Origin: Blattamonas nauphoetae
Taxonomy: Eukaryota; Preaxostyla; Oxymonadida
Reading direction: 5' to 3'
Length of the DNA: 64,000 bases
NCBI GenBank assembly: GCA_033064195.1
Contig: JARBJD010000286.1
Coordinates: 31,556 to 95,555, forward strand
Part shown: in pieces, positions 1 to 64,000 of the stretch
How positions within the stretch are numbered: the stretch's first letter is position 1
Layout: each line of letters opens with the position of its first letter
Position numbers and translations under genes: made by a program
The notes under the pieces: generated by a model
Databases searched by the model: none
Told to the model about the DNA's origin: nothing
The model's input: the letters and a program-made list of their open reading frames with translations, nothing else

Positions 1-2
1 AT

Positions 3-878
3 GGAGCGTTTTCAAATAATGCTCAGGTGATTATTGGAGCAAGTTCAACTTTGAAAGCCTTTGCATCAGATCGTTTGTTCACATTTTTCTCTGACTCCTC
101 CCCACCTGTTTAGCGATGATGGAAGATACACTTGCGTCTAAAGGGGCAGTTGAATATCTTGTGGATTGTCTTCGAAGATATGAAAAGAAGAAGGCTTGTG
201 CATATGCCATAATCGGAGCATTGACTCAATTGACTTTTTCCGACTTGACCCGTGCACGATTCATTCTTCATGGTGGAATAATACCCACTGTGAACATCGT
301 CCAACGTTTTACGAAGGATATCCAAATGATCGAGATTGTTTTTGATCTTCTCGAAAATATCTCGAAAGATGGTTTGTTCCTCTTCCATATTCCATATCTT
401 CCAATCTCAGTTTCTGCCATCCCTCATATTCATTCTGCCCTACCCACTTCATTCATTATCTCCATTTTTGACACACACAAACTGACTGACACCCTGGCTC
501 TCTCATTTCTCTCATTCCTCAACAATTACTCCTCCACTGGTATACTCTATCATTTTTCCCTCATTTTCCATTATCAGAAAATGATGTCCCTGGTTTAATT
601 GAAGCCGGAATTATTCCTCGTTTGGTAACGGTCCTTGGCGCGAACACGGACAATCATAAGCTCGTGGGGCATATTCTTGATTGTTTAATTCACTTTGCAC
701 CAATCAGTATGCTTTTCTATCTGTTCAACAATTTTTCTTTTCCATAGCCTCCAGCTTGAGTATTTTCAGGAACTCTGGAGCCGTGAACATCATTTCAGTG
801 TTTGTTTCGACGGAAATGGAGACGACAGATGCAGTCAAGATGCAGGCAAAACAGCTCTTGAGTCTGCTTAACACTTAA
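3..878 (+). CDS. ARM/HEAT-repeat-like protein, 3' part (5' end outside window)
   Basis: Four exons can be joined in one frame: 3-72, 114-371, 578-706 and 748-878, ending in TAA. The introns (73-113, 372-577, 707-747) are GT-AG, and two of them are 41 nt. The spliced product is all-helical in character, with repeating 'gGiip.lv..l' patterns such as HGGIIPTVNIV, EAGIIPRLVTVL and NSGAVNIISVFV, as in armadillo/HEAT solenoids that act as protein-binding scaffolds. The family is not named further. The reading frame is open to the window edge, so the start is missing. A mobile element begins 50 bp after the stop codon. Confidence 0.7.
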
Positions 879-928
879 CTCCTTTAGTCAGCTCAGTTCA
901 CAAGATTCTGTTTCTCTTTGTTTCGAGA

Positions 929-1097
929 TGCGCAAATTTTTGGACACTTTTGATCGAATTCACCAAAAAATGGACACCTGAGATTTTCCACCAGAATTTG
1001 GACACTTTTGAGTTCTTATAAACCAGAATTTGGACACCACCAGATCTTGGACACCTCCGAAGCCGGAGGTGTCCATTGATCAGTTTTGCGAATCACA
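929..1097 (+). repeat. Left terminal inverted repeat of element A
   Basis: 169 bp matching the reverse complement of 4582-4750. It contains repeated CCAGAATTTGGACAC units and a perfect hairpin at 1049-1074 (stem GGACACCTCCG, loop of 4 nt). Confidence 0.85.
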
Positions 1098-1135
1098 AAA
1101 AAGGGTGCGAGCAGAGAGAGAAATGACGAGAAACA

Positions 1136-1330
1136 ATGGCAAAAACGGCACTAGACGAATTTTTGAAAAATAGTGAGTTGAAGTCTGTGTATCTGAGTCC
1201 TGATCGAGAGCGTGAAAATGTCTACTATCAAAGGTGTAAAACAAAGAGAGAAGGGAAAATCAAAAAGAGAGTCATACCATTGAATCACAACCAGTCTGAC
1301 AACGAACATCGACTGCTGGGCCATCGCTGA
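1136..1330 (+). CDS. Short lysine/arginine-rich ORF in element A (doubtful)
   Basis: An ATG-started frame of 64 codons lies just inside the left TIR and stops 4 bp before the Tc1 insertion site. The product is highly charged, with Lys/Arg clusters. No family is recognised. It could be the start of an element A gene whose continuation was lost, or a chance ORF. Confidence 0.2.
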   Translation: MAKTALDEFLKNSELKSVYLSPDRERENVYYQRCKTKREGKIKKRVIPLNHNQSDNEHRLLGHR

Positions 1331-1334
1331 GATA

Positions 1335-2913
1335 CAGTGCCCGCGGAAATTAACTACTACCGAAGAGAACCTGAGTCAACGAGATGGTGAGGACTGTGTG
1401 AGAGAACAGGATGTTGGATGAAGGTACAGAAGGTATGAGAAGGAAACCGTCCGGAGAGGCTGCTGGAAGAGCGATCTTGGTAAAGAGGGTCGATCATCAG
1501 TTCTCTGTGGATTTTTGTCATTATGGTTTATTTCAAAAAGAAAATGGAGTTAGAGGAGATAAAAAGATAAAAGATGAGGTGAGGCGTGAAAGAAAAAGCG
1601 AAGTGATTCTGGTACTGCGAAGTTTGTTGTTCGCACGCTTCGATTGGATGATCCGGCTCTTTTATTCAACTTCTTCTATCATGGTTCCCAAACTTCAGAC
1701 GTCTACCTGGTTTAGACATAAAAAGAAAAAAGAATGCACACCGCAAACTAGACAGAGAGTCGTTGATCTTCTCCGACTCGAAGATGTGGCGACCGTCGCA
1801 AGGAAAACGAGAAAGTCGGAAGAAACTATCAGATTCATCCGAAAACGATGGTCTGGGAGAGTTCTGAAGACAAATGCAAAAGGACGGGGGAGAAAGAGAA
1901 AGACCTCAGCGGCACAAGATTCAGCAGTAATCTCCGTCATCAGAGAGAATCGTTTCAGCCATGCACCAGAAATTCAACACGACATTCATTTGAAGGGCAT
2001 CGACATCAGTGTAACAACGATTCGTTGTCGAGCAGCGGAAGCAGGCCTGCGGCAAAGAACGAGGAGAAAAATAGTCATGCTCACAGACAAACACAAAAAG
2101 GACAGACTCACATTCGCTCTAAATGTTAGAAGTTGGACAGTTGAGAAATGGAGGAACATACTGTGGACGGATGAAAGCCAGATCTGTGCCTTCGTGTCTG
2201 ATGGGAGAGATTACGTCTGGCTAGCTGAGGGAGAAGAAAACGGTCCAAAATGGGGAAAAGAGAAGAAAGCACACCCTCCAAAAGTGATGGTCTGGGCCAG
2301 CATTGGATGGAACGGCGTGGGTTCCATCCACCAAGTTGAACATCAAACCCTCGATGCAAAGGGCTACATAAGGATCCTCCAAAAGCACCTTGAAAAAGAC
2401 GATTTAACAGCTGGGATGGGCAAAAGGTTCATACAGTTGGACAATGACCCCAAGCACACATGTCGGGAGACGGTCAGATGGTTGGAAGACAAAGGCTTCG
2501 ACAAGTTGGAGTGGCCCGCCTACTCGCCTGATCTGTCTCCGATCGAAAATGTATTTCAGAGCCTGAAGCTGAGGATAAAAAGAAACAAGATAGAGACAGC
2601 TGAACAACTGAGAACAAGGCTGGATCAAGTTTGGAAAAGCATACCTCAAGAACTGATTCGAAATCTCATCCGGTCCATGCCCCGACGCATTGAGGCCGTC
2701 ATTGCTGCTGGCGGGGGTCAGACCAAGTATTAATCCTCGAACCGACGGAGCAATTGATGAAAAAGTCTTTATGTCGGTTTTGATCGTTCACCACTCACCT
2801 TTCAGATTTTCATACTAAGTCAGTGCACACATATGATATCATCTCATGAAATGATTAAAGTCTGTTTTTCTGTTTTCTTAATCCTGGGGCGTAGTTAATT
2901 TCCGTGGGCACTG
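1335..2913 (+). mobile_element. Tc1/mariner transposon, complete
   Basis: The 1579-bp element has inverted termini CAGTGCCCGCGGAAATTAAC (left) and the mirror of CAGTGCCCACGGAAATTAAC (right). It is flanked on both sides by TA (1333-1334 and 2914-2915), the target duplication typical of Tc1/mariner. One long uninterrupted transposase frame lies inside. It sits within element A and so inserted later. Confidence 0.93.
1681..2733 (+). CDS. Tc1-type DD34E transposase
   Basis: This is the cut-and-paste transposase of the surrounding element, expected to bind the TIRs and join DNA at TA sites in the nucleus. The ATG at 1681 gives 350 residues, the usual length for Tc1; the frame is open back to 1411, so a longer start cannot be excluded. 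The N-terminal third holds helix-turn-helix type segments and a basic linker (GRGRKRK). The catalytic triad is visible: Asp in WTDES, Asp in QLDND, and Glu in SPIEN, with 34 residues between the second Asp and the Glu. No stop or frameshift breaks the frame, so the element may still be active. Confidence 0.9.
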   Translation: MVPKLQTSTWFRHKKKKECTPQTRQRVVDLLRLEDVATVARKTRKSEETIRFIRKRWSGRVLKTNAKGRGRKRKTSAAQDSAVISVIRENRFSHAPEIQHDIHLKGIDISVTTIRCRAAEAGLRQRTRRKIVMLTDKHKKDRLTFALNVRSWTVEKWRNILWTDESQICAFVSDGRDYVWLAEGEENGPKWGKEKKAHPPKVMVWASIGWNGVGSIHQVEHQTLDAKGYIRILQKHLEKDDLTAGMGKRFIQLDNDPKHTCRETVRWLEDKGFDKLEWPAYSPDLSPIENVFQSLKLRIKRNKIETAEQLRTRLDQVWKSIPQELIRNLIRSMPRRIEAVIAAGGGQTKY

Positions 2914-3671
2914 TAGGTCTCGCTTGGGATCGACCACATTTCAATAATCAAGGTTCTAAAAAGAGGAGAATAGGTAAAATCAAAAACCAAAGAATCTTAC
3001 CATCGGGTGACCACCAATCACGTCCAGGGATTTGAGTGATGACAACGATTCCGTCTCTCCACTCGCTCCTTCGTCTTTCTCGCTTCCCCTTCAGGTTGAT
3101 GCAGCCGCTTCTTCCTCTTATCACCAATAGTGTCCGAAGTCTCCTCACCCTCTCCTCCCCGATGAGTCGAGATGTCAGCCAAGAGCGAGGGCTCTTCTTC
3201 GCTTGGGAAGGGCAGGAAGTGGATTTTTGAGTGTCGGTGACGTTTGCGAAAGAATTAGCTGGTATGCTCATGAATATCTTGGGCATACTGAGGAGGGAGA
3301 ATGTGTCTCTGAGCGTGGATAAGGCCTGACATTTCAACAACCCTTTTGAAGATCGAAATGGTGTGATGTTGTCATGCAACGCTGTGCAGACAGGTATGAG
3401 GCAGTGGGTTTGTGTCGATACTTATGCACATTCAGAATTTTCGCATTCCCTGCGTCGAATTGTGTTTTTCAGAAGCGGTCATCCATCTGTATACAAAGTG
3501 TGGGTGTGATCAGATAGCATTGTCCAATATTGTTTATCACACCGCAATTAAGGCTCTCCACGCTCTTTGAATCTTGTTTTTTCATTTTCTCGTTTCCTGA
3601 CTCCTCCAGCTCGGTTTCAATTGATGTAACATGCTTCTCCATTTTTTGTTCCTCTCGTTCGTTATATCGAA

Positions 3672-4121
3672 GAAGGAAACATTTTAGATGATAAGACCAT
3701 GCACAAGACAGAAATTATATTGGAGAACTTATCACCAATCATGAACACCACCGATTCCGCCACAGTCGTCTCGAGACTCGTTCATCAACGAAATGACAGT
3801 CCAGACGGTTTCTTTGCGGCGTTTCTGACACTCCTGACAAGTGGGCACAAGTCGATTGTGCATCTCTCCCTCCTACTTCTACATTGTATCACTTCTGCCA
3901 TCATCTCCAGAATGCTGGATGAACCCAACAACGAAACCAGATTGATTCAGATTCATCCAGAAGGCTCAGTTCTCCAGATAGTTTTCGAACAGGTGTTGCC
4001 GCAACATGAAGTATTGTCTGGCTGCAAATCTTCCAAAACTTTGATGAAACAACCAACGTCATTCCTCTCTCTTCTCGTGATCTTGCTTCACTACTCTCTA
4101 TGTAAGACGCAAGGACAATGA
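3672..4121 (+). pseudogene. Fragment of ARM-like gene family inside element A
   Basis: This open frame begins with EGNILDDKT and continues with helical, leucine-rich sequence (FLTLLTSGHKSIVHLSLLLL). It resembles the ARM-like gene at 37057-38130, which has EGNHLDEKET followed by an equivalent LLTSS/LSLLNH stretch. It lacks the family's N- and C-terminal parts, so it looks like a captured piece of a host gene. The rest of the interior to 4581 shows only short ORFs without recognisable content. Confidence 0.5.
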
Positions 4122-4581
4122 CGCGATGGGTGCCTTCTGCTGCGCCAGTGTGACATCTGGATATATGGGGAACGACCAGGATGGAAACGGATGGAACAGT
4201 CGACACTCTGCCCTAATTTGCACTGCAGCTGCGTGTGGACGCTTCCGCTCATCTCGTGGTGACAGGCGTGCGACCCAATTGGACCCCCACCCTCCTCTTT
4301 TTACAACCTTGATATTGAATTGTGGTCCATCACAACAAAGACACAGATCAGCGATTGTGAAGCCATCGCTCGTCGTGTTCAGACTGGTTGTGGCTCTAAT
4401 GTGTGACGTTCTTTTTAATTTTACCTTCTTTCCTCGTTTTAGACCCTATATTGTTGACTTATCGCCGAACTCAAATCCACAGCTGAACAACACCCTTCCT
4501 CTCACTATATTCTATCCATTGATCTGTTTTTGTTCTAAATTATTGTTTCTCGTCATTTCTCTCTCTAGTCTATCCCTTATA

Positions 4582-4750
4582 TGTGATTCGCAAAACTGAT
4601 CAATGGACACCTCCGGCGTCGGAGGTGTCCAAGATCTGGTGGTGTCCAAATTCTGGTTTATAAGAACTCAAAAGTGTCCAAATTCTGGTGGAAATTGTAA
4701 GGTGTCAAAATTCTGGTGAATTCGATCAAAAGTGTCCAAAAATTTGCGCA
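4582..4750 (-). repeat. Right terminal inverted repeat of element A
   Basis: Mirror of 929-1097 with the same internal repeats. Its hairpin lies at 4605-4630, with the same 11-bp stem but a different loop, so the stem is conserved where the loop is not. It ends 141 bp from the PKS stop codon. Confidence 0.85.
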
Positions 4751-4891
4751 ACTCCTTTGTTTCACTCCTTTGTATCTGTCTATTCATGTTTCTGTTTTGA
4801 AAAAATACAAACAGAATGACGTCTTAGTGAGATGAAAGATTTTGAGATGTCAAATGAGTGTACATTGTTGCAAAATTGAAAACTAAGATAG

Positions 4892-7800
4892 TCACACTTG
4901 GAGGGACTGTCGAAGGATTTTCGCTGTTCCCTCCGAGTGTGTTTCATCAAGAATTGACCAATGGTCTCCCTCTACGCTCTTTACGTCTAGACCATCAATT
5001 GCTTTTCCCCACGAGTCCTTTGCGTCATCCAGATCGAGGAGTTCTTTCACAAACCTCTTGTTGTCGTTCGCAAGGATAAGTGTGGTATGTACGTTCTGCC
5101 CTCCCTTCTTTCCTTTTCGTTCGAGGCGAGTTAATTCATGCGCTGGGAGCATATCAATTTCTGTGGTGATGATGCCCCATGAATCCCTCAGGAATTGTTC
5201 CGCGGTTTCACCCTGTGCAACATCCAATTCCTTCAGGAGATCGTAAATCACTGCCCATCTTCCTTCAGAATCGTACTCATCCGGCACCTTCAGATCCTCC
5301 AATGCCTTCTGAGCCCTCTCCTCTGTTAACGGATTCGCTTTAGAGACACCAGCCACAAGAAGGAGACCTGCGCAGGCTTCTGAGCGACTGCGACTGGATT
5401 GTTTGGAGCAGAGAGATGCAGCAGGTGGGTCAACAAGCAGGAGATTTGAGACCTTGTCTCCCTGAGATCGCAGTTGGATTGTCATTTCCTGAGCCACATA
5501 TCCACCAAATGAAAATCCTCCGAGGATGTAAGGCCCGGTTGGCTGAATTTCTTTGAGAAGTGAAATGTAGTATTCAGCAATCGACTTTACAGAATCAAGA
5601 GAAGTATCGTTTTTCATTTCTGAATCTTCAAAAGCAATCACACGCGTGTTCAATGATTTTCCAAGGTGTGTTCCGACGATCTGGAGAGAGGACGCCAATC
5701 CACCGGCCTGGCAGACGAGAGCGACGATGGGGGTCGCTGGGTTGGGTTGTTCTGGTTCGTAGACAGTTGTGACAGTGTTGTTTGTCTCTTCATCTTCTTG
5801 TTCTCCCTCTTCCCATCCAGTCAACACTGTTGGCAGAATCTTCCTCGACACATCATCAACTGTTGCTCCTTGCATGAACACAACAATTGGGACACTTGTT
5901 CCGATTTCTTGCTCCATTCGAGCACGGAGTTCCACAGCCACCATCGAATCAAGACCTTGCTCGTTAAGTGGCTTGTCTTCGGGGATGCTGTTTGCAGTGA
6001 GACCGGTAACGGACGCCACAAGCTTCTTCATGACTTCATTGAGGATCTCAACTTGTTTTTCTTCTTCTTGGATGTTTTGAAGCTTCTCCTTCAACTTGAT
6101 AGCAGCACTTTGGTCAATCGCTGACGATTTCGAGGAGAGATGGATGAAGCGAGGAGATTTGGAAGCTACGGGATTTCGGACGAACCATTTTTGCCAATCA
6201 ATGTGGACGACACCAGTGGAATACTCCGAACAGATCCAGTCATCAGAGACGATCTTTCCATCAGGTGCTCTGTTGTGGGACTTGTCATCTCTTTCCATCA
6301 GCCTGTGCATTGCAGTGAGCATCTGGCGGATGGTGATTGTGAACACACCCTGTGCTTCAGTTTGCTTGATGAGAGCATCATCACGAGCCATCATTCCTGC
6401 TCCACTCATTGGTCCCCAGCACGCGCAAGTAACTGGAAGTCCGTGTGAGCGACGGTACTGTGCGAGTCCGTTGAGGAAGGAGTTGGCTGTGGCGTAGTTG
6501 GCTTGTCCAGCCTGACCCATGATGGCAGCGACAGACGAGTAGAGGACGAAGTACCTGAGATCATCCTTGTCTTGGAGGGTGGCACGATGAAGGTTCCATG
6601 ATCCGTTAATTTTAGGTCCACACACTTTGAAGAAGATTTCAGGTTCAAGTTTGTCGATCAGGCGATCGTCGATGAGACCAGCGAGGTGGAAAACAGCGCG
6701 GATCTTTCCGAAGTCTTGGCGAATCTGGACGAATGTGTTGTTGAGGGTGTCAAAGTCAGAAACGTTAGTCTTGTACACCTTCAGCTTGCATCCGTGGTTG
6801 ACAAGGGAGTCGAGGGTTCGGTTGATAGCACCTGTGCGGTCACGTGAGCGAGCTTCTTCTTCCGTCATGATTTCCAGAATGGCAATTGATGTCACTCCAC
6901 GTTGAGTCAGCCATTTCAACAACATCTGGCCAAGTCCACCAAGTCCACCAGTCACGACAAACACGCCGGATTCGACATCGGCCTTGCTGGTGAGCACACG
7001 TTCTGGCTTCAATTCAACTGGGATTTCTGGGGCATTATGATTCGTGAGGACAATCTTTCCAGTGTGTTTGGCACCTGCCATGAACCTGAAGGCTGCTGCT
7101 GCTTCTGAGACGGGATATGCGATGTAGGGAATGGGTTGATAGCTTCCGTTGTGGAAAAGATCCATGGTTTCACGGAGGATGGAAGCTGAGAGCTCTTCAT
7201 GGTTGGCGAAGAGCCCATCCATGGCAACTGCGATGAACGAGCAGTTCTGGGCGAATGGCTGCATTCCCAGACGGGAGTTCTGGTAGATGTCACGCTTGCC
7301 AATTTCGATGAAGCGTCCACGAGGAGCCAAGAGACGGAAGCTCTCCTCGAGCCCTTCACCAGCGAGAGAGTTGAGAACGAGATCAACACCAACTCCATTT
7401 GTGCGTTCGAGAATTCCTTCCACAAACTCCAAGGAACGAGAGTCGAATACGTTCTGTGGATCCACGTTGAAGGGAGCCTTTGTGATGAGTTCACGCTTGG
7501 ATGGGTTTCCAGCAGTGGCATAGACAGTGCATCCGATGTGGTTGGCAATGATGATTGCTGCCATTCCAACACCACCAGATCCCGCGTGAATGAGAACACT
7601 CTCACCCTTCTTCATTCTTCCTTCTGTGATCAGACCGTAATGAGCGGTCAGGAATGGGCCGAAGAGAGAGGCTGCTTGTTCAAACGACAGATTCTCAGGG
7701 ATCTTGACGGTGTATGCACCTTTGGCAATGACATACGAAGCGAAGGTGGACGATGCTGTGACAACAACGCGATCGCCTTCCTTGACTTCCGTGACAGCCG

Positions 7801-10800
7801 ATCCAACCTTGGTGACAATACCCGAGCATTCAGCTCCGATGTAGAGAGTCTCGTCAAACTCAGCTGGGTACAGTCCGAGCGATTTGAGGACATCTCTGAA
7901 GTTCACGCCTGATGCATACACACGCAATTCAACTTCGTCATCCTTGGGAAGAGGACGTTTAGTGGATGGGTCGCAGGTTTCAGTGTCATAAGGAAGTTGA
8001 ACAGCTCGGAGTGTTTGAAGGTTCCCTGGCTTACCGATTTCTAACCTCCACGCGATGTCATCTCCGAATTTGGCCATCACAGTTGGGACCGGGACGAGTG
8101 GGCGAGAAGCATGAACGACACGATCAAAGTACATTCGATGGGAGGAGAAGGCGACATTGGTCTCGTTGACCATCAGAACATTGGTGGTGAAAGGAAGTAC
8201 TGTGCCCTCAACGTTTCTGAACGTTACGATGCTCTTTCCATGCTTGTCGGCGAGATTTGATGCTTGTTTCTGGTTGGGTGCAATCGCAACTTGGACGAAT
8301 TTGGTGAATTGATCGATTTCCTGGGAATCGAGAGTCTTCAGATTGGTGAAGTCGACAAGCGTGCATTTGAGGGACGGGCATTCAGATTGAATGACACCTC
8401 CGAATCCCCACAACGAATAGCCTGATGGGCAGACTGGGGCGTTGTTTCGGGTGTGAATATCGTGAGTTCCAGCGGTCAGAATGAAGAGTCGAGGTGGAGC
8501 TGACCACGAAAGGACTGACTGGACGACACGAAGAACAGACACGCATCCATCATTCTTGAGCAATTCAAGCGATTGATCATTTTCTCCATCCTCAATGAAC
8601 GAGAATGATTCACGGAGAGCCACAGAATGAATAATGGCACGGATGGATCCAATTTTCTTGAGATCGTTCATTGCCTGTGCATAGTCCTCTCTTTCAGACA
8701 GACGGACTGTGATCGATTTATTTGAAAGATCAGCGTTGTATGAATCACCGAAGGAGATGGTGGCGATTGTGCATCCAGCAGCTTTGAGTGCGTCCTGGAC
8801 TTGTCTGACACGAGCCGAATCCTCTTTCGAGTTTCCGACAACGAATGCGACAACACCCTTTGAGATCGCTTTCTTTGAAGCTTCTTCGAAGGTTTTTGAA
8901 GTTGCGACGAGCGATTCAGCGGCAGCCAAGGTGTTTTCTTCGCAATTGTCCTTGACTGTTTGAATTGATTCCTCTGAGAAGACAGTCTTCTCTTCCCAAA
9001 CAGTGTTGTACATGTCATCTTCGATGTTTCGGCTATCCTCAACGTATCTGCAACGGAAATGATGGATGTCGGCAACCTCATATCCTTCCTCGTCGTAGAC
9101 AGTGATGTTCACGAGAAGAGAGTTCTCGAGGAACTGGAGGAGACGGACGTGTGCCCAGACGGTGTTTGGCCATGGTCTCCAGCTGTGCATTCTGCCCATT
9201 GAGACAGGAAGGTAGATACCCTTCTTGTCGGTGAGGGTGCGATGGAACACAAGCATACCTCCAGCGCATTGGAGAGTCGAGTCAAGCATGGTTGGGTGGA
9301 GATGCATGCCAGTTCGGTCGTTTCCTTCCTGCAGTTGGACCTTTGCGAGGCAATCAATTTCCGAAAGGTACAGTTCAGTGACACCCTTAAACCGGCTTCT
9401 GAGTTGGAGTCCTCTTTCGAAGAGCTCTTCGTAGTATTCGTCACGAATGATCACGTTCGGGCATCCAGCCTTGATTTTGTTGATATCAGCTGGCTTCTTC
9501 AGTTTCTCCACTTTGTTGGCGTTTTGCCATCCGTTTTCACGAGCAAAGTGAGCGGTCATTTGGGCATGATGCGTCCATGGAACGGGAGCATCTTCGTCGA
9601 ACGTCTCCGGGTCAACAACGGAACGCGAGTAGATATTCACTTCTCCGACTGTTTCTGAGGCCGATGTTGGAATTGGGACCAGCTGGATCTGGTAGTAGCG
9701 GGGATCGTCGACACCGAGGAACTGCGGCTTGTCGAAGACAATGTCAGTGAGAGTGAGAGCACCTTCTCCAGCGACGAGTGTGGAGAGACCAAGACCCATC
9801 TCGATGTATGTCACACCAGGGACCAGAACAGCGCCAATCACATAGTGATCGTAGATGTATCGCCGTGGATCATCTGCCATTTTGAGTGGTGTTTCCCAGA
9901 TGTGGACACCTCCAGCGAATTGGGTGTGATACCTCAGAAGTGGATGGGTAGTCTTCACTCCTTGAGAGATGGACAGTTCGTCCATTCCATCCTGCACACC
10001 AACTGCAGATGTTCCAGTGACGAGCTTGCCCGTGATGGGAGAATAGCGTGCATGGATTGAGTTCGCAATGATCTGATCAGAGAGCCAATAGCTCTGATGG
10101 TTCCATGCGTATGTTGGGAGACGGACAAACTTTCCGTCGTATCCAGGGAGCTTGTTCCACGAGAGGGACTGACCGGCGCAGTAGAGTCCTCCGATTGTTG
10201 AAGCAAGGGTGAGATTCTCGTTGCATTCTCTCCTCATTGTTCCGATGGTGATGATGGATGAGTCCTGTTTCATTGACTGGGCAACTTTCTTGATGTAGAC
10301 GAGAAGTGAGGCATGAGGTCCGATTTCGATGAATGTGCGAATGTTGAAGTCGCGAATCGCTGTTTCAACGGCGGAACAGAAGTTCACCTGGCTTCGAAGT
10401 TGACTTCCAAAGTATCCAGTGTTCAGATCTTCTCCAGCAAGCACTTTTCCAGTCACTGTCGAAATGAATGGAATCGACGTCTGTTGGCTTCGCAGTTCTC
10501 CAACGCGATTCTCAAGCTCTGATTTCGCGGAGTCCATGTAGTTCGTGTGGAACGCTGACGCCACTTTCAGACGACGGAAGAAGCATCCTTCTTTCTCAAG
10601 CAGCGGTTCAATCTTGTCAAGCGATTTCCCATTTCCAGAGAACGAAATCGATGTCGGGCTGTTCCATGCTCCAATCCAAACATCTGAAACTCCACTTTCT
10701 TTGATCAGACTGTTCCCACGATCAACCGAGATCTCGGCTGCAATCATTCCTCCACCACTCTTCGCTCGAGACATGCAGTCTCCACGAATCACAACAAGAC

Positions 10801-13800
10801 GAACGGCTTCTTCAAGCGACAATCCCCCACTCACATACGCTCCAGCGATCTCTCCAATCGAATGGCCAATCACAACTGATCCCACAACACCCCACGACTT
10901 CAGCAGCTCTGCTAGTGCAACTTCAATCGCAAACAGGCATGGTTGGGAAACAGCTGTTGATCCCATCTTGTCCTTGCCTGCATCGGTGTTGCTCAATTCA
11001 TCAACAACTGAGAAAGAGACAAGTTTGGATGATCCCTGATTCAGTTCATTGATGGTCTTTGATACGAGTGCATCGATCTTGCCGACAGTCTGACGGAAGA
11101 CAGGCTCGCTGTCAAGCAGACGTTTTCCCATTGACACCCAGTGAGATCCTTGACCAGTGAAGACGAAACCAATCTTTCGTGGTGCTGGACTGGCTTGACC
11201 AAAGACAACAGCATGGGTGCTCTGTGCGTTGGCTGGCTGAATCTGTGATTGAGCAAATTCGTCGAGTGCGCTGATCATCTCGTCGATGTTTCCAGCAGCA
11301 ATAGCTGCACGATGAGGATGATGTTGCCTGCGGAGAGCAGCAGTGTAACAGACGTCCTGGAGCTCAACTTTATCAGTTGGAAGGAAGAAGGCTTGGCGTT
11401 CCTCTGACTCCACAACCTTCCCCTCCTTCACGGACTTCAGGAAATCGCGGTATCGTCCAGCGAGATGGACAAGTGATTGTTCCGATCTGGCTGAGAGAGG
11501 GAGGACGAATTGGGTTGGGGTCGAGGTGTGATTCTTTGATGGTGGAGTCCAAGATGAGAGTGGTCCTTGGACAACAACATGAGCGTTTGTTCCACCAAAT
11601 CCGAAGGCTGAGAGACCAGCAAGGAGAGGTCCGTTGGATGGGTTCTGAATGGGAGTGTTGTCTGTTGGGATCCTCAAGCATGGGTAATCCTTCCAAGGAA
11701 TGATCGTGTTTGGCGTGTTGAAGTGAAGATTGCGTGGGAGGACATTGTTGCTCAAGACAAGAGCGGTTTTGATCAACGATGCAACACCAGCAGCAGACTC
11801 AGTGTGACCAATTCGAGACTTCAGTGATCCGAGGTAGAGTGGGTTAGTTTCTGGGTTTCTCTTGGCTTCAGTACACAGCACTTGGGAGAGGCCATCAACC
11901 TCGACTGGGTCGCCAAGACGGGTTCCTGTTCCATGAGTTTCGATGTAGTTCACATCGCCTGGGCTGACACCTGCCTTCTTGTAGACAGCTCTGAGGAGGG
12001 CTTGTTGGGCGAGTCCATTCGGGGCAGTGAGTCCGTTACTCTTTCCGTCCTGGTTGAGCATGGTGGCGAGAATTGTGGAGTAGATTCTGTCTCCGTCCTT
12101 GAGGGCTTGTTGGAGAGGCTTGAGAATCACAACACCACAGCCTTCACTTCTGACGAATCCATCTGCCTCGTCATCAAAGGTCTTGCAGAAGCCAGTTGGT
12201 GAGAGAGCAGATGTTTTTGAGAGAGCAATTGCGCCGACGGGGGAGATGACAGCATTCACACCAGACACAATCGCGACACGAGATTCACCTTGGAGGATGC
12301 AGTTGATGGCACAGTGGAGTGCAGAAAGGGATGATGAGCAGGCGCTATCACATGCAACTGAAGGTCCGCGGAGATCCAGAAGATATGACAGTCTGTTAGC
12401 AGGCATGCAGAGAGCACTTCCAGTGCTTGTGTAAGCATCAATATCTTTCTGGGCAAATCCTTGGATGGTTCCATAATCACTGTACGAAATTCCGACGAAG
12501 ACAGCTGTATCTGATCCAGCCAGTTTCTCTGGTGGGATTCCGGCATCTTCAAGAGCTTCCCAAGCACATTCGATCATCAGACGTTGTTGTGGATCCATTC
12601 GCTCAGCATCACGAGGGGAGACGCCGAAGAAATGAGCATCGAACTTATCCATCTCGTCATATGAACCAACATTTGGAGAGACCATTTTGCCGATCGCGTG
12701 GATGTCTCGTTCTTTCGAGAGGTAGTACTCGGCGTCCCAGCGATCAGGACGAACGGGGATGACACCGTCACGGTTGGAGAGGAGGAACTTCCAATACTCT
12801 GCGAGCGTGTGTGATTCTCCAGGGTAGCGAGCAGACATACCAACAATGGCGATGGAATCAGCAGTTCCAGTAGGAGATGGAGCAGATTTGGCGACAACCG
12901 TACTTGTTGCTCCGCTCTCTTGTTCCTCCTGTGCTGAAGCAAAGTGGGTGGCAATTGCATCAATCGTTGGATATGAGTACAACATTGTGGGAGAGATCTT
13001 TGTGTTGAGGAAGGTGGAGAGAGAACGTGTCAGTGAGATTACACCCATGCTTGTGAGTCCGTACTGAGTGAGGGGTTCAGTCAATTCAATTTCATCTGCA
13101 CCGACTGTCAAGTGCTCGGGGCAGTTGTCGAGCAGCCACTCAACAATCTCATCTCGGGATTTGTTGGACCGAACTTCTGTTTCCTGCTGTCCATCAGATG
13201 AAAGGCCAGTATCGGTTGTGTATGCTGATGGTTGGCTTTCAGGAGGTGGAAGAGGCTTGACTGTGGAATAACGAAGAGTGGTCGGGTGGATCTGGAGCCA
13301 TTTATCCCAATCGAGACGATAAATCATGACATGTCCGTCAGCTGGAGGGAGTTGCATTGATTTGGAGAGGATCTTGACCGCATTATCAATCGGAGTTGCA
13401 CCCAGACCAATATCCCGCATTGCATTCAGAGTCTCCGTCGATTGCGTGCTGATCATACCTGTTCCGGAGATCACACCCCAGTTGAGGCAGAGAACCGGCT
13501 GGTTCTGAACCTTACGGTAGTGGCAGAGGGCATCGAGGAAGCTGTTGCAAGCGGCATAGATTGCTTCTCCGCGTGTCGGAACTGTCGAGCTGATTGATGA
13601 CCAGAGGACGAAGTGCTGGAGGACCTTCGGTGAGAGGCGTGCTGATTCCAGGGCGATTCGGTGAAGATTCCACGATCCTTGGACTTTGGGTTTCAAGACC
13701 TTGATGAATTCTTCTTCAGTGCATTCAGGGAGGAGTTTCTGAGAGAGGAGACCGGCTGTATGGAGGATACCACGAATCCTCAGTTCTTTTCCGATTGATT

Positions 13801-16800
13801 GGTTGGACACAAGCTTCTTGTGGAGGTTGTCGTAGTCGCAGATATCGCCAATCACAATGTCGATGTGGCAACGTGGGAAGGCCTTCTTCATTGTGTCGAG
13901 TTCAATCTGAGCTGTTGATCCTTGTGGAGGCTGGGCAATATCAAACAGAACGATCTGTGTTGCTCCGGACGAGGCAAGGAACATGGCACAGCGTCTGCCG
14001 AATCCACCACACCCACCAGTGATGATCCAAGCTCCATGAGGTTTAGTTGAGCCAGAATCTGCTTCAAACGTGACGTCTTCACCTTCGAGTTCTTCTCCAT
14101 ATGATGCTCCCTTCTGGAGACGAGCAACAAAGCGATTGCCACTTCGATAGGCAATGCGTTCTTCAACTTGTGCAGATGAGGAATGGAATTCTGAGCAGAG
14201 GAGTGAGATGTCGGGAGGAGTTGGGACGGTTGGGAGGTCGATGATTGAGCATGCTGATGATGGATACTCAACAAGAACGCTTCCAGCGTATCCCCAAAGT
14301 GGAGATTGTGAGAGTGATGACTTTTGGATGATTGTTGAAGTGTACGGAGACGAGTTGAAGGTGAGTGGGGCTTGGGTTTGTGTGATTGGAGCGAGGTTTG
14401 ACGTGAGGAGGAAGATGCGAGGCATGACGGGAGAGTGTTTGAGGTATGCCATGAGGAGAGTGTGGAGAAGGATGACGCAATCCGACGTTGGGGCGTTGTT
14501 GGTGCTATCATACACCGAATCAAGAGACCAGCCATAAACAAACTGGAGGAGTCGGTCAGAGACGTCAGTGAAGTGGGTGGAGATGAGATCGAAGACACGA
14601 CCAAGTTGGGAGAGGGATTGTGGAGCTTGGACGAAGAGAATATTGGTTGGGTCCTTATTCAATCCAGCGCCAGTGACGAATCGCTTCACAATGGGAGATG
14701 TTTCTGGGTTGAGGGTGGCGATAGACTCTGTTTTTTCGGACGTGTCAAATTTGTTGTTTTTCGGTGGGAGAACAAAGACACATTTTTCTTTTCGGAGGAC
14801 ATAATGCTTTAGGATGAGGGCGACTGTATCTTCCATTTCACGAATGGGGACAAAGAAGACGGTGTTCGTTGGCTTGGCTTTGGTATCCGCGAGAGGCAAG
14901 GAGTGAGGGATCCATGTTTCTGAATACATCGAGTCTTCATCCAACGGATCACCTGGCTTGTTGACAGGATCTGAGAGAGCCACTGCTCGGAAGGGCTCTG
15001 TTGTCACTGAGTTGTTCCAAGACCTTTCATGATTCCATGGAGTTTGTGGGAGTGGAAGTGAGGGAGTGAGGAAGAATTTGATTCGAGGAATGGCAAGAGC
15101 GAGGGTGAAATGGTGTGGGGAGATGATTCCATGGGAATAGAGTGATCCAAGTGTTGTCAGGAGAGCAGAGCATCCATCTTCATTTCGGATGAGGGTTGGG
15201 ATGAGAGTGCTCTTTGATGAAACTGCCTCATTGATCTTGCCATTGGATGTTTGGCGGAGATTTTCGAAGACAGAATCAATATTTCTGGTGAGAGCTGGGT
15301 GAGGGCCGATTTCGATGAATGTGCGAATGTTGAAGTCGCGAATCGCGGTTTCAACGGCGGAACAGAAGTTCACCTGGCTTCGAAGTTGACTTCCAAAGTA
15401 TCCAGTGTTCAGATCTTCTCCAGCAAGCACTTTTCCAGTCACTGTCGAAATGAATGGAATCGACGTCTGTTGGCTTCGCAGTTCTCCAACGCGATTCTCA
15501 AGCTCTGATTTCGCGGAGTCCATGTAGTTCGTGTGGAACGCTGACGCCACTTTCAGACGACGGAAGAAGCATCCTTCTTTCTCAAGCAGCGGTTCAATCT
15601 TGTCAAGCGATTTCCCATTTCCAGAGAACGAAATCGATGTCGGGCTGTTCCATGCTCCAATCCAAACATCTGAAACTCCACTTTCTTTGATCAGACTGTT
15701 CCCACGATCAACCGAGATCTCGGCTGCAATCATTCCTCCACCACTCTTCGCTCGAGACATGCAGTCTCCACGAATCACAACAAGACGAACGGCTTCTTCA
15801 AGCGACAATCCCCCACTCACATACGCTCCAGCGATCTCTCCAATCGAATGGCCAATCACAACTGATCCCACAACACCCCACGACTTCAGCAGCTCTGCCA
15901 GTGCAACTTCAATCGCAAACAGGCATGGTTGGGAAACAGCTGTTGATGAGAGGTTTGACTCAGCATCTGATTTCTTGATCTCATCGACAATGTCAAGCTG
16001 AGGATTTTCTTTTAAGACGAGGGATTGGATTGTGTTGATGCAGTTTCTGAACACTGGGTAAGCTTCCATCAATTCCATTCCCATCTTTGAATAGTGCGTT
16101 CCTTGGCCAACAAAGACCAATCCAATTCCAGATCCGGTTGTATCAGTCTCGCCATATTGAAGGGAACTGGAGAGGAAGTCGCTTGTGATTCCCAGAGGGA
16201 TCTTTCCAGTCGCGACACCAACCTTTGGAGTCGATCCACTCACATGGTTGTCAATGAGTGCGATGAGAGACTCGACAGAATTGGCTGAGAAGACTGATCG
16301 TTCCGTATAGTGGTTGCGTCGATAGAAAAGGGTTGACGACAGGCGAGCAAGATCATCGTGTGTGAATTGTTGTCCGACAGTTGTGAGATATTCACGGAAC
16401 TGGATGATCAGATTGCGAAGAGCAACTGGGGATTTCGCGCTGAGTGGGATCACAACAGGAAGAGCATCCGTAATGGTGGGAGAGATGCTTTGGGCTCGAT
16501 CTTGAGCGAGGACTGAAGATGTGGATAGCATTCCAAACCCAGGAAGAGTTGGTGATTGTTGTGGTTTTGGAGTGTCTGCTGTTTCGGTTGACCAAACCTT
16601 GATTGGAGTGTGATTGGTTTCGGGAGATGATTGGAGGATCACATGAGCGTTTGTTCCTCCGAAGCCGAATGACGAGAGACCAGCAAGACGGATTTGGCCT
16701 CCGGACACTTCTGGCCATGGACGAGTCTTCCGAACCAGCTCGATTTTGAGGTCGCTTTCATTGATGGTTTTGTTTGGCTGCCTGAAAAGAGCAATTCCTG

Positions 16801-19800
16801 GAATGGTCTTTGTGAAGAGAGCAAGAGATGTCTTGATGAGACCAACCATGCCAGCAGCCATTTCAAGATGTCCGACGTTGGACTTGGCTGCGGTGATGAG
16901 GAGAGGCGAGTTGCTTGGACGGTGTGGTGGGCAGTACACGGCAGAGAGGGCACGAGTCTCAATCGGATCACCGAGTGGGGTTCCGGTTCCGTGAGCCTCA
17001 ATCATTTGGACAGATGTTGGGTCGATGAGAGCCTGTTTAGCTGCACGACGGATGCAATCTTCTTGCGCGTGTGGGTTGGGAGCAGTGAGGCCATTGCTCT
17101 TTCCATCCTGATTGACAGAGGTGGCACGAATGCAGGAATAGATTCGGTCCCCATCGCGAATGGCTGCTGAGAGAGGTTTGACAACGACGCAACCACAACC
17201 TTCACTTCTGACGTAACCGTTTGCTGTTGAGTCGAAGGCATGGCATTGTCCGTCAGGTGAGAGGAATCCAACTTGGGAGAGATTGACCGAGACGAGTGGA
17301 GAGAGGATTACGTTCACACCTCCAACGAGCGCGGTCGAGCACTGTCCTTTTCTGATTGAGGAGCAAGCAGCGTCGAGAGCGACGAGAGACGAAGAGCAGG
17401 CAGTGTCGATAGAAACAGACGGTCCGCGGAGGTCGAGAAGATAAGAGAGACGGTTCGAGATGATTGCCATTGATGAGCCAGTTGGGGTGAATGGCGATGA
17501 ACGTGGGAGGGACAGTGGCTGATGCATCATGGCAGCATAATCCGAGCTTCCATTAGCAGCAATGAAGACACCAGTGTCTGTCTTTGCCAGAGGGGCAAGA
17601 GGGATACCAGCATCCTCGAAAGCTTCGACAGCAACTTCGAGAACAAGGCGTTGCTCTGGTTCCATGGCCTGAGCTTCTTCAGCGCTAATTCCGAAGTACT
17701 TTCGGTCGAACTTGTCGACAGAGTCGATGAGTCCAGCCATGCGAGTGTTCATCTTTCCGGGAGTCGATGGCTTGGAGGAGTAGAAGGCGTCGGCATCCCA
17801 ACGGTTGTTCGGAACACGGACAATTGAGTTGACACCTTCGCACAGGTTCTGCCAGAATTGCGGAAGGGTGTTGGCACCTGGGAACCGGCAGGACATTCCG
17901 ACAATCGCGATGGGTTCGGCTTGGCTGATGACGTCGTTTTGAGCGGCTTCGACTTCGGCGAGGAATGAGCGTTGGGCAGCTTGAGGATCATCCGAAGAAC
18001 CGTCATCGCCGCTTTGCCCAGATTCCTCAATCACGCGAGAGGCGAGATACTTGGCGAGAGTGCTGATGGTTGGGTAGTCAATCAGAGCACTGTTGTTCAG
18101 CTTCAGGTTGCAGTGTTCTTCCAGATCACCAATCACACCATACGAATCTGTAGAATCAATTCCATAAGCAGTGAAAGGCTCATTTGGGTCTATCATTGAA
18201 GGTTCAGTCGCTTTTCTCTCAGCAACAAGCTTGCAGAGATACTGTCTGTATTCTTTCTCAAGAGCGGAGGATGGGACGGAGAGGGGGATGAAGAGAGATG
18301 GTGACATGGATGGGCTCATGGACGGGACAGGAGAGGAGCGTTCGCTCTGAGAGAAGGTTGGAGACAGCCTGTCTTGACCGGGAATTTTGGCAGTTGGCTG
18401 AATAAGGGCTTGTGATGGTTGTGGTTCACTTTGAGCGATGGAGCGAGGGAATGGCTTTCCTTCAGTCCATCTGTAGAATTCTTCGAGTTCGTTTGCGAGA
18501 AAGGCGGCCTTAGTCGCACGTCGTTGGATCTTTCCAGACGTTGTCTTCATGATACTTCTGGGCTTGATGAGGCAGACGGCTCCGAGAGCGATTTCACAGT
18601 GTGCGGAGACGGAATCGACGATCTTGCGGACAATCTCGATCGCTTTGTCGGTTGATTCTGGCTCAACCTTCACTTCAGCAACGAAAATAACCTTCTCAGT
18701 GTCGTTTCCATCGAGGGAGAAGGCAGCTGAACAGCCAGCACGGAGCTCATCGATGATTCCTTCAGCTGTAGTCTCGATATCTTGCGGATAGACGTTCTTG
18801 CCGCCAATGATCATCACATCCTTCACACGACCACAGATGAACAATTCACCGCAGTTTAGGAAGCCGAGATCACCTGTACGGAGGAAGGGGCCTTCTCCAT
18901 TTTCGAGGTATGCGCGGAAGCTCTCGTTGGTTGCTTCCTCGCGACTCCAGTATCCTTGAGCAACAGATGGGCCAGAGATCCAGATTTCTCCGACATCACC
19001 AACTGGAAGGGCATTGAATGGTGGGTTAATGTTCACAATTCGAAGGACACATCCCCTTGCCACATATCCGGTTGTCATCAGGAATTTAACGTTCTTTGTA
19101 TCGGCAGGAGGATAATATAGGATTTCTGTTTGGTTTTTGGCGAGTTTATCTGCACGGAGCATGAGCATTCGAGGGATTGTTCCTCTGATTGGCACTGACA
19201 CAAGAAGAGTGTTTTCGGCAAGACCATAGCATGGCATGAACAGATTTCGCTTCAGACCAGTTGAAGCGAAGTAGGAGAAGAAAGTTTCGACAGCGCGAGG
19301 ATGCACAGGTTCGGATCCACAGTACAGAAGTTCGAGGCAAGAAAGATCAAGTGTGGCACGTTGTTCTGGAGTAATCTTTCTTGATGCAAGTTCATAGGCA
19401 AAGTTTGGACCACCACCAACTTCAATTCGATGGTCCGAGATCATTTTGAGCCAGCGGTACGGTTTCTTTAGGAAGTCTGTTGGAGACATCAGATAGACAG
19501 AGGATCCAATGACAACTGGCGAGAAGACATTTCCAATCAAGCCCATGTCGTGATATAATGGGAGCCAGCATGAAAGTTTGAGCGAGCTGTGGAAGGAGAA
19601 TGCTTGGACAATCATCTTCGTGTTACTCAAGATGTTGCCGTGTGAGACCATAACACCTTTTGGTGTACCAGTAGATCCGGATGTATATTGCAGGAAGGCA
19701 ATTGAATCTTTACTCAACTTCGGGTTGACCCATTCGTTGGCGAGGGAATTGTCGATGGTGTCTGTCACAATCCAGAGGACATTCACGTCTTTGAATTCAG

Positions 19801-20452
19801 GAATAGACTGAACAACGGGTTTGAGAAGTCCGAGAGTTGCTTTTGTTGTGGCGACAACAGGACTTCGAGCATCTTCGATGATGGCCAGAAAACGAGCCAT
19901 GGTTCGCTTGAGACGGGATGGATCCGGAGGAAAACATGGGACAGCAACGCACCCGGCACAAACAACTCCAAAGAATGCTAGAAAGAGAAAGATGCGGTGT
20001 CATGAGAGAAAAATATGAGGAGTGATTGATTTGTGAAAGTGAAGATTCCGGGTATGACAGAATTAATATGACGAAAAATTGATGATGATCAGGGAAAAGA
20101 GGTAGATTAATACAAACCTTCGATGAATTCAAGTCCATCTAATGGATAGAGCATGAGAATGCATCGATGTTGTAGATTCTTCTTTTGGAGAGAGGCTGAA
20201 ATGGCTTTTGTTCTGACGGCGAGTTCAGAGAATGTCATAGTGGCACCTGGACGTTCTCCATCAACGAATGACGTAAAAGCAGTTTTGTTTGGTTGAAGTT
20301 TCGCTCGAGCAAGGAGAGCATCCTTGAGCGAATCACACTTCAAGATCTCCGGCTCAGGAATGGACGACTGTTTAAATGAGGAAAGTGAGTGGAAAATAAC
20401 CAGTATGAGTGAGAAAAAGCAGAAAAAGCGATACTTTAAGACGTTCGTCCAT
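4892..20452 (-). CDS. Giant FAAL-type bimodular polyketide synthase (5117 aa)
   Basis: Three exons: 20435-20452, 20118-20367, 4892-19977 (introns 67 and 140 nt, both GT-AG; sum divisible by three). The start MDERLK is chosen because splicing it joins directly to the ligase N-terminus. Domains with approximate residues: fatty acyl-AMP ligase 1-600 (TSGSTGTPKG ~187, CYGLAE, RTGDLG); ACP1 ~690 (GIDST); KS1 773-1200 (DTACSSS ~947, EAHGTGT, NVGHLE); AT1 from 1375 (GHSIGE ~1465, SAFH, malonyl-like); KR1 from 2080 (GGCGGFG, YAACN); ACP2 ~2398 (GLTSM); KS2 from 2465 (DSACSSS ~2635); AT2 from 3032; DH from 3435 (HYVIGAVLVP, LDSTLQ); structural KR; ER 4072-4400 (AGSGGVG); KR2 from 4428 (NYATANS); ACP3 ~4765 (GLDSM); thioesterase (GFSFGG ~4912, GDHW ~5100). 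All catalytic residues I checked are present. Predicted role: activate a fatty acid as acyl-AMP, add two malonyl units and release a 5-hydroxy acid or delta-lactone (inference). Confidence 0.93.
10320..10961 (-). repeat. AT2 copy of a 642-bp tract duplicated within the PKS
   Basis: This tract encodes the core of AT2, from the STAVSQPCLF motif to the FIEIGPH motif. It is the same length as 15306-15947, and I see only two base differences, both silent. Similarity stops abruptly at both edges. Confidence 0.95.
15306..15947 (-). repeat. AT1 copy of the 642-bp tract duplicated within the PKS
   Basis: Partner of 10320-10961 inside AT1. The surrounding KS and linker sequences of the two modules are clearly diverged, so only the AT core has been homogenised or copied. 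Confidence 0.95.
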
Positions 20453-20522
20453 CCGAGCTTTCTAACAATGGGCCGCCCACACAAAAATCTCTTCCATCTT
20501 TTTCTGACTCCAATCATTGGAC
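20453..20522. promoter_or_regulatory. 70-bp divergent promoter region
   Basis: Only 70 bp separate the inferred start codon of the PKS (minus strand) from that of the acidic protein gene (plus strand). Both promoters must therefore lie in this gap or inside the genes. It is pyrimidine-rich toward the plus-strand gene, and no TATA box is evident. Confidence 0.45.
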
Positions 20523-21443
20523 ATGCAGACTTTTCAAGATTTAACGCAGCCGGTCAAACGAACTGCCAGTCAAAATCAGGAAGAGGATGAATCATCGGAT
20601 GAGATGGACGAACAAATGCTCTACTTCCTCTATCCTTCACTGTTTCTTTCCAATCGGAATTCAAGAGTCGAAGAGCCTGAAGAAGAGTTTGAAGAAGAAT
20701 TTGACGAAGATTTTGAAACAGAAGGTGGACAATCAGAGATGCACATCGATGAACCAACTACTGACACGTTATTTGGACTTCACTCAACGAATCCGATCAT
20801 AATACCATCGCAAACACATCGAACATCACATATTACCAATACTCGACCTAATTTTCAACGGACTAAGGTCAATCCAGGTTCCGTTCTCAAAATCACACTC
20901 CCTCCATCTTCTTTCCCTCAATCTGACATTATTGACACTATCACACCAGCTTCACGTGCACCAATGAGTCGAAAACGTCATTTACTGTTGTCTGATGTCA
21001 TAGATACAACTATTCATACCTCCATCAAATCGACAGTCGAACCATCTGTCATCGTTCCGCCTCCACAATACCAACCAACTGGAGTGAGCAAATTTATTCT
21101 TTCTATGTTGAAAGAAACAATTCTTGGTGACACTGAATTTAATCCTGAGGATGCTCTCCTCTTAAATCAAACATCGGAAGAACACAACGAATTCCCTCTC
21201 GACCATCGCGATCCAATTCTCCCATATCACCAATACGACAAACAACGGTTCGCTGAACAGATTGCTCAAGAGCAGGAAGAGGATGAATTCGACAACGATG
21301 AGGTGGAAGGAATGATCAGAGACGAGGACAGCCCGGATGATACGCTGCTCAATCTCCTCTCGGAACAATTTGGATCAAGCATTTCTCCGCCAAAAGATGA
21401 TCCAGAACTTGATTATATGGCCATGTCGTTTTCTGATCCATAA
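20523..21443 (+). CDS. Acidic, largely disordered protein of unknown function (306 aa)
   Basis: The ATG at 20523 is taken as the start; the open frame ends in TAA, and no intron is needed. The product has two strongly acidic stretches, near residues 45-65 (EEPEEEFEEEFDEDFE) and near 245-265 (EQEEDEFDNDEVE). Between them is a Ser/Thr/Pro-rich segment. There is no signal peptide or membrane segment. I do not recognise a family. Such composition is common in nuclear scaffold or chromatin-associated proteins, but this is only a possibility. It is transcribed divergently from the PKS across 70 bp and converges on the next gene. Confidence 0.7.
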   Translation: MQTFQDLTQPVKRTASQNQEEDESSDEMDEQMLYFLYPSLFLSNRNSRVEEPEEEFEEEFDEDFETEGGQSEMHIDEPTTDTLFGLHSTNPIIIPSQTHRTSHITNTRPNFQRTKVNPGSVLKITLPPSSFPQSDIIDTITPASRAPMSRKRHLLLSDVIDTTIHTSIKSTVEPSVIVPPPQYQPTGVSKFILSMLKETILGDTEFNPEDALLLNQTSEEHNEFPLDHRDPILPYHQYDKQRFAEQIAQEQEEDEFDNDEVEGMIRDEDSPDDTLLNLLSEQFGSSISPPKDDPELDYMAMSFSDP

Positions 21444-21489
21444 AACCGTTTTTGTCTTCTCTCTTCAAAAATCTGTGCAAGGATTAGTC

Positions 21490-21509
21490 ATTGGGCTGTA
21501 TTGCCCAAT
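21490..21509. other. Hairpin in the convergent intergenic gap
   Basis: ATTGGGC and GCCCAAT are separated by 6 nt, in the 141-bp gap between two convergent genes. The position is consistent with a 3'-end element for either transcript, but a 7-bp stem may be chance. Confidence 0.3.
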
Positions 21510-21584
21510 CACATTGATCACAAAATAAGTGAATTGATCATCTGGTTGATAAACATTTCAAAAATAAGGGGGGATGTCTTCGTT

Positions 21585-24500
21585 TCATCCATACTTCGTC
21601 CGTTGCCGTGGAAACCTTCCTTGAGTCGGAGGAGTTGAAATTACAGGTCTTGTCCTTTGCTGTGAAGCTCGTGGTCTCGTTGGAGTCGATGCTTCCGCAA
21701 GCGGACTGCTGGTTGACCCAACTGACCTCGATCTTGGCTGGGACAACCGAGCGAGTGATGCCCTGCGTTGTTGGGCAGGCGATCTTATGCGTTGATTGTC
21801 TGGCGGAGTCGAAGCAACACGGTTCTGCTTCTTCGGATCCTGCTCAGACGATGTCTGTCTGAGTCTCGACTGCGGGAGGGAGTGTGTCTGCGAGTCCTTC
21901 ACCAGCGTGTGGAAATGTTTCAGCATCCTTTCCGCCTCGTCATCACTCATCGTCTTCTTCTTCCTTCGATCGTTCATTGCCTGCCCAGGTCTTGAAACAC
22001 CTGGATCAGAGAACGGGCTCTGTCGCGTTGATCGAATCGCCACTGCCCCATACGCCGATCTCTGGTTGGACTGAGAACGAGGCTGGGCAGTGTTCCTTCG
22101 CACATCCCTCTGCGACGATTCCTTCTGCCTCGACGCAAACGACATTGGGGAAGGTGTGTACGACCGCTTCTGGATTGGGCGGGAGTTGTTCGTGTACGAC
22201 GCAAGGGTGGCCATGGAACGGACAGTGCGTGTCTTCGCTGCTGATGACTTCACAAACGACGAGAACGCCTGTGTGAGGAAATGCTGGCTAAAATGCTCAA
22301 ACGCTGCTTTTTCAATCTCCCGTTGACTTTTCTTGACGACGGGGGTATCACACAACAGATCGTCACTGGCGCTTCTGTCTGTGAGGAGAGGCGAGTTGGG
22401 GTCAGATGAAGGAAGCATTGTGTCGTGATTTCTGGAGTCCGTCGATGTCACATGATCAGCCCACATCAGTGTCCGCCCAAACGTGTGCGGTGTGGACCGA
22501 CGGTTGCCCGCTTTTGACGTTGGGAAGACGTCATCTTCGTCAAAATCGTGCGACAGCCAGTCCACAAGTGACAAAGAAGGCCGCTGCTCTGAATCAACGA
22601 CGTTGGCTTTCTCGAGATCGGCTTCATTCGGAGACTGCTGCTGTTCATTACGATCGAAGAGGGGCTCTGACGGAGGGCGGACAGGGTCTGGAGGATTCTG
22701 GTCTGCTGGAGCAGGCTGATCGGATGATGGGGTCGGCGGTTTTGTAAATTGTTGGGAGGAATTCCCGTAGTTAATAGCTGGGACGATTGGGAAGGATGCT
22801 TGTTGAAACATCGGAGCTGATCTGTTTCGTGGATTGAGACGACCATTGTTGAGAGGAGAGGATGTCAGAGAGAATGCTGTGGGTGAATAAGAAGCGAGCT
22901 TGCCGATGAGGACAGAGTAAAACGGGATTCCCGTTGGGAACAATCTGAGAAGAGAGATGACGTGCTGAAGTGGGATGGAGCATACCGTCGTATTTTTGGT
23001 AAATGGGATGTTATCATCTGTCCAGCAGATGTTTCTTTCCGAGACGTTGTTAGAACAACAGATAAATTGTAGAGTGCGAGAAGATAGATGCGAAGAAGAG
23101 TAAATGTTATCTCGTCGTATCCTGGTGAACATTCCTGTGGTTCTTCGGGAGAAAATACATCGGAGTACGAATATTCGGCAAGAATATATGGGTAAGTATC
23201 AAGTGGAGAGGGACTCTTCGGTCGTACAGGCTCCGGTGTGGGGGTATGCGTTGTGATCACTTCTGAACCAACTTCAACTAGATTCGACTTGTCGTCATCA
23301 CCACCAAACACAAATCGCGTTTTTAACGTGATTTCATGAGATGTTGGCCGTTGAAACAATTCCGTATGATCGTCGTCGACGTGGGCCTCATCAATTGCCT
23401 CCAATTCCATAACTTTCTGCTTTTCAATTTCAAATTCAAGCTGAGATGCACCATAGTCATCCTCCTGTTCGTTTTGAGATGTATTCTTCTTTTCCTTCTC
23501 TTTCTTTCGTCTTTTTCCTCGACTTTTCATTTCCGTCAAAGAAAGACTTTTATCTGCTTTATTCAAGGAATAGTTGTTGTAAATTCGTTTTTCATCACCA
23601 AGGAGGACAGATGCCGCTGAATCAAGTGTGGTGAGGAATTGTGACGACGGAGCCACGGGTGCGTCAGTCACTGATGAAAAGTAGTCTTCGTCAATTCGAG
23701 GGCGTGGCTTGAAATCTATCCCTGGAATTCCAGTTGGGTATTTTGAGGAAAATTCCGCGAAATTATTCGAGTCAATAGTGCGGGCGATTTCGGATCCGTG
23801 CCAGATGGCGGCTTCTTTTAAGAAATGAAGCATCCGAGATTCCTTGTCTGGTGAAAGTGGCTCATGTTGAGGACGTCGATCCTTGGTTTGTTTCGTTGCG
23901 AACGAACGTCGACTTCGGTGGTTTGTGCTTGAAGATCGTTTCTTACTCTCATAATGTGCTTTTTTCTCAAATTGAGATTCACGGATGAATTGTGAGGAGT
24001 AGATATCAGCCACTGGGACAAATGGATCCACAACGAATCCCATCAAGGATACCCAATTAAAGGTGCGCTTTGCTTCCAAGAAGAACGGATTCTTGATCCT
24101 TTCAGTTGGTGGAGGACTGAGACCTGGCTGATAATAATTTGCAGTTGGAAACGATCGTTTTTGAAAGAAATTTCTAAGTTCTGAACAGATAGTTGTGAGA
24201 AGAATCACAGATTCTTCATTTCTAGAGACTTAAACAGAGATGAAAAGTGATACCGCTTCGTTTGTGAGTATATGTATGATTTTTGATGGAATAAGAGGTA
24301 CTTCACAATATCCGAATATGACTGAGGAAAAATCGGATTTTGTTGAGGTGATGTGATCAGTAGTAAGGCTTTGTCAGTAAAATCGAGTGCCATCGTCCAA
24401 GTTGATGTTCTGGGAGAAGTAATGACAAAAGAAGAACAGACGAGAGGTATATGAGTGAGGTTAGATAATACTGAGTAAAGCGGAAGCGTGGATAGAGGGG

Positions 24501-24942
24501 ACTTTCTCGTTGAGACACCATGAGGATTGTCGCTCGTTTAATTAACGCAGTTCGAAGTGTAGAAAGAGGTGTGTCGGTGACAGTGATCGTATACGCAAGT
24601 TGGAGGAGTACAGAATGATGCAACTCGATGACAGATCTTGAAAACGATTCATTGAGCTGTTCTTTATTCAGAATTCGATCTGAACAATCTTCCAGTATTT
24701 TTGCAAAATCTATCTGAAACGTCTGAGATGGAGAGAACATGATCCAAACAAATAATACAAACATTCCTATCGGACAGAATCTGTTCGATAATTGATGAGA
24801 CGAGCGAAAACTGAGAATCGCTGTTGGTGATATGTTGAGAGAAATATGGTGTTGCATAATAGATAGGAAGTAAGGACTCAATCAAACGAGGAAATGAAAC
24901 AGGTGGTCGAACGAAAAGAAACGTAGGGATAAATGAAGACAT
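21585..24942 (-). CDS. Unknown 1026-aa protein, helical N-terminus, basic disordered C-terminus
   Basis: Five exons: 24763-24942, 24517-24713, 24302-24409, 22986-24221 and 21585-22944. The introns are 49, 107, 80 and 41 nt, all GT-AG, and the exon sum is 3081 nt, an exact multiple of three, which supports the model. The stop is TGA. The first ~330 residues look helical and folded, with alternating Leu/Ile-rich segments. A basic run KRRKKEKEKK sits near residue 400. From about 620 onward the chain is rich in Ser, Pro, Arg and Gln and is probably disordered. No signal peptide is seen, and no family is recognised. Upstream (24943-25064) is a short gap with an AT-rich TATA-like TATTTATAT on the coding strand. 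Confidence 0.7.
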
Positions 24943-25064
24943 CCTGAACCACAAATGCTGTTTGATGACTTATACTGGCGTTGAAAACATCCCTATTCCA
25001 ATAAAAAACAAGGAGTTCAAAGCAGGGATATAAATAGATGGGGCTGAATCCTGAATTATAAAAT

Positions 25065-26870
25065 TTACTCGGTTAACGTCTGTGCCTCCTGTTCTCCGAG
25101 AATAATAGCATTGAACATCTTGTTCAACCCCATACATGTGCGAGTGTTCATACCTCGGCATGCGCGGAACAAGTTTTCGAGGCATAGGCGCTGTTTGAAT
25201 AATGAATTGACAGTTGGAACGCCCTTGGGGAACTGTGGAGCCTTAAGCAAGAACCCAAGGATGCATCCAATAAGAGGGTGGAAATTGTGCATTTCCGGCT
25301 CCCCACCATTTGTTTTCTCTCCCATATGGATACGTGTGAGGAGTTCTGTTAAAACCACCAAATCCAACATAACTGGGATTGCCAAGAGAGTATCCTCACA
25401 AGTGTTATGAAGAACAATTGTGTTGACACCTCCCATGCAGATCTCAGAAATGTATTCGTCCATGGCCCTCTTAGAGTCTTGGACATACGGAACATACTTG
25501 ATGACAATGCAATGGTCAGGCTGCTCGCCTGGCTCATACAAAGCAGGATTTCCATCGAAAATATCATCAACAACATGCTTCTTCGACCGTTCCTTGCTCT
25601 CAAAAACTTGGGCTGCACTGAGGTTCTTTCCATCATTGTTTCCGAGATGGTTGTATGAAACAATGGAACGAGGCTTCAAACCTGACGAGACAAGGAAGTC
25701 TGTCAACACAGATTTGATTTTTGTTTGTCCAGTCTTGAAATCAGCACCCGTGATGAATGTTTTGTGGATTTGAGCGAGTTCGACAACGCCTGGAACAAGA
25801 GCGTTCTGAGGCGATCCGTTAATGAAAGGATTTCCTTCCAAGATGCACGCAATGGCAAAGAGAGTTGATGGAGAAATCTCCGACTCGTTCCTCCGAATTG
25901 CTTCCATCAAGTTCTTCGCTGTATCATGGACACCGTCCTGTTCGACACTGAATCGTTCAGTATTGGCAGTCCAAAGGACAATCACCTTTTCAAGGCCGTT
26001 TTTCTCTTTGAATTCCCTCATATCTTGCCTGAGCTTGTTCACCTGATCCTCCTTCTTTGGAAGAGCCAACACATTGTTCGCACGATCTCCTTGATTAGCA
26101 GCAACGTAAGATGGGTCAAATACGGAGGGGAGGGGAACAATCTTCTGCATGTGGGGATATAGTTGCTGTTGAAGGTCGTAATCGAAGACTTGAGCACGGC
26201 GCATTGCATCTCCACTTCATATCACCAAAAAAGTGAGCAGAGACAATAGCATACAGAGGCATTGAGTTAATATCCCAGCCTGAGACAACAAGGTCAGTTG
26301 GTTCAACCATTGGGAGGATCTCCTTGAACGGGATGTAAACTTCTTCATCCCCGCACTTCCCGAGGCGAATGGAGGTGGCCTGGGTGAGAGATCCAATAAA
26401 ATTGGCTTGCATTTCCTTTTGTTTTGTGTTCCATTTGATTTTGAGTTTGTTTGCGATGATCATCCCGGCGAAAGACGACCCGTTGTTTCCTCCAAGTCCG
26501 ACAAGCATAACACTGTCAGAACAAAGTAAAAAGAATAGAGAATAACGATAAAATGTTTAACAAGCATTCGAACGAAGAATTGGTCGAAGAAATAGTGAAT
26601 TACGTTCCCAAGGAAAAAGGAAGGTTAATCAGACCCAACTTTCGGGATTTTCTTCTCTGTTTGGAAGATAAACTCCCTTGTGTATGGCTTGACAGTATAT
26701 TTTCCCGTGGTTGCGTCTAGGGAATGGAATAGAGTGAGAATAATCGGGAGAAGAAGATGCAGAAAAGAAAGAATTGTACCCTTTTCGACAGATGTCCCGT
26801 GGCTGGCAAAAGAAGATGAAATAAGATCTTCAGTTTCTTGAACGTGTGAACCCTCAACAGTGAATGACAT
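25065..26870 (-). CDS. INO1: Myo-inositol-3-phosphate synthase (526 aa)
   Basis: This enzyme converts glucose-6-phosphate to 1D-myo-inositol-3-phosphate with NAD, the committed step of inositol and phosphoinositide synthesis in the cytosol. Four exons: 26780-26870, 26635-26716, 26255-26512 and 25065-26214 (introns 63, 122 and 40 nt). They splice to exactly 526 residues, close to the usual 510-530. Family signatures are present: GGNNGS of the NAD site (~residue 65), [27 protein letters not shown] (~315) and [15 protein letters not shown]. Start MSFTVEGS fits the family's short N-terminus. The stop is TAA. Exon 1, its promoter and part of intron 1 have been copied twice into the palindrome at 47864-47953 and 53966-54055. 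Confidence 0.96.
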
Positions 26871-28525
26871 TGTGCTGTTTTCTGATCGACCAATAATTTT
26901 GGTTACATTGGAGAAAAATGAGCCTTTCAACAGGATATCACAAGATAACTGATTATATAATTGCAATGGAATTCTTTTAACGCGATTAGCATTTCCCAGT
27001 CACTGAACTCGTTCCATCAATCGTAATCGTCGTCATCGTCGTAATCGTTGTAATCGTCGTCATCGTCGTCATCGTATCCCAAATCATCATCAGCAGACTG
27101 TTCAATGTCAAAGGATTCATCTTCATCATCATCAGACTGATTGTGTGAATAGTAGTTTTGATTTGGCTTTTGTTTCTTTGTATTTTTATTCTTTTTGGCA
27201 GATAACCGAGGAGCTTTAACGGCTGGAGCAGAATGTATTTGGACTGGCAGTGACTGAGGTTGTTGGACTGGAGGAGGGGGGACCCGTGTTGGAGCGGGCT
27301 TGTTCTCTGAGAATGATTGGACGATCGATGGGACAGGATCGACGAGTTGAGCACTTGTCTGTTGGATGTCGGCTGGACAGTCCACATTTGTGTCAGTTGT
27401 GGAAGGATTGACTGGCTGTTCTTCAACCGTGTTTGGTTCTGAGCTTGTTGGGATCTTCGGACTGGTTTCAATGAGCCCGGATTCTGCTGTTTCAAGGTTT
27501 CCTTCGTTTGGTGGCAGCAATTCAAGGGGATTGGTTGAAGAGACATTGTGGGGAATGATCGGTGGTGGCATTGGAAACTATGACAGATCAATGACCGGCC
27601 GGATTTGAGAATCTGTTTCTTTTATCAGTCCTTCACTCGGTGTCTTTGGCGTTTGACAGTTTTTGCCTGGTCCTGTTGTGGATTCTTTCTTTTCGATCAC
27701 CGATGCTGCTGGTAAGGGCCGTACGGTTTGCCAGAATTGAGGGTTTGGCATGAATGTGATGTTTTGTCCTGCTCCGAACATAGGGCCAGATGGGACGGTC
27801 TGTGTGTCACTCTTGAATACAGATGGAGAAGTGATAGACTGGTTGGATCCGAATTCTGATGTAAGTGTGTGTGCGGGAACATTTGGCTGAATGTTTGTGG
27901 TGAACGATTTGGATTGATTGTCTGTGTTTGGATCAAACATAGAAGATTTTGATAATGCTTCTTTGTTCTGCCCAAACTCAGATGGTTCAGTGGCGATCAT
28001 TTCTGGATCCTGCTCCAATATAAGGTGATCTTCTTGTAAATTCTGTTGTAGTTCAGAATGATGTGGAATGTGCATTGAAGAGGAAGGGTTTGCACAGTAG
28101 ATAAGGTCTGACTGAGGAAACGCAGCTTCTATTTCACGGTTAGATCGTGAGAGGATAGATACAAGAACTCCGAAATCTCGTGAGAGTCGATCAATTTTAT
28201 CCTCTGGATCTCCTCTGGACTCGGTTAATTCATCTTTTTTGAGAAGATGAGAACGAAATGATGTGATGTAAGCGTGTTCTCGTTGAAGAAGACGAATCTC
28301 TCGATTTGTTAATTCCATTTCCCAGTCTTCCAGACGACGCTTTTGGATTTCTAAATCACGCAATTGCTGACACAGTTGATGTAATTTCATTTCATAGTCT
28401 TTGCTAAGTTGATCGATCTTCTCCATACCTATTTCGAGTTTGATGATAATCAGTTGTTGAGATGTTCAGATGACGCTTTGATTAGAGTTGAAAGATGAGA
28501 GGATTGATGATTGTCTTGGGTCAAA
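26746..28525. repeat. Source-like copy of a 1.78-kb segmental duplication
   Basis: This span runs from inside intron 1 of the inositol-phosphate synthase gene to the end of the beta-helix gene. It recurs at 52314-54089 (inverted, nearly full length) and 47830-49441 (direct, shorter at the distal end). This copy keeps complete flanking genes and is probably the donor. Confidence 0.9.
27017..28426 (-). CDS. Coiled-coil protein with in-frame TAG (282 aa, or 469 codons read through)
   Basis: From the ATG at 28426 the first ~80 residues form a charged heptad-like coiled coil (EKIDQLSKDYEMKLHQL). Then follow Ser/Thr/Pro/Gln-rich low complexity and, at the C-terminus, a run of Asp-Tyr repeats. The frame meets a TAG at 27578-27580, then continues open in the same frame to 27017. 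Both duplicated copies in the palindrome have CAG at that codon. So this copy either carries a fresh nonsense change or is read through; a 3' truncated 282-residue product is the plain reading. The function is unknown. It starts 39 bp after the stop of the upstream beta-helix gene, on the same strand. Confidence 0.6.
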
Positions 28526-31401
28526 TTTCGACAGTTCCGATGACGAGAACGTTTCTGCTGAATCCGCAGGCGTGCTGAAGTAGTCTCCTTTCACACTTGC
28601 TGAGTTGATCACAGCCAGATCTCCCTTCTTCACACTCATAAACAGATCCCTCCCTTGTCCACTTTCAGTGCATCTGTTCGCGTCTTCCCCACTCCCAAAC
28701 ACAATGTTGTCCAGCGAGAACGTGCCAGTCGTCCGTCCTGTCAGGTCCATGAACAGAGCTCCTCCATTGCCAGATGATGCACATTTCTTGAAGGACACAG
28801 ACGATTCCACTGTGAACGTCCCTGAAACAATCGACACACTGACAGCTCCTCCATTCCCATTCGTTGAAGAACAGTCGAGGAAGTCTGTGGAGGAGATTGA
28901 GAGAATTGCTTCAGTCGAGAGGACTGCGTTGATGGCAGAGCCTCCAGCTGACGATGACTTGATGGTTTCAAATTGAGATTTCTTTTCTGACTTGCCGATT
29001 GTCATTGTCTGGCTTGTGGGTGTGAGAACGATCAATGGAGATGTCGACTTGAAATTCGAGATTGTGAAAGCGTTCATTGTGAGAGCAGACGAAGACGAGA
29101 GAAGAGGAGCATCTCCCAAATCGACAGTAGCATCTGATTGGTGTGGATCTGCGCTTGATGAGATTGGTCCTGAGAGTATCAAAGTCGATCCAGATACGGC
29201 TTCGATGATTGGGGTTTTCGATGACGAGATGGACGCGAAGGAGTGCGTGTTGATTGTGAGTTGTCCTCCACTCATGACAGAGAACAAAGAAGACGACATT
29301 GTCGAGGCACTCTCCACAACACAACTTGACATCGAGACTACACCCTTCTGAGAAACAGACAGGGCTGGTGCTCCATTCGACTTGATGTTCTTGAAGGTGG
29401 ACGAGATGATATTCAGTGTAGCAGTTGTTGTACTGCCTGTGTATCCAGCCGTGAGCAGAGCATATTCGATAGCTGTTTGAGTGGATGGACCGACAAGGCA
29501 TGCGTCGATTTCGACTGTTCCCACCTTCGTTTCAATCATTCCCGAGCCAGTAGTAACACTCAACAATGATGCTCCACTGAACTGAACCTTGCTTGAAGAT
29601 GATGCTGTGAAGAGAGGCGACGAGAGAGGTGATGGGTTCTCAAATTTCGTTGTTCCGTCAAATAACACAGTGCCTGCGATGTCAATATCAATGATTGGTT
29701 GGGATGAGGCTGAAACGTCAGTGAAATTGGTGGATGTGAATGTTGTTGTGCTGGATGACTTTTTCAAGCTGACTAATGCGGTTTCTGAGGTGAGAGAAGC
29801 GAAGTCTGAGTCTGTGACAGACAACGATGAGTATGACGTTGTTTCGATCAGCTTTGCACCGATAAACGTCAAACCTGTGATGGACAGTTCGGAACATGCC
29901 ACGCTTCCCGCTAAGATTTTGAAGAAGGGGATTTTGATGTGACTGGGTGTGGTATCCGTTTGGCACCCATCCAACGAACAGTGGATGACACTCAAGCTCC
30001 CACCGTCCACTTTGAACATTGTCTGCACATTGCTGCCAGTATTGGTGAAGTGGTAGATGTGGAGATCACGAAATCTGTGTGTGATTCCGGACGGTGTGTG
30101 TGATAGATATGCCAACGGTAATTCACACGATATACTTCCCAAAGGATTCGTAGTATAACTACGAACTTCGAAGTCCGTAAAAGTGTGTGGAATGGAGGTG
30201 TTGAATGGGTAGATCGGATCGTCATCAGTGTTTCGGATGGAGAGGTAGTAAAACGGATCTGATTTGAAGGGCTTCAAATTCAAGATAGCGTAGTTAATTG
30301 TCTTGCAGTCTCCCCTTGGGTTGTAATCGTATCCACAGAATACAGCGTCGTTTCCACTTTCGGCCAAGATCAACATGTTGAGTGTGAAAACCGGAAAGTA
30401 TTTTGCTGTTTCTTCTTCTGTGAGAGAAATATTGTATCCCAAATTTGGACGTCACTCGTGAAATTAGAGCCAGCCTGATTCTTAATGAATAAGCAATCCT
30501 TGACCAAAAACTGCTCCCCTTCCCACAGGTCGAGGGCTGCACCGTTGCCTGGGCAGTAACAATACTCGAAAATGCAGTTGACGATGCGAGTTTTGTCACG
30601 GCCATTTATTTTCGCACTAATTGCTCCTCCAGGACCTGATCTCACTCCACACTTGCTGAAGACAGTGTTTGTGACAAAGAGTGGGTTTGTATGAGTTTTC
30701 CAGGCAACCCGGATCGCGCCCCCATATCCCTCAGCTTCGCAGGCTCGGAATTCGGAATCTTCAATCTTTATTGTTCCAAGGTGAGTCCAAATCGTTCCTT
30801 GTCCTTTCTTGCTATTGCAGGAAGTGCAAATCACGTTTTTCATGAAAACTGCCTGTGAAGGATTGTCAGTGGTACCATAAACCACTGTTCCAGCTGTTTC
30901 GCGTTCGATTTTATCAAATAGGCATGTTTGCAGGGTTAACTGATTACCCCCCTGAATAAAGAAACACCCATATTTCAATCCAGATGCCTTCGTGTTGGAG
31001 ACTGTTTGATATGTATTGATATCCCAGTGGTCAAATTGAGTGTTCGTATAATCCATGTTTGCGGATGTTCGGATGAGAGACGCATTGTTTACTCTCCCAA
31101 CACTGGCCTGGTTCAGATCAACAAATCCACAGTACAAGAAACGGTCGGAGTCACACACATCGCAGCTATCGACGAGAAGTGACGAAGAGAAGGAGTAGAG
31201 CTCAGGGGAATATGGTATGTCCTGAAAAGTGATGTTGGAGATGACAGAATTGGCGATGGTGGTCGTTGTGAGGTTTGGATGTGGGAGGAGTTGATTCTGG
31301 GTGGAAGATATGAGAGACGATACTGTCGAGGCAATAATCGATAGAGTTCCCCCGTTTGGAGAATATGACGCATCTTCATTCACCAAACAAGCGACCTTCA
31401 T
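28466..31401 (-). CDS. Parallel beta-helix repeat protein, probably surface or secreted (965 aa)
   Basis: Two exons, 30456-31401 and 28466-30417, are joined by a 38-nt GT-AG intron (30418-30455). Without the intron the two frames look like a frameshifted gene; with it the sum is 2898 nt, an exact multiple of three. The chain is rich in Ser, Thr, Ile and Val, with short turns repeated every 20-25 residues and Gly motifs GYGGAI, GPGGAIS, GNGGAV and GNGGALF. These are typical of right-handed parallel beta-helix (pectate-lyase or Pmp-like) repeats. Cys pairs are common in the N-terminal half. I see no clear signal peptide, and the frame is open upstream of the chosen Met, so the true N-terminus may differ. 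A role at the cell surface is an inference from the family type. Confidence 0.7.
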
Positions 31402-31859
31402 GGACTGTCGTCGCTCGCTATGGATTTGCAGACGACTGTGTCGTGCTTTCTTTTGTTGCTCTTGTGTGCGTTTCTGTGGCTCATTCTGTTTGAATTTGGA
31501 GTTGATAGGCAGATGTTTTGGACACAACACTTTTGATAATTTGGTTTGTTGTGTGTGCTGTGAGTATGTGGACTTGTTTTCGAACATCTTCTCATTCGGC
31601 CTGTCGTCTTGCCAGAATCTTCTTTTTTGATCGCTCAGTTGTGGAGATTGTGGAGGAAGGGTGGAATTGGAATGGAATCGAATGGAGTTGGGAAGAGGAG
31701 GATGCCTCCCTCCCCTTCTCCCACACTCTTTTGCCCTCCTCTGAATCACCAAAAACTCAAAAAAAGTCGAGGAACTCAACGAATAGGAGATGAATGAAGA
31801 GGGAGAATGAATCAACTAAGATTTTCAAAGTGAGGGGGAAATCCACTTTATCATCGATA
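31402..31859. other. Divergent intergenic region
   Basis: 458 bp lie between the inferred starts of the beta-helix gene and the kinase gene. The beta-helix frame is open through most of it, so part may be 5' coding sequence or an extra exon. Otherwise I see no gene and no clear TATA box. Confidence 0.4.
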
Positions 31860-34800
31860 ATGACATCAAAACTTGACAATATCACTCCTCCTGGCTGTGT
31901 GTCCTTTCTGTGCTGATTTCTTCTCATGTTCATATTGTTTACATTCTTTTTCGTGTTTCAGACACAAAACCGAACGAAATCAGTGAAGGAGCCTTTGGTC
32001 AAGTACTGAAAGTCACACATGAGCGGAGTGGGATTGAATATGCGGTGAAGGTGCTACCGATTCTGAAAGAAAGGGACAAGGAACGAGTGTCTCGTGAAGT
32101 GGAGATGTTGACACGTTTTGCTCATCCTCGGATTGTTCGTCTTCATGAATCGATCGACATGGGAGGACACCACGCGATTGTGATGGAGCTTGGGACTCGA
32201 AGTCTGAATGATCTAATATCGGAATATGAGTCACGAAACGCGTTGATTCCTCTTCCTGTTTGTCTCTTCTCACTCTCTCATTCTTTGATGTTTATTTAAA
32301 TAATGTCTGCTCTGCTGTTCTTGTTGTTGTGGATGTGTTTTCAGTTGACAGTGATGATTCTGGTTGATATTTGTGAAGGACTTTTGTGGATGCACACCCA
32401 CTCGTCGGGATCGACAGCTCATGGAGATCTGAAGCCGGAGAATGTTCTACTTCGCGTGAACAATCGGGCCTTTCTGTGTTTGTTCGATTGGACTCTTTTG
32501 AAATGTCCATTTTCTGTGTCCAGGTGATCTTGGTGGTTCAGCTCCCCTGGATCAGCAAATGACGTCGACGATTGGAGAACTGGGTACATTCGAGTACAAC
32601 TCACCCGAGCGAGTGATGGACAGCAAAGGAATGGCAACGCCAGCGAGTGATGTTTGGTCGCTTGGAGTTCTGGCGTATCGGATGGCGACTGGGAAATCAT
32701 TGTTTGAGGGATTGACACTTCCACAGCTGTGTCGTGCTTTGGACCAGTTCAGTGAATCTCGAATCCCAACCACGATTCCTTCGCTTGTTAGAGACGTTCT
32801 TCTGAAGCTGCTGGAACCAGTCTGTTCTCCTCTTTTCGCCAAAGTCGTTCTCTTCTTTGTTCCATTGAACTGATTCTTTCAGAATGTGGCGCTTCGAGCA
32901 ACAACGACAGCTCTTTTCGAAGGCGGACTTTTGGAGAGGATGCTTGGCCCAGAAACACCACTGTCGAAAATGAAGAGCACTCTGCTTGCGACTCGAGTGG
33001 ATGAGATCAAACAGTCGTCGAGTGATGCGAAAATGAAAGAGAAGACGATGAAATTGGATATGGAAAAGCAGAAACTGTTGGAAGAGACGAAAACACTGGA
33101 ACGCCAACTGAGATTGCTTCAAATGTCACTTCAACGGACTTGCGAACGAAATATTGAATTGGAGAAGGAGGAACTTGCACAGCGTGGCCATCTCCTCACA
33201 ACACGATTCTCGCCTCTCTCGATCAAGCCAGAAGTCAAAGCTCTCTCACACAGCCTGCAAATGCCTGCCCTCCAGTTTCTCTTCGGGTCAAGTGCTTTTT
33301 TTGATGTTTCTGGCAACACAGTCACTCAGCTCAAAATGCGCAAGAACAAGAACTGGTGCACCACACTCTTCGCTGAGCCCTTCTCGGACGGAGTGGTGTC
33401 GGTTGCCATCACTGTCCTCGCACTGCCAGAAGAAATGGGTTTGCGACTTTTTTTGGAAGTGTTCTGGTTCTTAAGACGGGCTGATGTTCGGACTCGTCGA
33501 TACTCTGTCGCGACAGATTGAAGAAAGCGATAAACTGGGAGATGCTTTCCCAAGTATTCTCTCCTCATTCGATTCTCTTTCTTCCCATCTCATCAGATTC
33601 CATCGCCCTTGCTCTTAGGAGCGGAACACTCCATGTAACACTTCCATCCACTCTGCAAAGAGAGAAGACAATTCCGATCTATGCTGGGATGGGTGAAGGA
33701 GACCGAGTGGTGTTGGAGGTGGACATGGACGCGAGGCCACGCACAGCCGTGTTCATCATCAACGGAACTGTGCCTCTCACGTTTGTGTCGGGTCTGCCTC
33801 CCTCCATCCAGTTTGGAGTGTGTCGTTCATCGTCCCCATTCTCACTTCTTTTTCAGTTCTCAATGAAGAACAAGGGAGTTTCAGTTCGACTTGATGGAAT
33901 CTCTCGTCTGAACCGAGCCACGCCGTTCGGAAAAGTGAAAGAGATCAAATGGAATCTCGACAATTTGGAAGACAGCGAAGACATGTACATGAATGGGATG
34001 AGATCGAGTGTTCTGACTGTGCAAACACACATGCCGTCGCTCGTGTTCCAAGAACCTTCACTCTTCAGAGTGGAAGACAACAGAATCGCTCGAACTTACC
34101 CAGCCGCAGGTGAAGCCCACAAATACTTCATCCCCACCTGGAGCTCCTTCTTCCTCGCAGAACCCATTTCGGAAGGGATTGTGGCGTTCTCGATCACTCC
34201 TCCCGTGAAGAGAGACATGTTCGACACGTATTTCTTCGGCTTGATCGATGGGACTGCGCCAATTCCCAAAGAATTGCAGAATCTTGGAAAACTCAAAAGT
34301 GTGTCTCACTCACTCCAGTCACTTGCACGTCCTCTCATCTTCTTCATCTTGTCACGTTCTCATCCTCTCATCTTTTTCATCTTGTCACGTTCTCATCCTC
34401 TCATCTTCTTCATCTTGTCACGTTCTCATCCTCTCATCTTCTTCATCTGATTCAGGCTCAATCGGTCTGTCTTCTGAGGGTGAGCTGCATTTCGTGACGT
34501 CAGAAGGACATCAGAAAATCGATGTTCCTTTCTGGACGAAACTATTTGAGCCTGACGTCGTGGAAGTCAACATGGACTCGAATCCTCGCACTGCCCAGTT
34601 CTTCGCCAACGGAGAGTCAGTCAATGTTGTCGTTGTTGGTCTTCCTGAATCCGTTCGAGTCGGAGTGTGCTGTCGTCGCCTTTCACTCTTTCTTCTCTTC
34701 CGTTCTCCTCATTTCCCCTCTCTCGTCCGCATTCACTTCTGTCTCCCCTCTCCGTCTCAGTTCTCTGTGTTGAGCCCAGGAGTACAGATTCGGTTTGACA

Positions 34801-36605
34801 GAATCACCAATCTCGTCAGAGCGAGTCCATTCACAGATCTGATGGAAGAATTTGAATGGCCCACTACCAAACCACCACACCCAGCAGAATCAGAGAAAAC
34901 TGGCACAAGTATTGAAAAGAAGAAAAGACAGTTCCCAACGATGAAGCTGCCCGAGCTGCTCTTCACACACAAGTCACACTTTATTGTTCGAAACAACGTT
35001 CTGACTCGGACAGAGAAAGGGACAGACGAGAAAGGAAGAAACAGACCGAGCACAGTTCTGTTTTCTGAGCCAATCACAAAGGGCGTCGTTTCTGTCACTT
35101 TCGTTGTGTTGACACTCGCTGAGTCAACTGGTTTGTCTCTGCTCTCTCTCGTCATTTTCTGCAGAAGATGAAGAACTCGTCACATTCGGTCTTCTCGACT
35201 CGTCAGTCGCTGTTCCTGATCTCGGACAGACTTTGGGTTCGGAGATGAAATGTTTCTATTCCATTCGATGACATCCACCCCTTCTCACTCATTGTCCTCA
35301 GATTCTGTTGGTCTCTCGACAAGTGGAGATATCAATGTGTTCAATCAGATTAAATTGGAAACATTTGCTTCTTGGCCTCTCTCTGAGAAGGATCGTGTTG
35401 TTGTGGAAGTGAACATGGACTCAACTCCACGCACTGTCCAATTCTTCGTGAACGGAAAGACAATCGGACGTTATGTGAGTGGGATTCCAGATTCTGTGAG
35501 AATTGGTGTCTGTCCTCTCTTCTCTTCGTTTCAGACTCGTTCAGTTCTCTGCTGATGTGATGGGAACGTCTCTTCAAATCACAAGCATCGTCCGCTCCAC
35601 CCAACCAACTCCTCTCGCCGACACGATGGAAGAGATCAAATGGACAGGCACCGAACAATCGCTCAAAGAAAGAGCTGAAAAGCATGGCCAACCGATCCGG
35701 AGAGAACCAGAAGGATCGATACCCGCTCTCCTCTGCCGAAATTGGGAGCACTTCAAGATTGAGGGAAATGTGATCACTCGCACATCATTCGGCTCCAACG
35801 GACTCGACACGCCGTTCAGCACAGTGATGCTGGATGGAGTGGTGACGAACACAATCCAATCTGTCACCATCACCATCCTCGCCCTTCATCAAACTGGACG
35901 TGTGCTCCTCTTTGTGTGATCCCCTTCAGGTTCATTTGGGGTTGTCATGGTGGGTGGCCTTTGTGCAGGACGACCAATTCCCAAAAGCCCGTATGGACTT
36001 GGCTTTACTGAGAAAGGTCTGCTGTTGTTTATTTCGATGAGCTCGCACCTGCCTCCACAAGAGTCTTTTCTCCCTCGGTGTTCAGATTCGTTCGCTCTCT
36101 GCTCATCTGATGGAACGATCCATCGTTCTGGGGGGAAGATGAATGCTTACTCCAGTCACTCTCTCCTCAGAGTTGGGGATCAGGTGGTGTTGGAGGTGAA
36201 TACCCGATCTCAACCAGAAATCTCCCGCTTCTTTGTGAATGGGAAGGCTGGACAGAACAACATTTCATGTTGTTTTGAAAGTCTGACGATCGGAGTCTGG
36301 TTCTTCTGATTCTCTCATCGTTTTTGGTGCCTTCCGTTCAGTTCTCTCTCGCTGGGCCAGGGACTTCGATCCGAATTGATGCGGTGACAGAACTCGACCA
36401 ACCAACAGACAAATCCAAACTCCAACCGAGCCGGTGTCCTCCGCTGCCTCCACCGCCGAGAAAAGTGGCAGCTCGAGAGCATCCAGATTATCAGCCCTTT
36501 TTTGCGAAACTGAAGGATGGGAAGAGTTCAGTGGTCTTAGCGATGAAAATGAGGCTGAAAGGACTGAATCCAGAAGCGCTGTCCGACCCAGACATTCTTG
36601 TTTGA
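31860..36605 (+). CDS. Protein kinase with coiled coil and four SPRY-like repeats (1281 aa)
   Basis: Sixteen exons: 31860-31896, 31962-32257, 32345-32477, 32524-32819, 32883-33438, 33476-33553, 33597-33817, 33857-34298, 34456-34664, 34761-35130, 35165-35251, 35302-35507, 35545-35899, 35930-36016, 36086-36294 and 36342-36605. The sum is 3846 nt, a multiple of three. Residues ~12-280 form a kinase: EGAFGQV loop, YAVKV lysine, HGDLKPEN catalytic loop, DLG in place of DFG, SPE, SDVWSLG. A coiled coil follows (~300-370). Four ~210-residue units come next, each with a 'GV.sv.i...' strand, LG turn, S[IVF][AG]L, 'GD.V.lEVdm..r...FF.NG' and a final '.G-FS' step, which resembles SPRY/B30.2 ligand-binding folds. 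The kinase probably phosphorylates proteins on Ser/Thr; the ligand is unknown. HGD and DLG are unusual but keep the catalytic Asp residues. Confidence 0.85.
34328..34448 (+). repeat. 33-bp minisatellite inside an intron
   Basis: Two full 33-bp units (34355-34387, 34388-34420) and partial units on each side, rich in CTCATC/TTCATC. They lie inside the 157-nt intron 34299-34455. The unit length is a multiple of three and the frame of the preceding exon stays open through it. Confidence 0.9.
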
Positions 36606-37056
36606 AGAATCTTCGCTTTCGCGATCGGACTAATTTTGATTTTGATGTCCATTCACTCCACATTTCTTTTTTCATGTCCTTTGGAGACACACGTGAATCG
36701 AAACGTGACCGTAAAATGTTCTATTTCCGTTCAGAAGATAGAACAATGACAGAGCGCCAAGGACTTTGTAGTGTTTCTGTTTTGGATTATCGTGCTCATT
36801 CAGTCCACATTGGTAAAGAATCACTCTATAAGGGTCAGATTGGAATTGCAAATAATGAGATTTAGATGAAATAGACGAGATGAAAGATGACGTCAAAAGT
36901 GGATGATCAACGAAGGGACAAATGAAGCAAAACATGTATACCGAAGGAGAAATTCATGGGCCAATGCTTGAGGTTTCTCAATGCCTTGGCACTTTCCGAT
37001 CGGATCGTTCACGGCACTTGTCAATTCCATGCTTCAAGCGAAGTCTGTGAGAGCAG
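36606..37056. other. Convergent intergenic region
   Basis: 451 bp lie between the 3' ends of the kinase gene (plus) and the ARM-like gene (minus). Only short chance ORFs are seen; no RNA gene or repeat is recognised. Confidence 0.4.
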
Positions 37057-38130
37057 TCACTTCTTTTTCCCTCTCTTAGGGAATAGGTTCCCACCCAACT
37101 CATCAATAACCCATTTTCCCAACGAGGAACAATATTGATGGCCAAAGTCATACTCCTCGCATCGGAAGTGAGCCTCCATTTCATCAGAAAACCCGTCTTC
37201 ACACAGCTTGACGACGACCCGTTGTCCGCGTTTCTGAATAGCTGGATTAGCTATCTTCAAGTGGGTGAGTCCATCATTCATTTCCAGAAGGAGTCTGTTT
37301 CTCAAGGCGTCTGTTTCGAAGAATTCAAGATAGTTTATGCAGGTCAGAGCAAGTGGAGAAGATGACAAGGCGTACTGGGTCATCTGTTCCAGGAAGGGTG
37401 AACATTGCACAATCTTTCCCAAGAATTTCGGGAAATGGATTGACTTGATGGAATCTGGGATTCGCCGCAGATTTGCGTAGATGAACTCCAGAAACGGTTC
37501 AATGGGATGGAAGAAATTGTCCAAAAATGTTTCTTTGAAGGTGTCCATCGAAATCTGTCTGTCTTTGCAGATTTGTGGAATGATGCGAGGATCAGAACAA
37601 ATCAGGATGTTGCACATAATGCTGACCATATAAAAGCTGGATTTGGCCAACAGAAGCATTTTCTGCTGATAGAATGTTTGTGGGAGAAGTGTGAAGAATC
37701 CTGTTGCGAGAAAATCGAAAAATGACGTTGGAGCAACAAGGAACACAATATGATTGAGAAGCGACAATGTCGAGTTGAGGAGCTCCTCGTTGGATGATGT
37801 GAGGAGCGGAATAATTGATTCTGTGAAACCAGAACAAGAGCCATCGGATGAAGGGACAAGCTTGAAGAGAACGTCTTCGGAAGTGAAGCCGTTCTGGTTT
37901 TGAGGTTTGATCCCCTCAAGAAGGGCACATGCGTGTTTGGTTTCTTTCTCATCCAGATGGTTTCCTTCCTTGATGAAGCCAACAAGTGACAGGAACGGTG
38001 GTGAGGCTGCTTTCATTGTGGTGATGGCGCCTGGTTCAGTGAGAAAAAACAAGGGAGTCATATCACCCTGGCCATCTCGGTTGATGGACTGGATGTAACT
38101 GTGTTGACTGGAGTTGGAATTGTTTCCCAT
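37057..38130 (-). CDS. ARM/HEAT-like helical protein (357 aa)
   Basis: An intron-free frame from ATG at 38130 (MGNNSNSS) to the stop at 37057. The product is mostly helical, with leucine-rich repeats of the LLTSSNEELLNSTLSLLNHIVF type and a lysine-rich C-terminus (PKRGKKK). It belongs to the same family as the fragment in element A (3672-4121). The open frame can be read further upstream to 38334, but that part lies in transposon sequence, so the Met at 38130 is preferred. Between this Met and its TATA box (47307-47315) now lies a 9-kb hAT element. Its expression may therefore be lost or driven from the transposon. A damaged second copy begins at 63717. Confidence 0.65.
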   Translation of the reverse strand: MGNNSNSSQHSYIQSINRDGQGDMTPLFFLTEPGAITTMKAASPPFLSLVGFIKEGNHLDEKETKHACALLEGIKPQNQNGFTSEDVLFKLVPSSDGSCSGFTESIIPLLTSSNEELLNSTLSLLNHIVFLVAPTSFFDFLATGFFTLLPQTFYQQKMLLLAKSSFYMVSIMCNILICSDPRIIPQICKDRQISMDTFKETFLDNFFHPIEPFLEFIYANLRRIPDSIKSIHFPKFLGKIVQCSPFLEQMTQYALSSSPLALTCINYLEFFETDALRNRLLLEMNDGLTHLKIANPAIQKRGQRVVVKLCEDGFSDEMEAHFRCEEYDFGHQYCSSLGKWVIDELGGNLFPKRGKKK

Positions 38131-38475
38131 GGAGAAATTCACTCGGACAGGGTTGTCGGGCCCTTTGAGTTGTCTTAAGACGTGGAAAAATGACTTAGTA
38201 GTAAGAAGTAGGGAAAAATGACTTAGTAGTAAGTCGCTCTTTTCGAAATCACTAGGCTTGTCTGACCGGCCGAAAGTGGCGGTCAGTGTCAGTGGACAAT
38301 TTTTCAAAGGGGAAGATCTCACCTCTCCATACAATACTTAATATTTAAGGGAAACAGGCAAGAAATCAGTTAGTAATGTCATGATTTGTGTACTGAAGCT
38401 AGGCTTGTCTGACCGGCCAAAAGTGCCGGTCAGTGTCAGTCCGAAATTTTTCAAAGGGTCAGATCTAACCTGATC

Positions 38476-39607
38476 ATGAAATCACGTGCTATGAACAAGA
38501 AACTAAGACATTTACAGATATGCATGTTGGAAGCTGCTTCTGGATACCGTTTGGCACTCTGGTTTCAATTATTTGTTCGGCTCTACGTTCCTCGTTCGTT
38601 GGAACTGATTTTTTCTCACCATCTCTGTCTTATTCTCACTTTTCTTCAGATAATCGACCTCAATACGGGATTCAGGACTAATCGGAGCCGAAACACACAT
38701 CTTGATGACGTCTCCTCAATCTTTTGCTCTCATCGTGAATCGAAGTCACAGGACAGTTTCTAGGTCTTCTTTTCGCATTTCAATCTCTTTTTTGTTGATT
38801 TCAGACTTCCATTCATTGCGACGTCATCAGTCCATCTAATCAAGTCTCTTTTCCTCCTTTTTCTACCTCTCAGACTTTTGTTGTCCCCGTTCACTCCTCT
38901 CCATCATATCTCTATCGAGTTTGACTCTCTTGTCTGCTTTCCCTCTGCCCTGACGCCACTTCGGATTTCTGCCACTGCTGCTCTCTAGCACTTGTGGGAT
39001 ACTGACCAACATGCGATTGAAGTTATCCCTCCTGCTGTTTATGCCAGGAAAGTCCAAATTCCCTCCGAAACGACCTTCCTCGACAAGATCCTACTCATCA
39101 GACAGAACTTGATGTTGCACCAATGCCGGCAATCGTCCTCATCAGGTGTTGCCGTGGCCGACGACACAGCAACAATCGAAGGGCATGAGTTTCTCCCAGC
39201 CACTCTCTAGTCGAAAGGGAACCCAACACCAACACACCCATAATAGAACGGCAGCGTCGACAGCCTTCAACACACTCCAAACCCAACCATCGTCTCTCCA
39301 CCGCCTTCTCAGTTCGGCTTCCTCGATCTGTCTGAGCACTCTGACACTGTTCCTCACTCACCGCACTTGTCAGATGGACTCCCCACATCGGATGGGCTTC
39401 TCCCCTTCTAACGCAGCAGAGAAGAAGTTGACAGTTGTGGAGTATGTGGATGGCTGTGTGCAGGGAGTGCATCTGATGTTCATCCACGTACCCTCCAATC
39501 TTTTCGTTGTCACAAGTGTCAGTCAGCAGCTGTTGGAGAAATCATCTGGTCTTGTCACAGACATTCTCCTTTCTCCACAATCAGTCGGCTGGAGAAGATC
39601 CCGTTCA
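38476..39607 (+). other. Cargo region of element C, left arm (unidentified gene pieces)
   Basis: Several plus-strand open stretches alternate with stops, as if exons or decayed coding sequence. Examples are a 38-codon stretch starting IIDLNTGFRT after a TTCAG acceptor-like site, and a longer one ending GVHLMFIHVPSNLFVV...LLSPQSVGW. I do not recognise the gene. The mirrored copy lies at about 62260-63370 on the minus strand. Confidence 0.35.
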
Positions 39608-39610
39608 CTA

Positions 39611-41243
39611 GTCACCTAACAATCCGGGAGTAAATAACTATTCGGTAGTTTTTTGTTTGTTCACAACGTTTTGATTGATCGTGCTTTTTTTATGGTTGCG
39701 ATCATGCCGAAGGCAACGTTCACCCGTCACGAACTCATACTCCTCTCTCTTCGAGCAGAGTATCGCCACATACATCACGAAGGAGAGCGATGGGCAAGAA
39801 TAGCATTTGACTTCCAAATCAAACACAAATGCATCATTGAATCAGGTCTGGTTGGAAATCGAAAATTTTATGCAGCTTTTGGACAACTGAGAAAAGGATA
39901 CCACTGTGGACGCGTTGGGAATCCAGGACGGCTGAACCCATCGGAAATCGACCAACTCACAGCTGATATTGTTGAAAAACTCGAAAACAATGAAGTTCTC
40001 ATGGTCCACGATGTGAACGCTATGGTTTGGAGCTGTTTCATTTTTAACTTCAAATAGGCAAACAATATACTTGAGAGATCAGAACGATCGAGACCAGAAA
40101 AAAACCAGTATCTCCTGATTGGGCTAGATGGTTTTAAGTCGATCAACGATCCTCCACCTAACTCGTCCCCTCGCACTACCCGTCGCGAGAGCAAGACACA
40201 CCAATCAACAAATCCTCCGGCCATTCCTGCAACGCTGGAGTGACCTCAACACTTTTCGTCAATACCACCCATCGATGGTATTTAATTTGGACGAAACATA
40301 CTTCTCCTTGAAGCGGTCTCGCATACCTAATATTGTAGCACTACGGGAGACTGTCCACCCAATCATCCCAGAGGCGTTAGAGATGAGTGGTCTGACATTC
40401 ATCCTTCTTGTGAACGCAAATGGAGGATCTTGCCTAACCGTTGGGCTGATCAAAAGTGTCAACCTGGCTCCCGAATGGCTGGAATTTAACACAGATCGAC
40501 TGATCTATATGGCGACAGGAGGGGAGAGACTATCAAGGGAACTTTTCGAAACGATTTTCCGAGACATCATCGTTCCAGAGATCGTTTCACGGAGGAGATT
40601 CATCACCTCGGTGCAGCCCCAGCAGTTCTCCAAATGGACTCGGCGTCCATTCACATATCGCGTGAACTCCAACAAATAGCATCCGCAAATTGGATCGACC
40701 TAGTATTTCCTCCTTCGCATACATCGAGTCGGATCCAGCCATTGGATCTTTTCGTAAACTGCAATTTTAAACAAGCCCTCCGTCGAACTCTCCCAACGCA
40801 ATTCCCTCCCACAATCGCTGAAAAAAGGAAACAAGTTGGCAGTTGTATCCGAGGTGCACTTCACGAGGCCCTACACCCCAACACAATCATCGCATCTTTT
40901 CGTGAATCATCAATCTATCCTCCGCAAGTCCAAGAGAAAATTACAGACCTTCCTGAAAACCCACCCGCGTGGGCTATCAATCCCAACGACAGAATTGACG
41001 AGACTCATCCCTACCGCCGTGGGCGGTTTTGTCTGTTCGGAAACAATCACCCTCCACCTTTCGAAATTAACGACATCTGCCAACTTCGAATGATACCCGA
41101 TGACGACAGCGACTCAGACAATTAACATTCTATCAATAATTTTGATCATTTCAGTTTATCAACTCTGTTTTTTTCGTTTTCTGAAAAAAACGTGGGTTCA
41201 AAAAACTCCCAGATACTTATTTACTCCCGGATTGTTAGGTGAC
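39611..41243 (+). mobile_element. Element D: pogo-like Tc1/mariner transposon, left arm
   Basis: Inverted termini starting GTCACCTAACAATCCGGGAG at 39611, with the mirror ending at 41243. TA lies on both sides (39609-39610 and 41244-41245). The 1633-bp element carries one transposase on the plus strand and sits inside element C. Confidence 0.9.
39704..41125 (+). pseudogene. Pogo-like DDE transposase, frameshifted, left arm
   Basis: The reading begins at MPKATFTRHEL with a helix-turn-helix like N-terminus. The DDE-type core shows Asp in NLDET, Asp in MDSASIH, and a final SRIQPLD, the layout seen in pogo/CENP-B-like transposases. The C-terminal tail is acidic (DDDSDSDN). The frame is broken at about 40060, about 40180 and again near 40650, so no full protein is made from this copy as sequenced. 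The right-arm copy is broken at different sites, which points to separate decay or sequencing indels. Confidence 0.8.
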
Positions 41244-41500
41244 TAACTTAATCTCTCAGATTTTATTTAGTTTTGACATTCACATCGAGTGTTGTTTTGT
41301 TGATGAAGACCAGATGAAGTAAAGCGAGAAATGACAATACAATAAGTCCAGTCTTGGTCTATGTTTGCACTGATCATCAAACTTTCACAACGAGATCCGG
41401 ATTCTTCCCTCCAACCTTATCGAGAATCAACTTCAGCACAACATTGAGTTTCTGAATGGACAGAGAGTTGGAATAAGAGATGAGGAACATGTGTGACAAA

Positions 41501-41833
41501 CTACTTCTCTTCTTTTCTGTTCGTTGCTGTTTGATCGATGGTTCTGGACGTTGTTTCGGTTTTGTAAAATCTCACTTCATTGTGGTTGATGGCTAGAGAA
41601 TAGTAGTGGCAGTGGAGATGGAATGAAATGAATGGAGGGAGTGTATCTGCTGTCGTTGTGGGTGGTAAATTCAGATTCGCCTCTGAAATCAAAGATTCGA
41701 CCCTTTTTGGTTGGACTGAGATGGAACGATCACCCCAAGAATATCCAAGAATCAAACCGACGACAAAGATCAATGAGATTTCCACATAAACAGCTAGGAT
41801 AGAACTGGAACTTGACCGTGAAGAAAACGGCAT
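41501..41833 (-). CDS. Small ORF with one membrane segment in element C, left arm (doubtful)
   Basis: 110 codons from ATG at 41833. A Ser-rich start is followed by one hydrophobic stretch (VEISLIFVVGLILGY) and a polar remainder. Its mirror at 60056-60385 is shifted out of frame after about 40 codons. It may be part of a captured gene; the family is unknown. Confidence 0.3.
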   Translation of the reverse strand: MPFSSRSSSSSILAVYVEISLIFVVGLILGYSWGDRSISVQPKRVESLISEANLNLPPTTTADTLPPFISFHLHCHYYSLAINHNEVRFYKTETTSRTIDQTATNRKEEK

Positions 41834-42217
41834 GTAGCAGATCGTACAAGACGATGATGGAACAGCAGAGGCAAGAGATCCTGAGAAAATAGAAGAAAAA
41901 AAACGAGATGAGATGAATTTAGGGATAATAAGGGGATTGATGAGCGAAATGAGAATGAGTCGGATGACATCACAATACCATCTTTTCTTGCATTATTGTC
42001 AAATGAATATGTCGTTGTGATTCATTTCACAGAAGTAGGACTTGCAGCTATAATGGTTTCTGTAAGAGATGACGAATCAGAACGATCATCCGTCCATAAC
42101 TGTTTTGAAGAACCGCACGATCTTCAAATGCCTGTAAAGAAGAGTGAGACGGCCTGAATGAAGTGACAATAATTCAATCCAATCATCTGCAGCAGAAATT
42201 ACGTTGATTTTCATGGG

Positions 42218-42542
42218 CAGGGACCTGAGAAGGATCTGATCGATCAGACCTTTATTGATCAGACCTAATTTTTGTTCTTAACAAACTGTTTCATTAAAAG
42301 AGAGTTTACTTTCGAAAAAAAACTGTGAAATGAGTCTAATCGACCATTTGAGAGGCTATCTGGTCATCATTTATTGTTTTTTGCTTAAATTGAGCCGGTA
42401 CGATGAAGAAAATGAAGTGATAAATTGGAAAAAGAGGAAAATCGATACTCCTAATTAGGAAACGGATCAGACCCCCACTTCTGTGAGGTCTGATCCATGA
42501 TCACACCTCATACAGTAAACTACAGACCTGATCAGGTCCCTG
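42218..42542. mobile_element. 325-bp MITE inside element C, left arm
   Basis: Termini CAGGGACCTGA at both ends in inverted orientation, with an exact 8-bp duplication TTCATGGG (42210-42217 and 42543-42550). There is no coding capacity. Subterminal GGTCTGATC repeats are present. The size and duplication suggest a hAT-type MITE. Confidence 0.9.
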
Positions 42543-42894
42543 TTCATGGGATTTCTGCAAATCTCGGATCAAAATGAAAACACTTCGGAGAAATTGTAAC
42601 TCTGGACTATGGGTTCTGGTATTTCTCCGGTCAGTGACCGTCAGTACTTTTCGGTGAAAACTGACCGGTCAGTGCCGGTCAGACAAGCCTAACTGAAGCC
42701 GTGTGATAGCCTTTTTTCACTTATTTGTACGATTCGTCTCACTTTCATGATCCTTGTGCCTGTCCAGATCATCATCGCCTCGTTTTGTACTATTCTGCGG
42801 AACAAAGGTACTTGGTATGATTCTTTATCACTTTTTCTGTTTTGTTCTCAATTCTCTTCAGAAAAGATCTCGGAAGGTTCTCTATTGATTCATT

Positions 42895-44368
42895 CTAAAT
42901 AAGAATGAGCAGCGATTCTAAACGATATCTGCTCAACAGCAACGAATGCTGAGTGAATCCAACATCCTCAATCGAGACAGTTTCTGACGACATCGAAAGG
43001 AGTGAATCTACTTGAGAGGATTCCAGAATCGACAGAGCCTTTCCTTCTCCAGCAATCTCGATTGTGTTTCCAGCATGCTGCGGAGTGCATTCGCTCATCG
43101 TTCCGGTTTTCATCAAAAGCGACCGTTCACATTGTGCGGGAAGACGAACACTCAAACCACTCACCGATCCACACTCACTTGCCGACACCCAGCACAGCGA
43201 CTCGTCCTTCCCATTCACTCCATCCACCACAATCGATTCTGGATGGTGGATGGGTTCTGTTGTTGTGTCTCCCCAAGCTGCACTCCGTGGCGATTCAGTG
43301 ATGCTCAACGACGACGGAAGGGGAGGCGACAGCGACCACATCGACACGGCACCAACAAAAAGAGATATCGCTGAAAAGTTAACATGATCTTCAAGGAGAA
43401 GACCAGACTGATCGAGATCACATTCGAAATGGAAACGCCTCTCAATTCACTCCCCTCTCTCCCTCCCCCACTCCATTCTCACCACCGTCAGCATCATATC
43501 TCCTTCCGACGAACTTCAAGCAAACTAAATCTCACTGTCTGTGTCCCCATTCAGCCAAAGAAGCGAGCACCTCACCATTTCCCGCTTCGACATCGCGTAC
43601 AAGCAATCAATGGAGTGTCCTCCTTACTGCTAGAACGAAGAGAAAACCTCATTCTCTGGTTTCCTGATCCTGCCCTCACCTCCACCACGATCGACACAAT
43701 CTTGCCAATTTAATCCTCTCCACGGGACACACACGATGCTATCAACAGAAATACACCATTCTGCTTCACAGCACTCGCTTACTGAGATGGCACAAACACA
43801 AAATAGCTCAGCGAAAGGGACCCTCCCTCATTCTTCGAGATGATTTCTTGATCATCGTTGTTTCCAACTCATCCATCCGCTAAAGTCAGCACGATTGTCC
43901 AATCGCACAATCAGAGCGAAAAGGAACCCTTGCTGTCGCGTAAACAGTGACAGAACGCACAAGTGCGACAGTCTGTCAAATCCTTCGTCCACAATAAACA
44001 ACATGATTCTGAGAAACAAGGTGACAAAAATTTCACTTTCCACATTTCTTTTCACTTCCGGCGCTTTCTTGGTTGATGTGATATCTTTCAATTCACCATC
44101 TGGATGGAGATCCTTTCTGAGAGTGTTTTCATCTTTAAGGTTGGAGAAAACCCCCCCTTTCTTTTGTTCTCAAAACGATACTGATGTGTGTGAAGCTGGG
44201 AAGCTTTTGCAAAGGTGCAGATGTTGTCACATCTCTGCTGTTTGAGATTGAAGTTCGTGACTGTATGGGTTCGATCGGTGTCATCAGACGAAAAGAATCT
44301 GAAACAGCTGAATAACAATAAAAGGATATAATCAAATCAAATCTAGAAGAAAAGACACTGAAACTCAT
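42895..44368 (-). pseudogene. Captured gene fragments in element B, left arm
   Basis: Minus-strand open stretches follow one another in different frames: from MSFSVFSSRFDLII at 44368 through LKDITSTKKAPEVKR to a 150-codon stretch at 42895-43347 ending in a Ser/Glu-rich segment. Introns or decay separate them. The gene is not recognised. No transposase motif is seen, so this is cargo rather than the element's own gene. Confidence 0.4.
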
Positions 44369-44559
44369 TCTCTTTCAACTTAATATTTTTCCACTCCGGA
44401 GAAATGGTAACTTTGGATTATGGTTTCTGATATTTCTCCGGTCAGTGACCGTCAGTACTTTTCGGTGAAAACTGACCGGTCAGTGCCGGTCAGACAAGCC
44501 TAGAAATCACAATTCTGAACGAAATTTACCACTTTGTTGTTGAAATGAGATGATAGCAA

Positions 44560-44936
44560 CTGTCAGCGAGGGAATTGGTTTTTGGTTCTTTTTGGTTTTT
44601 CAAAGGGTCGGATCAAAAGGGTGAACGTGAAATGTGTCAATATCATTCAATAAAGACAACGAGGCTCAATAAATCGGAGTGAAAACACAACAGATGTGGT
44701 GCTTCAATTGAATGGATCACTCAAAAAGGCTCAACCAACGGTCAACCATCAAGCAGTGTTTCAGTTTTTACCTTTTCGTGAAAGGACGTTCAATTCAATT
44801 TGCACTCGGGCGTTATTTAGTGTTCATTTTAGTCAAAACAACGATAAATGAGGAAATGGATCACATTGTGTTGAAATGATGAAGATCCGACCCTTTGAAA
44901 AACTGAAAGAACCAAAACCAATTCCCTCGTCGACAG
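44560..44936. repeat. 377-bp inverted-repeat unit beside the hAT transposase, left arm
   Basis: About 55-bp inverted ends (CTGTCAGCGAGGGAATTGG and near-mirror) containing TTTTTCAAAGGGTCGGATC. No target duplication is evident. Short versions of the same CAAAGGG motif occur at the left ends of elements B and C. Confidence 0.65.
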
Positions 44937-44945
44937 AATGAAAAG

Positions 44946-47133
44946 TTAGAATTCCCACTCCGTGGAGTCATCTCCTTGGTACCAAACGTCATCATCACTA
45001 TCTTCTGCATCGTCTGAATCGACCTCGGGTGCGACTGAACCAAGACTTGACGCATGACTCAGAGACAATTCCTGTTTCCCTCCTTCAGTGCAGTGCACTT
45101 TCTAGCTCTTGAAAACGGGTAGCCACTCGGGAGACTTGCTCTGCGGTGAGCGTCTCCGGCCCACACACGGCTCTGAGGATGGCATTCAAATTTTGTTCTT
45201 GCAGTCGGTTTCGCAATCTTGTTTTCACTCTTTCATGGCTGCGAACAGTCTTTCTGCGGATACACTGGTTGTCGGGACGGTTCGATAAATGATTGCAAGA
45301 GTTGTAATGATAGGATAATTTCTCTTGATTTCCATGTCCATAGTGATGAATTGTGCAAGTTCTTTCTCGGAGGTTGTCCTTTTGCCGGATCGTGCGAGAG
45401 TTTGAACGAATACTGTCCATTCTGCTTCGGCATTTCTTTGTGTTATCGTCTGTGGAAAGAGGATCCTAAATTTGTTGAAGAGACGCCCAACGTTTTTGTA
45501 TAGTCACGGTTCATTCCTTGTGATTGTCCGAGTTGTAGAAACTCAAAGCCAATCAAATCGGTAGTTGGTGGAACCTGTCCACCATTTGTTGAAGGACGTT
45601 GTCGAAGAGTATTGTGGCTCGCTCCTCCTGTTGTTTGTTAATGTTTTCATCGAAATGCGGTAGAAGTCCTGCATATTGAATTCGCTTCTCTCTTAAAGTT
45701 TTTGATACGATCTTACAGCCTTTGTCTCCCGTAGCGCGGAGGAAGAATCGATAATGATGTTGTGGAGCTGCCATAAATCAAAAGTTTTGCTCTGCATTTC
45801 GCGAGAGACGAGTGAGAGTGTTTGAAGGAGGGAATCGAGAATGCACATATCAGCAATGAAACTCCAAGACAACCCATTTCTCAATTCCTTCCCTCTGTCA
45901 TCCCCACAAAATTGAGGTTCGTCAAGAAGAAGGATAATAGATCTGAATTCATTGAGAAGAAGCGAGACGCATTTGGAAAGACTTAGCCAACGAGTGACAA
46001 CAACATCCGCCAGAGCATGATGTTGTCCTGGTTCGTTCTTCTGGATTTCTTCAAATCTGGCTTTTCTTTGGAATGATGCGAAATGTATTCGAAAGTTTGC
46101 CGGATTCGTTTCACTAATTCACCGAATATGCCCTTCGTTTGGTGAAGGTGAACAACGATCAGGAGGGCAAGACGATGAGCAGCACAATGTGTCGTTATTA
46201 GGGCAGGAATGAGGTTCCGGAGTTGTGAGGCAACTCCATTGTGGGTCCCGATCATGGTATTGGCACCGTCTGATGCGAATCCCACCATTTTCTGAAGATC
46301 GATTTTGTTTTCTTTTAGGAGGTCCAAAATCACTCCAGTGATCTCATCCGACGTGGATCCGGATGATCCCATTTGTTTGAGTCCAAGAAGATGACATTGT
46401 ATCTCATTCCCGTCCCAATATTGAGCGATAATGGCCAGTTGACTCCGATGCATTACATCTGTCGCCTCATCGACTATTAGCGAGTAACATGGTGCTGAAC
46501 GAAGTTTTTCAAGTGCATCAACATTGAGAATGTCTCCGATGGACCGTGTCAATCGTAATTGGACGTCTCTCGACTTGAATTGTTGTTCAGTTTGCCCAAG
46601 CTCCAAAGATGTTTTATTCCAGAGCGAGATCAAAGATGGTAATTTGGACAGTGCAATTTCTTCTTTCATAAGCCAATGCATTTGATTGATTCGATCTGTC
46701 AGTGTTTTTCCTTCTTTTGCCGACTGCCTCCATCATCCTACTTATTCGATTGTCTTTTGCATGATCAATTTTCCCAGCGATGAATAGTGACTTTGAGTCT
46801 TGACGTGTTGTGAAAGGATCCTTTTAGCATCAACACGGACCGGGGTATGGATAAGATGGTCCATATGTCCATCTCTTTTAGGAATCCACTGATTGCAGAC
46901 CTTACAAATAAGGCCCTTTCCTCCAATATTTTCCCACACAGACTTGCCTGCTTCATTTGGCATGAGATTGTGTTCGGCAAACATTTCATCTAGTATGCTT
47001 TTGGATGGAACGTATTCTTTCTCCTGCAGAATGGGAGGTGTTTGAGAGACTGAACTGCTGGGGTGGATTCAGATTGGAGAGAATCGGATGTTAGTGAGAG
47101 AGGAAGAGCTGTTGGGGAAAGTTTTAGGTTCAT
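44946..47133 (-). pseudogene. BED-finger hAT transposase, broken, left arm
   Basis: N-terminal zinc finger with CKVC and downstream His residues (BED type), DDE-fold region with VDEATD and FASDGAN, HCAAHRLALL, and the C-terminal hAT dimerisation segment TSVSAERLF plus MKRVKTRLRN (the latter two joined across a small frame change). The tail is acidic and ends at TAA (44946-44948). Several frameshifts and stops interrupt it, so it is non-functional as sequenced. Confidence 0.8.
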
Positions 47134-47306
47134 TTCTTGATCAAGACCACAACTTGAGAAAAAGGGACGATTTACTTACTTTTGATTTTTACGACTTAGT
47201 CTTAAGTCACAGAAAAACATAAAAGTAAAGTCATTTTACTTACAACTAAGTCATTCCGACAACCCTGCACTCGGATCACTGTGGCGGAAGAATGGAGCTG
47301 ATCTGG

Positions 47307-47315
47307 CCTTTTATA
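47307..47315 (-). promoter_or_regulatory. TATA box of the ARM-like gene, cut off by hAT (left arm)
   Basis: TATAAAAGG on the minus strand, about 30 bp upstream of the hAT target site. Before the insertion it would have been about 55 bp from the start codon of the gene now at 38130. Confidence 0.5.
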
Positions 47316-47559
47316 GAATGCTTTGTCTGACATACCCAGATATCGAACGATTGGAAACAGTTCTCACATGAACCGAGTAATCTGGCGGTTAGTTTTCAAA
47401 TGATGCATTGTCTGTGAAGTGAAAATGATAAATTGAGAAACACCCCAACGTCAGGAGTTCCGTGCTATTCGGGTTCTTGTTCTGCTTCTATCACAATCGA
47501 GGACTCATTCTTCGCTTGTTGAGAATGGAGTTGTCCCAAATGCCATACCATCTTTCCAC

Positions 47560-47829
47560 TTACGATTGAGAGAGTGTTGAGGCGTTTCTGGTCTTCTTGC
47601 ACAGGGTGAGCTCGTGAACTCGTTGAATGAGTGCTTCAAGGATGTGTTTGTGCTTCGATTTTCCTTTTACCTCCTGTAGGTCTCTCCGGCTGGTAAGAGC
47701 TCGGATAAGAGGAGCCGCTGGGTCATCAGGGCAAAGTTTCGTTAACAGGTCAGCAATCTCTTTGCCGTATGTACTGATGGTTGAGTCGGGTTGACGGTTG
47801 TAATCTTTGACATAACGAGAAATTGTGAT
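47560..47829 (-). pseudogene. 3' fragment of an unknown gene, left arm
   Basis: An open stretch with DYNRQPDSTIS, LLTKLCPDDPAAPLI and HILEALIQRVHEL, ending at a stop at 47560. It is joined directly to the truncated intron of the inositol-phosphate synthase copy, so its own 5' part is missing. It looks helical; the family is unknown. Confidence 0.5.
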
Positions 47830-47863
47830 GGGAGAAGAAGATGCAGAAAAGAAAGAATTGTAC

Positions 47864-47953
47864 CCTTTCGACAGATGTCCCGTGGCTGGCAAATGAAGAT
47901 GAAATAAGATCTTCAGTTTCTTGAACGTGTGAACCCTCAACAGTGAATGACAT
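47864..47953 (-). pseudogene. Copied exon 1 of inositol-phosphate synthase, left arm
   Basis: Starts MSFTVEGS as in the intact gene and keeps the intron donor, but has lost one A before the splice site and has no downstream exons. Confidence 0.85.
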
Positions 47954-48098
47954 TGTGCTGTTTTCTGATCGACCAATAATTTTGGTTACATTGGAGAAAA
48001 ATGAGCCTTTCAACAGGATATCACAAGATAACTGATTGTATAATTGTAATGGAATTCTTTAACGCGATTAGCATTTCCCAGTCACTGAATTCGTTCCA

Positions 48099-49441
48099 TC
48101 AATCGTAATCGTCGTCATCGTGGTAATCGTCGTCATCGTGGTAATCGTCGTCATCGTCGTCATTGTACCCCAAATCATCATCAGCAGATGGATCAAAGCC
48201 AAAGGATTCATCTTCATCATCATCAGACTGATTGAATGAATCGTAGTTTTGACTTGGTTTTGGTTTCTTTGTATTTTTTCTTTGGCAGATTTCTGAGGAG
48301 CTTTTACAACTGGAGCAGAATGTATTGGGACTGACAGTGACTGAGGTTGTTGGACTGGAGGAGGGGTGACCTGTGCTGGAGCGGGCTTGTTCTCTGAGAA
48401 TGATTGGACGATCGGTGGGACAGGATCGACGAGTTGAGCACTGGTCTGTTGGATGTCTGCTGGGCAGTCCACATTTGTGTCAATTGTGAAAGGATTGACT
48501 GGCTGTTCTTCAACCGTGTTTGGTTCTGAGCTTGTTGGGATCTTCGGACTGGTTTCAATGAGCCCGGACTCTGCTGTTTCATGGTTTCCTTCGTTTGGTG
48601 GCAGTAATTCAAGGATTGGTTGAAGAGACATTGTGGGGAATGATCGGTGGTGGCATTGAAACTGTGACAGATCAAGGACCGGCTGGATTTGAGAATCTGT
48701 TGCTTGTATCTGTCTTTCACTCGGTGTCTTTGACGTTTGACAGTTTTGCCGGGTCCTGTTGTGGATTCTTTCTTTCCGATCACCGATGCTGCTGGTAAGG
48801 GCCGTACGGTTTGCCAGAAGTGAGGGTTTGGCATGAATGTGATGTTTTGTCCTGCTCCGAACATAGGGCCAGATGGGACGGTCTGTGTGTCACTCTTGAA
48901 TACAGATGGAGAAGTGATAGACTGGTTGGATCCGAATTCTGATGTAAGTGTGTGTGCGGGAACATTTGGCTGAATGTTTGTGGTGAACGATTTGATTGAT
49001 TGTCTGTGTTTGGATCAAACATAGAAGATTTTGATAATGCTTCTTTGTTCTGCCCAAACTCAGATGGTTCAGTGGCGATCATTTCTGATCCTGCTCCAAT
49101 ATAAGGTGATCTTCTTGTAAATTCTGTTGTAGTTCAGAATGATGGAATGTGCATTGAAGAGGAAGGGTTTGCACAGTAGATAAGGTCTGCCTGAGGAAAC
49201 GCAGCTTCTATTTCACGGTTAGATCGTGAGAGGATAGATACAAGAACTCCGAAATCTCGTGAGAGTCGATCAATTTTATCCTCTGGATCTCCTCTGGACT
49301 CGGTTAATTCATCTTTTGAGAAGATGAGAACGAAATGATGTGATGTAAGCGTGTTCTCGTTGAAGAAGACGAATCTCTCGATTTGTTAATTCCATTTCCC
49401 AGTCTTCCAGACGACGCTTGGATTTCTAAATCACGCAATTG
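48099..49441 (-). pseudogene. Truncated copy of the coiled-coil gene, left arm
   Basis: Lacks the first ~20 codons and has several frameshifts relative to 27017-28426. It keeps CAG where that gene has TAG (27578). The terminal Asp-Tyr repeat differs in length. Confidence 0.85.
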
Positions 49442-49679
49442 AAACAAGTTAATCCATTTCCTCGTTTATTTTACAATTTTGTTTCTGACATCAATATCTC
49501 CTTTCGTTCAATGACCCATTGAGAATCCTGTAAACTAGCGAAGAAAGGGCCCGATCGTCATTCGCTAATTCCTTATCTAAATTACTGAACTTCCAGTTCT
49601 TTTTATTATACTCACATCTTTGTTGCAAATCCTCCACTCCTGTTATTCGTACTCCCCAGTTTCAAGCCATTGTACCCAC

Positions 49680-50081
49680 ATGACGACATTCGCCACACCT
49701 CATCATCATTTCTCAGAGGAATATTGTAAGCTGTCGGAAAATTCATGGGAAACACTCTCATGTTCACTCTTACTCCTCTGCTACGATTCAGCAACAACAG
49801 AAATGCTGACACCGCAAGTTGCCAACTTCTTTTCGTATCTTTCGCATACAATTGATTTGACGTTGGTTGAGGGTATATACGCCTCTATTTATTTCATCCG
49901 TGCATTCACAACGGATTCATCGGACACATCGATACAACTCGCCCTGACTGAGGAAAATTTCGGAACCTTCCTCTTAGTCTGTGCCATGGAAGCAGTCAAA
50001 ATGTTACGAGACCAATCAATCCCCAACAAGTTCTGGGCGGACTCATTTGGAAATGGAAAGTTCTGTTTTGAACTCGTCTGA
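49680..50081 (+). CDS. Possible gene fragment unique to the left arm (134 aa)
   Basis: An ATG-started frame of helical character (FFSYLSHTIDLTLVEGIYAS, LLVCAMEAVKMLRDQ). It lies wholly in the interval with no mirror in the right arm. It resembles ARM-like helical sequence in composition only; the family is unknown. It may be a piece of a larger gene cut by the duplication. Confidence 0.35.
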   Translation: MTTFATPHHHFSEEYCKLSENSWETLSCSLLLLCYDSATTEMLTPQVANFFSYLSHTIDLTLVEGIYASIYFIRAFTTDSSDTSIQLALTEENFGTFLLVCAMEAVKMLRDQSIPNKFWADSFGNGKFCFELV

Positions 50082-51012
50082 AACAATTTTCTAAATTGTA
50101 TCAAACACAACCTTTTCATTGATGAGGACGTCTTTATGTCGTATCATAGTTTCCTTGTACAAAACCAGTTGCTGTCTACTTGTCTGAGAGTAGTACAGAA
50201 GAGACCATGGAATTTCATTCGAAATTTTACCCATTTACAGTCTGTTTCAAAAGATCTCCAACTGTTGCAAAATTGAGATTTGTTTCAAAAGATGGATGAT
50301 CGACTCGATACTCTCTCCCATAATACTGCTTTTCCAGTCTGGACCCCTTTCCGAACCAGACTTTTCTCTTTTCGTGTGTATTGATAGACAGATAATGGCA
50401 GAAAAGATGGTCTGTCTTCTTTGTAGAGAGAAAAACACATTTTGTTGAGATTTTCTGACATTTATTCTCTTTCATTTTTCTGGCTCTCATTATTCTTCTC
50501 TTTCTCAGAAGGCCTCGATCCTTCATCAAAATGAGAAATTACTCGGTGGTTTGCATTTTATTCATTGTTACATTCATATGATGTGAAGTGATGCACTCCT
50601 CCCTTTCGCATCATCACTTGGCCATTTTATCGATTTCTCACTCTTTTCTTGTCATTATTTTCCATAGTATCACCTTCTAGGCGCCATTCCGAATGATCTT
50701 ACAGTTTTTGTTGAACAGCAAGCTCACAATCAGCACAAAACACATGTTCCGACTCTCTCTTCACAGCGATTTGATCGGATTTCCACATGTTCTCTTTCAT
50801 TCTCATACTTTTACGCAGATATTTTAACTAATTCTTGCGAACTGATCAGTTGTCCAAGACGTGCCTTCTCGAGTTCTCCAGAGTCGTTTCCACACTTTGC
50901 CCAATATCCATCTTGAAAGTCCATTTTATTTTCCTACGCGTCCATTCTATTCGAGTCTTCTCTGACCTCTTTTCATCGCCGTTTCACTCCTATTTGTGTC
51001 TCAACTGCCGCT

Positions 51013-51293
51013 TCACAAAAGCCTTTATCAAATCTTTTGAATGAAATTGGTTATCGATAAAAACTTGACCTTTTCGTCACATCGACACATCCCTGCCCCT
51101 GTTTCTCATCAATAGACCATGTGACGTTCGTGCGGTGACGCTTTGGAATCTCAAACCCTTTTCGTCAGATCTCTCTTCATCACATTTTTTCACATCGATC
51201 AAATCACTTCATCACAATACAGACTCTCCATTCCACCTTGGGTCCATTGTGTTTTTATTTCTGTCAAGAGGAAAAGAGTTAAAAAGAACGTCC
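51013..51293. other. Spacer at the centre of the palindrome
   Basis: 281 bp without a mirror copy, between GCCGCT (left arm end) and AGCGGC (right arm start). No ORF, repeat or known signal is recognised in it. Confidence 0.85.
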
Positions 51294-52412
51294 AGCGGCA
51301 GTTGAGACACAAATAGGGAGTGAAACGGCGATGAAAAGAGGTCAGAGAAGACTCGAATAGAATGGACGCGTAGGAAAATAAAATGGACTTTCAAGATGGA
51401 TATTGGCAGTGTGGAGACGACTTGGAGAACTCGAGAAGGCACGTCTTGGACAACTGATCAGTTCGCAAGAATTAGTTAAAATATCTGCGTAAAAGTATGA
51501 GAATGAAAGAGAAAACATGTGGAAATCCGATCAAATCGCTGTGAAGAGAGAGAGTCGGAACATGTGTTTTGTGCTGATTGTGAGCTTGTTGTTCAATAAA
51601 ATCTGTAAGATCATTCGGAATGGCGCCTAGAAGGTGATACTATGGAAAATAATGACAAGAAAAGAGTGAGAAATCGATAAAATGGCCAAGTGATGATGCG
51701 AAAGGGAGGAGTGCATCACTTCACATCATATGAATGTAACAATGAATAAAATGCAAACCACCGAGTAATTTCTCATTTTGATGAAGGATCGAGGCCTTTC
51801 TGAGAAGAGAAGAATAATGAGAGCCAGAAAAATGAAAGAGAATAAATGTCAGAAAATCTCAACAAAATGTGTTTTCTTTCTCTACAAAGAAGACAGACCA
51901 TCTTTTCTGCCATTATCTGTCTATCAATACACACGAAAAGAGAAAAGTCTGGTTCGGAAGGGGGTCCGGACTGGAAGAAGCAGTATTATGGGAGAGAGTA
52001 TCGAGTCGATCATCCATCTTTTGAAACAAATCTCAATTTTTTGCAGCAGTTTGGAGATCTTTTTGGAAACAGACTGTATTCACTTTTCTTTATCTCCCTT
52101 TCACGTCACATATCATCACTTGTATTTTCTTCATCTCTTTATTCAACTTCATTTCAAAAGCACAACCCCAGTTGCAAATTGTTTTGAGCATTGTAAGCAT
52201 TTTATCTCATCCTATTGACAGATCGTCGTGTTGAGCTGCCCAAAAGTTTGATTGAATATTTTCCTATCAGTCTTGTAAAGGTTTCCGATACGTACACTCT
52301 AAAACATCACAATTTTGACCCAAGACAATCATCAATCCTCTCATCTTTCAACTCTAATCAAAGCGTCATCTGAACATCTCAACAACTGATTATCATCAAA
52401 CTCGAAATAGGT

Positions 52413-53821
52413 ATGGAAGATCGATCAACTTAGCAAAGACTATGAAATGAAATTACATCAACTGTGTCAGCAATTGCGTGATTTAGAAATCCAAAGCGTC
52501 GTCTGGAAGACTGGGAAATGGAATTAACAAATCGAGAGATTCGTCTTCTTCAACGAGAACACGCTTACATCACATCATTTCGTTCTCATCTTCTCAAAAG
52601 ATGAATTAACCGAGTCCAGAGGAGATCCAGAGGATAAAATTGATCGACTCTCACGAGATTTCGGAGTTCTTGTATCTATCCTCTCACGATCTAACCGTGA
52701 AATAGAAGCTGCGTTTCCTCAGGCAGACCTTATCTACTGTGCAAACCCTTCCTCTTCAATGCACATTCCACATCATTCTGAACTACAACAGAATTTACAA
52801 GAAGATCACCTTATATTGGGAGCGGGATCCGAAATGATCGCCCACTGAACCATCTGAGTTTGGGCAGAACAAAGAAGCATTATCAAAATCTTCTATGTTT
52901 GATCCAAACACAGACAATCAATCAAATCGTTCACCACAAACATTCAGCCAAATGTTCCCGCACACACACTTACATCAGAATTCGGATCCAACCAGTCTAT
53001 CACTTCTCCATCTGTATTCAAGAGTGACACACAGACCGTCCCATCTGGCCCTATGTTCGGAGCAGGACAAAACATCACATTCATGCCAAACCCTCACTTC
53101 TGGCAAACCGTACGGCCCTTACCAGCAGCATCGGTGATCGGAAAGAAAGAATCCACAACAGGACCCGGCAAAAACTGTCAAACGTCAAAGACACCGAGTG
53201 AAAGACAGATACAAGCAACAGATTCTCAAATCCAGCCGGTCCTTGATCTGTCACAGTTTCCAATGCCACCACCGATCATTCCCCACAATGTCTCTTCAAC
53301 CAATCCCTTGAATTACTGCCACCAAACGAAGGAAACCATGAAACAGCAGAGTCCGGGCTCATTGAAACCAGTCCGAAGATCCCAACAAGCTCAGAACCAA
53401 ACACGGTTGAAGAACAGCCAGTCAATCCTTTCACAATTGACACAAATGTGGACTGCCCAGCAGACATCCAACAGACCAGTGCTCAACTCGTCGATCCTGT
53501 CCCACCGATCGTCCAATCATTCTCAGAGAACAAGCCCGCTCCAGCACAGGTCACCCTCCTCCAGTCCAACAACCTCAGTCACTGTCAGTCCCAATACATT
53601 CTGCTCCAGTTGTAAAAGCTCCTCAGAAATCTGCCAAAAGAAAAATACAAAGAAACCAAAACCAAGTCAAAACTACGATTCATTCAATCAGTCTGATGAT
53701 GATGAAGATGAATCCTTTGGCTTTGATCCATCTGCTGATGATGATTTGGGGTACAATGACGACGATGACGACGATTACCCACGATGACGACGATTACCAC
53801 GATGACGACGATTACGATTGA
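52413..53821 (+). pseudogene. Copy of the coiled-coil gene, right arm
   Basis: Two bases are missing just after the ATG relative to 28426, and further frameshifts follow. CAG stands at the codon that is TAG in the 27578 copy. Confidence 0.85.
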
Positions 53822-53965
53822 TGGAACGAATTCAGTGACTGGGAAATGCTAATCGCGTTAAAGAATTCCATTACAATTATACAATCAGTTATCTTGTGAT
53901 ATCCTGTTGAAAGGCTCATTTTTCTCAATGTAACCAAAATTATTGGTCGATCAGAAAACAGCACA

Positions 53966-54055
53966 ATGTCATTCACTGTTGAGGGTTCACACGTTCAAGA
54001 AACTGAAGATCTTATTTCATCTTCATTTGCCAGCCACGGGACATCTGTCGAAAGG
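53966..54055 (+). pseudogene. Copied exon 1 of inositol-phosphate synthase, right arm
   Basis: Same content and same missing A as the left-arm copy, so that loss came before the inverted duplication. Confidence 0.85.
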
Positions 54056-54089
54056 GTACAATTCTTTCTTTTCTGCATCTTCTTCTCCC

Positions 54090-54359
54090 ATCACAATTTC
54101 TCGTTATGTCAAAGATTACAACCGTCAACCCGACTCAACCATCAGTACATACGGCAAAGAGATTGCTGACCTGTTAACGAAACTTTGCCCTGATGACCCA
54201 GCGGCTCCTCTTATCCGAGCTCTTACCAGCCGGAGAGACCTACAGGAGGTAAAAGGAAAATCGAAGCACAAACACATCCTTGAAGCACTCATTCAACGAG
54301 TTCACGAGCTCACCCCTGTGCAAGAGACCAGAAACGCCTCAACACTCTCTCAATCGTAA
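54090..54359 (+). pseudogene. 3' fragment of an unknown gene, right arm
   Basis: Mirror of 47560-47829, with the same junction to the synthase intron. Confidence 0.5.
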
Positions 54360-54603
54360 GTGGAAAGATGGTATGGCATTTGGGACAACTCCATTCTCAA
54401 CAAGCGAAGAATGAGTCCTCGATTGTGATAGAAGCAGAACAAGAACCCGAATAGCACGGAACTCCTGACGTTGGGGTGTTTCTCAATTTATCATTTTCAC
54501 TTCACAGACAATGCATCATTTGAAAACTAACCGCCAGATTACTCGGTTCATGTGAGAACTGTTTCCAATCGTTCGATATCTGGGTATGTCAGACAAAGCA
54601 TTC

Positions 54604-54612
54604 TATAAAAGG
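54604..54612 (+). promoter_or_regulatory. TATA box of the ARM-like gene copy, right arm
   Basis: TATAAAAGG, about 31 bp before the hAT target site TCCGAGTG. Confidence 0.5.
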
Positions 54613-54783
54613 CCAGATCAGCTCCATTCTTCCGCCACAGTGATCCGAGTGCAGGGTTGTCGGAATGACTTAGTTGTAAGTAAAATGACTTACTTTTATG
54701 TTTTTCTGTGACTTAAGACTAAGTCGTAAAAATCAAAAGTAAGTAAATCGTCCCTTTTTCTCAAGTTGTGGTCTTGATCAAGA

Positions 54784-56960
54784 AATGAACCTAAAACTTT
54801 CCCCAACAGCTCTTCCTCTCTCACTAACATCCGATTCTCTCCAATCTGAATCCACCCCAGCAGTTCAGTCTCTCAAACACCTCCCATTCTGCAGGAGAAA
54901 GAATACGTTCCATCCAAAAGCATACTAGATGAAATGTTTGCCGAACACAATCTCATGCCAAATGAAGCAGGCAAGTCTGTGTGGGAAAATATTGGAGGAA
55001 AGGGCCTTATTTGTAAGGTCTGCAATCAGTGGATTCCTAAAGAGATGGACATATGGACCATCTTATCCATACCCGGTCCGTGTTGATGCTAAAAGGATCC
55101 TTTCACAACACGTCAAGACTCAAAGTCACTATTCATCGCTGGGAAAATTGATCATGCAAAAGACAATCGAATAAGTAGGATGATGGAGGCAGTCGGCAAA
55201 AGAAGGAAAAACACTGACAGATCAGATCAATCAAATGCATTGGCTTATGAAGAAGAAATTGCACTGTCAAATTACCATCTTTGATCTCGCTCTGGAATAA
55301 AACATCTTTGGAGCTTGGGCAAACTGAACAACAATTCAAGTCGAGAGACGTCCAATTACGATTGACACGGTCCATCGGAGACATTCTCAATGTTGATGCA
55401 CTTGAAAAACTTCGTTCAGCACCATGTTACTCGCTAATAGTCGATGAGGCGACAGATGTAATGCATCGGAGTCAACTGGCCATTATCGCTCAATATTGGG
55501 ACGGGAATGAGATACAATGTCATCTTCTTGGACTCAAACAAATGGGATCATCCGGATCCACGTCGGATGAGATCACTGGAGTGATTTTGGACCTCCTAAA
55601 AGAAAACAAAATCGATCTTCAGAAAATGGTGGGATTCGCATCAGACGGTGCCAATACCATGATCAGGACCCACAATGGAGTTTGCCTCACAACTCCGGAA
55701 CCTCATTCCTGCCCTAATAACGACACATTGTGCTGCTCATCGTCTTGCCCTCCTGATCGTTGTTCACCTTCACCAAACGAAGGGCATATTCGGTGAATTA
55801 GTGAAACGAATCCGGCAAACTTTCGAATACATTTCGCATCATTCCAAAGAAAAGCCAGATTTGAAGAAATCCAGAAGAACGAACCAGGACAACATCATGC
55901 TCTGGCGGATGTTGTTGTCATCGTTGGCTAAGTCTTTCCAAATGCGTCTCGCTTCTTCTCAATGAATTCAGATCTATTATCCTTCTTCTTGACGAACCTC
56001 AATTTTGTGGGGATGACAGAGGGAAGGAATTGAAATGGGTTGTCTTGGAGTTTCATTGCTGATATGTGCATTCTCGATTCCCTCCTTCAAACACTCTCAC
56101 TCGTCTCTCGCGAAATGCAGAGCAAAACTTTTGATTTATGGCAGCTCCACAACATCATTATCGATTCTTCCTCCGCGCTACGGGAGACAAAGGCTGTAAG
56201 ATCGTATCAAAAACTTTAAGAGAGAAGCGAATTCAATATGCAGGACTTCTACCGCATTTCGATGAAAACATTAACAAACAACAGGAGGAGCGAGCCACAA
56301 TACTCTTCGACAACGTCCTTCAACAAATGGTGGACAGGTTCCACCAACTACCGATTTGATTGGCTTTGAGTTTCTACAACTCGGACAATCACAAGGAATG
56401 AACCGTGACTATACAAAAACGTTGGGCGTCTCTTCAACAAATTTAGGATCCTCTTTCCACAGACGATAACACAAAGAAATGCCGAAGCAGAATGGACAGT
56501 ATTCGTTCAAACTCTCGCACGATCCGGCAAAGGACAACCTCCGAGAAAGAACTTGCACAATTCATCACTATGGACATGGAAATCAAGAGAAATTATCCTA
56601 TCATTACAACTCTTGCAATCATTTATCGAACCGTCCGACAACCAGTGTATCCGCAGAAAGACTGTTCGCAGCCATGAAAAGAGTGAAAACAAGATTGCGA
56701 AACCGACTGCAAGAACAAAATTTGAATGCCATCCTCAGAGCCGTGTGTGGGCCGGAGACGCTCACCGCAGAGCAAGTCTCCCGAGTGGCTACCCGTTTTC
56801 AAGAGCTAGAAAGTGCACTGAAGAAGGAGGAAACAGGAATTGTCTCTGAGTCATGCGTCAAGTCTTGGTTCAGTCGCACCCGAGGTCGATTCAGACGATG
56901 CAGAAGATAGTGATGATGACGTTTGGTACCAAGGAGATGACTCCACGGGTGGAATTCTAA
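54784..56960 (+). pseudogene. BED-finger hAT transposase, broken, right arm
   Basis: Same motifs as the left copy (CKVC finger, VDEATD, HCAAHR, SVSAERLF, MKRVKTRLRN); here the C-terminal dimerisation segment reads in one frame. Other frameshifts remain. Confidence 0.8.
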
Positions 56961-56969
56961 CTTTTCATT

Positions 56970-57339
56970 CTGTCGACGAGGGAATTGGTTTTGGTTCTTT
57001 CAGTTTTTCAAAGGGTCGGATCTTCATCATTTCAACACAATGTGATCCATTTCCTCATTTATCGTTGTTTTGACTAAAATGAACACTAAATAACGCCCGA
57101 GTGCAAATTGAATTGAACGTCCTTTCACGAAAGGTAAAACTGAAACACTGCTTGATGGTTGACCGTTGGTTGAGCCTTTTGAGTGATCCATTCAATTGAA
57201 GCACCACATCTGTTGTGTTTTCACTCCGATTTATTGAGCCTCGTTGTCTTTATTGAATGATATTGACACATTTCACGTTCACCCTTTGATCCGACCCTTT
57301 GAAAAACAAAAGAACCAAAACCAATTCCCTCGCTGACAG
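56970..57339. repeat. 370-bp inverted-repeat unit, right arm
   Basis: Mirror of 44560-44936. Confidence 0.65.
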
Positions 57340-57529
57340 TTGCTATCATCTCATTTCAACAACAAAGTGGTAAATTTCGTTCAGAATTGTGATTTCTAGG
57401 CTTGTCTGACCGGCACTGACCGGTCAGTTTTCACCGAAAGTACTGACGGTCACTGACCGGAGAAATATCAGAAACCATAATCCAAAGTTACCATTTCTCC
57501 GGAGTGGAAAAATATTAAGTTGAAAGAGA

Positions 57530-58999
57530 ATGAGTTTCAGTGTCTTTTCTTCTAGATTTGATTTGATTATATCCTTTTATTGTTATTCAGCTGTTTCAGA
57601 TTCTTTTCGTCTGATGACACCGATCGAACCCATACAGTCACGAACTTCAATCTCAAACAGCAGAGATGTGACAACATCTGCACCTTTGCAAAAGCTTCCC
57701 AGCTTCACACACATCAGTATCGTTTTGAGAACAAAGAAAGGGGTTTGGGTTGGTTTTCTCAACCTTAAAGATGAAAACACTCTCAGAAAGGATCTCCATC
57801 CAGATGGTGAATTGAAAGATATCACATCAACCAAGAAAGCGCCGGAAGTGAAAAGAAATGTGGAAAGTGAAATTTTGTCACCTTGTTTCTCAGAATCATG
57901 TTGTTTATTGTGGACGAAGGATTTGACAGACTGTCGCACTTGTGCGTTCTGTCACTGTTTACGCGACAGCAAGGGTTCCTTTTCGCTCTGATTGTGCGAT
58001 TGGACAATCGTGCTGACTTTAGCGGATGGATGAGTTGGAAACAACGATGATCAAGAAATCATCTCGAAGAATGAGGGAGGGTCCCTTTCGCTGAGCTATT
58101 TTGTGTTTGTGCCATCTCAGTAAGCGAGTGCTGTGAAGCAGAATGGTGTATTTCTGTTGATAGCATCGTGTGTGTCCCGTGGAGAGGATTAAATTGGCAA
58201 GATTGTGTCGATCGTGGTGGAGGTGAGGGCAGGATCAGGAAACCAGAGAATGAGGTTTTCTCTCGTTCTAGCAGTAAGGAGGACACTCCATTGATTGCTT
58301 GTACGCGATGTCGAAGCGGGAAATGGTGAGGTGCTCGCTTCTTTGGCTGAATGGGGACACAGACAGTGAGATTTAGTTTGCTTGAAGTTCGTCGGAAGGA
58401 GATATGATGCTGACGGTGGTGAGAATGGAGTGGGGGAGAGAGAGAGTGAATTGAGAGGCGTTTCCATTTCGAATGTGATCTCGATCAGTCTGGTCTTCTC
58501 CTTGAAGATCATGTTAACTTTTCAGCGATATCTCTTTTGTTGGTGCCGTGTCGATGTGGTCGCTGTCGCCTCCCCTTCCGTCGTCGTTGAGCATCACTGA
58601 ATCGCCACGGAGTGCAGCTTGGGGAGACACAACAACAGAACCCATCCACCATCCAGAATCGATTGTGGTGGATGGAGTGAATGGGAAGGACGAGTCGCTG
58701 TGCTGGGTGTCGGCAAGGAGTGTGGATCGGTGAGTGGTTTGAGTGTTCGTCTTCCCGCACAATGTGAACGGTCGCTTTTGATGAAAACCGGAACGATGAG
58801 CGAATGCACTCCGCAGCATGCTGGAAACACAATCGAGATTGCTGGAGAAGGAAAGGCTCTGTCGATTCTGGAATCCTCTCAAGTAGATTCACTCCTTTCG
58901 ATGTCGTCAGAAACTGTCTCGATTGAGGATGTTGGATTCACTCAGCATTCGTTGCTGTTGAGCAGATATCGTTTAGAATCGCTGCTCATTCTTATTTAG
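57530..58999 (+). pseudogene. Captured gene fragments in element B, right arm
   Basis: Mirror of 42895-44368, with different frame breaks. The gene is not recognised. Confidence 0.4.
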
Positions 59000-59350
59000 A
59001 ATGAATCAATAGAGAACCTTCCGAGATCTTTTCTGAAGAGAATTGAGAACAAAACAGAAAAGTGATAAAGAATCATACCAAGTACCTTTGTTCCGCAGAA
59101 TAGTACAAAACGAGGCGATGATGATCTGGACAGGCACAAGGATCATGAAAGTGAGACGAATCGTACAAATAAGTGAAAAAGGCTATCACACGGCTTCAGT
59201 TAGGCTTGTCTGACCGGCACTGACCGGTCAGTTTTCACCGAAAAGTACTGATTTGTCACTGACCGGAGAAATACCAGAACCCATAGTCCAGAGTTACAAT
59301 TTCTCCGAAGTGTTTTCATTTTGATCCGAGATTTGCAGAAATCCCATGAA

Positions 59351-59673
59351 CAGGGACCTGATCAGGTCTGTAGTTTACTGTATGAGGTGTGATCATGGAT
59401 CAGACCTCACAGAAGTGGGGGTCTGATCCGTTTCCTAATTAGGAGTATCGATTTTCCTCTTTTCCAATTTATCACTTCATTTTCTTCATCGTACCGGCTC
59501 AATTTAAGCAAAAACAATAAATGATGACCAGATAGCCTCTCAAATGGTCGATTAGACTCATTTCACAGTTTTTTTTCGAAAGTAAACTCTCTTTTAATGA
59601 AACAGTTTGTTAAGAACAAAAATTAGGTCTGATCAATAAAGGTCTGATCGATCAGATCCTTCTCAGGTCCCTG
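59351..59673. mobile_element. MITE inside element C, right arm
   Basis: Mirror of 42218-42542, with the duplication CCCATGAA (59343-59350 and 59674-59681). Confidence 0.9.
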
Positions 59674-60055
59674 CCCATGAAAATCAACGTAATTTCTGCT
59701 GCAGATGATTGGATTGAATTATTGTCACTTCATTCAGGCCGTCTCACTCTTCTTTACAGGCATTTGAAGATCGTGCGGTTCTTCAAAACAGTTATGGACG
59801 GATGATCGTTCTGATTCGTCATCTCTTACAGAAACCATTATAGCTGCAAGTCCTACTTCTGTGAAATGAATCACAACGACATATTCATTTGACAATAATG
59901 CAAGAAAAGATGGTATTGTGATGTCATCCGACTCATTCTCATTTCGCTCATCAATCCCTTATTATCCCTAAATTCATCTCATCTCGTTTTTTCTTCTATT
60001 TTCTCAGGATCTCTTGCCTCTGCTGTTCCATCATCGTCTTGTACGATCTGCTACA

Positions 60056-60385
60056 TGCCGTTTTCTTCACGGTCAAGTTCCAGTTCTATCCTAGCTGTTT
60101 ATGTGGAAATCTCATTGATCTTTGTCGTCGGTTTGATTCTTGGATATTCTTGGGGTGATCGTTCCATCTCAGTCCAACCAAAAGGGTCGAATCTTTGATT
60201 TCAGAGGCGAATCTGAATTTACCACCCACAACGACAGCAGATACACTCCCTCCATTCATTCATTCCATCTCCACTGCCACTACTATTCTCTAGCCATCAA
60301 CCACAATGAAGTGAGATTTTACAAAACCGAAACAACGTCCAGAACCATCGATCAAACAGCAACGAACAGAAAAGAAGAGAAGTAG
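60056..60385 (+). pseudogene. Mirror of the small membrane-segment ORF, right arm
   Basis: The ATG at 60056 begins the same frame as 41501-41833, but a 1-nt indel moves the C-terminal part to another frame. Confidence 0.3.
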
Positions 60386-60641
60386 TTTGTCACACATGTT
60401 CCTCATCTCTTATTCCAACTCTCTGTCCATTCAGAAACTCAATGTTGTGCTGAAGTTGATTCTCGATAAGGTTGGAGGGAAGAATCGGATCTCGTTGTGA
60501 AAGTTTGATGATCAGTGCAAACATAGACCAAGACTGGACTTATTGTATTGTCATTTCTCGCTTTACTTCATCTGGTCTTCATCAACAAAACAACACTCGA
60601 TGTGAATGTCAAAACTAAATAAAATCTGAGAGATTAAGTTA

Positions 60642-62256
60642 GTCACCTAACAATCCGGGAGTAAATAAGTATCTGGGAGTTTTGAACCCACGTTTTTTCA
60701 GAAAACGAAAAACAGAGTTGATAAACTGAAATGATCAAAATTATTGATAGAATGTTAATTGTCTGAGTCGCTGTCGTCATCGGGTATCATTCGAAGTTGG
60801 CAGATGTCGTTAATTTCGAAAGGTGGAGGTGATTGTTTCCGAACAGACAAAACCGCCCACGGCGGTAGGGATGAGTCTCGTCAATTCTGTCGTTGGGATT
60901 GATAGCCCACGCGGGTGGGTTTTCAGGAAGGTCTGTAATTTTCTCTTGGACTTGCGGAGGATAGATTGATGATTCACGAAAAGATGCGATGATTGTGTTG
61001 GGGTGTAGGGCCTCGTGAAGTGCACCTCGGATACAACTGCCAACTTGTTTCCTTTTCAGCGATTGTGGGAGGGAATTGCGTTGGGAGAGTTCGACGGAGG
61101 GCTTGTTTAAAATTGCAGTTTACGAAAAGATCCAATGGCTGGATCCGACTCGATGTATGCGAAGGAGGAAATACTAGGTCGATCCAATTTGCGGATGCTA
61201 TTTGTTGGAGTTCACGCGATATGTGAATGGACGCCGAGTCCATTTGGAGAACTGCTGGGGCTGCACCGAGGTGATGAATCTCCCTCCGTGAAACGATCTC
61301 TGGAACGATGATGTCTCGGAAAATCGTTTCGAAAAGTTCCCTTGATAGTCTCTCCCTCCTGTCGCCATATAGATCAGTCGATCTGTGTTAAATTCCAGCC
61401 ATTCGGGAGCCAGGTTGACACTTTTGATCAGCCCAACGGTTAGGCAAGATCCTCCATTTGCGTTCACAAGAAGGATGAATGTCAGACCACTCATCTCTAA
61501 CGCCTCTGGGATGATTGGGTGGACAGTCTCCCGTAGTGCTACAATATTAGGTATGCGAGACCGCTTCAAGGAGAAGTATGTTTCGTCCAAATTAAATACC
61601 ATCGATGGGTGGTATTGACGAAAAGTGTTGAGGTCACTCCAGCGTTGCAGGAATGGCCGGAGGATTTGTTGATTGGTGTGTCTTGCTCTCGCGACGGGTA
61701 GTGCGAGGGACGAGTTAGGTGGAGGATCGTTGATCGACTTAAAACCATCTAGCCCAATCAGGAGATACTGGTTTTTCTGGTCTCGATCGTTCTGATCTCT
61801 CAAGTATATTGTTTGCCTATTTGAAGTTAAAATGAAACAGCTCCAAACCATAGCGTTCACATCGTGGACCATGAGAACTTCATTGTTTTCGAGTTTTCAA
61901 CAATATCAGCTGTGAGTTGGTCGATTTCCGATGGGTTCAGCCGTCCTGGATTCCCAACGCGTCCACAGTGGTATCCTTTTCTCAGTTGTCCAAAAGCTGC
62001 ATAAAATTTTCGATTTCCAACCAGACCTGATTCAATGATGCATTTGTGTTTGATTTGGAAGTCAAATGCTATTCTTGCCCATCGCTCTCCTTCGTGATGT
62101 ATGTGGCGATACTCTGCTCGAAGAGAGAGGAGTATGAGTTCGTGACGGTGAACGTTGCCTTCGGCATGATCGCAACCATAAAAAGCACGATCAATCAAAA
62201 CGTTGTGAACAAACAAAACTACCGAATAGTTATTTACTCCCGGATTGTTAGGTGAC
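60642..62256 (-). mobile_element. Element D: pogo-like transposon, right arm
   Basis: Same termini as the left copy, with TA on both sides (60640-60641 and 62257-62258). Confidence 0.9.
60755..62167 (-). pseudogene. Pogo-like DDE transposase, frameshifted, right arm
   Basis: The central 224-codon stretch (61198-61872) holds the first catalytic region NLDET unbroken, where the left copy is broken. Breaks here fall at about 62150, 61880, 61340 and 61030 instead. Confidence 0.8.
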
Positions 62257-63716
62257 TAGTGAACGGGATCTTCTCCAGCCGACTGATTGTGGAGAAAGGA
62301 GAATGTCTGTGACAAGACCAGATGATTTCTCCAACAGCTGCTGACTGACACTTGTGACAACGAAAGATTGGAGGGTACGTGGATGAACATCAGATGCACT
62401 CCTGCACACAGCCATCCACATACTCCACAACTGTCAACTTCTTCTCTGCTGCGTTAGAAGGAGAAGCCCATCCGATATGGGGAGTCCATCTGACAAGTGC
62501 GGTGAGTGAGGAACAGTGTCAGAGTGCTCAGACAGATCGAGGAAGCCGAACTGAGAAGGCGGTGGAGACGATGGTTGGGTTTGGAGTGTGTTGAAGGCTG
62601 TCGACGCTGCCGTTCTATTATGGGTGTGTTGGTGTTGGGTTCCCTTTCGACTAGAGAGTGGCTGGGAGAAACTCATGCCCTTCGATTGTTGCTGTGTCGT
62701 CGGCAGGCAACACCTGATGAGGACGATTGCCGGCATTGGTGCAACATCAAGTTCTGTCTGATGAGTAGGATCTTGTCGAGGAAGGTCGTTTCGGAGGGAA
62801 TTTGGACTTTCCTGGCATAAACAGCAGGAGGGATAACTTCAATCGCATGTTGGTCAGTATCCCACAAGTGCTAGAGAGCAGCAGTGGCAGAAATCGAAGT
62901 GGCGTCAGGGCAGAGGGAAAGCAGACAAGAGAGTCAAACTCGATAGAGATATGATGGAGAGGAGTGAACGGGGACAACAAAAGTCTGAGAGGTAGAAAAA
63001 GGAGGAAAAGAGACTTGATTAGATGGACTGATGACGTCGCAATGAATGGAAGTCTGAAATCAACAAAAAGAGATTGAAATGCGAAAAGAAGACCTAGAAA
63101 CTGTCCTGTGACTTCGATTCACGATGAGAGCAAAAGATTGAGGAGACGTCATCAAGATGTGTGTTTCGGCTCCGATTAGTCCTGAATCCCGTATTGAGGT
63201 CGATTATCTGAAGAAAAGTGAGAATAAGACAGAGATGGTGAGAAAAATCAGTTCCAACGAACGAGGAACGTAGAGCCGAACAAATAATTGAAACCAGAGT
63301 GCCAAACGGTATCCAGAAGCAGCTTCCAACATGCATATCTGTAAATGTCTTAGTTTCTTGTTCATAGCACGTGATTTCATGATCAGGTTAGATCTGACCC
63401 TTTGAAAATTTCGGACTGACACTGACCGGCACTTTTGGCCAGTCAGACAAGCTACTTCAGTACACAAATCATGACATTACTAACTGATTTCTTGCCTGTT
63501 TCCCTTAAATATTAAGTATTGTATGGAGATGAGATCTTCCCCTTTGAAAAATTGTCCACTGACTGACCGCCACTTTCGGCCGGTCAGACAAGCCTAGTGA
63601 TTTCGAAAGAGCGACTTACTACTAAGTCATTTTCCCTACTTCTTACTACTAAGTCATTTTTCCACGTCTTAAGACAACTCAAAGGGCCCGACAACCCTGT
63701 CCGAGTGAATTTCTCC

Positions 63717-64000
63717 ATGGAAACATTCCAACTCCAGTCAACACAGTTACATCCAGTCCATCAACCGAGATGGCCAGGGTGATATGACTCCCTTGTTTTT
63801 CTCACTGAACCAGGCGCCATCACCACAATGAAAGCAGCCTCACCACCGTTCCTGTCACTTGTTGGCTTCATCAAGGAAGGAAACCATCTGGATGAGAAAG
63901 AAACCAAACACGCATGTGCCCTTCTTGAGAGGGATCAAACCTCAAAACCAGAACGGCTTCACTTCGAAGACGTTCTCTTCTGCTTGTCCTTCATCCGATG
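63717..64000 (+). pseudogene. Second copy of the ARM-like gene, 5' part (continues beyond window)
   Basis: Mirror of the 5' third of 37057-38130. Base losses just after the ATG shift the frame, so it does not encode the same N-terminus as sequenced. The window ends inside it. Confidence 0.75.

Follow-up and report, generated by a model that had tools for sequence, protein, structure and literature searches.

The right-hand tail of the 64,000-nucleotide stretch of Blattamonas nauphoetae DNA analysed here (the window) consists of two near-identical outer arms in inverted orientation around a 3,029-bp centre, and is probably a fold-back or false-duplication artefact at a thinly supported contig tail – a reading that is favoured rather than proven. 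The observations that carry it are the mirror symmetry itself, the geometry of the loop, differences between the arms that are dominated by indels and fall mainly on one side, and the different behaviour of comparison regions. In the scenario proposed here, the contig's right-hand tail would fold back on itself, and both outer arms would represent a single locus. A chimeric read, of the fold-back type or another, would have fused this locus with its reverse complement at 49441|49442, at a site with a natural 0.8-kb inverted repeat inside a 3-kb loop, and the tail from ~48 kb would have retained long-read consensus errors as short reads went to better copies. We infer the low read support of the tail and its chimeric origin, as well as the reason why the true continuation is absent from the contig.

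Comparison of the window with itself by BLASTN gives one dominant inverted match, between the outer arms (98.9% identity, E = 0), and a second one between the arms of an inner inverted repeat (96.7%); both are far beyond chance (Table 1). The original prediction described these as a single giant imperfect palindrome spanning 37842-64000, with a 281-bp spacer and a private stretch in each arm. The mirror symmetry is present in the sequence, but a single palindrome with private stretches is neither the only nor the simplest description of it. Position 37842 is no boundary, being merely the mirror of the window's last base, and the arm length is therefore a lower bound (at least 11.5 kb); the symmetry may extend past 64000, and the true arm length is not fixed by the window. 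There are indeed 281 bp between the inner arms, but these form the loop of the inner repeat and not the spacer of the palindrome. The right private stretch is 392 bp long (52079-52470) and does not end at 52313; its last part, 52311-52470, belongs to a duplicated segment of 1.78 kb, of which it forms the tail.

The centres of the two inverted repeats do not coincide, lying at ~50956 for the outer and ~51157 for the inner, such that the inner repeat is off-centre by ~200 bp. They also differ in substitutions, with 7 in 777 positions of the inner repeat and 7 in 11504 of the outer arms, or about 15 times more per base in the inner one (Fisher P = 9e-6). It is these different centres and substitution rates that make the one-palindrome description less than the simplest, and the inner inverted repeat looks older than the outer arms, unless the centre is just worse sequenced. 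Apart from the offset inner repeat, the central segment is unmirrored within the window; T, the last 160 bp of the full copy of the duplicated segment, recurs at 28367-28528, and Q, which is present only on the right side, has no further match within the window at E up to 0.05.

Table 1. Features in and around the mirror-image tail, in positions of the 64,000-nucleotide window
Feature	Positions	Strand	Remarks
Duplicated segment, third copy (X)	26746-28528	+	Outside the palindrome; used as yardstick
'ARM-like' ORF	37057-38337	-	Open in left arm, with 165 codons inside the arm
Left outer arm	37842-49441	+	11,600 bp; outer limit is the mirror of the window end; BLASTN and global alignment
Transposon with CTAGGCTTGTCTGACCGGC termini	38252-44503	.	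AAATCA on both flanks; mirrored in right arm
Second member of CTAGGCTTGTCTGACCGGC family	about 38399-42691	.	Inside the first; ACTGAAG on both flanks; mirrored
pogo/DDE_1-like transposon	39609-41245	+	47-nt TIRs; inside the second family member; mirrored
Small TIR element	44560-44936		Beside the nest
DUF4371 remnant	45986-46732	-	Weak Pfam DUF4371 match (E = 0.0011, below cut-off); frames broken in both arms
Duplicated segment, truncated copy	47830-49441	+	Left arm
Putative novel joint	49441-49442	.	Duplicated segment cut short against sequence upstream of cyclin-like ORF; other two copies run ~160 bp further
Central segment	49442-52470	.	3,029 bp; readable as single-copy fold-back loop; arm alignment stops at 49441 and 52471
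Left private stretch	49442-50235	+	794 bp
Inner inverted repeat, left arm	50236-51012	+	777 bp; 7 substitutions and 14 indels relative to partner
Spacer of inner inverted repeat	51013-51293	.	281 bp
Inner inverted repeat, right arm	51294-52078	-	785 bp
Q, right side only	52079-52310	.	232 bp
Duplicated segment, full copy	52311-54089	-	Last 160 bp are T; 95.5% to 26746-28528
Right outer arm	52471-64000	-	11,530 bp; reaches the window end; bases missing at 78 of 96 indel sites

The putative joint is marked by the duplicated segment, whose truncated copy forms the inner end of the left arm. The right-hand copy is full-length and has CATCACAATTT at both ends (52305-52315 and 54089-54099), a shared string of a length seen in 0 of 3000 random placements; because the right segment is complete and bounded in this way, the right-hand order (the segment with T, then Q) looks original. 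A single joint at 49441|49442 with a 3,029-bp loop can be read as enough for the palindrome and for both private stretches, with the loop staying single-copy, which leaves no need for the earlier view that the centre is more than a simple fold-back. The left private stretch contains an ORF (49680-50078) with a weak, sub-threshold match to Pfam Cyclin (E = 0.057; score of 14.3 bits, with the cut-off at 21). It may be part of a cyclin gene, the apparent continuation of which, judged from a three-frame translation, would run in other frames into the inner repeat.

Where the junction could be checked it showed no microhomology, and the ends of the private stretches are without clear similarity. 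At their outer end the score of the first 25 bases was reached by 117 of 4000 random pairs and that of the first 40 by 709 of 2000 shuffles; the inner end gave nothing. The private stretches were also considered as diverged homologues of each other, but their whole-stretch alignment is gap-ridden and its score was matched by 4 of 300 shuffles, which is taken as no clear homology. A tandem-repeat search returned nothing at the joint. The bases at the left joint (49444-49469) have a 26-nt partial match to 44844-44869 (E = 0.042).

The outer arms differ by 96 indels and only 7 substitutions (0.06%), an excess of indels that is expected of artefact copies if, as seems probable, these indels are sequencing errors. 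The counts depend on scoring, with 14 mismatches and 92 gap openings by BLASTN, 36 and 81 by MAFFT, and 7 and 96 by the gap-friendly global alignment that is used here. Single bases account for 75 of the 96 indels, and 64 of the 88 single-letter indels lie inside runs of at least three, although such runs make up 18.5% of the bases (P = 3e-28). The differences are also lopsided, in that most of the indels are bases missing from the right arm (Table 1), and runs of six or more number 15 in the left arm (37842-47829) versus three in the right (54090-64000). The left arm is imperfect as well, since 9 of the 84 indels outside the duplicated segment are bases missing from it.

The position of the gaps along the arms is uneven. 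Counted per kbp from the outer end inward, right-arm gaps number 15, 10, 6, 7, 7, 5, 10, 6, 5, 4, 3 and 0, and the 75 right-arm gaps up to 47620 are shifted toward the window end; the gradient is modest (one-sided P = 0.011), and the outward rise looks as if read support had dwindled. Near the joint the polarity flips, with 78 gaps in the right arm and 11 in the left before 48500, and none in the right and seven in the left after it (Fisher P = 2.7e-6); the change point lies at 48612 (0 of 2000 permutations). Homopolymer indels, which make up most of the arm differences, are typical of uncorrected long reads and indicate that reads supported the two arms unequally.

Comparison repeats in the window do not resemble the outer arms in how their copies differ. 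The third copy of the duplicated segment, X, differs from the right copy by 45 substitutions and 22 indels and from the left copy by 43 and 20, and the contrast between the outer arms and the X-right pair is strong (Fisher P = 3e-17). Substitutions also equal or outnumber indels in an internal repeat of a PKS gene (3 and 0), a 213-bp inverted repeat (11 and 4), the two transposon ends in the left arm (6 and 0) and in the right arm (6 and 3), and the pogo TIR pair (2 and 2). As a further control, a PKS frame of 5,035 aa (15.1 kb) elsewhere in the window is unbroken, which likewise is unlike the outer arms.

Relative to X, the left inner copy of the duplicated segment has 12 sites missing and two extra, and the right inner copy 12 missing and four extra, in a count that assumes X to be correct and uses a scoring other than that of the substitution-to-indel comparison. 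Eight of the sites fall in the same runs in both copies, and four of these eight are identical in both arms; because X differs from the arm copies by ~45 substitutions, some of these shared gaps may be true differences. The idea that polishing had made the right inner side correct, but not the left one, was dropped, since both inner copies are short of bases relative to X and an odd cluster lies on the right: four changes at 52820-52845 depart from X and from the left arm alike, and the artefact reading offers no explanation for them. Taking the indel-dominated, homopolymer-associated and lopsided differences together with the comparison to X, we infer that short reads did not correct the long-read consensus of the contig between ~48 kb and the right end of the window.

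The pipeline of the probable source assembly also speaks for an artefact, an argument that depends on this attribution, as the argument from the sequence does not. The assembly was built from R9.4 nanopore reads sheared to ~20 kb, using Porechop, Canu 1.7.1 with corMinCoverage set to zero, Nanopolish and Pilon, and comprises 879 contigs with a published G+C content of 44.96% (PMC10703272); that of the window is 45.7%, and its long frame uses the standard code. Fold-back reads made up ~0.55-0.6% of nanopore genomic reads in one survey and typically 1-4% in another cited there, with one example having ~2 kb between its segments (PMC12870357). The authors of that survey suspect adapter-based tools such as Porechop of missing fold-back reads, and describe how these can tangle assembly graphs. 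Other points count against the artefact. Canu has artefact detection of its own (PMC12870357); a real single-copy loop should have been polished and seemingly was not, so that either a better copy elsewhere or rare molecules must be assumed in addition; and the 3-kb loop with an inverted repeat inside it would be equally compatible with a fold-back duplication that is real.

A toy model of short-read correction bears on how the lopsidedness is to be read. With equal starting accuracy the two arms kept equal leftovers, and 0 or 1 of 200 runs resembled the data in each of six settings; with a right arm that was much worse before correction, between 68 and 200 of 200 runs, according to the setting, reproduced the data, whether there were one or two real copies. 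In this model the lopsidedness suggests that few long reads supported the right arm, but the number of copies cannot be read from it, and the argument that lopsided errors prove a single copy is weakened. Because one and two copies both yield the pattern, the artefact is preferred here without being called proven.

The nest of transposons is mirrored in the right arm, which aligns end to end with the left, such that the insertions preceded the duplication or the arms are one locus. It had been described as a four-level nest, of which three levels are supported: an element with CTAGGCTTGTCTGACCGGC termini, a copy of the same family within it, and a pogo/DDE_1-like element within that (Pfam DDE_1, E = 9e-5, on the piece 40490-41122). 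The evidence does not extend to a fourth level, and the DUF4371 remnant, which we take to be hAT-like, and the small TIR element only adjoin the nest. The ORF at the outer end of the left arm, labelled ARM-like, is without a Pfam hit up to E = 0.01; in its mirrored part in the right arm no single frame is open, and 11 indels fall there, ten of them missing from the right. The window contains no tRNAs and no Rfam families at gathering score. The 11.6-kb left arm has no match to phage records by megablast. When the Tc1-like transposase at 1402-2730 was compared with viral contigs, one stretch fitted the pattern and none was confirmed, and exact transposon-end strings were absent from viral contigs (two strings) and from genome contigs (one string).

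The chief alternative is a real and recent fold-back inverted duplication in the oxymonad genome, with at least 11.5 kb per arm, which we regard as possible but unlikely. Following a break beyond the cyclin-like ORF, the 3′ tail would have folded back and primed synthesis ~3 kb upstream, and the whole outer arm would have been copied with the loop left single-copy; the natural inner 0.8-kb inverted repeat may have helped or nucleated the fold-back. Such an event also requires just a single joint and places the inverted repeat with more substitutions inside the loop. Moreover, the 3,029-bp loop matches the geometry of human inverted duplications, which have a non-duplicated spacer at 21 of 21 sequenced junctions (766-70,466 bp, median 3,428 bp; PMC3907307), and poor polishing of one of two near-identical arms is possible with two real copies in the toy model. 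If both arms were real, however, long reads should support them equally, and the right arm near the loop should have been corrected by loop-anchored reads, yet nine right-arm gaps sit 1.9-3.6 kb from the loop and both loop-adjacent copies of the segment are short of bases relative to X. Microhomology was not seen at the checkable parts of the junction, but what lay upstream of the cyclin-like ORF before any rearrangement is not in view.

It is very improbable that the tail is one true palindrome with arms of ~13 kb that later lost or exchanged different pieces (392 bp in one arm and 794 bp in the other). The inner and outer repeats are collinear in mirror order, and two independent deletions from a longer ancestor would fit, but extra events are required, and the excess of substitutions in the inner arms is unexpected unless the centre alone escaped gene conversion or is just worse sequenced. 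Hardly credible is a heterotype false duplication, in which the assembler would have linked two haplotypes of the locus at their tails and the private stretches would be a heterozygous difference: assemblies are known to contain false duplications that stem from haplotypes or from read errors (PMC9516828), but seven substitutions in 11.5 kb leave hardly any haplotype signal, and a chimeric molecule would still be required. The main text of the genome paper on M. exilis (PMC8767320) has no words that begin with haploid, ploidy or heterozyg, and the B. nauphoetae paper (PMC10703272) none that begin with ploidy, haplo or heterozyg. As to the origins first put forward for the palindrome, a fold-back-type event fits, and breakage-fusion or template switching is possible; maintenance by gene conversion between the arms finds no support of its own, the differences being mostly homopolymer indels. 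The low level of substitution in the outer arms is compatible with gene conversion, with a recent origin or with one locus seen twice.

If the mirror-image tail is an artefact, as we favour, the genes and transposons of the right tail have been counted twice and broken by errors, and the combination of a mirror-image tail with one-sided homopolymer deletions could flag other contig tails in assemblies of this type. If it is real, it would extend fold-back inverted duplication, a mechanism described in humans, to a distant protist lineage.

Large palindromes of the sex-chromosome type are maintained by arm-to-arm gene conversion. The structure described here shares with them its long, near-identical arms, but the differences between its arms are mostly homopolymer indels and are lopsided to one arm. 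A search of one open-access collection gave no paper on oxymonad palindromes by title. Human fold-back inverted duplications with terminal deletion have inverted copies around a single-copy spacer of a few kbp (PMC3907307), which the arms and loop described here would resemble, whereas the present case is known from contig sequence alone and has an outer limit that may lie beyond the window. Homotype false duplications probably resemble it in that the second copy differs by read errors and not by heterozygous variants (PMC9516828), with the distinction that the copies here are inverted and adjacent. In nanopore fold-back reads, too, a long arm is succeeded by its reverse complement, either directly or after intervening sequence (PMC12870357); here, the same arrangement is seen in an assembled contig, with a 3-kb loop that holds a further inverted repeat.

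The right-arm copy of the 1.78-kb duplicated segment looks, from sequence, as if it had been inserted, given the 11-bp direct repeat that flanks it on either side. The segment includes the end portion of an adjoining ORF, and terminal repeats are not obvious in it. Four small differences are clustered at 52820-52845 of the right arm, relative to the left arm and to the copy outside the palindrome alike.

Two bp inside the novel joint (the inferred junction 49441/49442) begins a 26-nt imperfect inverted match (49444-49469 with 44844-44869; 84.6%, E = 0.042), which may have arisen by chance.

Elsewhere, an ORF contains a 33-bp tandem repeat (34318-34450). Within the polyketide synthase-like frame, 10314-10961 and 15300-15947 share 99.5% identity, and a scan of its C-terminal third identified KR, dehydratase, PP-binding, thioesterase and other domains. 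The 213-bp inverted repeat encloses an unbroken Tc1/mariner-like transposase ORF (1402-2733; Pfam HTH_Tnp_Tc3_2 and DDE_3) and further ORFs.

Coordinates of repeated and coding features
Feature	Coordinates	Strand	Description
1.78-kb duplicated segment	26746-28528; 52311-54089		
213-bp inverted repeat	925-1137; 4542-4754		flanks ORF-bearing interior; total span 925-4754
Polyketide synthase-like open frame	4892-19999	-	5,035 codons
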